Shown here: piece by piece, positions 1 to 64,000 of the stretch
How positions within the stretch are numbered: the first letter of the stretch is position 1
Layout: each line of letters opens with the position of its first letter
Assembly (NCBI RefSeq): GCF_004210375.1
Contig: NC_134837.1
Location: 154,669,310-154,733,309, forward strand
Origin: Tachypleus tridentatus
Taxonomy: Eukaryota; Arthropoda; Merostomata; Xiphosura; Limulidae
DNA: 64,000 nt
Direction: 5' to 3'
Program-made: the position numbers and the translations under genes
The notes under the pieces: model-generated
What the model was told of the DNA's origin: nothing
What the model saw: only the letters and a program-made list of their open reading frames with translations
Database searches by the model: none

Positions 1-5
1 AAATA

Positions 6-118
6 GTCTCCCGATGGGACAGCGGTAAGTCTATGAATTTACAACGCCAAGATCAAGAGTTCGATTGCCCTCGGTGGACACAGTAAATAGCCCGATGTGG
101 TTTTGCTATAAGAAAAAC
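6..118 (+). mobile_element. tRNA-derived SINE, left-edge copy (family 1)
   Basis: A SINE with a tRNA-like head. An A-box-like stretch (GGACAGCGGTAAGTC) lies near 17-31 and a B-box-like stretch (GAGTTCGATTGCC) near 57-69, the spacing expected of an RNA polymerase III internal promoter. The body includes AGCCCGATGTGG and ends in a short A-rich tail (AAGAAAAAC). The reverse complement of 63892-64000 is the same family, so this is a dispersed repeat and not a tRNA gene. The anticodon stem is degraded. The copy may begin before the window, so target-site duplications cannot be judged. Confidence 0.75.
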
Positions 119-168
119 TATGTGTGCTTGATCATTCGAAAAGCTTTTCATTCTCTACAGTTAATTAC

Positions 169-515
169 AAAGTTAAGTTCTTGCTTTCTACTCCAAGTAA
201 GCTATCAAATATATCAGACAAAAGCGAAAGATTACATCACACTTACAGTTTAAGGTGCCTACATATAGTTGTCAGATTTTCATGTATTACACGTGGACTG
301 ATATTAATACAGCTACAATAAGTGCATTTCTTTCCAATTTGTTTGAACATTTTCAAGGTACCTCTAATTGTAGCTGTAGTAATGTCAGTCCTCGTGTAAT
401 AAATGAAAATCTGATAACTGTGTAGGGACCACAAACTGAAAGTGTGAGGTAATATTTTGCTTTTGTTTAATAGATTTGATAGCTTACTTAGAGTAGAAAG
501 CAAGAACTTAACTTT
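169..515. repeat. Long imperfect inverted repeat (foldback / MITE-like element)
   Basis: The left arm 169-319 is closely matched by the reverse complement of the right arm 367-515, with a 47-bp loop at 320-366. The arms begin AAAGTTAAGTTCTTGCTTTC and end ...CTTAACTTT. They pair over about 150 bp with scattered mismatches and small indels, so the transcript of either strand would fold into a long hairpin. Short ORFs on both strands here are products of the symmetry. It could be a foldback or MITE-type non-autonomous DNA transposon, or a locus giving a hairpin RNA. I saw no clear target-site duplication. Confidence 0.85.
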
Positions 516-3385
516 CTATTTGCGGTCACATACAGTGCTTGTACTAACTTAGCTAACTCCCATCTACTGTTTTCCACTGTAAAAGCTAACTATTGTCAAT
601 TATTCTGAATTTTGTCATTGAAAACTAACATCTCAGCTCTTGTTTTATATATTTTATTTTGTTGTTCTCTATGTATTGATATATTAGAGATACTTACCAA
701 TGATCTACATACTTTTCTAATCATGGTATTCAGTTGGTTGAGTCAAATAATTCATATTATTCGTTTGTTCACCTACAAAGTAAATAATTTATTTATGGAA
801 TTTTCTCTGCTGATCAAACTGTTGTAACTGCACCAGATAGGAATTTTAAAATACTCCCATCTACGTTAATTAAACTGTGTTTTTATCATTTTCGTTCAGA
901 AAACGATACGTTATATTTTATATCATTTAATTATAATGAAAATTGAACGGTCCTATCTTCATATGATAGATTTTAACAACCTTCGTGTAATTTCCTATTA
1001 ATACTTAATACTATCTGCATTACTCTTAGTATTCTCAGAATATTTTGTAAATTATAAGTATCATCTTCAAATTATAATACATCGAACAAGATTTATTGAA
1101 GTTTATTAATATAGATATAAATGTATTTCTTTATGTTTGTTTAACGTGTGTTTGCTCTTGTATTACAAGAAATTATTTGATTTATTGTCTAGTGATGTTG
1201 GATTCTCTGTTTAGTATTTAAATGTCATCTGTAGTACATTTATTTGAGTTGCAGTGTTAATTTAAAAACGTGAGATTCTATTTTATTGTGTTACATGAAT
1301 GTTGTTTTTAGTTTTGGGCTTGTTTCTCCGACGTAAAATACGTGGAAGTTGCCATAAAGTATTTTATAAATGACATTGGTATTGTATTTGCTTTATTTTT
1401 TTTACAAGAATTTAGGTATTTTGTTTGTTGTATTTGAGTTATTGACTGGGTGAGTATCGTGTTGTTGACTGAGGTTTCTCTATATCACCGTTATTTCAAA
1501 TCTTCTTCCTAATCGCTTTATAACCTAAAAACGTCGAATTGTAAACAAATTCTGAAATAAAAAGTTTTAAATTACCCATTGTAGAATGTCTGCAAGGTTT
1601 ATTAGTTTCAAGTTGGTTCCTCTGAAATATAAATGCATGAAATAGATTATTACACTCATGTTAAATATACCTACAAGGAATTACTTTAGAAATAACATGA
1701 AATCAGTTTTTCTTAATTTTAATGAGAGGAAGTGTGGTATGAGCAGGAATAACTATTGGTAAATATATCGACATATAATTATTATAAATGTTACCATCAA
1801 TACTACACATTCTAAAGATAAATCCTACGACCCTTTGTTCGTCCATATACTGGTTCTAATCAGGACTCCAGTAATGAGTGATATTGCCCAACTCCAAGGT
1901 GCAGATGTTGATATTGACAGCTATAATATACTCTTGGAAGATGCATCACATTCCATCAGTTGATGCTAAAGATGCCACGAAAAGAGCTATTTCAGGGCAG
2001 TGATGAAAACGAACTCATAATCTTATCGGTACTCCTGTAATAAACAGACATTATTAGTCAGAGGCTGCCACTGATGTTCATAGCAATAATACTTTATAGT
2101 TTATAGGGATTAGTAAGCCATACCAAAACAGTTTTGAATATGCAACCTGAAATATAATGTGGCTCAATCTGATATAAAGTCACGTCAGAACAGAAATTAT
2201 CAGAACATCTTTGTAACATAGCTTAACATTTCGTAAATGGTGTGATGTAACCGAAAATTGGTTGCTTTTGGGAAAGGTATGTAACAGACCTTTTCAATGT
2301 AAATTTTTATATGCACAAATCATGAAAATATATTCACGTGAGAATTTAAATTTTTCGAAACAAAGATATTTATTGTACTTAAGAGCATCGAAAAAATAAT
2401 TTTGGTTCGCCAGAACAATTCGGAAAAAAGCCTGCAACAAGTCATACGAACACAAATGTCAGAGATAAAAACCGCTGAAGTGTCCCAGGCGACGGTACGT
2501 AAAAAATATATCAGTCTTCTAACCGCTGAGAAATTAGATAGATATGCATATTACTGTACACACAGACATACCAGTCACGTGACTGATCTAGTAATTATAG
2601 ATTTCTATGTGATCAAAGACGAGATGGATTATGGTAAACCTGTAGAGAGAAGTGATGAGGCTCCAAAGTAATTTTGATATAATGAACTCAACTTCTGTAT
2701 ATTGAAGAAGAACCTTATGAACTGTAAAGATACAAATCATATCTACGAAGTTTTTTAAGAACATATTCTAAATAAACAATACTTTAAATTTACAGTGAAA
2801 GGTATCAGATCCCAATTTTGTTTATCTTGATAAATCCACAAAAAATTAAGTATTTGCTTTTATATTAAATTTAAATGGAAAATTTACTCGGAATATATTT
2901 CATCCAATTTCTGCATTATAAGGATATTATTTGATATTTTGTTGTTTGCAAGACACAGTCATTTACTGATACATTTTACCAACGTAATATTCCCAAAAGA
3001 ACCTGCATTTTCATAACTGACATTAACACAAACAGTTACAACAGTTTCACGTTTAACTGTGACAAATAAGTATTTTACAAGGGAAACACCAACGGAAATC
3101 AAATGTACCTATAGATATAACATATTATAAAAAAAAATCGTGTGTAATTTCATAAATTTCCAAGTTTGTGTGATTAGTTTCATTAGTTAACTCCATTAAA
3201 AAACTGTTTTGAAGCACGACACGTTTTATTTTTCTCACGAAAAGTAACATTTATGTTGTTATTTTACAGAGTGAGTCATAATTAATATTATAACTAGTGC
3301 GTCGTGCTCATTGTGAAAAACCTTAAAATTCCAATGGTGACACAAAACGTGCTAATAAAAATATCAACTCTGTTGTTTTCTCCAG
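516..3385. other. AT-rich stretch with no supported gene
   Basis: AT-rich sequence without a convincing gene. A hydrophobic 71-codon ORF at 612-827 looks like chance in AT-rich DNA. Around 1874-1965 an ATG opens a short acidic ORF (starting MSDIAQLQGADVDIDSYNI) that stops after about 30 codons; it may be a decayed coding remnant. I see no tandem repeat. If the left gene begins upstream, its earlier exons should lie here or before the window; apart from the weak candidate at 2414-2667, I could not place them. Confidence 0.5.
2414..2667 (+). other. Weak candidate exon or decayed coding fragment
   Basis: An open frame of about 84 codons lies between an acceptor-like TTTTGGTTCGCCAG (ending 2413) and a donor-like GTAATT at 2668. 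It has no ATG start near its 5' end. The peptide is polar and charged (for example YVIKDEMDYGKPVERSDEAP), and codon choice is less AT-biased than the surroundings, which hints at past or present coding. If spliced as drawn it would end in phase 2, which does not fit the phase-0 start I read for the exon at 3386. It may belong to another transcript, a transposon remnant, or be chance. I recognise no domain. Confidence 0.2.
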
Positions 3386-3452
3386 TGTATGTTCCAGCCC
3401 AGAATCTCAACTGTACTCGAGGATACCGAAGAGATAGATGCTGACAGGTGTT
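3386..3452 (+). CDS. Probable internal exon, cysteine-rich extracellular protein (partial gene)
   Basis: A 67-bp candidate exon. It is preceded by a pyrimidine-rich acceptor (GTTGTTTTCTCCAG ending 3385) and followed by a consensus donor GTAAGT at 3453. Read in phase 0 it gives 22 codons ending ...EEIDADRC plus one base. That base joins the next exon to make the codon for Y, so the junction reads DRC-Y-PCPPGHY. This places a cysteine just before the cysteine-rich module in the next exon, as is usual in chains of EGF-like and GCC2_GCC3 modules. The other two frames contain stops (TAG, TGA). Short length and the lack of a visible upstream partner keep confidence moderate. Confidence 0.55.
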
Positions 3453-3637
3453 GTAAGTATATATGATACTCAATTACTTTAAACTGTTCACATTAAACAC
3501 AAATCGATAAAAGACTTTTATAAATATGGAATTTTAGTTCAACAAATACATTTTTTTAATACTAAAGACGTTGTTAGAACAATAAAAATTAACACTGGGT
3601 TAAATAAATGCCTAGTTATGTACTTTTAACGCTTCAG

Positions 3638-3799
3638 ATCCATGTCCTCCTGGTCACTATGACAATGGATTTCAAACTCACTGCTTGCCGTGCCCAGGAG
3701 GGACTTACATGACATCTTATGCTGCTGACGCCTGTGTAGCTTGTCCTGAAGACGAAATTACTAATGAAGAAGGAGTTGATAATAAAAATCTTTGTAAAA
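3638..3799 (+). CDS. Probable exon encoding a GCC2_GCC3 / ephrin-receptor-like cysteine-rich module
   Basis: A 162-bp exon (54 codons, phase 1 at both ends) with acceptor TTTTAACGCTTCAG ending 3637 and donor GTAATA at 3800. The peptide has regularly spaced cysteines in the pattern CPPGHY - CLPCPGGTY - CVACP - C, typical of the GCC2_GCC3 (ephrin-receptor-like) module. That family occurs in secreted or membrane proteins such as the SVEP1, SCUBE and ephrin-receptor types, where symmetric phase-1 exons are common. The module is disulphide-bonded and extracellular; no catalytic role is expected. The donor is weak at +5. Unspliced, the frame runs nine more codons to a TAA at 3824-3826, so this could be the last exon. 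Alternatively a short exon starting at 3879 (after TTGTTGAAACAG) would continue NCYNKTLHSNF and stop at 3920. No downstream exon is visible in the window. Confidence 0.7.
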
Positions 3800-4320
3800 G
3801 TAATAGAACAAAAGGGTTTTAAAGTTTCCTTTTATTGTTTCCTTAACATTTTAAAGATGTTTATTTTTGTTGAAACAGATTGTTATAATAAGACACTTCA
3901 TTCAAACTTTCATGGTTTTTAGTGCATTAAACAGCATTGAATTTGCTGCGAAATCCTACTACTCGTTTTAAAAGATCAGCTCACACATTTAAGACAAATA
4001 GTATTGAATAGCTGTCTTACCTCCAGTATATCATTTCAAAATTAGAAACGAATAACGCTTAAAGCCCTCGTTCAGGTATCCGCAAAATTGAAAAACAAAC
4101 AATTGTACATCGGTGTGCGACGCATTATTACTAAAAAAGACCTAAAATATTTAACTAAAACAATATATGTCCCAAAACATAACTTGAATCCATGTTCAAT
4201 ATGTTTATTTTGTGTACATAATGTCGTTTTTGTAATAAAAGAAAGTAATTTGTCAAATACAAAACAAATGTTTTAATAGAAGATTATAATTATATTGGAT
4301 TATCAAAACGTTAGCAGCAT
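3800..4320. other. AT-rich spacer between last visible left exon and tandem array
   Basis: Either intron or 3' flanking sequence of the left gene. It contains a possible acceptor at 3867-3878 followed by a short in-frame segment ending in TAG at 3920-3922. The open frame at 4088-4276 is low-complexity and AT-rich and I do not regard it as a gene. The first recognisable monomer of the tandem array starts at about 4321. Confidence 0.5.
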
Positions 4321-4850
4321 CCCAATGTTCTGTAATTAATAAACTTTTCAATATGCACATTTTTTCATTCCCAATATGCTGAACTATTAAACTTTCTAAT
4401 GTACAATGTTCCTCACTCTCTATGTCGTGTAATAATTAAACTTTTCCTATCTCAAAATGTCTTGTAATAATGAGCTTTTCAATATACATTGTTAATCACT
4501 CTCAATGTCTTGTAATTAAGAAACTTTTAAAAATTCACTTCTTCTCATTATCAATATCTTGTAATTAATAAGCTTTTAATATATACACAGTTAGTCACTT
4601 TAAGTGTCCTAAAATGAATAAAGCTATCAGTATGCACTGTTACTCACTCGCAAACTTCTCTAATTAATAAACTTTTCAACACACACTGTTCCACACTATC
4701 AGTATACTTTAACTAAGAAACTCTTATATATACACCGTTCGTCGCTCTCAAACTCTTGTAATTGATAAACTTCTCAATACACACTGTCACACACTCAGAA
4801 TCCTTTAACTAATAAATTTTTCAAAATATTCTGTTAGTCACTCCCAATGT

Positions 4851-5878
4851 TGTCTTACTAATAAAGTTTTCAATATACACTCTTCCTCAATCCCAAGGTC
4901 CAAAATTAGCAAATTCTCCAGTGTACACTTTTCCTCGCTCTCAATGTCATTATATTAAGAAATATTTCAATATACACTTTTCCTAATTCCCAATCTTACG
5001 TGATTAATAAAGTTACAAAAAAACACAGTTCTTCATTCCCAATGTCCTATAATTAAAAACTTTACAATATACACTGTTTCTCTCGCTAAAGGTTCTGTAA
5101 ATAATAAACATTCAATACACACTGTTCCTCGGTCAAAATGTCCTGTAATATATATGCTTATCAGAATATACTATTAATCACTCTCAATGTCTTCTACCTA
5201 AAATCTTTTCAGTATACATTATTCCTCACTTTCCCACTCCTGTAATTTATCAACTTTCGAATATACACTCATCCTCCCTTCTCAACATCCTTTAAAAAAT
5301 AAACATCTCAATATATACGGTTTCTCATACTAAATGCCCTGTACTAAATATACTTTTCCTCATACATTGTTCCTAACGCTTAATATTCTGAAACTAATAA
5401 ACTTTTGAATATACACTGTTCCTGTCTCTTCATGCCGTGTTATTATTAAAGTTTTCAAGATACACTTTTCCTATTTAAATATGTCTTGTAATTAATGAGC
5501 TTTTCAAAATACATTGTTAATAACTCTCAAAGTATTGTAATTTAGAAAATTTTAAAAATTCACTACTCCCCATTATCAACGTCTTGTAATTAATAAGCTT
5601 TTAATATATACACAGTAAGTCACTTTAAGTGTCCTAAAATAAATAAATCTTTCAGTATACACTATTCCTGACACTTAAACTCCTGTAATTAATAAACTCA
5701 TCAATATACACCGTTCCTCACTCTCAAACTCTTGTAATTGATAAACTTCCCAATACACAATGTTCCACACTCTCAGCATCCTTTAACTAATAAACTCTGC
5801 AATATATACCATTGCTCACTCTCAATATCCTGTAATTAATGAAACTTTTCAATATACACTGATAGTCACACCCAATGT
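4851..5878 (+). repeat. Reference 21-monomer higher-order repeat unit (1,028 bp)
   Basis: A complete HOR copy. The starts of successive monomers can be told apart: TGTCTTACT, CCAAAATTAG, CATTATATTAAG, CTTACGTGATTA, CCTATAATTA, TCTGTAAATAATA, CCTGTAATATATA, CTTCTACCTA, CCTGTAATTTATC, CCTTTAAAAAAT, CCTGTACTAAA, TCTGAAACTA, CGTGTTATTA, CTTGTAATTAATGAG, ATTGTAATTTAG, CTTGTAATTAATAAG, TCCTAAAATA, CCTGTAATTAATAAACTC, CTTGTAATTGATA, CCTTTAACTA, CCTGTAATTAATGA. The same order recurs through the array, so these landmarks can be used to index all other copies. Confidence 0.85.
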
Positions 5879-8800
5879 TGTCTTACTAATAAAGTTATTT
5901 AAAATTAAAAAATTAATTAATTAAAAAACCTTTGAATACACTGTTCAACACTCTCAGTATCGTTTAACTAATAAACTCTTCAATATACACCGTTCCTCAC
6001 TATCAACGTCCTGTAATTAACGAAACTTTTCAATATATACTGTTAGTCACTCCCAATGTTCTCTTAGAAATGAAGTTTTCAATATACACTCTTCCTCAAT
6101 CCCAATGTCCAATAATTAGCAACCTTCCAATATACACTTTTCCTCGCTCTCAATATCATTATATTAAGAAATATTTCAATATACACTGTTCCTAATTCCC
6201 ATTCTAGCATAATTAATAAAGTTACAAAAAATCACAGTTCTTCATTACCAATGACCTATAATTAATAAACTTTTAATATATACACAGTTAGTCACATTAA
6301 GTGTCCTAAAACAAATAAATCTTTCAGTATACACTATTCCTAACTCTTAAACCTTTCAATACACACTGTTCAACACTCTCAGTATCCTTTAACTAATAAA
6401 CTCATCAATATACACCGTTCCTCACTCTCAAACTCTTGTAATTAATAAACTTCCCAATACACAATGTTCCACACTCTCAGCATCCTTTAACTAATAAACT
6501 CTTCAATATATACCATTGCTCACTCTCAATGTCCTGTAATTAAAGAAACTTTTCAATATATACTTTTAGTCACTCCCAATGTTGCCTTACTAATAAAGTT
6601 TACAATATACACTCTTCCTCAAACCCAAAGTCCAATAATTAACAAACCTTCCAGTGTACACCTTTCCTGGCTCTCAATCTCATTATATTAAGAAATATTT
6701 CAATATACACTGTTCCTAATTACCATTCTTACGTGATTAACAAAGTTACAAAAACACACAGTTCTTCATTGCCAATGTCCTACAATTAATACTTTCAATA
6801 CACACTGTTTCCCAGTCAAAATGTCCTGCAACGTATAAGCTTATCAAAATATACTATTAATCACTCTCAATGTCTTATAACTCAAAAACTTTTCAGTATA
6901 CATTATTCCTCACTCTATTACTCCTGTAATTTATAAACATTCCAGTATACACTCATCCTCCCTTCTCAAAGTCCTTTGAAAATAAACATCTCAATATATA
7001 CAGTTCCTCACACTAAATGCCCTGTACTAAATATACTTTTCCTCATACATTGTTCCTAACTCTTAATGTTCTGAAACTAATAAACTTTTCAATATACACT
7101 GTCCCTGTCACTTCATGTCGAGCAATTATTAAAGTTTTCAACATACACTTTTCCTATTTAAAAATGTCTTGAAATTAATGAGCTTTTCAATATACATTGT
7201 TAATAACTCTCAAAGTACTGTAATTTAAAAAATTTTAAAAATTCACTACTCTCCATTATCAATGTCTTGTAATTAATAAGATTTTAATATATACACAGTT
7301 AGTCACTTCAAGTGTCCTAAAAAAAATAAATCTTTCACTATACACTATTCCTCACTTTTAAACTCCTGTAATTAATAAGCCTTTGAATACACACTGTTCA
7401 ACACTCTCAGTATCCTTTAACTAATAAACTTTTCAATATACACCGTTCCTCACTATCAACGTCCTGTAATTAAAGAAACTTTTCAATATACACTGATAGT
7501 CACCCCCAATGTTGTCTTACTAATAAAGTTTTCAATATCCACTCTTTCTCAATTCCAAAGTCAAATAATTAACAAACATTCCACTGAACACCTTTCCTCG
7601 CTCTCAATCTCATTATATTAAGAAATATTTCAATATACACTATTCCTTATTCCCATTCTAGCATAATTAATAAAGTTACAAAAAAACACAGTTCTTCATT
7701 CCCAATATCCTATAATTAATACTTTTCAATATACACTGTTCTTGTCTCTTCATGTAGTGTAATTATTAAAGTTTTCAAGATACACTTTTCCTATCTCAAA
7801 ATGTCTTGTAATTAATGAGCTTTTTAATATACACTGTCAATCACTCTCAAAGTATTATAATTTAAAAAATTTTAAAATTTCACTACTTCCCAATATCAAT
7901 GTCTTGAAATTAATAAGCATTTAATATATACACAGTTAGTCACTTTAAGTGTTCTAAAAAAAATAAATCTTTCAGTATACACCATTCCTCACTCTTATAC
8001 TCCTGTAATTAATAAACCTTTGAATACACACTGTTCAACACTCTCAGTATCCTTTAACTAATAAACTCTTCAATATACACCGTTCCTCACTATCAACGTC
8101 CTATAATTAACGAAACTTTTCAATATATACTGTTAGTCACTCCCAATGTTGTATTACAAATGAAGTTTTCAATATACACTCTTCCTCAATCCCAATGTCC
8201 AATAATTAGCAACCTTCCAATATACACTTTTCCTCGCTCTCAATATCATTATATTAAGAAATATTTCAATATACACTGTTCCTAATTCCCATTCTAGCAT
8301 AATTAATAAAGTTACAAAAAATTACAGTTCTTCATTCCAAATGACCTATAATTAATAAACTTTCAATACACACTGTTCCCCAGTCAAAATCTCCTGCAAC
8401 ATATTAGCTTATCAAAATACACTATTACTCACTCTCAATGTCTTATAACTCAAAAACTTTTCAGGTATACATTATTCCTCACTCTCCTACTCCTGTAATT
8501 TATAAACATTACAGTATACACTCATCCTCCCTTCTCAACGTCCTTTAAATAATAAATATCTCAATACATACTGTTCCTCATACTAAATGCTCTGTACTAA
8601 ATATACTTTTCCTCATACATTGTTCATAAGCTAAATGTTCTGAAACTAATAAACTTTTCAATATACACTGTTCCTGTCTCTTCATGTCGTGTTATTATTA
8701 AAGTTTTCAAGATACACTTTTTCTATCTCACAATGTCTTGTAATTAATGAAATTTTTAACATACATTTTTAATCACTCTCAAAGTATTGTAATTTAGAAA

Positions 8801-9911
8801 ATTTCAAAAATTCACTACTCCCCATTATCAATGTCTTGTAATTAATAAGCTTTTAATATATACACATTTAGTCACATTAAGTGTCCTAAAACAAATAAAT
8901 CTTTCAGTATACACTATTCCTAACTCTTAAACTCCTGTAATTCATAAACCTTTCAATACACACTGTTCAACACTCTCACTATCCTTTAACTAATAAACTC
9001 TTCAATATACACCGTTGCTCACTATCAATTTCCTGTAATTAAAGAAACTTTTCAATATATACTCTTAGTCACTCCCAACGTTATCTTACTAATAAAGTTT
9101 TCAATATACACTCTTCCTCAATCCCAATATCCAACAATTAGCAACCTTTCAATGTACACTTTTCCTCCCTCTCAATGTCATTATATTAAAAAATATTTCA
9201 ATATACACTGTTCCTAATTACCAATCTTATGTGATTAACAAAGTTACAAAAACACACAGTTCTTCATTGCCAATGTCCTATAATTAATAAACTTTTCAAT
9301 ACAAACTGTTTTCTCTCTGAAAGTTCTGTTATCGAAACTTTCAAAACACACTATTCCTCATTCAAAATGACCTGTAACATATAAGCTTATCAAAATATAC
9401 TATTAATCACTCTCAATGTCTTCTACCTAAAATCTTTTCAGTCTACATTATTCCTCACTCTACTACTTCTGTAATTTATCAACTTTCGAATATACACTCA
9501 TCCTCCCTTCCCAACATCCTTTAAAAAATAAACATCTCAAAATATACTGTTCCTCATACTAAATGTCCTATACTAAAGATACTTTTCCTCATACATTGTT
9601 CCTAACTCTTAATGTTCTGAAAGTAATAAACTTTTCAACATACACTTTTCCTATTTAAAAATGTCTTGAAATTAATGAGCTTTTCAATATACATTGTTAA
9701 TAACTCTCAAAGTACTGTAATTTAGAAAATTTTAAAAATTCACTACTCTCCATTATCAATGTCTTGTAATTAATAAGATTTTAGTATATACACAGTTAGT
9801 CACTTCAAGTGTCCTAAAAAAAATAAATCTTTCAGTATACACTATTCCTAACTCTTAAACTCCTGTAATTCATAAACCTTTCAATACACACAGTTCAACA
9901 CTCTCAGTATC

Positions 9912-10109
9912 CTTTAACTAATAAACTCATCAATATACACCGTTCCTCACTCTCAAGCTCTTGTAATTGATAAACTTCCCAATACACAATGTTCCACACT
10001 CTCAAAATCCTTTAACTAATAAACTCATCAATATACACCGTTCCTCACTCTCAAACTCTTGTAATTGATAAACTTACCAATACACAATGTTCCACACTCT
10101 CAGCATCCT
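9912..10109 (+). repeat. Local two-monomer duplication
   Basis: Two adjacent monomers (CCTTTAACTAATAAACTCAT... and CTTGTAATTGATAAACTT...) occur twice in a row, offset by 98 bp (TTGTAATTGA at 9961 and again at 10059), that is exactly two monomers. The copies differ at a few bases, so the event is recent but not the newest in the array. Confidence 0.75.
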
Positions 10110-10446
10110 TTAACTAATAAACTCTTCAATATATACCATTGCTCACTCTCAATGTCCTGTAATTAAAGAAATTTTCAATATATACTGTTAGTCACTCCCA
10201 ATGTTGCCTTACTAATAAAGTTTACAATATACACTCTTCCTCAAACCCAATGTCCAATAATTAGCAACCTTCCAGTGTACACTTTTCCTCGCTCTCAACG
10301 TTATTATATTAAAAAATATTTCAATATACACTGCTCCTAATTATCAATCTTACATGATTAACAAAGTTACAAAAACACACAGTTCTTCATTGCCAATGTC
10401 ATATAATTAATAAACGTTTCAATACACACTGTTTCTCTCTCTAAAG

Positions 10447-13400
10447 GTTCTGTAAACAATAAACTTTCAAAACACACTATTCCTCATTCAAAATGACCTG
10501 TAATATAAGCTTATCAGAATATACTATTAATCACTCTCAATGTCTTCTACCTAAACTCTTTTCAGTATACATTATTCCTCACTCTCCAACTCCTGTAAGT
10601 TATCAACTTTCGAATATACACTCATCCTCCCTTCTCAACGTCCTTTAAAAAATAAACATCTCAATATATACGGTTCCTCATACTAAATGCACTGTACTAA
10701 ATATACTTTTCCTCATACATTGTTCCTAACTCTTAATGTTCTTAAACTATTAAACTTTTCAATATACACTGTAAGTCACTCTCAATGTCTTATAATAAAG
10801 AAACTTTTGAAATTCACTACTCCCCATTATCAATGTCTTGTAATTAATAAGATTTTAATATATACACAGTTAGTCACATTAAGTGTCCTAAAACAAATAA
10901 ATCTTTCAGTATACACTATTCCTCACTCTTAAACTCCTGTAATTAAAAAACCTTTGAATAAACTTTTCAACACTGTCAGTATCCTTTAACTAATAAACTT
11001 TTCAATATACACCGTTCCTCACTATCAACGTCCTGTAATTAAAGAAACTTTTCAATATACACTGATAGTCACCCGCAATGTTGTCTCACTAATAAAGTTT
11101 TCAATATCCACTCTTTCTCAATTCCAAAGTCCAATAATTAACAAACATTCCACTGTACACCTTTCCTCGCTCTCAATCTCATGAAATTAAGAAATATTTC
11201 AATATACACTGTTCCTTATTCCAATTCTAGCGTAATTAATAAAGTTACAAAAAAACACAATTCTTCATTCCCAATATCCTATAATTAATACTTTTCAATA
11301 TACACTGTTCTTGTTTCTTCATGTTGTGTAATTATTAAAGTTTTCAAGATACACTTTTCCTATCTCAAAATGTCTTGTAATTAATGAGCTTTTTAATATA
11401 CACTGTCAATCACTCTCAAAGTATTATAATTTAAAAAATTTTAAAAATTCACTACTCCCCATTATCAATGTCTTGTAATTAATAAGCATTTAATATATAC
11501 ACAGTTAGTCACTTTAAGTGTTCTAAAAAAAATAAATCTTTCAGTATACACCATTCCTCACTCTTATACTCCTGTAATTAATAATCCTTTGAATACACAC
11601 TGTTCAACACTCTCAGTATCCTTTAACAAAGTTACAAAACACACAGTTCTTCATTGCCAATGTCCAATAATTAATATACGTTTCAATACACACTGTTTCT
11701 CTCTCTAAAGGTTCTGTAAACAATAAACTTTCAAACACACTATTCCTCATTCAAAATGACCTGTAATTAATAAACCTTGGAATACACACTGTTCAACACT
11801 CTCAGTATCCTTTAACTAATAAACTCTTCAATATACACCGTTCCTCACTATCAATTTCCTGTAATTAAAGAAACTTTTCAATATATACTCTTAGTCACTC
11901 CCAATGTTATCTTACTAATAAAGTTTTCAATATACACTCTTCCTCAATCCCAATATCCAACAATTAGCAACCTTTCAATGTACACTTTTCCTCGCTCTCA
12001 ATGTCATTATATTAAAAAATATTTCAATATACACTGTTCCTAATTACCAATCTTATGTGATTAACAAAGTTACAAAACACACAGTTCTTCATTGCCAATG
12101 TCCTATAATTAATAAACTTTTCAATACAAACTGTTTTTTCTCTGAAAGTTCTGTTATCGAAAACTTTCAAAACACACTATTCCTCATTCAAAATGACCTG
12201 TAACATATAAGCTTATCAAAATATACTATTAATCACTCTCAATGTCTTCTACCTAAAATCTTTTCAGCCTACATTATTCCTCACTATAGTACTTCTGTAA
12301 TTTATCAACTTTTCAATATATACACTTCTCCTCCCTTCTCAGCATCCTTTAAAAAAATAAACATCTCAAAATATACTGTTCCTCATACTAAATGTCCTAT
12401 ACTAAATATACTTTTCCTCATACATTATTCCTCACTCTATTACTCCTGTAATTTATAAACATTCCAGTATACACTCATCCTCCCTTCACAAAGTCCTTTG
12501 AAAATAAACATCTCAATATCTACGGTTCCTCACACTAAATGCCCTGTACTAATTATACTTTTCCTCATACATTGTTCCCAACTCTTAATGTTCTGAAACA
12601 AATAAACTTTTCAATATACACTGCTCCTAATTATCAATCATTACATGATTAACAAAGTTTTCAAAATACACATAGTTCTTCATTGCCAATGTCATATAAT
12701 TAATAAACGTTTCAATACACACTGTTTCTCTCTCTAAAGGTTCTATAATTAATAAACTTTCAAAACACACTATTCCTCATTCAAAATGACCTGTAATATA
12801 AGCTTATCAGAATATACTATTAATCACTCTCAATGTCTTCTACCTAAACTCTTTTCAGTATACATTATTCCTCACTCTCCAACTCCTGTAATTTATCAAC
12901 TTTCAATATACACTCATCCTCCCTTCTCAACGTCCTTTAAAAATAAACATCTCAATATATACTGTTCCTCATACTAAATGCACTGTACTAAATATACTTT
13001 TCCTCATACATTGTTCCTAACTCTTAATGTTCTTAAACTAATAAACTTTTCAATATACACTGTAAGTCACTCTATTTCAATGTCTTATAATAAAGAAACT
13101 TTTGTAAATTTAGAAAATTTTAAAATTCACTACTCCCCATTATCAATGTCTTGTAATTAATAAGATTTTAATATATACACAGTTAGTCACATTAAGTGTC
13201 CTAAAACAAATAAATCTTTCAGTATACACTATTCCTCACTCTTAAACTCCTGTAATTAAAAAACCTTTGAATAAACTTTTCAACACTGTCAGTATCCTTT
13301 AACTAATAAACTTTTCAATATACAATAAACGCTTTCAATACACACTGTTTCTCCTCACTATCAACGTCCTGTAATTAAAGAAACTTTTCAATATACACTG

Positions 13401-16400
13401 ATAGTCACCCGCAATGTTGTCTCACTAATAAAGTTTTCAATATCCACTCTTTCTCAATTCCAAAGTCCAATAATTAACAAACATTCCACTGTACACCTTT
13501 CCTCAAAGCTCTCAATCTCATGAAATTAAGAAATATTTCAATATACACTGTTCCTTATTCCAATTCTAGCAAATAATTAATAAAGTTACAAAAAAAACAC
13601 AATTCTTCATTCCCAATATCCTATAATTAATACTTTTCAATATACACTGTTCTTGTTTCTTCATGTTGTGTAATTATTAAAGTTTTCAAGATACACTTTT
13701 CCTATCTCAAAATGTCTTGTAATTAATGAGCTTTTTAATATACACTGTCAATCACTCTCAAAGTATTATAATTTAAAAAATTTTAAAAATTCACTACTCC
13801 CCATTATCAATGTCTTGTAATTAATAAGCATTTAATATATACACAGTTAGTCACTTTAAGTGTTCTAAAAAAATAAATCTTTCAGTATACACTATTCCTC
13901 ACTCTTATACTCCTGTAATTAATAAACCTTTGAATACACACTGTTCAACACTCTCAGTATCCTTTAACAAAGTTACAAAAAACACACAGTTCTTCATTGC
14001 CAATGTCCAATAATTAATATACGTTTCAATACACACTGTTTCTCTCTCTAAAGGTTCTGTAAACAATAAACTTTCAAACACACTATTCCTCATTCAAAAT
14101 GACCTGTAATTAATAAACCTTGGAATACACACTGTTCAACACTCTCAGTATCCTTTAACTAATAAACTCTTCAATATACACCGTTCCTCACTATCAATTT
14201 CCTGTAATTAAAGAAACTTTTCAATATATACTCTTAGTCACTCCCAATGTTATCTTACTAATAAAGTTTTCAATATACACTCTTCCTCAATCCCAATATC
14301 CAATAATTAGCAACCTTTCAATGTACACTTTTCCTCACTCTCAATGTCATTATATTAAAAAATATTTCAATATACACTGCTCCTAATTATCAATCTTACA
14401 TGATTAACAAAGTTACAAAAACACATAGTTCTTCATTGCCAATGTCATATAATTAATAAACGTTTCAATACACACTGTTTCTCTCTCTAAAGGTTCTGTA
14501 AACAATAAACTTTCAAAACACACTATTCCTCATTCAAAATGACCTGTAATATAAGCTTATCAAAATATACTATTAATCACTCTCAATGTCTTCTACCTAA
14601 ACTCTTTTCAGTATACATTATTCCTCACTCTCCAACTCCTGTAATTTATCAACTTTCAGAATATACACTCATCCTCCTTCTCAACGTCCTTTAAAAAAAA
14701 TAAACATCTCAATATATACTGTTCCTCATACTAAATGCACTGTACTAAATATACTTTTCCTCATACATTGTTCCTAACTCTTAATGTTCTTAAACTATTA
14801 AACTTTTCAATATACACTGTAAGTCACTCTCAATGTCTTATAATAAAACTTTTGAAATTCACTACTCCTCATTATGAATGTCTTGTAATTAATAAGCTTT
14901 TAATATATACACAGTAAGTCACTTTAAGTGTCCTAAAATAAATAAATCTTTCAGTATACACTATTCCTCACTCTTAAACTCCTTTAACTAATAAACTTTT
15001 CAATATACACCGTTCCTCACTATCAACGTCCTGTAATTAAAGAAACTTTTCAATATACACTGATAGTCACCCGCAATGTTGTCTCACTAATAAAGTTTTC
15101 AATATCCACTCTTTCTCAATTCCAAAGTCCAATAATTAACAAACATTCCACTGTACACCTTTCCTCGCTCTCAATCTCATTATATTAAGAAATATTTCAA
15201 TATACACTGTTCCTTATTCCAATTCTAGTGTAATTAATAAAGTTACAAAAAAACACAATTCTTCATTCCCAATATCCTATAATTAATACTTTTCAATATA
15301 CACTGTTCTTGTCTCTTCATGTTGTGTAATTATTAAAGTTTTCAAGATACACTTTTCCTATCTCAAAATGTCTTGTAATTAATGAGCTTTTTAATATACA
15401 TTGTCAATCACTCTCAAAGTATTATAATTTAGAAAATTTTAAAATTCACTACTCCCCATTATCAATGTCTTGTAATTAATAAGCATTTAATATATACACA
15501 GTTAGTCACTTTAAGTGTCCTAAAAAAATAAATCTTTCAGTATACACCATTCCTCACTCTTATACTCCTGTAATTCATAAACCTTTCAATACACACTGTT
15601 CAACACTCTCAGTATCCTTTAATAAAGTTACAAAATACACAGTTCTTCATTGCCAATGTCCAATAATTAATATACGTTTCAATACACACTGTTTCTCACT
15701 CTCAAGGTTCTTTAAACAATAAACTTTCAAACACACTATTCCTCACTCTCAAACTGACTTGTAATTAATAAACCTTGGAATACACAATGTTCAACACTCT
15801 CAGCATCCTTTAACTAATAAACTCTTCAATATACACCGTTCCTCACTATCAATTTCCTGTAATTAAAGAAACTTTTCAATATATACTCTTAGTCACTCCC
15901 AATGTTATCTTACTAATAAAGTTTTCAATATACACTCTTCCTCAATCCCAATATCCAACAATTAGCAACCTTTCAATGTACACTTTTCCTCGCTCTCAAT
16001 GTCATTATATTAAAAAATATTTCAATATACACTCTTCCTAATTATCAATCTTACATGATTAACAAAGTTACAAAACACACAGTTCTTCATTGCCAATGTC
16101 CTATAATTAATAAACGTTTCAATACACACTGTTTCTCTCTCTAAAGGTTCTGTAAACAATAAACTTTCAAAACACACTATTCCTCATTCAAAATGACCTG
16201 TAATATAAGCTTATCAGAATATACTATTAATCACTCTCAATGTCTTCTACCTAAACTCTTTTCAGTATACATTATTCCTCACTCTCCAACTCCTGTAAGT
16301 TATCAACTTTCGAATATACACTCATCCTCCCTTCTCAAAAAAAATAAACATCTCAATATATACGGTTCCTCATACTAAATGCACTGTACTAAATAAACTT

Positions 16401-18380
16401 TTCCTCATACATTGTTCCTAACTCTTAATGTTCTTAAACTATTAAACTTTTCAATATACACTGTAAGTCACTCTCAATGTCTTATAATAAAGAAACTTTT
16501 GAAATTCACTACTCCTCATTATGAATGTCTTGTAATTAATAAGCTTTTAATATATACACAGTAAGTCACTTTAAGTGTCCTAAAATAAATAAATCTTTCA
16601 GTATACACTATTCCTCACTCTTAAACTCCTTTAACTAATAAACTTTTCAATATACACCGTTCCTCACTATCAACGTCCTGTAATTAAAGAAACTTTTGAA
16701 TATACACTGATAGTCACCCGCAATGTTGTCTCACTAATAAAGTTTTCAATATCCACTCTTTCTCAATTCCAAAGTCCAATAATTAACAAACATTCCACTG
16801 TACACCTTTCCTCGCTCTCAATCTCATTATATTAAGAAATATTTCAATATACACTGTTCCTTATTCCAATTCTAGTGTAATTAATAAAGTTACAAAAAAA
16901 CACAATTCTTCATTCCCAATATCCTATAATTAATACTTTTCAATATACACTGTTCTTGTCTCTTCATGTTGTGTAATTATTAAAGTTTTCAAGATACACT
17001 TTTCCTATCTCAAAATGTCTTGTAATTAATGAGCTTTTTAATATACACTGTCAATCACTCTCAAAGTATTATAATTTAAAAAATTTTAAAAATTCACTAC
17101 TCCCCATTATCAATGTCTTGTAATTAATAAGCATTTAATATATACACAGTTAGTCACTTTAAGTGTTCTAAAAAAATAAATCTTTCAGTATACACCATTC
17201 CTCACTCTTATACTCCTGTAATTAATAATCCTTTGAATACACACTGTTCAACACTCTCAGTATCCTTTAACAAAGTTACAAAAACACACAGTTCTTCATT
17301 GCCAATGTCCAATAATTAATATACGTTTCAATACACACTGTTTCTCTCTCTAAAGGTTCTGTAAACAATAAACTTTCAAACACACTATTCCTCATTCAAA
17401 ATGACCTGTAATTAATAAACCTTGGAATACACACTGTTCAACACTCTCAGTATCCTTTAACTAATAAACTCTTCAATATACACCGTTCCTCACTATCAAT
17501 TTCCTGTAATTAAAGAAACTTTTCAATATATACTCTTAGTCACTCCCAATGTTATCTTACTAATAAAGTTTTCAATATACACTCTTCCTCAATCCCAATA
17601 TCCAACAATTAGCAACCTTTCAATGTACACTTTTCCTCGCTCTCAATGTCATTATATTAAAAAATATTTCAATATACACTGTTCCTAATTACCAATCTTA
17701 TGTGATTAACAAAGTTACAAAAACACACAGTTCTTCATTGCCAATGTCCTATAATTAATAAACTTTTCAATACAAACTGTTTTTCTCTCTGAAAGTTCTG
17801 TTATCGAGAAACTTTCAAAACACACTATTCCTCATTCAAAATGACCTGTAACATATAAGCTTATCAAAATATACTATTAATCACTCTCAATGTCTTCTAC
17901 CTAAAATCTTTTCAGCCTACATTATTCCTCACTATAGTACTTCTGTAATTTATCAACTTTCGAATATACACTTCTCCTCCCTTCTCAACATCCTTTAAAA
18001 AATAAACATCTCAAAATATACTGTTCCTCATACTAAATGTCCTATACTAAATATACTTTTCCTCATACATTATTCCTCACTCTATTACTCCTGTAATTTA
18101 TAAACATTCCAGTATACACTCATCCTCCCTTCACAAAGTCCTTTGAAAATAAACATCTCAATATCTACGGTTCCTCACACTAAATGCCCTGTACTAATTA
18201 TACTTTTCCTCATACATTGTTCCCAACTCTTAATGTTCTGAAACAAATAAACTTTTCAATATACACTGCTCCTAATTATCAATCTTACATGATTAACAAA
18301 GTTACAAAAACACATAGTTCTTCATTGCCAATGTCATATAATTAATAAAACGTTTCAATACACTGTTTCTCTCTCTAAAG
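10447..18380 (+). repeat. 7.93-kb superunit, first copy
   Basis: From GTTCTGTAAACAATAAAC at 10447 to the same sequence at 18381 is 7,934 bp. Offsets of 7,932-7,935 bp hold for several landmarks (10687/18621, 11081/19013, 11910/19842, 12786/20718, 12978/20913). Inside, the marker CATACTAAATGCACTGTACT recurs at about 10687, 12978, 14735, 16378 and 18621, so the superunit is made of blocks of about 2.29, 1.76, 1.64 and 2.24 kb. TGTCTTACT-type landmarks within it are spaced mostly about 828 or 1,460-1,506 bp apart, that is deleted or extended versions of the 1.03-kb HOR. Confidence 0.8.
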
Positions 18381-21300
18381 GTTCTGTAAACAATAAACTT
18401 TCAAAACACACTATTCCTCATTCAAAATGACCTGTAATATAAGCTTATCAGAATATACTATTAATCACTCTCAATGTCTTCTACCTAAACTCTTTTCAGT
18501 ATACATTATTCCTCACTCTCCAACTCCTGTAAGTTATCAACTTTCGAATATACACTCATCCTCCCTTCTCAACGTCCTTTAAAAAATAAACATCTCAATA
18601 TATACGGTTCCTCATACTAAATGCACTGTACTAAATATACTTTTCCTCATACATTGTTCCTAACTCTTAATGTTCTTAAACTATTAAACTTTTCAATATA
18701 CACTGTAAGTCACTCTCAATGTCTTATAATAAAGAAACTTTTGAAATTCACTACTCCCCATTATCAATGTCTTGTAATTAATAAGATTTTAATATATACA
18801 CAGTTAGTCACATTAAGTGTCCTAAAACAAATAAATCTTTCAGTATACACTATTCCTCACTCTTAAACTCCTGTAATTAAAAAACCTTTGAATAAACTTT
18901 TCAACACTGTCAGTATCCTTTAACTAATAAACTTTTCAATATACACCGTTCCTCACTATCAACGTCCTGTAATTAAAGAAACTTTTCAATATACACTGAT
19001 AGTCACCCGCAATGTTGTCTCACTAATAAAGTTTTCAATATCCACTCTTTCTCAATTCCAAAGTCCAATAATTAACAAACATTCCACTGTACACCTTTCC
19101 TCGCTCTCAATCTCATTATATTAAGAAATATTTCAATATACACTGTTCCTTATTCCAATTCTAGCGTAATTAATAAAGTTACAAAAAACACAATTCTTCA
19201 TTCCCAATATCCTATAATTAATACTTTTCAATATACACTGTTCTTGTTTCTTCATGTTGTGTAATTATTAAAGTTTTCAAGATACACTTTTCCTATCTCA
19301 AAATGTCTTGTAATTAATGAGCTTTTTAATATACACTGTCAATCACTCTCAAAGTATTATAATTTAAAAATTTTAAAATTCACTACTCCCCATTATCAAT
19401 GTCTTGTAATTAATAAGCATTTAATATATACACAGTTAGTCACTTTAAGTGTTCTAAAAAAAAACTAAATCTTTCAGTATACACCATTCCTCACTCTTAT
19501 ACTCCTGTAATTAATAATCCTTTGAATACACACTGTTCAACACTCTCAGTATCCTTTAACAAAGTTACAAAAACACACAGTTCTTCATTGCCAATGTCCA
19601 ATAATTAATATACGTTTCAATACACACTGTTTCTCTCTCTAAAGGTTCTGTAAACAATAAACTTTCAAACACACTATTCCTCATTCAAAATGACCTGTAA
19701 TTAATAAACCTTGGAATACACACTGTTCAACACTCTCAGTATCCTTTCACTAATAAACTCTTCAATATACACCGTTCCTCACTATCAATTTCCTGTAATT
19801 AAAGAAACTTTTCAATATATACTCTTAGTCACTCCCAATGTTATCTTACTAATAAAGTTTTCAATATACACTCTTCCTCAATCCCAATATCCAACAATTA
19901 GCAACCTTTCAATGTACACTTTTCCTCGCTCTCAATGTCATTATATTAAAAAATATTTCAATATACACTGTTCCTAATTACCAATCTTATGTGATTAACA
20001 AAGTTACAAAAACACACAGTTCTTCATTGCCAATGTCCTATAATTAATAAACTTTTCAATACAAACTGTTTTTTCTCTCTGAAAGTTCTGTTATCGAGAA
20101 ACTTTCAAAACACACTATTCCTCATTCAAAATGACCTGTAACATATAAGCTTATCAAAATATACTATTAATCACTCTCAATGTCTTCTACCTAAAATCTT
20201 TTCAGCCTACATTATTCCTCACTATAGTACTTCTGTAATTTATCAACTTTCGAATATACACTTCTCCTCCCTTCTCAACATCCTTTAAAAAATAAACATC
20301 TCAAAATATACTGTTCCTCATACTAAATGTCCTATACTAAATATACTTTTCCTCATACATTATTCCTCACTCTATTACTCCTGTAATTTATAAACATTCC
20401 AGTATACACTCATCCTCCCTTCACAAAGTCCTTTGAAAATAAACATCTCAATATCTACGGTTCCTCACACTAAATGCCCTGTACTAATTATACTTTTCCT
20501 CATACATTGTTCCCAACTCTTAATGTTCTGAAACAAATAAACTTTTCAATATACACTGCTCCTAATTATCAATCTTACATGATTAACAAAGTTACAAAAA
20601 CACATAGTTCTTCATTGCCAATGTCATATAATTAATAAACGTTTCAATACACACTGTTTCTCTCTCTAAAGGTTCTGTAAACAATAAACTTTCAAAACAC
20701 ACTATTCCTCATTCAAAATGACCTGTAATATAAGCTTATCAGAATATACTATTAATCACTCTCAATGTCTTCTACCTAAACTCTTTTCAGTATACATTAT
20801 TCCTCACTCTCCAACTCCTGTAAGTTATCAACTTTTCAATATACACTCATCCTCCCTTCTCAAGCGTCCTTTAAAAAATAAACATCTCAATATATACGGT
20901 TCCTCATACTAAATGCACTGTACTAAAATATACTTTTCCTCATACATTGTTCCTAACTCTTAATGTTCTTAAACTATTAAACTTTTCAATATACACTGTA
21001 AGTCACTCTCAATGTCTTATAATTAAAGAAACTTTTGAAATTCACTACTCCCCATTATCAATGTCTTGTAATTAATAAGATTTTAATATATACACAGTTA
21101 GTCACATTAAGTGTCCTAAAACAAATAAAATCTTTCAGTATACACTATTCCTCACTCTTAAACTCCTGTAATTAAAAAACCTTTGAATAAACTTTTCAAC
21201 ACTCTCAGTATCCTTTAACTAATAAACTTTTCAATATACACCGTTCCTCACTATCAACGTCCTGTAATTAAAGAAACTTTTCAATATACACTGATAGTCA

Positions 21301-22439
21301 CCTTCAATAATGTTGTCTCACTAATAAAGTTTTCAATATCCACTCTTTCTCAATTCCAATAGTCAATAATTAACAAACATTCCACTGTACACCTTTCCTC
21401 GCTCTCAATCTCATTAAATTAAGAAATATTTCAATATACACTGTTCCTTATTCCAATTCTAGCGTAATTAATAAAGTTACAAAAAACACAATTCTTCATT
21501 CCCAATATCCTATAATTAATACTTTTCAATATACACTGTTCTTGTCTCTTCATGTTGTGTAATTATTAAAGTTTTCAAGATACACTTTTCCTATCTCAAA
21601 ATGTCTTGTAATTAATGAGCTTTTTTAATATACACTGTCAATCACTCTCAAAGTATTATAATTTAAAAAATTTTAAAATTCACTACTCCCCATTATCAAT
21701 GTCTTGTAATTAATAAGCATTTAATATATACACAGTTAGTCACTTTAAGTGTTCTAAAAAAAAATAAATCTTTCAGTATACACCATTCCTCACTCTTATA
21801 CTCCTGTAATTAATAATCCTTTGAATACACACTGTTCAACACTCTCAGTATCCTTTAACAAAGTTACAAAACACACAGTTCTTCATTGCCAATGTCCAAT
21901 AATTAATATACGTTTCAATACACACTGTTTCTCTCTCTAAGGTTCTGTAAACAATAAACTTTCAAACACACTATTCCTCATTCAAAATGACCTGTAATTA
22001 ATAAACCTTGGAATACACACTGTTCAACACTCTCAGTATCCTTTAACTAATAAACTCTTCAATATACACCGTTCCTCACTATCAATTTCCTGTAATTAAA
22101 GAAACTTTTCAATATATACTCTTACTCACTCCCAATGTTATCTTACTAATAAAGTTTTCAATATACACTCTTCCTCAATCCCAATATCCAACAATTAGCA
22201 ACCTTTCAATGTACACTTTTCCTCGCTCTCAATGTCATTATATTAAAAAATATTTCAATATACACTGCTCCTAATTATCAATCTTACATGATTAACAAAG
22301 TTACAAAAACACATAGTTCTTCATTGCCAATGTCATATAATTAATAAACGTTTCAATACACACTGTTTCTCTCTCTAAAGGTTCTGTAAACAATAAACTT
22401 TCAAAACACACTATTCCTCATTCAAAATGACCTGTAATA
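18381..22439 (+). repeat. 7.93-kb superunit, second copy, cut by assembly gap
   Basis: Near-identical to 10447-14545. The 81-codon open frame beginning at 10687 recurs unchanged at 18621. Differences are mostly one-base indels in A or T runs, plus an extra ~35 bp at about 13322-13353 in the first copy. It stops at the N gap, so its length is unknown. Confidence 0.8.
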
Positions 22440-22939
22440 NNNNNNNNNNNNNNNNNNNNNNNNNNNNNNNNNNNNNNNNNNNNNNNNNNNNNNNNNNNNN
22501 NNNNNNNNNNNNNNNNNNNNNNNNNNNNNNNNNNNNNNNNNNNNNNNNNNNNNNNNNNNNNNNNNNNNNNNNNNNNNNNNNNNNNNNNNNNNNNNNNNNN
22601 NNNNNNNNNNNNNNNNNNNNNNNNNNNNNNNNNNNNNNNNNNNNNNNNNNNNNNNNNNNNNNNNNNNNNNNNNNNNNNNNNNNNNNNNNNNNNNNNNNNN
22701 NNNNNNNNNNNNNNNNNNNNNNNNNNNNNNNNNNNNNNNNNNNNNNNNNNNNNNNNNNNNNNNNNNNNNNNNNNNNNNNNNNNNNNNNNNNNNNNNNNNN
22801 NNNNNNNNNNNNNNNNNNNNNNNNNNNNNNNNNNNNNNNNNNNNNNNNNNNNNNNNNNNNNNNNNNNNNNNNNNNNNNNNNNNNNNNNNNNNNNNNNNNN
22901 NNNNNNNNNNNNNNNNNNNNNNNNNNNNNNNNNNNNNNN
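22440..22939. other. Assembly gap of exactly 500 N
   Basis: All N. A round 500 is the usual placeholder for a gap of unknown length in scaffolding, so true missing sequence may be much longer. Sequence on both sides is array DNA in the same orientation. The left side breaks inside the monomer CCTGTAATATAAGC and the right side resumes in AAGTGTCCTAAAAC. Confidence 0.98.
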
Positions 22940-24085
22940 AAGTGTCCTAAAACAATAAATCTTTCAAATACACTATTCCTCACTTTAAACTCCTGTAATT
23001 AATAAACCTTTGAATACACACTGTTCAACACTCTCAGTATCCTTTAACTAATAAACTCTTCAATATACACCGTTCCTCACTATCAACGTCCTGTAATTAA
23101 AGAAACTTTTCAATATACACTGATAGTCACCCCAATGTTGTCTTACTAATAAAGTTTTCAATATACACTCTTTCTCAATTCCAAAGTCCAATAATTAACA
23201 AACATTCCATATGTACACCTTTCCTCGCTCTCAATCTCATTATATTAAGAAATATTTCAATATACACTGTTCCTAATTCCCATTCTAGCGTAATTAATAA
23301 AGTTACAAAAAAACACAGTTCTTCATTCCCAATATCCTATAATTAATACTTTTCAATATGCACTGTTCCTGTCTCTTCATGTCGTGGTTATTATTAAAGT
23401 TTTCAAGATACACTTTTCCTATCTCACAATGTCTGGTAATTAATGAGCTTTTTTAACATACATTTTTAATCACTCTCAAAGTATTGTAATTTAGAAAATT
23501 TTAAAATTCACTACTCCCCATTATCAATGTCTTGTAATTAATAAGCTTTTAATATATACACAGTTAGTCACATTTAGTCTCCTAAAACAAATAAATCTTT
23601 CAGTGTACACTATTCCTAACTCTTAAACTCCTGTAATTAATAAACCTTTCAATACACACTGTTCAGCACTCTCAGTATCCTTTAACTATAAAATTAACAT
23701 CAATATACACCGGTTCCTCACTCTCAAACTCTTGTAATTGATAAACTTCCCAATACACAATGTTCCACACTCTCAGCATCCTTTAACTAATAAACTCTTC
23801 AATATATACCATTGCTCACTCTCAATGTCCTGTAATCCTTTGAATACACACTGTTCAACACTCTCAGTATCCTTTAACAAAGTTACAAAACAACACAGTT
23901 CTTCATTGCCAATGTCCTATAATTAATAAGCGTTTCAATACACACTGTTCTCTCTCTAAAGGTTCTGTAAACAATAAACTTTCAAACACACTATTCCTCA
24001 TTCAAAATGACCTGTAATTAATAAACCTTTGAATACACACTGTTCAACACTCTCAGTATCATTTAACTAATAAACTCTTCAATAT

Positions 24086-24530
24086 ACACGTCGCTCACTC
24101 ACTCAGCGCTTTTCCTGTAATTAATGTCTTACTAATAAAAGTTAAACTTTTCAATAATATATACTCCATTAGTCACTCCCCAATGTTGTCTTACTAATAA
24201 AGTTTTCAATATACACTCTTCCTCAATCCAAAGTCCAATAATTAACAAACCTTCCAGTGTACACCTTTTCCTTGCTTCCTCATCTCATTATATTAAGAAA
24301 TATTTCAATATACACTGTTCCTAATTCCCATTCTAGCATAATTAATAAAGTTACAAAACAACACAGTTCTTCATTCCCAATGACCTATAATTAATAAACT
24401 TTCAATACACACTGTTCCCTCTTCAGTCAAAATGTCCTGCAACATATTCAAAATGCTTGTAATCAATGAATATACTATTAATCACTCTCAATGTCTTATA
24501 ACACAAAAACTTTTCAAGTATGTCATTATT
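24086..24530 (+). repeat. Patchwork monomers (possible consensus error)
   Basis: Monomer pieces are joined out of phase. Examples are GTCGCTCACTCACTCAGCGC near 24089, a repeated ACTAATAAAAGTTAAACTTT near 24131, and AATGCTTGTAATCAATGAAT near 24452. The clean versions of the same monomers occur at 27580-27960. The rest of the copy aligns well, so the irregular bases are local. Confidence 0.6.
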
Positions 24531-27500
24531 CTCACTCTCCTACTCCTGTAATTTATAAACATTTCAGTATACACTCATCCTCCCTTCTCAACTTCCTTTA
24601 AATAATAAATATCTCAATATATATTGTTCCTCATACTAAATGCTCTGTACTAAAATTCTCAGTATACTTTTCCTCATACATTGTTTCTAAAGCTAAATGT
24701 TCTGAAACTAATAAAATAAATACTTTTCAATATACACTGTTCCTGTCTCTTCATGTCATGTTATTATTAAAGTTTTCAAGATACACTTTTCCTATCTCAC
24801 AATGTCTTGTAATTAATGAGCTTTTTAACATACATTTTTAATCTCTCTCAAAGTATTGTAATTTAGAAAATTTTAAAAATTCACTACTCCCCATTATCAA
24901 TGTCTTGTAATTAATAAGCTTTTAATATATACACAGTTAGTCACATTAAGTGTCCTAAAACAAATAAATCTTTCAGTATACACCATTCCTCACTCTTATA
25001 CTCCTGTAATTAATAATCCTTTGAATACACACTGTTCAACACTCTCAGTATCCTTTAACAAAGTTACAAAAACACACAGTTCTTCATTCCAATGTCCAAT
25101 AATTAATAAACGTTTCAATACACACTGTTTCTCTCTCTAAAGGTTCTGCAAACAATAAACTTTCAAACACACTATTCCTCATTCAAAATGACCTGTAATT
25201 AATAAACCTTGGAATACACACTGTTCAACACTCTCAGTATCCTTTAACTAATAAACTCTTCAATATACACCGTTCCTCACTATCAACGTCCTGTAATTAA
25301 CGAAACTTTTCAATATATACTCTTAGTCACTCCCAATGTTATCTTACTAATAAAGTTTTCAATATACACTCTTCCTCAATCCCAATATCCAATGATTAGC
25401 AACCTTTCAATGTACACTTTTCCTCGCTCTCAATGTCATTATATTAAAAAATATTTCAATATACACTGTTCCTAATTACCAATCTTATGTGATTAAGAAA
25501 GTTACAAAAACACAGTTCTTCATTGCCAATGTCCTATAATTAATAAACTTTTCAATACAAACTGTTTTTCTCTCTGAAAGTTCTGTTATCGAAACTTTCA
25601 AAACACACTATTCCTCATTCAAAATGACCTGTAACATATAAGCTTATCAAAATATACTATTAATCACTCTCAATGTCTTCTACCTAAAATCTTTTCAGTC
25701 TACATTATTCCTCACTCTAGTACTTCTGTAATTTATCAACTTTCGAATATACACTTATCCTCCCTCCTCAACATCCTTTAAAAAAATAAACATCTCAAAA
25801 TATACTGTTCCTCATACTAAATGTCCTATACTAAAGATACTTTTCCTCACACATTATTCTCACTCTATTAATCCTGTTTTTTATAAACATTCCAGTATAC
25901 ACTCATCCTCCCTTCTCAAAGTCCTTTGAAAATAAACATCTCAATATATACGGTTCCTCACACTAAATGCCCTGTACTAATTATACTTTTCCTCATACAT
26001 TGTTCCTAACTCTTATGTTCTGAAACTAATAAACTTTTCAATATACACTGTTCCTGTCACTTCATGTCCAGCAATTATTAAAGTTTTCAACATACACTTT
26101 TCCTATTTAAAATGTCTTGAAATTAATGAGCTTTTCAATATACATTGTTAATAACTCTCAAAGTACTGTAATTTAGAAAATTTTAAAATTCACTACTCTC
26201 CATTATCAATGTCTTGTAATTAATAAGATTTTAGTATATACACAGTTAGTCACTTCAAGTGTCCTAAAAAAATAAATCTTTCAGTATACACTATTCCTCA
26301 CTCTTAAACTCCTGTAATTAAAACCTTTGAATACACTGTTCAACACTCTCAGTATCCTTTAACAAAGTTACAAAAACACACAGTTCTTCATTGCCAATGT
26401 CCTATAATTAATAAACGTTTCAATACACACTGTTTCTCTCTCTAAAGGTTCTGTAAACAATAAACTTTCAAACACACTATTCCTCATTCAAAATGACCTG
26501 TAATTAATAAACCTTTGAATACACACTGTTCAACACTCTCAGTATCCTTTAACTAATAAACTCTTCAATATACACCGTTCCTCACTATCAACGTCCTGTA
26601 ATTAACGAAACTTTTCAATATACACTGATAGTCACCCCCAATGTTGTCTTACTAATAAAGTTTTCAATATCCACTCTTTCTCAATTCCAAAGTCAATAAT
26701 TAACAAACATTCCACTGTACACCTTTCCTCGCTCCTCAATCTCATTATATTAAGAAATATTTCAATATACACTGTTCCTTATTCCCATTCTAGCGTAATT
26801 AATAAAGTTACAAAAAAACACAGTTCTTCATTCCCAATATCCTATAATTAATACTTTTCAATATGCACTGTTCCTGTCTCTTCATGTCGTGTTATTATTA
26901 AAGTTTTCAAGATACACTTTTCCTATCTCACAATGTCTGGTAATTAATGGGCTTTTTAACATACATTTTTAATCACTCTCAAAGTATTGTAATTTAGAAA
27001 ATTTTAAAAATTCACTACTCCCCATTATCAATGTCTTGTAATTAATAAGCTTTTAATATATACACAGTTAGTCACATTTAGTCTCCTAAAACAAATAAAT
27101 CTTTCAGTGTACACTATTCCTAACTCTTAAACTCCTGTAATTAATAAACCTTTCAATACACACTGTTCAACACTCTCAGTATCCTTTAACTATAAAAATT
27201 CATCAATATACACCGTTCCTCACTCTCAAACTCTTGTAATTGATAAACTTCCCAATACACAATGTTCCACACTCTCAGCATCCTTTAACTAATAAACTCT
27301 TCAATATATACCATTGCTCACTCTCAATGTCCTGTAATCCTTTGAATACACACTGTTCAACACTCTCAGTATCCTTTAACAAAGTTACAAAAACACACAG
27401 TTCTTCATTGCCAATGTCCTATAATTAATAAACGTTTCAATACACACTGTTTCTCTCTCTAAAGGTTCTGTAAACAATAAACTTTCAAACACACTATTCC

Positions 27501-28495
27501 TCATTCAAAATGACCTGTAATTAATAAACCTTTGAATACACACTGTTCAACACTCTCAGTATCATTTAACTAATAAACTCTTCAATATACACCGTTCCTC
27601 ACTATCAACGTCCTGTAATTAACGAAACTTTTCAATATATACTGTTAGTCACTCCCAATGTTGTCTTACTAATAAAGTTTTCAATATACACTCTTCCTCA
27701 ATCCAAAGTCCAATAATTAACAAACCTTCCAGTGTACACCTTTCCTTGCTCTCAATCTCATTATATTAAGAAATATTTCAATATACACTGTTCCTAATTC
27801 CCATTCTAGCATAATTAATAAAGTTACAAAAAAACACAGTTCTTCATTCCCAATGACCTATAATTAATAAACTTTCAATACACACTGTTCCCCAGTCAAA
27901 ATGTCCTGCAACATATTAGCTTATCAAAATATACTATTAATCACTCTCAATGTCTTATAACACAAAAACTTTTCAAGTATACATTATTCCTCACTCTCCT
28001 ACTCCTGTAATTTATAAACATTTCAGTATACACTCATCCTCCCTTCTCAACTTCCTTTAAATAATAAATATCTCAATATATATTGTTCCTCATACTAAAT
28101 GCTCTGTACTAAAATTTACTTTTCCTCATACATTGTTTCTAAAGCTAAATGTTCTGAAACTAATAAACTTTTCAATATACACTGTTCCTGTCTCTTCATG
28201 TCATGTTATTATTAAAGTTTTCAAGATACACTTTTCCTATCTCACAATGTCTTGTAATTAATGAGCTTTTTAACATACATTTTTAATCTCTCTCAAAGTA
28301 TTGTAATTTAGAAAATTTTAAAAATTCACTACTCCCCATTATCAATGTCTTGTAATTAATAAGCTTTTAATATATACACAGTTAGTCACATTAAGTGTCC
28401 TAAAACAAATAAATCTTTCAGTATACACTATTCCTCACTCTTAAACTCCTGTAATTAATAAACCTTTGAATACACACTGTTCAACACTCTCAGTA

Positions 28496-29480
28496 TCCTT
28501 TAGTTATTCTTCATTCCAATGTTATAATTAATAAACTTTCAATACACACTGTTTCTCTCTCAAAGGTTCTGCAAACAATAAACTTTCAAACACACTATTC
28601 CTCATCTCAAAATGACCTGTAATTAATAAACCTTTCAATACACAATGTTCAACACTCTCAGTATCCTTTAACTAATAAACTCTTCAATATACACCATTCC
28701 TCACTCTCAATGTCCTGTAATTAAAGAAACTTTTCAATATATACTGTTAGTCACTCCCAATGTTGTCTTACTAATAAAGTTTTCAATATACACTCTTCCT
28801 CAATCCCAATGTCCAATAATTAGCAACCTTTCAATGTACACTTTTCCTCGCTCTCAATGTCATTATATTAAAAAATATTTCAATATACACTGTTCCTAAT
28901 TACCAATCTTATGTGATTAATAAAGTTACAAAACACACAGTTCTTCATTGCCCAATGTCCTATAATTAATAAACTTTTCAATACAAACTGTTCCTGTCTC
29001 TGAATGTCGTGTTATCGAGAAACTTTTCAAGATACACTTTCCTATCTCACAATGTCTTGTAATTAATGACCTTTTTTAACATACATTTTAATCACTCTCA
29101 AATATTGTAATTTAGAAAATTTTAAAATTCACTCTCCCCATTATGTCTTGTAATTAAAAGCTTTTAATATATACAGTTAGTACATTATCTCCTAAAACAA
29201 ATAAATCTTTCAGTATACACTATTCCTAATCTTAAACTCCTTTCAATAAACCTTTCACACTGTTCCTCATTCCTCAATGATCCTTAATAAAAATAAACAT
29301 CAAAATATACTGTTCCTCACTCTCAATGTCTTATACTAAAGAACTTTTCAGTATACATTATTCCTCACTCTCAAAATCCTGTAATTTATAAACATTCCAG
29401 TATACACTCATCCTCCCTTCTCAACGTCCTTTGAAATAAACATCTCAATATATATTTTTCCTCATGTAAATGCCTCTATA
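28496..29480 (+). repeat. Patchwork region with shortened monomers
   Basis: Compared with 31,100-33,500 and 34,900-36,900, many monomers here are shortened by a few bases to about 20 bp, for example TTTAGTTATTCTTCATTCC near 28499, CACTCTCCCCATTATGTC near 29130, and ATACAGTTAGTACATTATCT near 29172. Order is preserved but lengths vary. Either real decay or a low-quality consensus. Confidence 0.55.
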
Positions 29481-32400
29481 CTTTTCCTCATACATTGTTT
29501 CCTAACTCTTTATGTTCTGAAACTAATAAACTTTTCAATATACACTGTTCCTGTCACTTCATGTCCAGTAATTATTAAAGTTTTCAACATATACTTTTCC
29601 TATTTCAAAATGTCTTGAAATTAATGAGCTTTTCAATATACATTGTTAATCACTCTCAAAGTATTGTAATTTAGAAAATTTTAAAATTCACTACTCCCCA
29701 TTATCAATGTCTTGTAATTAATAAGCTTTTAATATATACACAGTTAGTCACTTTAAGTGTCCTAAAATAAATAAATCTTTCAGTATACACTATTCCTCAC
29801 TCTTAAACTCCTGTAATTAATAATCCTTTGAATACACACTGTTCAACACTCTCAGTATCCTTTAACAAAGTTACAAAACACACAGTTCTTCATTCCAATG
29901 TCCTATAATTAATAAACGCGTTCAATACACACTGTTTCTCTCTCTAAAGGTTCTGTAAACAATAAACTTTCAAACACACTATTCCTCATTCAAAATGACC
30001 TGTAATTAATAAACCTTGGAATACACACTGTTCAACACTCTCAGTATCCTTTAACTAATAAACTCTTCAATATACACCATTCCTCACTATCAATTTCCTG
30101 TAATTAAAGAAACTTTTCAATATATACTGTTAGTCACTCCCAATGTTATCTTACTAATAAAGTTTTCAATATACACTCTTCCTCAATCCCAATATCAATA
30201 ATTAGCAACCTTTCAGTGTACACTTTTCCTCGCTCTCAATCTCATTATATTAAAAAATATTTCAATATACACTGTTCCTAATTCCCAATCTTATGTGATT
30301 AATAAAGTTACAAAACACACAGTTCTTCATTCCCAATGTCCTATAATTAATAAACTTTTCAATACAAACTGTTTTTCTCTGAAAGTTCTGTTATCGAGAA
30401 ACTTTCAAAACACACTATTCCTCATTCAAAATGACCTGTAACATATAAACATATCAAAATATACTATTAATCACTCTCAATGTCTTCTACCTAAAATCTT
30501 TTCAGTCTACATTATTCCTCACTCTCTAGTACTTCTGTAATTTATCAACTTTCAATATACACTTATCCTCCTCCTCAATGTCCTTTAAAAAATAAACATC
30601 TCAAAATATACTGTTCCTCATACTAAATGTCCTATACTAAAGATGCTTTTCCTCACACATTATTCCTCACTCTATTAATCCTGTTTTTATAAACATTCCA
30701 GTATACACTCATCCTCCCTTCTCAAAGTCCTTTGAAAATAAACATCTCAATATATACGGTTCCTCACACTAAATGCCCTGTACTAATTATACTTTTCCTC
30801 ATACATTGTTCCTAACTCTTTATGTTCTGAAACGAATAAACTTTTCAATATACACTGTTCCTGTCACTTCATGTCCAGCAATTATTAAAGTTTTCAACAT
30901 ATACTTTTCCTATTTAAAAATGTCTTGTAATTAATGAGCTTTTCAATATACATTGTTAATAACTCTCAAAGTACTGTAATTTAGAAAATTTTAAAATTCA
31001 CTACTCTCCATTATCAATGTCTTGTAATTAATAAGATTTTAATATATACACAGTTAGTCACTTCAAGTGTCCTAAAAAAAATAAATCTTTCAGTATACAC
31101 TATTCCTCACTCTTAAACTCCTGTAATTAAAAAACCTTTGAATACACTGTTCAACACTCTCAGTATCCTTTAACAAAGTTACAAAAAACACACAGTTCTT
31201 CATTGCCAATGTCCTATAATTAATAAACGTTTCAATACACACTGTTTCTCTCTCTAAAGGTTCTGTAAACAATAAACTTTCAAACACACTATTCCTCATT
31301 CAAAATGACCTGTAATTAATAAACCTTTGAATACACACTGTTCAACACTCTCAGTATCATTTAACTAATAAACTCTTCAATATACACCGTTCCTCACTAT
31401 CAGCGTCCTGTAATTAACTAAACTTTTCAATATATACTGTTAGTCACTCCCAATGTTGTCTTACTAATAAAGTTTTCAATATACACTCTTCCTCAATCCA
31501 AAGTCCAATAATTAACAAACCTTCCAGTGTACACCTTTCCTTGCTCTCAATCTCATTATATTAAGAAATATTTCAATATACACTGTTCCTAATTCCCATT
31601 CTAGCATAATTAATAAAGTTACAAAAAAACACAGTTCTTCATTCCCAATGACCTATAATTAATAAACTTTCAATACACACTGTTCCCCAGTCAAAATGTC
31701 CTGCAACATATTAGCTTATCAAAATATACTATTAATCACTCTCAATGTCTTATAACACAAAAACTTTTCAAGTATACATTATTCCTCACTCTCCTACTCC
31801 TGTAATTTATAAACATTTCAGTATACACTCATCCTCCCTTCTCAACTTCCTTTAAATAATAAATATCTCAATATATATTGTTCCTCATACTAAATGCTCT
31901 GTACTAAAATTTACTTTTCCTCATACATTGTTTCTAAAGCTAAATGTTCTGAAACTAATAAACTTTTCAATATACACTGTTCCTGTCTCTTCATGTCATG
32001 TTATTATTAAAGTTTTCAAGATACACTTTTCCTATCTCACAATGTCTTGTAATTAATGAGCTTTTTAACATACATTTTTAATCTCTCTCAAAGTATTGTA
32101 ATTTAGAAAATTTTAAAAATTCACTACTCCCCATTATCAATGTCTTGTAATTAATAAGCTTTTAATATATACACAGTTAGTCACATTAAGTGTCCTAAAA
32201 CAAATAAATCTTTCAGTATACACTATTCCTAACTCTAAAACTCCTGTAATTCATAATCCTTTGAATACACACTGTTCAACACTCTCAGTATCCTTTAACA
32301 AAGTTACAAAAACACACAGTTCTTCATTCCAATGTCCAATAATTAATAAACGTTTCAATACACACTGTTTCCTCTCTAAAGGTTCTGCAAACAATAAACT

Positions 32401-35400
32401 TTCAAACACACTATTCCTCATTCAAAATGACCTGTAATTAATAAACCTTGGAATACACACTGTTCAACACTCTCAGTATCCTTTAACTAATAAACTCTTC
32501 AATATACACCATTCCTCACTATCAATTTCCTGTAATTAAAGAAACTTTTCAATATATACTGTTAGTCACTCCCAATGTTATCTTACTAATAAAGTTTTCA
32601 ATATACACTCTTCCTCAATCCCAATATCCAACAATTAGCAACCTTCCAATGTACACTTTTCCTCGCTCTCAATGTCATTATATTAAAAAATATTTCAATA
32701 TACACTGTTCCTAATTACCAATCTTATGTGATTAAGAAAGTTACAAAAACACACAGTTCTGCATTGCCAATGTCCTATAATTAATAAACTTTTCAATACA
32801 AACTGTTTTTCTCTCTGAAAGTTCTGTTATCGAAAACTTTCAAAACACACTATTCCTCATTCAAAATGACCTGTAACATATAAACATCAAAATATACTAT
32901 TAATCACTCTCAATGTCTTCTACCTAAAATCTTTTCAGTCTACATTATTCCTCACTCTAGTACTTCTGTAATTTATCAACTTTCGAATATACACTTATCC
33001 TCCCTCCTCAACATCCTTTAAAAAATAAACATCTCAAAATATACTGTTCCTCATACTAAATGTCCTATACTAAAGATACTTTTCCTCACACATTATTCCT
33101 CACTCTATTAATCCTGTTTTTTATAAACATTCCAGTATACACTCATCCTCCCTTCTCAAAGTCCTTTGAAAATAAACATCTCAATATATACGGTTCCTCA
33201 CACTAAATGCCCTGTACTAATTATACTTTTCCTCATACATTGTTCCTAACTCTTAATGTTCTGAAACTAATTAACTTTTCAATATACACTGTTCCTGTCA
33301 CTTCATGTCCAGCAATTATTAAAGTTTTCAACATATACTTTTCCTATTTAAAATGTCTTGAAATTAATGAGCTTTTCAATATACATTGTTAATAACTCTC
33401 AAAGTACTGTAATTTAGAAAATTTTAAAATTCACTACTCTCATTATCAATGTCTTGTAATTAATAAGATTTTAGTATATACACAGTTAGTCACTTCAAGT
33501 GTCCTAAAAAAAATAAATCTTTCAGTATACACTATTCCTCACTCTTAAACTCCTGTAATTAAAAACCTTTGAATACACTGTTCAACACTCTCAGTATCCT
33601 TTAACAAAGTTACAAAACACACAGTTCTTCATTGCCAATGTCCTATAATTAATAAACGTTTCAATACACACTGTTTCTCTCTCTAAAGGTTCTGTAAACA
33701 ATAAACTTTCAAACACACTATTCCTCATTCAAAATGACCTGTAATTAATAAACCTTTGAATACACACTGTTCAACACTCTCAGTATCCTTTAACTAATAA
33801 ACTCTTCAATATACACCGTTCCTCACTATCAACGTCCTGTAATTAACGAAACTTTTCAATATACACTGATAGTCACCCCCAATGTTGTCTTACTAATAAA
33901 GTTTTCAATATCCACTCTTTCTCAATTCCAAAGTCAATAATTAACAAACATTCCACTGTACACCTTTCCTCGCTCTCAATCTCATTATATTAAGAAATAT
34001 TTCAATATACACTGTTCCTTATTCCCATTCTAGCGTAATTAATAAAGTTACAAAAAAACACAGTTCTTCATTCCCAATATCCTATAATTAATACTTTTCA
34101 ATATGCACTGTTCCTGTCTCTTCATGTCGTGTTATTATTAAAGTTTTCAAGATACACTTTTCCTATCTCACAATGTCTGGTAATTAATGGGCTTTTTTAA
34201 CATACATTTTAATCACTCTCAAAGTATTGTAATTTAGAAAATTTTAAAATTCACTACTCCCCATTATCAATGTCTTGTAATTAATAAGCTTTTAATATAT
34301 ACACAGTTAGTCACATTTAGTCTCCTAAAACAAATAAATCTTTCAGTGTACACTATTCCTAACTCTTAAACTCCTGTAATTAATAAACCTTTCAATACAC
34401 ACTGTTCAACACTCTCAGTATCCTTTAACTATAAAAATTCATCAATATACACCGTTCCTCACTCTCAAACTCTTGTAATTGATAAACTTCCCAATACACA
34501 ATGTTCCACACTCTCAGCATCCTTTAACTAATAAACTCTTCAATATATACCATTGCTCACTCTCAATGTCCTGTAATCCTTTGAATACACACTGTTCAAC
34601 ACTCTCAGTATCCATTAACAAAGTTACAAAAACACAGTTCTTCATTGCCAATGTCCTATAATTAATAAACGTTTCAATACACACTGTTTCTCTCTCTAAA
34701 GGTTCTGTAAACAATAAACTTTCAAACACACTATTCCTCATTCAAAATGACCTGTAATTAATAAACCTTTGAATACACACTGTTCAACACTCTCAGTATC
34801 ATTTAACTAATAAACTCTTCAATATACACCGTTCCTCACTATCAACGTCCTGTAATTAACGAAACTTTTCAATATATACTGTTAGTCACTCCCAATGTTG
34901 TCTTACTAATAAAGTTTTCAATATACACTCTTCCTGTATCCAAAGTCCAATAATTAACAAACCTTCCAGTGTACACCTTTCCTTGCTCTCAATCTCATTA
35001 TATTAAGAAATATTTCAATATACACTGTTCCTAATTCCCATTCTAGCATAATTAATAAAGTTACAAAAAAACACAGTTCTTCATTCCCAATGACCTATAA
35101 TTAATAAACTTTCAATACACACTGTTCCCCAGTCAAAATGTCCTGCAACATATTAGCTTATCAAAATATACTATTAATCACTCTCAATGTCTTATAACAC
35201 AAAAACTTTTCAAGTATACATTATTCCTCACTCTCCTACTCCTGTAATTTATAAACATTTCAGTATACACTCATCCTCCCTTCTCAACTTCCTTTAAATA
35301 ATAAATATCTCAATATATATTGTTCCTCATACTAAATGCTCTGTACTAAAATTTACTTTTCCTCATACATTGTTTCTAAAGCTAAATGTTCTGAAACTAA

Positions 35401-37035
35401 TAAACTTTTCAATATACACTGTTCCTGTCTCTTCATGTCATGTTATTATTAAAGTTTTCAAGATACACTTTTCCTATCTCACAATGTCTTGTAATTAATG
35501 AGCTTTTAACATACATTTTAATCTCTCTCAAAGTATTGTAATTTAGAAAATTTTAAAATTCACTACTCCCCATTATCAATGTCTTGTAATTAATAAGCTT
35601 TTAATATATACACAGTTAGTCACATTAAGTGTCCTAAAACAAATAAATCTTTCAGTATACACTATTCCTCACTCTTAAACTCCTGTAATTAATAAACCTT
35701 TGAATACACACTGTTCAACACTCTCAGTATCCTTTAACAAAGTTACAAAAACACACAGTTCTTCATTCCAATGTCCAATAATTAATAAACGTTTCAATAC
35801 ACACTGTTTCCTCTAAAGGTTCTGTAAACAATAAACTTTCAAACACACTATTCCTCATTCAAAATGACCTTCCCTTGGAATACACACTGTTCAACACTCT
35901 CAGTATCCTTTAACTAATAAACTCTTCAATATACACCATTCCTCACTATCAATGTCCTGTAATTAAAGAAACTTTTCAATATATACTGTTAGTCACTCCC
36001 AATGTTGCCTTACTAATAAAGTTTTCAATATACACTCTTCCTCAATCCCAATGTCCAATAATTAGCAACCTTCCAATGTACACTTTTCCTCGCTCTCAAT
36101 GTCATTATATTAAAAAATATTTCAATATACACTGTTCCTAATTACCAATCTTACATGATTAAGAAAGTTACAAAAAACACACAGTTCTTCATTGCCAATG
36201 TCCTATAATTAATAAACTTTTCAATACACACTGTTTCTCTCTCTAAAGTTCTGTTATCGAATAAACTTTCAAAACACACTATTCCTCATTCAAAATGACC
36301 TGTAATATAAAACTTATCAAAATATACTATTAATCACTCTCAATGTCTTCTACCTAAAATCTTTTCAGTCTACATTATTCCTCACTCTAGTACTTCTGTA
36401 ATTTATCAACTTTCAATATACACTTATCCTCCCTCCTCAACATCCTTAAAAAATAAACATCTCAAAATATACTGTTCCTCATACTAAATGTCCTATACTA
36501 AAGATACTTTTCCTCACACATTATTCCTCACTCTATTAATCCTGTTTTTTATAAACATTCCAGTATACACTCATCCTCCCTTCTCAAAGTCCTTTGAAAA
36601 TAAACATCTCAATATATATGGTTCCTCACACTAAATGCCCTGTACTAATTATACTTTTCCTCATACATTGTTCCTAACTCTTAATGTTCTGAAACGAATA
36701 AACTTTTCAATATACACTGTTCCTGTCACTTCATGTCCAGCAATTATTAAAGTTTTCAACATATACTTTTCCTATTTAAAAATGTCTTGAAATTAATGAG
36801 CTTTTCAATATACATTGTTAATAACTCTCAAAGTACTGTAATTTAGAAAATTTTAAAAATTCACTACTCTCCATTATCAATGTCTTGTAATTAATAAGAT
36901 TTTAATATATACACAGTTAGTCACTTCAAGTGTCCTAAAAAAATAAATCTTTCAGTATACACTATTCCTCACTCTTAAACTCCTGTAATTAAAAAACCTT
37001 TGAATACACTGTTCAACACTCTCAGTATCCTTTAA

Positions 37036-38460
37036 CAAAGTTACTTCTTCAAATGTCCTATAATTAATAAACGTTTCCACACTTTCTCTCTCTAAAGGTT
37101 CTGTAAACAATAAACTTTCAAACACTTTCAAATGACCTGTAATTAATAAACCTTTGAATACACACTGTTCAACACTCTCAGTATCCTTTAACTAATAAAC
37201 TCTTCAATATACACCGTTCCTCACTATCAACGTCCTGTAATTAAAGAAACTTTTCAATATACACTGATAGTCACCCCCAATGTTGTCTTACTAATAAAGT
37301 TTTCAATATCCACTCTTTCTCAATTCCAAAGTCCAATAATTAACAAACATTCCACTGTACACCTTTCCTCGCTCTCAATCTCATTATATTAAGAAATATT
37401 TCAATATACACTGTTCCTTATTCCCATTCTAGCGTAATTAATAAAGTTACAAAAAACACAGTTCTTCATTCCCAATATCCTATAATTAATACTTTTCAAT
37501 ATCCACTGTTCTTGTCTCTTCATGTTGTGTAATTATTAAAGTTTTCAAGATACACTTTTCCTATCTCACAATGTCTTGTAATTAATGAGCTTTTTAACAT
37601 ACATTTTTAATCACTCTCAAAGTATTGTAATTTAGAAAATTTTAAAAATTCACTACTCCCCATTATCAATGTCTTGTAATTAATAAGCTTTTAATATATA
37701 CACAGTTAGTCACATTTAGTCTCCTAAAACAAATAAATCTTTCAGTATACACTATTCCTCACTCTTAAACTCCTGTAATTAATAAACCTTTGAATACACA
37801 CTGTTCAACACTCTCAGTATCCTTTAACAAATACACCGTTACTCTTGTAATTGATAAACACACAGTTCTTCATTATATACCAATGTCCTTTGAATAATTA
37901 ATAAAACGTTTTCAATACACACTGTTTCTCTCTCTAAAGGTTCTGTAAACAATAAACTTTCAAACACACTATTCCTCATTCAAAATGACCTGTAATTAAT
38001 AAACCTTTGAATACACACTGTTCAACACTCTCAGTATCATTTAACTACTCTTCAATATCCTTTAACTAATAAACTCTTCAATATACACCTCCCAATTCAC
38101 TCACTATCAATCCAATAATCCCTGTAATTAATTATATTAAACTTTTCAATATATACTTCTTAGTCACTCCCAATGTTATCTTACTAATAAAGTTTTCAAT
38201 ATACACTCTTCCTCAATCCAAAACTTTTCAAGTATCATTATTCAACAATTATAAACATTTCAGTATACAATCCTTTCAATGTCCACTTATATATTGCCTC
38301 ATACTAAATGTCTGTACTAAAATTTACTTTCCTCATTAAAAAATGTTCTATAATTCAATATACACTGTTCCTGTCTAATGTTACCATTCTTATGTACACT
38401 TTTCCTATCTCACAATGTCTTGTATTAATGAACAGTATTGTAATTTAAAAATTTTAAAAA
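37036..38460 (+). repeat. Patchwork and collapsed HOR segment
   Basis: Fragments of different monomers are joined within 10-30 bases (37036-37135, 37828-37915, 38040-38150, 38219-38445). The landmark interval here (37286 to 38175 to 38895) is shorter than the usual A-B-C spacing, so most of a B block is missing or compressed. Flanking HOR copies are clean. Confidence 0.6.
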
Positions 38461-41400
38461 TTCACTACTCCCCATTATCAATGTCTTGTAATTAATAAGC
38501 TTTTAATATATACACAGTTAGTCACATTAAGTGTCCTAAAACAAATAAATCTTTCAGTATACACCATTCTCACTCTTATACTCCTGTAATACCTTTGAAT
38601 ACACACTGTTCAACACTCTCAGTATCCTTTAACAAAGTTAAAAAACACACAGTTCTTCATTCCAATGTCCAATAATTAATAAACTTTCAAACACACTGTT
38701 TCTCTCTCTAAAGGTTCTGCAAACAATAAACTTTCATTCCTCATTCAAAATGACCTGTAATTAATAAACCTTGGAATACACACTGTTCAACACTCTCAGT
38801 ATCCTTTAACTAATAAACTCTTCAATATACACCATTCCTCACTATCAATAATTAAAGAAACTTTTCAATATATACTCTTAGTCACTCCCAATGTTATCTT
38901 ACTAATAAAGTTTTCAATATACACTCTTCCTCAATCCCAATATCCAACAATTAGCAACCTTTCAATGTACACTTTTCCTCGCTCTCAATGTCATTATATA
39001 TTAAAAAATATTTCAATATACACTGTTCCTAATTACCAATCTTATGTGATTAATAAAGTTACAAAAAACACAGTTCTTCATTGCCAATGTCCTATAATTA
39101 ATAAACTTTTCAATACAAACTGTTTTTCTCTCTGAAAGTTCTGTTATCGAAAACTTTCAAACACACTATTCCTCATTCAAAATGACCTGTAACATATAAG
39201 CTTATCAAAATATACTATTAATCACTCTCAATGTCTTCTACCTAAAATCTTTTCAGTCTACATTATTCCTCACTCTAGTACTTCTGTAATTTATCAACTT
39301 TCGAATATACACTTATCCTCCCTCCTCAACATCCTTTAAAAAATAAACATCTCAAAATATACTGTTCCTCATACTAAATGTCCTATACTAAAGATACTTT
39401 TCCTCACACATTATTCCTCACTCTATTAATCCTGTAATTTTATAAACATTCCAGTATACACTCATCCTCCCTTCTCAAAGTCCTTTGAAAATAAACATCT
39501 CAATATATACGGTTCCTCACACTAAATGCCCTGTACTAATTATACTTTTCCTCATACATTGTTCCTAACTCTTTATGTTCTGAAACGAATAAACTTTTCA
39601 ATATACACTGTTCCTGTCACTTCATGTCCAGCAATTATTAAAGTTTTCAACATATACTTTTCCTATTTAAAAATGTCTTGAAATTAATGAGCTTTTCAAT
39701 ATACATTGTTAATAACTCTCAAAGTACTGTAATTTAGAAAATTTTAAAAATTCACTACTCTCCATTATCAATGTCTTGTAATTAATAAGATTTTAGTATA
39801 TACACAGTTAGTCACTTCAAGTGTCCTAAAAAAAATAAATCTTTCAGTATACACTATTCCTCACTCTTAAACTCCTGTAATTAAAAAACCTTTGAATACA
39901 CTGTTCAACACTCTCAGTATCCTTTAACAAAGTTACAAAAACACACAGTTCTTCATTGCCAATGTCCTATAATTAATAAACGTTTCAATACACACTGTTT
40001 CTCTCTCTAAAGGTTCTGTAAACAATAAACTTTCAAACACACTATTCCTCATTCAAAATGACCTGTAATTAATAAACCTTTGAATACACACTGTTCAACA
40101 CTCTCAGTATCCTTTAACTAATAAACTCTTCAATATACACCGTTCCTCACTATCAACGTCCTGTAATTAACGAAACTTTTCAATATACACTGATAGTCAC
40201 CCCCAATGTTGTCTTACTAATAAAGTTTTCAATATCCACTCTTTCTCAATTCCAAAGTCCAATAATTAACAAACATTCCACTGTACACCTTTCCTCGCTC
40301 TCAATCTCATTATATTAAGAAATATTTCAATATACACTGTTCCTTATTCCCATTCTAGCGTAATTAATAAAGTTACAAAAAACACAGTTCTTCATTCCCA
40401 ATATCCTATAATTAATACTTTTCAATATGCACTGTTCCTGTCTCTTCATGTCGTGTTATTATTAAAGTTTTCAAGATACACTTTTCCTATTTCACAATGT
40501 CTGGTAATTAATGGGCTTTTTAACATACATTTTAATCACTCTCAAAGTATTGTAATTTAGAAAATTTTAAAATTCACTACTCCCCATTATCAATGTCTTG
40601 TAATTAATAAGCTTTTAATATATACACAGTTAGTCACATTTAGTCTCCTAAAACAAATAAATCTTTCAGTGTACACTATTCCTAACTCTTAAACTCCTGT
40701 AATTAATAAACCTTTCAATACACACTGTTCAACACTCTCAGTATCCTTTAACTATAAAAATTCATCAATATACACCGTTCCTCACTCTCAAACTCTTGTA
40801 ATTGATAAACTTCCCAATACACAATGTTCCACACTCTCAGCATCCTTTAACTAATAAACTCTTCAATATATACCATTGCTCACTCTCAATGTCCTGTAAT
40901 CCTTTGAATACACACTGTTCAACACTCTCAGTATCCTTTAACAAAGTTACAAAAACACACAGTTCTTCATTGCCAATGTCCTATAATTAATAAACGTTTC
41001 AATACACACTGTTTCTCTCTCTAAAGGTTCTGTAAACAATAAACTTTCAAACACACTATTCCTCATTCAAAATGACCTGTAATTAATAAACCTTTGAATA
41101 CACACTGTTCAACACTCTCAGTATCATTTAACTAATAAACTCTTCAATATACACCGTTCCTCACTATCAACGTCCTGTAATTAACGAAACTTTTCAATAT
41201 ATACTGTTAGTCACTCCCAATGTTGTCTTACTAATAAAGTTTTCAATATACACTCTTCCTCAATCCAAAGTCAATAATTAACAAACCTTCCAGTGTACAC
41301 CTTTCCTTGCTCTCAATCTCATTATATTAAGAAATATTTCAATATACACTGTTCCTAATTCCCATTCTAGCATAATTAATAAAGTTACAAAAAAACACAG

Positions 41401-42065
41401 TTCTTCATTCCCAATGACCTATAATTAATAAACTTTCAATACACACTGTTCCCCAGTCAAAATGTCCTGCAACATATTGGCTTATCAAAATATACTATTA
41501 ATCACTCTCAATGTCTTATAACACAAAAACTTTTCAAGTATACATTATTCCTCACTCTCCTACTCCTGTAATTTATAAACATTTCAGTATACACTCATCC
41601 TCCCTTCTCAACTTCCTTTAAATAATAAATATCTCAATATATATTGTTCCTCATACTAAATGCTCTGTACTAAAATTTACTTTTCCTCATACATTGTTTC
41701 TAAAGCTAAATGTTCTGAAACTAATAAACTTTTCAATATACACTGTTCCTGTCTCTTCATGTCATGTTATTATTAAAGTTTTCAAGATACACTTTTCCTA
41801 TCTCACAATGTCTTGTAATTAATGAGCTTTTTAACATACATTTTTAATCTCTCTCAAAGTATTGTAATTTAGAAAATTTTAAAAATTCACTACTCCCCAT
41901 TATCAATGTCTTGTAATTAATAAGCTTTTAATATATACACAGTTAGTCACATTAAGTGTCCTAAAACAAATAAATCTTTCAGTATACACTATTCCTCACT
42001 CTTAAACTCCTGTAATTAATAAACCTTTGAATACACACTGTTCAACACTCTCAGTATCCTTTAAC

Positions 42066-43165
42066 AAGTTACAAAACTTCTTCATTAATGTCCAATAATT
42101 AATAAACCTTTAAAGGTTCTAAAACAATAAACTTTCAAACACACTATTCCTCATTCAAAATGACCTGTAATTAATAAACCTTGGAATACACACTGTTCAA
42201 CACTCTCAGTATCCTTTAACTAATAAACTCTTCAATATACACCATTCCTCACTATCAATGTCCTGTAATTAAAGAAACTTTTCAATATATACTGTTAGTC
42301 ACTCCCAATGTTATCTTACTAATAAAGTTTTCAATATACACTCTTCCTCAATCCCAATATCCAATAATTAGCAACCTTCCAATGTACACTTTTCCTCGCT
42401 CTCAATGTCATTATATTAAAAATATTTCAATATACACTGTTCCTAATTACCAATCTTATGTGATTAAGAAAGTTACAAAACACACAGTTCTTCATTGCCA
42501 ATGTCCTATAATTAATAAACTTTTCAATACACACTGTTTTTCTCTCTGAAAGTTCTGTTATCAATAAACTTTCAAAACACACTATTCCTCATTCAAAATG
42601 ACCTGTAACATATAAGCTTATCAAAATATACTATTAATCACTCTCAATGTCTTCTACCTAAAATCTTTTCAGTATACATTATTCCTCACTCTCCAACTCC
42701 TGTAATTTATCAACTTTCCTCATACTAAATGTCCTAATATACACTTATCCTCCCTTCTCAACATCCTTTAAAAAAATAAACATCTCAATATATACTGTTC
42801 CTCATACTAAATGCACTGTACTAAATATACTTTTCCTCATACATTGTTCCTAACTCTTAATGTTCTTAAACTATTAAACTTTTTTCAATATACACTGTCC
42901 AAATTATTAAAGTCACTCTCAATGTCTTGTAATAAAGAAACTTTTTAGAAATTCACTACTCCTCATTATCAATGTCTTGTAATTAATAAGCTTTTAATAT
43001 ATACACAGTAAGTCACTTTAAAACTCCTGTGTCCTAAAAGTAAATAAATCTTTCAGTATACACTATTCCTCAAAGGTTCTCAATAAACTTTCAAACACAC
43101 TATTCCTTTAACTAATAAACTCTCAGTATCCTTTAACTAATAAACTTTCAATATACACGTTCCTC
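42066..43165 (+). repeat. Patchwork monomers around a C-to-A block junction
   Basis: Irregular joins at 42066-42125 (a compressed AAAGTTACAAAACACACAG monomer) and 42714-43160, including CTTTCCTCATACTAAATGTC near 42713 and ACTCCTGTGTCCTAAAAG near 43022. These mix the starts of non-adjacent monomer types. Confidence 0.55.
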
Positions 43166-45229
43166 ACTATCAACGCCCTGTAATTAAAGAAACTTTTCAA
43201 TATACACTGATAGTCACCCCCAATGTTGTCTTACTAATAAAGTTTTCAATATCCACTCTTTCTCAATTCCAAAGTCCAATAATTAACAAACATTCCACTG
43301 TACACCTTTCCTCGCTCTCAATCTCATTATATTAAGAAATATTTCAATATACACTGTTCCTTATTCCCATTCTAGCGTAATTAATAAAGTTACAAAAAAA
43401 CACAGTTCTTCATTCCCAATATCCTATAATTAATACTTTTCAATATGCACTGTTCCTGTCTCTTCATGTCGTGTTATTATTAAAGTTTTCAAGATACACT
43501 TTTCCTATCTCACAATGTCTGGTAATTAATGAGCTTTTTAACATACATTTTTAATCACTCTCAAAGTATTGTAATTTAGAAAATTTTAAAATTCACTACT
43601 CCCCATTATCAATGTCTTGTAATTAATAAGCTTTTAATATATACACAGTTAGTCACATTTAGTCTCCTAAAACAAATAAATCTTTCAGTGTACACTATTC
43701 CTAACTCTTAAACTCCTGTAATTAATAAACCTTTCAATACACACTGTTCAACACTCTCAGTATCCTTTAACTAAAAAACTCATCAATATACACCGTTCCT
43801 CACTCTCAAACTCTTGTAATTGATAAACTTCCCAATACACAATGTTCCACACTCTCAGCATCCTTTAACTAATAAACTCTTCAATATATACCATTGCTCA
43901 CTCTCAATGTCCTGTAATCCTTTGAATACACACTGTTCAACACTCTCAGTATCCTTTAACAAAGTTACCAAAACACACAGTTCTTCATTGCCAATGTCCT
44001 ATAATTAATAAACGTTTCAATACACACTGTTTCTCTCTCTAAAGGTTCTGTAAACAATAAACTTTCAAACACACTATTCCTCATTCAAAATGACCTGTAA
44101 TTAATAAACCTTTGAATACACACTGTTCAACACTCTCAGTATCCTTTAACTAATAAACTCTTCAATATACACCGTTCCTCACTATCAACGTCCTGTAATT
44201 AACGAAACTTTTCAATATATACTGTTAGTCACTCCCAATGTTGTCTTACTAATAAAGTTTTCAATATACACTCTTCCTCAATCCAAAGTCCAATAATTAA
44301 CAAACCTTCCAGTGTACACCTTTCCTTGCTCTCAATCTCATTATATTAAGAAATATTTCAATATACACTGTTCCTAATTCCCATTCTAGCATAATTAATA
44401 AAGTTACAAAAAAACACAGTTCTTCATTCCCAATGACCTATAATTAATAAACTTTCAATACACACTGTTCCCCAGTCAAAATGTCCTGCAACATATTAGC
44501 TTATCAAAATATACTATTAATCACTCTCAATGTCTTATAACACAAAAACTTTTCAAGTATACATTATTCCTCACTCTCCTACTCCTGTAATTTATAAACA
44601 TTTCAGTATACACTCATCCTCCCTTCTCAACTTCCTTTAAATAATAAATATCTCAATATATATTGTTCCTCATACTAAATGCTCTGTACTAAAATTTACT
44701 TTTCCTCATACATTGTTTCTAAAGCTAAATGTTCTGAAACTAATAAACTTTTCAATATACACTGTTCCTGTCTCTTCATGTCATGTTATTATTAAAGTTT
44801 TCAAGATACACTTTTCCTATCTCACAATGTCTTGTAATTAATGAGTTTTTAACATACATTTTTAATCTCTCTCAAAGTATTGTAATTTAGAAAATTTTAA
44901 AATTCACTACTCCCCATTATCAATGTCTTGTAATTAATAAGCTTTTAATATATACACAGTTAGTCACATTAAGTGTCCTAAAACAAATAAATCTTTCAGT
45001 ATACACTATTCCTAACTCTTAAACTCCTGTAATTAATAAACCTTTCAATACACACTGTTCAACACTCTCAGTATCCTTTAACTAATAAACTCATCAATAT
45101 ACACCGTTCCTCACTCTCAAACTCTTGTAATTGATAAACTTCCCAATACACAATGTTCCACACTCTCAGCATCCTTTAACTAATAAACTCTTCAATATAT
45201 ACCATTCCTCACTCTCAATGTCCTGTAAT

Positions 45230-47640
45230 TAATAGAAATTTTCAATACATACTGTTAGTCACTCCCAATGTTGCCTTACTAATAAAGTTTTCAATATACA
45301 CTCTTCCTCAATAAACCCAATGTCCAATAATTAGCAACTTTTCAATTCCACTCCCAATGTTGTACACAATATACACTCTTCCTCAATCCAAATATCTCAA
45401 CCTTTCAACCTTGCTCTCAATTCATTATATTAAAAAATATTTCAATATACACTGTTCCTAATTATCAATCTTACATGATTAATAAAGTTACAAAAAACAC
45501 AGTTCTTCATTGCCAATGTCCTATAATTAATAAACTTTCAATACACACTGTTTTCTCTCTCTGAAAGTTCTGTAAACAATAAACTTTCAAAACACACTAT
45601 TCCTCATTCAAAATGACCTGTAACATAAAACTTATCAAAAATATATTATTAATCACTCTCCTACTCTTCTACCTAAACTCTTTTCAGTATACATTATTCC
45701 TCCCTCTCAACTCCTTTAAATAATCAACTTTCTCAATATATACTCATCCTCCCATTCTCAATTAATCCTTAAAAAATAAACATCTCAATATATACGGTTC
45801 CTCATACTAAATGCACTGTACTAAATATACTTTTCCTCATACATTGTTCCTAACTCTTAATGTTCTTAAACTATTCAAGACTTTTCAATATACACTGTAA
45901 TTCACTCTTTAATATACATTGTTAATCTCTCTCATAATGTAAAGAAACTTTTAAAATTCACTACTCCTCATTATCAATGTCTTGTAATTAATAAGCTTTT
46001 AATATATACACAGTTAGTCACTTTAAGTGTCCTAAAATAAATAAATCTTTCAGTATACACTATTCCTCACTCTTAAACTCCTGTAATTAATAACCTTTGA
46101 ATACACTGTTCAACACTCTCAGTATCCTTTAACTAAAGTTTTCAATATACACCGTTCCTCACTATCAATGTCCTGTAATTAATAAACTTTTCAATATACA
46201 CTGTTCCTCACTCCAAAGTTCTGTAAACAACAAACCTTCAAACACACAATATTCCTCTTCCTCAATCCCAATGTAAATAATAAACCTTTCAATATACACT
46301 GTTCCTAATTCTCAATCTCATTATATTAATAAAGTTTCAATATACACTGTTCCTCATTCCCATTCTAGTAAATTAATAAACTTTTCAATACACACTGTTA
46401 GTCAAAAAAACACAGTTCTTTTTCATTATACATTATTTCTCAACTCCTGTAATTTATAAACATTCCTATACACTTAATACTTTTCATATATGCACTGTTC
46501 CTGTCTCTAATAAACTTTTCAATCATGTTCCTGTCTCTTCATGTCTATTATTAAAGTTTTCAAGATACACTTTTCCTATCTCACAATGTCTGGTAATTAA
46601 TGGGCTTTTAACATACATTTTAATCACTCTCAAAGTATTGTAATTTAGAAAATTTTAAAATTCACTACTCCCCATTATCAATGTCTTGTAATTAATAAGC
46701 TTTTAATATATACACAGTTAGTCACATTAAGTGTCCTAAAACAAATAAATCTTTCAGTATACACTATTCCTAACTCTTAAACTCCTGTAATTAATAAACC
46801 TTTCAATACACACTGTTCAACACTCTCAGTATCCTTTAACTAATAAACTCATCAATATACACCGCTTCCTCACTCTCAAACTCTTGTAATTGATAAACTT
46901 CCCAATACACAATGTTCCACACTCTCAGCATCCTTTAACAAATAAACTCTTCAATATATACCATTGCTCACTCTCAATGTCCTGTAATTAAAGAAATTTT
47001 CAATATATACTGTTAGTCACTCCCAATGTTCTCTTACTAATAAAGTTTACAATATACACTCTTCCTCAAACCCAATGTCCAATAATTAGCAACCTTCCAG
47101 TGTACACTTTTCCTCGCTCTCAACGCTCATTATATTAAAAAATATTTCAATATACACTGTTCCTAATTATCAATCTCCATGATTAACAAAGTTACAAAAA
47201 CACACAGTTCTTCATTGCCAATGTCCTATAATTAATAAACGTTTCAATACACACTGTTTCTCTCTCTAAAAGTTCTGTAAACAATAAACTTTCAAACACA
47301 CTATTCCTCATTCAAAATGACCTGTAATTAATAAACCTTTGAATACACACTGTTCAACACTCTCAGTATCCTTTAACTAATAAACTCTTCAATATACACC
47401 GTTCCTCACTATCAACGTCCTGTAATTAAAGAAACTTTTCAATATATACTGTTAGTCACTCTCAATGTCTTACACTAACCTAAAAACTTTTCAGTCTACA
47501 TTATTCTCTCAATCTCATTATATTAAGAAATATTTCAATTACACTGTTCCTAATAATTTATCAACTTTTCATTATACACTTAATCTTTCTACCACTGTTC
47601 CCAGTTCTCCTTTAAACATATTAAACATCTCAAAATATAC
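45230..47640 (+). repeat. Patchwork-rich transition region
   Basis: Repeated short hybrids of monomers (45230-45420, 45640-45960, 46120-46560, 47460-47640) are interleaved with good copies (46600-47450). Several monomers are reduced to a near-consensus CCTGTAATTAATAAACTTTT followed by CAATATACACTGTTCC, as if averaged. The A-B-C order stops being regular here, and edge-type variants begin. Confidence 0.55.
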
Positions 47641-48235
47641 TGTTAATCATACTCAATGTCTTATAACTAAAAACTTTTCCTCATACATTATTCCTCACTC
47701 TATTACTCCTGTAATTTATAAACATTCCAGTATACACTCATCCTCCTTCTCAAAGTCCTTTGAAAATAAACATCTCAATATATACTGTTCCTCACACTAA
47801 ATGCCCTGTACTAAATATACTTTTCCTCATACATTGTTCCTAACTCTTAATGTTCTGAAACTAATAAACTTTTCAATATACACTGTTCCTGTCACTTCAT
47901 GTCGAAAGTAATTATTAAAGTTTTCAACATACACTTTTCCTATTTAAAATGTCTTGAAATTAATGAGCTTTTCAATATACATTGTTAATAACTCTCAAAG
48001 TACTGTAATTTAAAAAATTTTAAAAATTCACTACTCTCCATTATCAATGTCTTGTAATTAATAAGATTTTAATATATACACAGTTAGTCACTTCAAGTGT
48101 CCTAAAAAAAATAAATCTTTCACTATACACTATTCCTCACTTTTAAACTCCAGTAATTAATAAGCCTTTGAATACACACTGTTCAACACTCTCGGTATTC
48201 TTTAACTAATAAACTTTTCAATATACACTGTTCCT

Positions 48236-48335
48236 CACTATCAACGTCCTGTAATTAAAGAAACTTTTCAATATACAATGTTCCTCACTATCAACGTCCT
48301 GTAATTAAAGAAACTTTTCAATATACACTGATAGT
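48236..48335 (+). repeat. Single-monomer tandem duplication
   Basis: One monomer (CTATCAACGTCCTGTAATTA...AATATACA) is present twice in succession, offset by about 50 bp, before the array continues with TGATAGTCACCCCC. In other HOR copies this monomer occurs once. Confidence 0.7.
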
Positions 48336-50545
48336 CACCCCCAATGTTGTCTTACTAATAAAGTTTTCAATATCCACTCTTTCTCAATTCCAAAGTCCAA
48401 TAATTAACAAACATTCCACTGTACACCTTTCCTCGCTCTCAATCTCATTATATTAAGAAATATTTCAATATACACTGTTCCTTATTTCCATTCTAGCGTA
48501 ATTAAAAAAGTTACAAAGAAACACAGTTCTTCATTCCCAATATCCTATAATTAATACTTTTCAATATACACTGTTCCTGTCTCTTCATGTCGTGTTATTA
48601 TTAAAGTTTTCAAGATACACTTTTGCTATCTCACAATGTCTGGTAATTAATGAGCTTTTTAACATACATTTTTAATCACTCTCAAAGTATTGTAATTTAG
48701 AAAATTTTAAAAATTCACTACTCCCCATTATCAATGTCTTGTAATTAATAAGCTTTTAATATATACACAGTTAGTCACATTAAGTGTCCTAAAACAAATA
48801 AATCTTTCAGTATACACTATTCCTCACATTAAAACTCCAGTAATTAATAAGCCTTTGAATACACACTGTTCAACACTCTCAAAATATCCTTTAACTAATA
48901 AACTTTTCAATATACACTATTCCTCACTATCAACATCCTGTAATTAAAGAAACTTTTCAATATACACTGATAGTCACTCCAATGTTGTCCTACTAATAAA
49001 GTTTTCAAACATTTCTCAGTATAATTACTCATCCTCACCTTCAATGTCCTTTAAATTAATAAATATTTCAATATATACTGTTCCTCATTCTAAATGCTCT
49101 GTACTAAATATAGTTACAAAAACACATTGTTCTTCATTCTAAATATTCTAAAATTAATAAACTTTTCAATATACACTGTTCCTGTCTCTTCATGTCGGTG
49201 TTATTATTAAAGTTTTCAAGATACACTTTTCCTATCTCACAATGTCTGGTAATTAATGAGCTTTTTAACATACATTTTTAATCACTCTCAAAGTATTGTA
49301 ATTTAGAAAATTTTAAAATTCACTACTCCCCATTATCAATGTCTTGTAATTAATAAGCTTTTAATATATACACAGTTAGTCACATTAAGTGTCCTAAAAC
49401 AAATAAATATTTCAGTATACACTATACACTATTCTGTAACTCTTTCAAACACACTCCTGTAATTAATAAACCTTTCAATACACACTGTTCAACACTCTCA
49501 GTATCCTTTAACTAATAAACTTTTCAATATACACTGTTCCTCACTATCAACGTCCTGTAATTAAAGAAACTTTTCAATATACACTGATAGTCACCCCCAA
49601 TGTTGTCTTACTAATAAAGTTTTCAATATCCACTCTTTCTCAATTCCAAAGTCCAATAATTAACAAACATTCCACTGTACACCTTTCCTCGCTCTCAATC
49701 TCATTATATTAAGAAATATTTCAATATACACTGTTCCTTATTCCCATTCTAGCGTAATTAATAAAGTTACAAAAAAACACAGTTCTTCATTCCCAATATC
49801 CTATAATTAATACTTTTCAATATACACTGTTCTTGTCTCTTCATGTTGTGTAATTATTAAAGTTTTCAAGATACACTTCTTCAATATACACTGTTCCTGT
49901 CTCTTCATATCGTGTTATTATTAAAGTTTTCAAGATACACTTTTCCTATCTCACAATGTCTGGTAATTAATGAGCTTTTTAACATACATTTTTAATCACT
50001 CTCAAAGTATTGTAATTTAGAAAATTTTAAAAATTCACTACTCCCCATTATCAATGTCTTGTAATTAATAAGCTTTTAATATATACACAGTTAGTCACAT
50101 TTAGTCTCCTAAAACAAATAAATCTTTCAGTGTACACTATTCCTAACTCTTAAACTCCTGTAATTAATAAACCTTTCAATACACACTGTTCAACACTCTC
50201 AGTATCCTTTAACTAATAAACTCATCAATATACACCGTTCCTCACTCTCAAACTCTTGTAATTGATAAACTTCCCAATACACAATGTTCCACACTCTCAG
50301 CATCCTTTAACTAATAAACTCTTCAATATATACCATTGATCAATCTCAATGTCCTGTAATCCTTTGAATACACTGTTCAACACTCTCAGTATTGCTCTTA
50401 CTTAACAAATATACAAAACCCACACAGTTCTTCATTGCCAATGTCCTATAATTAATAAGCGTTCCTCAATCTTATGATTAACACTTCTTCATTCCAATGT
50501 CATATAATTAATAAACTCTCTGTTTCTAAAGGTCTGTTCAACACT

Positions 50546-53500
50546 CTCAGTATCCTTTAACTAATAAACTCTTCAATATACACCGTTCCTCACTATCAAC
50601 GTCCTGTAATTAACGAAACTTTTCAATATATACTGTTAGTCACTCCCAATGTTGTCTTACAAATGAAGTTTTCAATATACACTCTTCCTCAATCCCAAAG
50701 TCCAATAATTAGCAACCATCCAATATACACTTTTCCTCGCTCTCAATATCATTATATTAAGAAATATTTCAATATACACTGTTCCTAATTCCCATTCTAG
50801 CATAATTAATAAAGTTACAAAAAATCACAGTTCTTCATTCTCAATGACCTATAATTAATAAACTTTCAATACACACTGTTCCCCAGTCAAAATCTCCTGC
50901 AACATATTAGCTTATCAAAATATACTATTAATCACTCTCAATGTCTTATAACTCAAAAACTTTTCAGGTATACATTATTCCTCACTCTCCTACTCCTGTA
51001 ATTTATAAACATTACAGTATACACTCATCCTCCCTTCTCAACGTCCTTTAAATAATAAATATCTCAATACATACTGTTTCTCATACTAAATGCTCTGTAC
51101 TAAATATACTTTTCCTCATACATTGTTCCTAAAGCTAAATGTTCTGAAACTAATAAACTTTTCAATATACACTATTCCTGTCTCTTCATGTCGTGTTATT
51201 ATTAAAGTTTTCAAGATACACTTTTTCTATCTCACAATGTCTTGTAATTAATGAGATTTTAAACATACATTTTTAATCACATACATTTTTTTATTTTAAT
51301 TTAAAAAATTTTAAAAATTCACTACTCCCCATTATCAATGTCTTGTAATTAATAAGCTTTTAATATATACACAGTCACATTAAGTTTCCTAAAACAAATA
51401 AATCTTTCAGTATACACTAATCCTAATTCTTAAACTCCTGTAATTCATAAACCTTTCAATACACACTGTTCAATACTCTCAGTATCCTTTAACTAATAAA
51501 CTCATCAATATACACCGTTCCTCACTCTCAAACTCTTGTAATTGATAAACTTCCCAATACACAATGTTCCACACTCTCAGCATCCTTTAACTAATAAACT
51601 CTTCAATATATACCATTGATCAATCTCAATGTCCTGTAATCCTTTGAATACACTGTTCAACACTCTCAGTATCGTTTAACTAATAAACTCTTCCTCACTC
51701 TTAAACTCCTGTAATTCATAAACCTTTCAATACACACAGTTCAACACTCTCAGTATCCTTTAACAAAGTTACAAAAACACACAGTTCTTCATTGCCAATG
51801 TCCTATAATTAATAAACGTTTCAATACACACTGTTTCTCTCTCTAAAGGTTCTGTAAACAATAAACTTTCAAACACACTATTCCTCATTCAAAATGACCT
51901 GTAATTAATAAACCTTTGAATACACACTGTTCAACACTCTCAGTATCCTTTAACTAATAAACTCTTCAATATACACCGTTCCTCACTATCAATTTCCTGT
52001 AATTAAAGAAACTTTTCAATATATACTCTTAGTCACTCCCAATGTTATCTTACTAATAAAGTTTTCAATATACACTCTTTCTCAATCCCAATATCCAACA
52101 ATTAGCAACCTTTCAATGTACACTTTTCCTCGCTCTCAATGTCATTATATTAAAAAATATTTCAATATACACTGTTCCTAATTACCAATCTTACGTGATT
52201 AACAAAGTTACAAAAACACACAGTTCTTCATTACCAATGTCCTATAATTAATAAACTTTTCAATACAAACTGTTTTTCTCTCTGAAAGTTCTGTTATCGA
52301 GAAACTTTCAAAACACACCATTTCTCATTCAAAATGACCTGTAACATATAAGCTTATCAAAATATACTATTAATCACTCTCAATGTCTTCTACCTAAACT
52401 CTTTTCAGTATACATTATTCCTCACTCTCCAACTCCTGTAAGTTATCAACTTTCGAATACACACTCATCCTCCCTTCTCAACGTCCTTTGAAAATAAACA
52501 TCTCAATATATACAGTCACTTCAAATGTCCAAAAATAAATAAATCTTTCACTATACACTATTCCTCACTTTTAAACTCCTGTAATTAAAAAACCTTTGAA
52601 TACACTGTTCAACACTCTCAGTATCCTTTAACTAATAAACTTTTCAATATTCACTGTTCCTGTCTCTTCATGTCGTGTTATTATTAAAGGTTTCAAGATA
52701 CACATTTCCTATCTCACAATGTCTGGTAATTAATGAGCTTTTTAACATACATTTTAATCACTCTCAAAGTATTGTAATTTAGAAAATTTTAAAATTCACT
52801 ACTCTCCATTATCAATGTCTTGTAATTAATAAGATTTTAGTATATACACAGTTAGTCACTTCAAGTGTCCTAAAAAAATAAATCTTTCAGTAAACACAAT
52901 TCCTCACTTTTAAACTCCTGTAATTAAAAAAACCTTTGAATACACTGTTCAACACTCTCAGTATCCTTTAACTAATAAACTTTTCAATATACACTGTTCC
53001 TGTCTCTTCATGTCGTTTATTATTAAAGGTTTCAAGATAGACTTTTCCTATCTCACAATGTCTGGTAATTAATGAGCTTTTTAACATACATTTTTAATCA
53101 CTCTTAAAGTATTGTAATTTAGAAAATTTTAAAAATTCACTACTCTCCATTATCAATGTCTTGTAATTAATAAGATTTTAGTATATACACAGTTAGTCAC
53201 ATTAAGTGTCCTAAAAAAAAAAATCTTTCACTATACACTATTCCTCACTTTTAAACTCCTGTAATTAATAAGCCTTTGAATACACAGTGTTCAACACTCT
53301 CAGTATCCTTTAACTAATAAACTTTTAAATATACACCATTCCTCACTATCAACGTCCTGTAATTAAAGAAACATTTCAATATACACTGACAGTCACCCCC
53401 AATGTTGTCTTACTAATAAAGTTTTCAATATCCACTCTTTCTCAATTCCAAAGTCCAATAATTAACAAACATTCCACTGTACACCTTTCCTCGCTGTCAA

Positions 53501-56500
53501 TCTCATTATATTAAGAAATATTTCAATATACATTGTTCCTTATTCCCATTCTAGCGTAATTAACAAAGTTACAAAAAACACAGTTCTTCATTCCCAATAT
53601 CCTATAATTAATACTTTTCAATATACACTGTTCTGTCTCTTCATGTCGTGTTATTATTAAAGTTTTCAAGATAAACTTTTCCTATCTCACAATGTCTGGT
53701 AATTAATGAGCGTTTTAACATACATTTTTAATCACTCTCAAAGTATTGTAATTTAGAAAATTTTAAAAATTCACTACTCCCCATTATAAATGTCTTGTAA
53801 TTAATAAGCTTTTAATATATACACAGTTAGTCACATTAAGTGTCCTAAAACAAATAAATCTTTCAGTGTACACTATTCCTAGCTCTTAAACTCCCGTAAT
53901 TAATAAACCTTTCAATACACACTGTTCAACACTCTCAGTATCCTTTAACTAATAAACTCATCAATATCCACCGTTCCTCACTCTCAAACTCTTGTAATTG
54001 ATAAACTTCCCAATACACAATGTTCCACACTCTCAGCATCCTTTAACTAATAAACTCTTCAATATATACCATTGCTCACTCTCAATGTCCTGTAATTAAA
54101 GAAATTTTCAATATATACTGTTAGTCACTCCCAATGTTGCCATACTAATAAAGTTTACAATATACACTCTTCCTCAAACCCAATGTCCAATAATTAGCAA
54201 CCTTCCAGTGTACACTTTTCCTCGCTCTCAACGTCATTATATTAAAAAATATTTCAATATACACTGTTCCTAATTATCAATCTTACATGATTAACAAAGT
54301 TACAAAACACACAGTTCTTCATTCCAATGTCATATAATTAATAAACGTTTCAATACACACTGTTTCTCTCTCTAAAGGTTCTGTAAACAATAAACTTTCA
54401 AACACACTATTCCTCATTCAAAATAACCTGTAATTAATAAACCTTTGAATACACACTGTTCAACACTCTCAGTATCCTTTAACTAATAAACTCTTCAATA
54501 TACACCGTTCCTCACTATCAATTTCCTGTAATTAAAGAAACTTTTCAATATATACTCTTAGTCACTCCCAATGTTATCTTACTAATAAAGTTTTCAATAT
54601 ACACTCTTTCTCAATCCCAATATCCAACAATTAGCAACCTTTCAATGTACACTTTTCCTCGCTCTCAATGTCATTATATTAAAAAATATTTCAATATACA
54701 CTGTTCCTAATTACCAATCTTACGTGATTAACAAAGTTACAAAAACACACAGTTCTTCATTACCAATGTCCTATAATTAATAAACGTTTCAATAAACACT
54801 GTTTCTCTCTCTAAAGGTTCTGTAAACAATAAACTTTCAAAACACACTATTCCTCATTCAAAATGACCTGTAATATAAGCTTATCAGAATATACTATTAA
54901 TCACTCTCAATGTCTTCTACCTAAACTCTTTTCAGTATACATTATTCCTCACTCTCCCACTCCTGTAAGTTATCAACTTTCGAATATACGCTGATCCTCC
55001 CTTCTCAACGTCCTTTAAAAAATAAACATATCAATATATACGGTTCCTCGTACTAAATGCACTGTACTAAATATATTTTTCCTCATACATTGATCCTAAC
55101 TCTTAATGTTCTTAAACTATTAAACTTTTCAATATACACTGTAAGTCACTCTCAATGTCTTATAATAAAGAATCTTTTGAAATTCACTACTCCTCATTAT
55201 GAATGTCTTGTAATTAATAAGCTTTTAATATATACACAGTAAGTCACTTTAAGTGTCCTAAAATAAATCAATCTTTCAGTATACACTATTCCTCACTCTT
55301 CAACTCCTGTAATTAATAAACCCTTCAATACACACTGTTCAACACTCTCCATATCCTTTAAGTAAAAAAAGTTTTCAATATACACTCTTCCTCAATCCAA
55401 AGTCCAATAATTAACAAACCTTCCAGTGTACACCTTTCCTGGCTCTCAATCTCATTATATTAAGAAATATTTCAATATACACTGTTCCTAATTACCATTC
55501 TTACGTGATTAACAAAGTTACAAAAACACACAGTTCTTCATTGCCAATGTCCTACAATTAAAACTTTCAATACACACAGTTTCCCAGTCAAAATGTCCTG
55601 CAACGTATAAGCTTATCAAAATATACTATTAATCACTCTCAAAGTCTTATAACTCAAAAACTTTTCAGTATACATTATTCCTCACTCTATTACTCCTGTA
55701 ATTTATAAACATTCCAGTATACACTCATCCTCCCTTCTCAAAGTCCTTTGAAAATAAACATCTCAATATATACGGTTCCTCACACTAAATGCCCTGTACT
55801 AAATATACTTTTCCTCATACATTGTTCCTAACTCTTAATGTTCTGAAACTAATAAACTTTTCAATATACACTGTCCCTGTCACTTAATGTCGAGCAATTT
55901 TTAAAGTTTTCAACATACACTTTTCCTATTTAAAAATGTCTTGAAATTAATGAGCTTTTCAATATACATTGTTAATAACTCTCAAAGTACTGTAATTTAG
56001 AAAATTTTAAAAATTCACTACTCTCCATTATCAATTTCTTGTAATTAATAAGATTTTAGCATATACACAGTTAGTCACTTCAAATGTCCTAAAAAAAATA
56101 AATCTTTCAGTATACACTATTACTCACTCTTAAACTCCTGTAATTAAAAAACCTTTGAATACACTGTTCAACACTCTCAGTATCCTTTAACTAATAAACT
56201 TTTCAATATACACTGTTCCTGTCTCTTCATGTCGTGTTATTATTAAAGGTTTCAAGATACACTTTTCCTATCTCACAATGTCTGGTAATTAATGGGCTTT
56301 TTAACATACATTTTTAATCACTCTCAAAGTATTGTAATTTAGAAAATTTTAAAAATTCACTAATCTCCATTATCAATGTCTTGTAATTAATAAGATTTTA
56401 GTATATACACAGTTAGTCACATTAAGTGTCCTAAAACAAATAAATCTTTCAGTGTACACTATTCCTAACTCTTAAACTCCTGTAATTAATAAACCTTTCA

Positions 56501-58677
56501 ATACACACTGTTCAACACTCTCAGTATCCTTTAACTAATAAACTCATCAATATACACCGTTCCTCACTCTCAAACTCTTGTAATTGATAAACTTCCCAAT
56601 ACACAATGTTCCACACTCTCAGCATCCTTTAACAAATAAACTCTTCAATATATACCATTGCTCACTCTCAATGTCCTGTAATTAAAGAAATTTTCAATAT
56701 ATACTGTTAGTCACTCCCAATGTTGCCTTACTAATGAAGTTTACAATATACACTCTTCCTCAAACCCAATGTCCAATAATTAGCAACCTTCCAGTGTACA
56801 CTTTTCCTCGCTCTCAACGTCATTATATTAAAAAATATTTCAATATACACTGTTCCTAATTATCAATCTTACATGATTAACAAAGTTACAAAAACACACA
56901 GTTCTTCATTGCCAATGTCCTATAATTAATAAACGTTTCAATACACACTGTTTCTCTCTCTAAAAGTTCTGTAAACAATAAACTTTCAAACACACTATTC
57001 CTCATTCAAAATGACCTGTAATTAATAAACCTTTGAATACACTGTTCAACACTCTCAGTATCCTTTAACTAATAAACTCTTCAATATACACCGTTCCTCA
57101 CTATCAATTTCCTGTAATTAAAGAAACTTTTCAATAAAACTGTTTTTCTCTCTGAAAGTTCTGTTCTCGAGAATCTTTCAAAACACACCATTTCTCATTC
57201 AAAATGACCTGTAACATATAAGCTTATCAAAATATACTATTAATCACTGTCAATGTCTTCTACCTAAAATATTTTCAGTATACATTATTCCTCACACTCC
57301 CACTCCTGTAATTTATAAACATTCCAGTATACACTCATCCTCCCTTCTCAACGTCCTTTAAAAAATAAACATCTCAATATATACGGATCATCATACTAAA
57401 TGCCCAATACTAAATATACCTTTTCCTCATACATTGTTCCTAACGCTTAATGTTCTGATACTAATAAACTTTTCAATATACACTGTTCCTGTCTTTTCAT
57501 GCCGTGTAATTATTAAAGTTTTCAAGATACACTTTTCCTATCTTAAAATGTCTTGTAATTAATGAGCTTTTTAATATACATTGTTAATCACTCTCAAAGT
57601 ATTATAATTTAAAAAATTTTAAAAATTCACTACTCCCCAATATCAATGTCTTGAAATTAATAAGCTTTTAATATATACACAGTTAGTCACTTGAAGTGTT
57701 CTAAAAAAAATAAATCTTTCAGTATACACTATTCCTCACTCTTATACTCCTGTAATTAATAAACCTTTGAATACACACTGTTCAACACTCTCAGTATCCT
57801 TTAACTAATAAACTCATCAATATACACCTTTCCTCACTCTCAAACTCTTGTAATTGATAAACTTCCCAATACACAATGTTCCACACTCTCAGCATCCTTT
57901 AACTAATAAACTCTTCAATATATTCCATTGCTCACTCTCAATGTCCTGTAATTAAAGAAACTTTTCAATATATACTGTTAGTCACTCCCAATGTTATCTT
58001 ACTAATAAAGTTTACAATATACACTCTTCCTCAATTCCAATGTCCAATAATTAGCAACCTTCCAATGTACACTTTTCCTCGCTCTCAATGTCATTATATT
58101 AAGAAATATTTCAATATACACTGTTACTAATTACCGTTCTTACGTGATTAACAAAGTTACAAAAACACACAGTTCTTCATTGCCAATGTCCTATAATTAA
58201 TAAACTTTCAATACACCCTGTTCCCCACTCAAAATGTCCTGCAACGTATAAGCTTATCAAAATATACTATTAATCACTCTCAATGTCTTATAACTCAAAA
58301 ACTTTTCAGTATACATTACTTCTCACTCTCGCACTTCTGTAATTTATCAGCTTTCGAATATACACTCATCCTCCCTTCTCAACGTCCTTTAAAAAATAAA
58401 CATCTCAAAATATACTGTTCCTCATGCTATATGTCCTGTACTAAAGATACTTTTCCACATACATTGTTCCGAACTCTTAAAGTTCTTAAACTAATAAACT
58501 TTTCAATACGCACAGTTCGTCATTCCTAGTGTACTATTATTAGTGAACTTTTCAATATACACCAATGTCCTGTAATTAATAAACTTTTCAATATTTATTA
58601 ATATCTTGTAATTAATGAACTTTTGAGTATACATTGTTTCTCATCCCCCAATGTCCTGTAATTAATAAACGTTTCAT
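50546..58677 (+). repeat. Right edge of array: diverged HOR copies ending in a regular 1.03-kb unit
   Basis: Monomers are more diverged than in the interior and share variants with the left edge, for example GTCTTACAAATGAAGTTTTC at about 50656 and 8149, CCTGGCTCTCAATCTC at about 55438 and 6667, and TTTACAATATACACTCTTCC at about 54153 and 10217. The last full HOR, from TGTTCTGATACTAATAAAC at 57451 to the equivalent AGTTCTTAAACTAATAAAC at 58481, is 1,030 bp and about 21 monomers. The final four monomers are degenerate and the array ends at about 58677 after AATAAACGTTTCATTC. Confidence 0.8.
52575..53256 (+). repeat. Local seven-monomer (~340-bp) tandem duplication
   Basis: A block with the diagnostic ATTAAAGGTTTCAAGATA (GGTTTC where most copies have GTTTTC) occurs twice, offset by about 340 bp (GTCGTGTTA at 52672 and GTCGTTTAT at 53012). 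A third related copy with GGTTTC is at about 56245. This gives a short sub-HOR specific to the right side. Confidence 0.65.
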
Positions 58678-58833
58678 TCTGAGAAAAGAAAGAATGTCCC
58701 ACATTGAACAGCAGCTGGTTTGTCTATCCCCAGTAGTGCAGAGGTAGGAGTAGGTATAATGTTCTCCCAGTAAAACTAAACTGGAACCCCAACCTTTTCC
58801 TCCAAATGGTATATTATCCTATTAACATACGAA

Positions 58834-59103
58834 TTTATTTTGAATTTTGTGCAAAATTACACGAGGGCTATCTGCGCTAGCCGTCCCTATCTTAGCAGTG
58901 TAAGACTAGAAGAAAAGCAGCTAGTCATTACCACCCACCATCAACTCTTGAGCAACTCTTTTACCAACGAATAGTGAGATTTACCGTTACATTATAATGC
59001 CACCACGGCTGAAATATCGAGCATATTTGGTGTGACAGGGATTCGAACCCACAATCCTCGGATTAAGAGTTGAGTGCCTTAACCACCTGGCCATGCCAAG
59101 CCC
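58834..59103 (-). mobile_element. tRNA-derived SINE (family 2), full-length, minus strand
   Basis: On the minus strand the element starts with a tRNA-like head (GGGCTTGGCATGGCCAGGTG). A B box GGGTTCGAATCCC lies near 59038-59050. A conserved body follows (CACTATTCGTTGGTAAAAGA, GACTAGCTGC, CGCAGATAGCCCTCG), and the end is A-rich (AAAATTCAAAATAAA). Flanking copies TTAACATACGAA (58822-58833) and TTAACATATGAA (59104-59115) match at 11 of 12 bases and are target-site duplications of LINE-type priming. I recognise the family as one common in horseshoe crabs, from memory. Confidence 0.9.
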
Positions 59104-59140
59104 TTAACATATGAAATATAACTTTTATACCAGTACATTG

Positions 59141-59410
59141 GGCCCGACATGGCCAAGCGTGTTGAGGCGTGACTCGTAATCTGTAGGTTACGGGTGTGAA
59201 TCCCTGTCGCACCAAACATGCTTGCCCTTTCAGCCGTAGGGGTGTTATAGTGCGACGGTCAATCCCACTATTCATTGGTAAAAGAGTAGCCCTAAAATTT
59301 GTGGTGATGACTAGCTGCCTTCCCTCTAGTCACACACTGCTAAATTAGAGACGGCCAGCACAGATAGCCCTCGAGCAACTTTGTGCGAAATTCAAAACAA
59401 ACAAACAAAC
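59141..59410 (+). mobile_element. tRNA-derived SINE (family 2), full-length, plus strand
   Basis: Same family as the neighbouring minus-strand copy. It has a tRNA-like head (GGCCCGACATGGCCAAGCGT), a body with CACTATTCATTGGTAAAAGA, and a (CAAA)n tail. Target-site duplications ACCAGTACATTG (59129-59140) and ACCAGTACGTTG (59409-59420) match at 11 of 12 bases. The B box is changed (GGTGTGAATCCC near 59190), so it is probably no longer transcribed efficiently. The ORF on the opposite strand here is only the SINE read backwards. Confidence 0.92.
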
Positions 59411-59420
59411 CAGTACGTTG

Positions 59421-62352
59421 AACATATCATACTATTTATAATACAGTTGTGTTCTATTATTTTAATTTGAAAACATGATTACATAAATAGTGTATAAATC
59501 GTGATAAATTATATTAATATAAACTTCCATATCTAATTAAAATGTTTACTCACAAAATAAATAAAATGTTGCTAATTATGATAAAGACTATGCTTCCTGA
59601 TGTACAAATACTTAAATAATTGCGTTCTGTAGCGTGATAAATTATTCAGTTTTTATTTGCATACATTTTTTGCTTATTGTACATTGTAGCCTGGAAATAA
59701 TGTAGATTTAAAAAAAAGAAAGAAACTACATTTATTTAAAATTCCTTTATAATTAAAACTTAAAAGCAAGAAATGTCATTATGATTAGCAACTGTCATCA
59801 AAATGAATCTTTCTCTACATTATTGTTATCACACAAACTACGTCCTTCTACTAAATGTAGTATTTGCTCAAATTAAATTAGGACAAGCAAATAAATAAAA
59901 AGTATTCACCATAACGGCTGTTTTACTTTTAAATTTAAACCACGCTTTTCAACAAAACTTTAAACTTCAAATAAGTTAAACAAAGAAAAGTCCAACTGCA
60001 TTATTGTCAACGTGAATTTGAAATTAACTTTATGTTTAGGCCTAAGCAAAGTTAAACGATTGTAGTTTCTTGGTTCAAAGGTTTATTAACACTTGCTGAA
60101 TTTTTAGATATTAATTCCTATACACTAAAGATGAAACCTGCACATTCTAAACTGTTACACCTTGAATACAATTTTAGCCAAAGCGAACAAACATTGAAAG
60201 TTTAAAACGCCAAACAGTTCTTTTCTGTTCCAAATTAGGCCTACTTCAACTAGCCATAAAATATGGCATGAGAAATGGTAGATTAAATACTAAATTTGAC
60301 ATATTGCAAATTGAAAACTCATAGTACCAAATATAACGAAGCTTATTCAATCTATGTGTAATCAATTTTAAAAAGCATAAAGGAGTAAAACTAAATAGCC
60401 CCGAAGTACAAGTTACACTCTGGGAAATTATGAAGTGGTAATTAGTTTTCAAAGTATCCACCTGCAGGAATAGAACACACATAACGGTAAAAACAAGTGC
60501 ACTCGATTTCAGCTCTGTTCATCAATCTAACAATCTGCTTCGCTATCTAGAGGAACATTCTCAAAAAGTAAAATTTTGCAAAAATAATACATTAATTTTG
60601 TTACCAGAAAGGCAGACAAGAATGTTAAGAGTTCTCAGTAATCTTAATAAACTGTCTTTAACCCTTAAACAGCAAGAATATTGAAGATAGCAGCAACAAT
60701 TTATGATGGCCACCATTTAACTGTTAAGTAACTTGAGGAAATGACGAAATTTGAATAAACGAACGATAACTGTCTGTATAGTCTTCTGAGAATTTCGAAA
60801 CGTCATCCGCTTACGTGTATTTCTACGACAGGCAGTTGCCGTCGATTCAACTAAATTTCATCGCGAGTACTCTCGCTAAATAATATATCAATGAAACTTG
60901 CCAGAGTTGCAAAAACTGGCAAGCATAGACATGAAACTCTCCTAAAATTCTAAGCAAATCTTATTTAAAGCCTTTGAAACATTTGTGATAAACTTTTGAA
61001 AACCTAGGTGAAAATATATGTATATATATGAAACAAAATCTGGTCAACCACGACCCAACACCAATTTAAATATGGCAACAAGCTCTCCAGTTTCTAACAC
61101 AAGAAAATGGTGATTTATGCCGATTAGATCAATTCGATAAAGGGCTATGGAGATCATGAGCGATACCACCTGAATCAAATAGTTCCTATGGAATGTACAG
61201 TTAAAGTTTAAAAAATTGCTCGAGTTATGCTATGTTCCAAAGTTGAAATTTTTTTTGAAGCAAAAAAATTTATTAACTTTTAATCTAAAATAAGTAAAAA
61301 AAACCATTTAACACAATTCAGAAATACATTGCATAAGCAGAGGTGCAGATCTCCTGCATCATTAATATTGTTCACTGTAAATATTTGTGAGGAGGGACTT
61401 CTTAAATAATTAGTATGCAAAAAAAAAAATTAAAACAACCTCTGAGAATGATAAGAAAACTTATCGTCTGTGTTTACATTGTAGCCTTATGCCAGTTAAA
61501 TAATGAAATACAGCATGTTACTGGGATTTCTGAAACATATGACTGAATTAAATTTATGTAAGATTTATATGAGAAATTAGTCTATTACATTTTCTCTTCT
61601 TCAAAGTTTCTACAAAGAAAAAGCTATTTCTGTGTAATTCATTCTCGATTTTAGGGTTAGAAAGAAAATCTTAGAAACAAAAGCATCGTCTGGTATTTAT
61701 ATGGAGTTTGTTTGTTTGTTTTTAATTAACGTTTTAATTCTGTTAAGTGAATAGAATTGAAGCTAATTTTATCTCTCTCTTTACGTCACGAGATGTTGTA
61801 AGCAGCTTATTGAAATAGTTTCAGTGAAACTTGGTGGAGGAAGTTGGTAAAGCTTCTAAAGACAAAATTCAATAGATAAGTAATCAAACAAACGGTTTAA
61901 TCTTAGCAATGACACGAGCATTAAGCATGTTCTAACATTTCCCTCAGGTTTATTTTAACCTACGAAAGTTGTGTGCGTCATTCATATACACCATTCCATC
62001 GTCCTTGCAAAGTTAATAAAATAAATTCCGCGCCAGATGCGAATACTTGCTAATTATGTATGTTATGTATTAATATATCATTTCAAAATTATACTGTCAT
62101 TCTTATATGTTTCACTAGATGGCGCGATATAATTTACGAATGTTTTCGTTTGTAAGTCACGCAAACTGAAACTTTTTGGTCATTAAAAGGTATAATTCAT
62201 CAAATTAAATTAAAACAACCAAAATAGTTAATATATATCTATTATTATCGTGGTAAAATAGTCGCATACAAGAAAAAAAATGCAACATTTATTGTCTACC
62301 GGCAAGTTGCAATGTCTGACTTTTTTGTAACACCAGTGTTTGAACTGTTTAT
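59421..62352. other. AT-rich intergenic stretch, no gene seen
   Basis: No convincing exon on either strand. Open frames such as 60246-60482 (minus) are AT-biased and lack a recognisable domain. A short (GTTT)n tract at about 61708-61720 may be the tail of a lost SINE. A short TA-rich run sits near 61015-61030. The only specific motif noted is the CTCF-like site listed separately. Confidence 0.5.
62111..62126 (+). promoter_or_regulatory. CTCF-like insulator motif (candidate)
   Basis: TTCACTAGATGGCGCG matches the core of the CTCF binding consensus (CCASYAGRKGGCRS in vertebrates, with AGRTGGCGC shared with insects). It stands in strongly AT-rich DNA where such a G/C core is unusual. It lies about 3.4 kb beyond the array end and 1.5 kb upstream of the right-hand gene. 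A single motif match could be chance; binding is inferred. Confidence 0.3.
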
Positions 62353-62363
62353 CACCCTCTGTA

Positions 62364-62498
62364 ACGTCTCCCCCAGTGGCTCAGCGGTATGTCTGCAGAC
62401 TTACAACGCTGAAATCCCGCTTTCGATACCCGTGGGGAGTAGAGCACAGATAGACCAGTGTGTTGCTTTGTGCTTACTTCGAAACAAAACAATAACAG
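62364..62498 (+). mobile_element. tRNA-derived SINE (family 3), plus strand
   Basis: A tRNA-like head (CCAGTGGCTCAGCGGTATGT) is followed by a B-box-like CTTTCGATACCCG near 62423-62435, then AGCACAGATAG, GCTTTGTGCTTACTTCG and an A-rich tail AAACAAAACAATAACAG. CACCCTCTGTA (62353-62363) and CACCCTCTATA (62499-62509) match at 10 of 11 bases and are target-site duplications. The + strand open frame over this region is not a gene. Confidence 0.85.
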
Positions 62499-62509
62499 CA
62501 CCCTCTATA

Positions 62510-63314
62510 TTCAGTTAACTAAGATTAACTTATAAAGAAAAGCTGATTTTTCAAAATGCTACATGCGTGCGTGTGTAGATGTGAAAAATCTGCAATTTCC
62601 TCTAGAGAATCGTGGAAAAGAAATCTGAAAAACAATATATCCATCCTAATAAATTTAGCATTATATATAACGTTTAGGCCATTTTATCTTTTAATTTATA
62701 TGGCATAATCTTTATTGTGACATTTGTTCTTCATACAAGATAATTAAAAAAATATTAATTCAAAGCAAGAAATATGGATAATAAAACTAGGGACTCTAAA
62801 AAAGTAAACAGACTAGGCTGGAAATAGTGTGTACATTATTTTCTAGAGCTACAACTTCCTATTTTGACTTCACTAAAATTAATAAGTACTGTAGACATAC
62901 AATTACTAAGTCTTTCGTGATGACGAGAAACTCACTTCAAATAAAAATGTTTTAATACCCATACCAGCCATCTTGGGAATACAATTACCGAGTCTGTTGA
63001 AATATTTCAAGACACACTTACTTTAAAAATGTAGTTTCACTTTTACGCTTTTACCTCAGTTTCTTATCTATTTGAGTAATATCATTGTCACGTGCTTTTC
63101 TTTAAAAAGTGTGGTATGTAAAATCGAATGTCACAGATTGTATATGCTTGTGTTCTCTTGTAGCTACGGAACGTATTTGTGTAGTTAATTGTATCCACGA
63201 TATTGTTTAGAATAGATATATGTAAAAGAGCACAATCAAATAAAAACCAAAGACAAGACAAAATTGTTATATATTTATATATAACTTGTTCATTATATAT
63301 TAATTGTATTATTA
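62510..63314. other. AT-rich spacer upstream of right-hand gene
   Basis: I see no gene here. A minus-strand open frame at 63088-63357 is hydrophobic and AT-biased and runs into a SINE, so it is probably chance. A near-perfect 20-bp AT palindrome (GTTATATATTTATATATAAC) lies at about 63265-63284. Confidence 0.45.
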
Positions 63315-63411
63315 AAACGGAAAGAGCCACACAGTAGGCCCACCACGGGTATAACAAACAACTTTTTAGCGTTATAAGCCTTCATGCTAACCGTTATGTT
63401 ACGGGGAGAAC
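63315..63411 (-). mobile_element. Degenerate tRNA-derived SINE (family 3-like), minus strand
   Basis: Reading the minus strand gives TCTCCCCGTAACATAACGGT, then GGCTTATAACGCTAAAAA, then GATACCCG-like TTATACCCGTGGTGGGC and CTGTGTGGCTCTTTCC. This aligns with the head and body of the plus-strand SINE at 62364, but the AGCACAGATAG segment is shortened. No target-site duplication was found. It ends about 20 bp upstream of the candidate TATA box of the right-hand gene. Confidence 0.6.
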
Positions 63412-63433
63412 AATTCTATGAAGAAAAACCTAT

Positions 63434-63475
63434 TATAAAGGTAGGAAAAAGACGTAAAGAGAAAACTCATTAACG
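63434..63475 (+). promoter_or_regulatory. Candidate core promoter (TATA box and initiator)
   Basis: TATAAAG at 63434-63440 is followed 34 bp later (first base to first base) by TCATTAAC at 63468-63475, which resembles an arthropod initiator. A start near 63470 would give a 5' UTR of about 150 bases before the ATG at 63621. An alternative initiator, ATCAGTG, occurs near 63496-63509. Position fits the first exon downstream, but TATA-like sequences are common in AT-rich DNA. Confidence 0.35.
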
Positions 63476-63519
63476 ATAAATTACGTGTGTCGTCGATCAG
63501 TGATCAGTGGAAGAACTTG

Positions 63520-63538
63520 TGACGTCGTCAATGACGTG
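63520..63538 (+). promoter_or_regulatory. CRE-like double site (TGACG repeats)
   Basis: TGACGTCGTCA at 63520-63530 (an 11-bp near-palindrome) is followed by TGACGTG at 63532-63538. Both contain the TGACG half-site bound by CREB/ATF bZIP factors. They lie 80-100 bp upstream of the start codon in a locally GC-richer, CpG-containing stretch (63480-63610). They may instead be part of the 5' UTR. Confidence 0.35.
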
Positions 63539-63620
63539 TTCTTCAAAGTGTCGACAGAGTCACTGGATGGTTAGTGCTGGGGTCTCGTGCTGTCTGTTCT
63601 GGTGGTGATGGTCGAGAACA

Positions 63621-63729
63621 ATGAAACCAATTGTGTTTTTAGCTTATCTAACCATCCTAACAACAGAGATACGAACACACCAAGTGCCCACCGTTTACGA
63701 TGTTCTGTCACTCGTATATAAACTCTGCG
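63621..63729 (+). CDS. First coding exon of a secreted or membrane protein (partial, unknown)
   Basis: ATG at 63621 opens 36 codons plus one base, ending at a good donor (GCG|GTAAGC, with GT at 63730). The peptide begins MKPIVFLAYLTILTTEIRTH: a basic residue, a hydrophobic core of about ten residues, then polar residues, as in a signal peptide. It continues with PTVYDVLSLVYKLC. I do not recognise the family. Two upstream ATGs exist. The frame from 63531 stops at 63606-63608, and the one at 63608, overlapping that stop, runs about 37 codons past the main start in another frame. I chose 63621 because only it yields a signal peptide and stays open to a consensus splice donor. The rest of the gene lies beyond the window. 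Confidence 0.6.
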
Positions 63730-63891
63730 GTAAGCATTAGTTAATACTATTATTTTACTGTCAAACCAGTTGTTACGTATAACTTGGGCACGATAAAATT
63801 ACGATATTAGTATTTCGTTGAATGCAAATAAAAATAATAACACTCCTGATATAATAATATATTTTGTCTTTATGTTGTTAAAAAGAATAGT
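63730..63891 (+). other. Start of intron 1 of the right-hand gene
   Basis: Sequence after the GTAAGC donor is AT-rich and non-coding, leading into a SINE. No acceptor with an open exon was seen before the window ends. Confidence 0.5.
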
Positions 63892-64000
63892 GTGTTTGTT
63901 TTTCGTATTGTAAAGCCACATCGGGCTATCTTCTCAGCTCACCGAGGCGAAACGACCCCCTGATTGCAGCTTTATAAATCCAGAGACATACCGCTGTACT
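63892..64000 (-). mobile_element. tRNA-derived SINE (family 1), minus strand, cut by window end
   Basis: The reverse complement reads AGCGGTATGTCTCTGGATTT, then a B-box-like GGTCGTTTCGCC region, then AGCCCGATGTGGCTTTAC and an A-rich tail AAAAACAAACACA. It is the same family as the copy at 6-118. The head continues beyond 64000. It lies in the first intron of the right-hand gene. Confidence 0.8.

Follow-up and report, generated by a model that had tools for sequence, protein, structure and literature searches.

A 49-bp satellite with ordered monomer types and higher-order repeats in a predicted intron of the horseshoe crab Tachypleus tridentatus

Human alpha satellite comprises ordered, diverged monomer types assembled into near-identical multimers, together with array-specific forms, disordered relatives, and hybrids at the joins between variants. 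The origin of such higher-order organization in satellites has been investigated mainly at centromeres, which no longer retain the founding site. Higher-order repeats are found in many taxa among the plant and animal satellites regarded as centromere candidates (PMC4053949). Among human tandem arrays, a further report describes dispersal within segmental duplications, with some arrays inside introns, as well as an 18-kb VNTR array of a 61-bp repeat at Xp22.33 whose irregular higher-order repeats measure 1.6 and 2.5 kb (PMC2588610).

Within a window of 64,000 nucleotides (the whole stretch of DNA analysed), we characterized a 49-bp satellite array on the plus strand (window positions 4320-58676), comprising 1,105 N-free monomer segments of 20 ordered types arranged in higher-order repeats. 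Comparing descriptions rather than sequences, the array resembles human alpha satellite in its ordered diverged types, multimer forms, disordered relatives, and hybrid joins; it differs in having a monomer of 49 bp instead of ~171 bp, a predicted intronic position, a presence on few chromosomes, and no sign of a centromere. The Xp22.33 VNTR of PMC2588610 shares the short monomer and irregular higher-order repeats, whereas the horseshoe-crab array is larger and has 20 ordered types in an order common to several related arrays. The human segmental-duplication arrays of that report likewise spread with flanking DNA and then underwent private rearrangements in each copy, but the dispersed human family consists of ~3.5-kb LTR-element units, whereas the present satellite has a 49-bp monomer and belongs to a gene family of which many copies are array-free. 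Also, unlike the candidate centromere repeats of PMC4053949, the horseshoe-crab family makes up only ~0.02% of the assembly by our own estimate. As originally predicted, it is unnamed in the titles and abstracts of the horseshoe-crab satellite literature searched, which included few subscription papers. The horseshoe-crab source that was guessed at the outset agrees with 19 Coagulin-family matches in this genome, compared with 0 of 14 control genomes.

A wrap-around search with a 49-bp profile traced the array as a single plus-strand path, with zero matches on the minus strand, in either window flank, or in shuffled flank. Self-identity at a lag of 49 was 0.494 compared with 0.301 expected, the maximum over 20,000 lags in one shuffled copy being 0.309. 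The array contains an assembly gap of 500 Ns (22440-22939, no strand); its ~54 kb length and its continuity across the gap are therefore statements of the assembly. Of the original prediction of a single-orientation 49-bp satellite spanning ~54 kb, the orientation and monomer were retained, while the length overlooked this gap. The accompanying claim that no transposon interrupts the array holds for the sequenced part, where insertion runs along the alignment path reach at most 9 bp, and does not extend across the Ns. Among 30-mers, 60% of those in the left piece recur in the right piece and 52% conversely, and exact repeats within the array reach 811 bp. Strand asymmetry is strong (G 6.6%, C 22.7%). 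An RNA fold of three monomers gave no structure, and the lack of any Rfam family at threshold within the window ruled out a known RNA family as its identity. A coding repeat was also rejected, given that neither 49 nor 98 is divisible by 3 and that the longest gap-free stop-to-stop frame in the array is 124 aa.

Neighbouring monomers are diverged and distant counterparts nearly identical, in a fixed order, as is general for higher-order repeats. Adjacent monomers share an identity of 0.644 (all pairs, 0.656), while the mean identity of a monomer to its best other copy is 0.976, with 64% having an exact match; independent monomers simulated from the same column frequencies reached 0.834, with 0% exact. 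The 20 types, each represented by 31-95 copies, follow the cyclic order PNMFGEABHIKJCLDTRQOS in 859 of 1,017 steps, with a top-successor fraction of 0.844 versus at most 0.132 in 100 shuffles. One cycle corresponds to a higher-order repeat of ~0.98 kb, replacing earlier figures of ~21 types and ~1.03 kb. The cycle is nearly always present as shortened or duplicated variants: all 20 types occur in unbroken order in only one stretch, of 26 monomers, and the window array is a patchwork of variants with no dominant multimer length. Periods above 49 bp, on which the original prediction had staked itself, were found, with 2,289/2,290, 3,442, and 7,934 bp among the commonest distances separating shared 30-mers. 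The superunits of 2.3-7.9 kb proposed from such spacings are local rather than array-wide, because mean identity never exceeds 0.70 at monomer lags up to 399. The array ends are less homogeneous than the core, exact copies being scarcest at the left edge (4320-6800, plus strand), where 21% of the monomers in the bin have one. In its ordered types, higher-order repeat, local superunits, and less homogeneous ends, the array thus has the alpha-satellite-like organization first proposed for it.

The window array is predicted to lie within an intron of a many-copy gene, between an ephrin-receptor-like exon and a stretch resembling a membrane exon; this assignment rests on array-free gene copies, with splicing predicted. 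The upstream exon includes an Ephrin_rec_like match (PF07699; 3640-3807, plus strand) ~0.5 kb upstream of the array, and beyond the window on the same side is an Ig-like exon (C13:154667007-154667264). With a 49-bp unit, the array would fall among intronic VNTRs or minisatellites (units of 10-100 bp). Pairing 100 of 148 left and 100 of 109 right intron sites, we obtained 73 gene copies with both sites, of which 71 have a spacing of 270-776 bp, compared to 78,989 bp in the window. An array-free copy on contig C5 follows the window as far as base 4324 and picks up again 24.6 kb beyond the array (L026:9246), identifying an extra block of ~24.6 kb (beginning at 58677-64000, plus strand) that separates the array from the remaining intron. 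In the window copy, the aligned membrane exon contains a stop, whereas the C2 and C5 copies are open in this frame; the window copy of the gene may therefore be decaying. Plus-strand frames of the locus pieces L023 and L025-L028 gave no Pfam match at E 0.01, and no cytoplasmic domain.

The possibility of a lone locus was ruled out by related arrays on contigs C1, C2, C6, C13, C19, and C74, the only 6 of 205 contigs with exact matches to one probe. The window array is one of about nine, distributed over six contigs (five large, one small) and labelled by contig as window, C13-a, C13-b, C19, C6-a, C6-b, C1, C2, and C74; those with both ends located measure ~9-62 kb. Canonical steps predominate in C13-a (189/209), C13-b (180/199), C2 (508/583), C74 (174/190), C19 (87/96), C6-a (73/81), and C1 (103/124), counts that cover a complete array only for C1. 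By contrast, the C6-b array is short and unordered, without the 20-type order. Type order is common to arrays whose flanks are 5-14% diverged; the 20-type order predates this divergence of the locus copies, and repeat lengths now differ between arrays. One run in C6-a is regular, with 20 of 22 marker intervals measuring 1,166-1,171 bp, and arrays with ~99% identical flanks are offset from one another by kilobase shifts.

Six arrays (window, C13-a, C13-b, C19, C6-a, and C1) have unique DNA in common right at the array edge, on one side per array except for the window and C6-a, where both sides are shared. To the left, the window flank is matched by C13-a (99.3-99.6% over ~9 kb), C19 (98.8% over 1.4 kb, including identity across the 648 bp adjoining the array), and C6-a (88% over 2.0 kb); to the right, by C13-b (99.2% over 5.3 kb), C1 (86-95% in pieces), and C6-a (93% over 1.0 kb). 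Similarity continues into the arrays, the first 859 bp of the window array matching the C13-a left edge at 99.2%, and its right edge (57468-58676, plus strand) matching that of C13-b at 99.3% over 1,209 bp. The left boundary site, GGATTATCAAAACGTTAGCA (4291-4320, plus strand), marks the end of intron sequence common to array-free gene copies and occurs exactly at four places, every one an array edge; the window, C13-a, C19, and C6-a arrays share it to the base. Similarly, the right boundary site, CATTCTGAGAAAAGAAAGAATGTCCCACATTG (58675-58706, plus strand), occurs at four places when up to 3 mismatches are allowed, each of them the edge of a family array, and is the same in the window, C13-b, C1, and C6-a. 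Array orientation relative to the common flank is constant among the copies checked. The boundaries held in common indicate that the six arrays, located at different sites with common unique flanks as in segmental-duplication dispersal, descend from one founding event and spread with host DNA, and the kilobases of shared flank rule out dispersal of the satellite independently of its surroundings. In a tree built from left-flank sequence of at most 650 bp, four array-bearing copies split from four array-free copies (98% ultrafast bootstrap); a 215-bp comparison instead places the C6-a flank nearest an array-free C12 copy, contrary to the longer tree. For C6-b, the gene sequence in common begins a few hundred bp past its 3' edge. 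Neither the C1 left flank nor the 1.2 kb 5' of C6-b matched the window left flank among the 70 longest of 891 matches. Beyond the N gap, the left side of C2 did not match the window locus, and the right side of C13-a gave only short matches of dispersed-repeat length. For C2, the flank comparison took in the left side, and C74 was represented by its array sequence.

From these observations, the family is probably a non-centromeric satellite which grew within one intron of a copy of an Ig / ephrin-receptor-like / membrane-protein gene, was copied with its host locus, and was reshaped by in-register unequal exchange. Such exchange, or an equivalent replication slip keeping the 49-bp register, would create hybrid monomers at joins, delete or double blocks of types, and copy kilobase blocks; array ends would take less part, and no cellular function would be required. 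Among 13 distinct contexts of odd monomers, the fusion predicted from the neighbours ranked first or second of 380 parent pairs in 7, including one between L and A for which a single type does as well as the fusion. The remaining 6 depart from this prediction (ranks 8 to 360), among them class V, between B and C, a shortened type A. The earlier description of the locus as actively homogenised agrees with its long exact repeats and with the kilobase shifts; an excess of within- over between-array identity is clear only for C1 (same-type identity 0.844 inside, at most 0.832 to other arrays), and is not seen for C6-a (0.845 inside, 0.832-0.849 to other arrays) or the window (0.888 inside, 0.896 to C19).

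Some of the near-identical array copies may represent the other allele. In its wider form, an assembly effect would make the window, C13-a, C13-b, C19, and perhaps C2 and C74 copies alleles or misplaced pieces of one locus, with the window array joining two unrelated pieces at its 500-N gap; we regard this as a serious possibility, if short of probable. It is consistent with flanks 98.8-99.6% identical, with the 648 bp common to the window and C19, and with 500-N gaps that interrupt or adjoin the window, C2, C13-a, and C19 arrays. Further, the left piece of the window array has 0.74 of its 30-mers in common with C13-a and 0.65 with C19, while the right piece has 0.70 in common with C2. However, the array itself and the diverged C6-a, C1, and C6-b arrays would be untouched by such an effect, and longer left-flank identities of 99.6, 98.8, and 98.8% among the window, C13-a, and C19 hint at three versions, which exceed one diploid locus and so argue against an allelic reading unless consensus errors explain them.

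Arrival as, or within, a mobile element, with spread by transposition, appears unlikely. The ~24.6-kb block, absent from array-free copies and at least partly common to the C1, C6-a, and C13-b arrays, could be read in this way, as could the presence in C1 of an array and part of the block without the left flank. Conversely, the copies share kilobases of gene flank, beyond any element, as well as identical boundaries, and Pfam identified zero transposase or integrase domains in the plus-strand frames of L025, L026, and the window flanks. The empty site contains a TGTTCTG motif that appears again at the left edge of the window array and the 3' edge of C6-b, and could reflect a short duplication or a seed; element ends were not noticed in these comparisons.

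A centromeric or pericentromeric satellite, as the horseshoe-crab counterpart of alpha satellite, would account for the higher-order organization, the array-specific repeat lengths, and the co-occurrence of ordered and unordered forms, and the C2 (0.49 of contig) and C13 (0.51-0.56) arrays do lie near the middle. We nevertheless consider it very improbable: rather than at all or nearly all chromosomes, exact probe matches occur on the 6 contigs only (centromeres may be unassembled), the C6 (0.70), C1 (0.79), and C19 (0.99) arrays are off-centre, arrays with both ends located span ~9-62 kb, and the window array adjoins gene exons and dispersed repeats. Centromeres in Limulus are also reportedly transposable-element based, according to the title of a 2025 paper. 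Finally, a selected function in the host gene, such as a strand-biased RNA source or length-dependent regulator, is hardly credible, since the strand asymmetry and constant orientation that might recommend it are each expected from common descent, an array would not fit in 71 of the 73 paired gene copies, the membrane exon of the window copy carries a stop, and the window lacks an Rfam family at threshold.

Returning to growth within a host intron, a less certain proposal derives the first monomer from the intron itself, namely from the 49 bp beside the boundary. This seed gave p 0.001-0.009 in fixed register and 0.11 with any register allowed, and is not the best-scoring stretch of the intron. 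A tentative and rather doubtful extension holds that these 49 bp, single in most gene copies, are the progenitor, such that the genome keeps a series from array-free intron through the short unordered C6-b to ordered arrays with varied multimers. The family is a satellite of a known kind that is unusually well placed to show the origin of such order: dozens of array-free gene copies preserve the founding intron, the boundaries are defined to the base, and one genome holds an unordered relative and several ordered arrays. Order formation, the ageing of edges, and array-specific multimer growth are thereby testable without centromere function. Also identified, to the right of the array, was a candidate first exon of another gene (63621-63731, plus strand), with an ATG, a start hydrophobic by eye, and a following GT; the C1 copy matches it at 89% identity over 37 aa.

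A single plus-strand path of a wrap-around 49-bp profile, built from the consensus TAATTAATAAACTTTTCAATATACACTGTTCCTCACTCTCAATGTCCTG, spans window positions 4320-58676 with no insertion run longer than 9 bp. Neither the minus strand, nor the two flanks of the window, nor shuffled flank sequence gave any match to the profile. This recovers the single-orientation 49-bp array of the original prediction, within which an assembly gap of exactly 500 Ns (22440-22939) had gone unmentioned. N-free segments comprise 1,105 of the 1,116 in the array, whose plus strand is 22.7% C and 6.6% G. A weak extra autocorrelation signal at lags of 14-17 and 33-35 (0.33-0.36 vs 0.30) hints that the monomer may be an old triplication of ~16 bp.

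Column identity was 0.644 between adjacent monomers and 0.656 over all pairs. The best other copy of a monomer was on average 0.976 identical and was exact for 64% of monomers, compared with 0.834 and no exact copies in a control array of independent monomers simulated with the same column frequencies. Average-linkage clustering at 0.2 yielded 20 types of 31-95 copies each, plus small classes, ordered in the cycle P N M F G E A B H I K J C L D T R Q O S (859 of 1,017 steps canonical; top-successor fraction 0.844 vs at most 0.132 in 100 shuffles). An unbroken pass through all 20 types occurs in only one stretch, of 26 monomers, the remainder comprising variants in which certain jumps recur (25 of D to A, 17 each of B to A and C to P, 13 of A to C and 11 of C to D). 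The 1.03-kb repeat of 21 types originally proposed was thus nearly right as an order but, given the single full cycle, wrong as a regular period; the accompanying spacings of 2.29, 3.44 and 7.93 kb are real as local repeats. The longest exact repeat measures 811 bp, with copies at 27625 and 31420.

The neighbours of an odd monomer lying between two ordinary ones predict the two types that would be fused in it. For 37 odd monomers with both neighbours canonical and two different predicted parents, the predicted fusion was ranked among 380 parent pairs. It ranked first in 8/8 copies of class W (between O and Q; S/R fusion) and 3/3 of class X (between S and C; P/J), while for class U (between S and F; P/M) it ranked second in 8/9 copies and 29th in one. 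Copies within one class cannot be counted as independent, so the results are best judged over the 13 distinct type-and-context classes: the predicted fusion was first or second by median in seven, one of which (between L and A) is fitted equally well by a single type, and ranked lower in six (median ranks 8, 12, 14, 38, 73 and 360, where the class at 360 is a shortened A and no fusion). A pattern of this kind is expected of exchange that keeps the 49-bp register.

The array ends are less homogeneous than the interior: exact copies account for 21% of monomers over the first 2.5 kb and 32% over the final bin, against 47-96% between. End positions are kept in near-identical arrays: the first 861 bp of array C13-a and the last 1,209 bp of C13-b are 99.2% and 99.3% identical to the window, respectively. 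The first 2.0 kb of the C19 array reaches only 86.7%, and close to the left ends of the C13-a and window arrays their longest common blocks are displaced by 3.5 kb relative to each other.

The window occupies C13:154669310-154733309, and its genome has 19 matches to the Pfam Coagulin family, which is not known outside horseshoe crabs and had no match in 14 control genomes. Across the 2.167-Gb assembly (205 contigs), a 26-base probe allowing up to three mismatches gave 1,510 forward and 266 reverse matches, the reversed probe serving as control giving 0 and 1. With 264 matches in the window, we estimate by scaling a genome total of roughly 0.36 Mb. Exact matches all fall on contigs C1, C2, C6, C13, C19 and C74; contigs of inexact matches are known only among the ~100 matches listed, and contigs with inexact matches alone are possible. 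Beyond the window, arrays were located at C1:147580411-147589255, from C2:76044089 to beyond 76081000, C6:118900969 to about 118963383 (C6-a, plus a related stretch near 118.831-118.838 Mb), C6:120365358-120375040 (C6-b, reverse), C13:140817139-140838745 (C13-a, ending near an N gap), C13:142714597 to beyond 142756000 (C13-b, reverse), from C19:69048026 to beyond 69090000, and on C74 (10 kb read of 35.6 kb); these extents rest on located points, with intervening stretches read in part. Marker positions in C6:118831150-118838403 recur in 118901000-118909000 at an offset of ~71.6 kb, which suggests a duplicated or allelic piece of C6-a.

The type order is common to the window and seven of these arrays, with canonical steps of 189/209 in C13-a, 180/199 in C13-b, 508/583 in C2, 174/190 in C74, 87/96 in C19, 73/81 in C6-a and 103/124 in C1, counts that cover the complete array only for C1 and 5.2 kb of about 62 for C6-a. 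The C6-b array is unordered (1/21; mean identity to nearest type 0.73). Same-type identity was 0.888 inside the window and 0.896 to C19, 0.845 inside C6-a and 0.832-0.849 to other arrays, and 0.844 inside C1 and at most 0.832 to others; private homogenisation is therefore clear in C1 only. Repeat lengths nevertheless differ between arrays, 20 of 22 marker intervals in one C6-a run being 1,166-1,171 bp, while those of C13-b alternate among about 1,366-1,418, 1,601-1,612 and 1,850-1,880 bp, with one of 2,160.

Unique DNA beside the arrays is common to several copies, which points to one locus in many copies. Left flanks match the window at 99.3-99.6% over about 9 kb for C13-a, 98.8% for C19 and 88% for C6-a, and right flanks at 99.2% for C13-b, 86-95% in pieces for C1 and 93% for C6-a. 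Beyond the 3' edge of C6-b and a dispersed repeat lies gene sequence as at L026:9249 to L027:2818 (stretches outside the window; 90-93%). Exact matches to the left boundary motif number four in the genome, all at array edges, with 20 others at 2-3 mismatches; the right motif has four within three mismatches, likewise all at array edges. Counting against a single locus, among the longest 70 of 891 matches no long match to it came from the left side of C1, from the 1.2 kb 5' of C6-b or from the sequence across the N gaps at C2 and C13-a.

The array lies 0.5 kb downstream of a predicted Ephrin_rec_like exon (window 3640-3807; E 2.9e-7), itself 5.7 kb downstream of an Ig-like exon (L024:7698-7955). 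Both exon families have at least 150 matches at E 0.001 or better (150 scored of 430 and of 290 candidates, respectively). The host gene family, with its Ig, Ephrin_rec_like and membrane exons, exists in a great many copies spread across numerous contigs, which raises the question of whether it expanded recently or was carried by something mobile. On C5, an array-free copy aligns with the window as far as base 4324; the match picks up again at L026:9246, which lies 24.6 kb past the right end of the array and precedes a putative membrane-spanning exon recognised by eye. The left intron site has 148 genome matches within two mismatches and the right 109 within three. Pairing 100 listed left with 100 listed right sites, 73 left sites were paired among those listed: the two sites lie 270-776 bp apart in 71 pairs, 78,989 bp apart in the window and 169,309 bp apart in one pair that probably joins two different gene copies. 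Three of the 27 left sites unpaired among those listed are array edges. The host intron is strikingly constant, with 712-776 bp between sites in 68/73 pairs among the sites listed.

The array-free state looks ancestral, since the short junction of the C2 copy is shared by a diverged array-free copy at C5:18.85 Mb (75-85% identity). In an unrooted left-flank tree (up to 650 bp, eight sequences), four array-bearing copies fall on one side with 98% support; an earlier 215-bp comparison placed C6-a nearest an array-free C12 copy. The array-free copy at C12:33488.9 kb (L050/L053) lacks all sequence between the boundary and the position corresponding to L027:3919; a monomer-like TCTCAATGTC marks the break, and this copy may have lost an array. 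The aligned membrane exon of the window copy carries a stop in a frame that is open to the apparent exon end in the C2 and C5 copies, and the window gene copy may therefore be decaying.

In the C2 array-free copy, the 49 bp that run up to the boundary can be aligned with the monomer in array-start register (32 identical of 52 columns), with p 0.001 against 3,000 random flank windows (0.009 for the diverged C5 copy). Against composition shuffles, p was 0.0018 in that register and 0.11 with all registers considered; when any register is allowed, these 49 bp are outscored by other stretches of the intron. A progenitor monomer in the intron's own 49 bp beside the boundary is thus suggestive only.

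In human DNA, PMC2588610 describes short-unit arrays with irregular higher-order repeats, intronic arrays, and arrays that spread as part of segmental duplications and underwent private rearrangements; the window array is therefore a case of a known phenomenon, in a family whose set of intermediate states is unusually complete. Horseshoe-crab genomes have undergone three rounds of duplication, according to portions of PMC7815833 and PMC7210998, one of which puts repeat content at roughly one third; neither main text contains the word "satellite".

Between the array and the gene remainder lies a ~24.6-kb block (window 58677 to L026:9245; C13:154727986-154752554), absent from array-free copies, which contains a candidate first exon and is common, at least in part, to the C1, C6-a and C13-b copies, with none seen at C6-b. 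Just right of the array, window 58820-59410 holds two ~280-bp dispersed repeat copies in opposite orientation, with many further copies in the array flanks examined; by eye, this repeat looks like a tRNA-derived SINE. Window 163-521, which came to light when C13-a matched the window in inverted orientation, is ~82% identical to its own reverse complement over 364 bp, a foldback resembling that of a DNA transposon.
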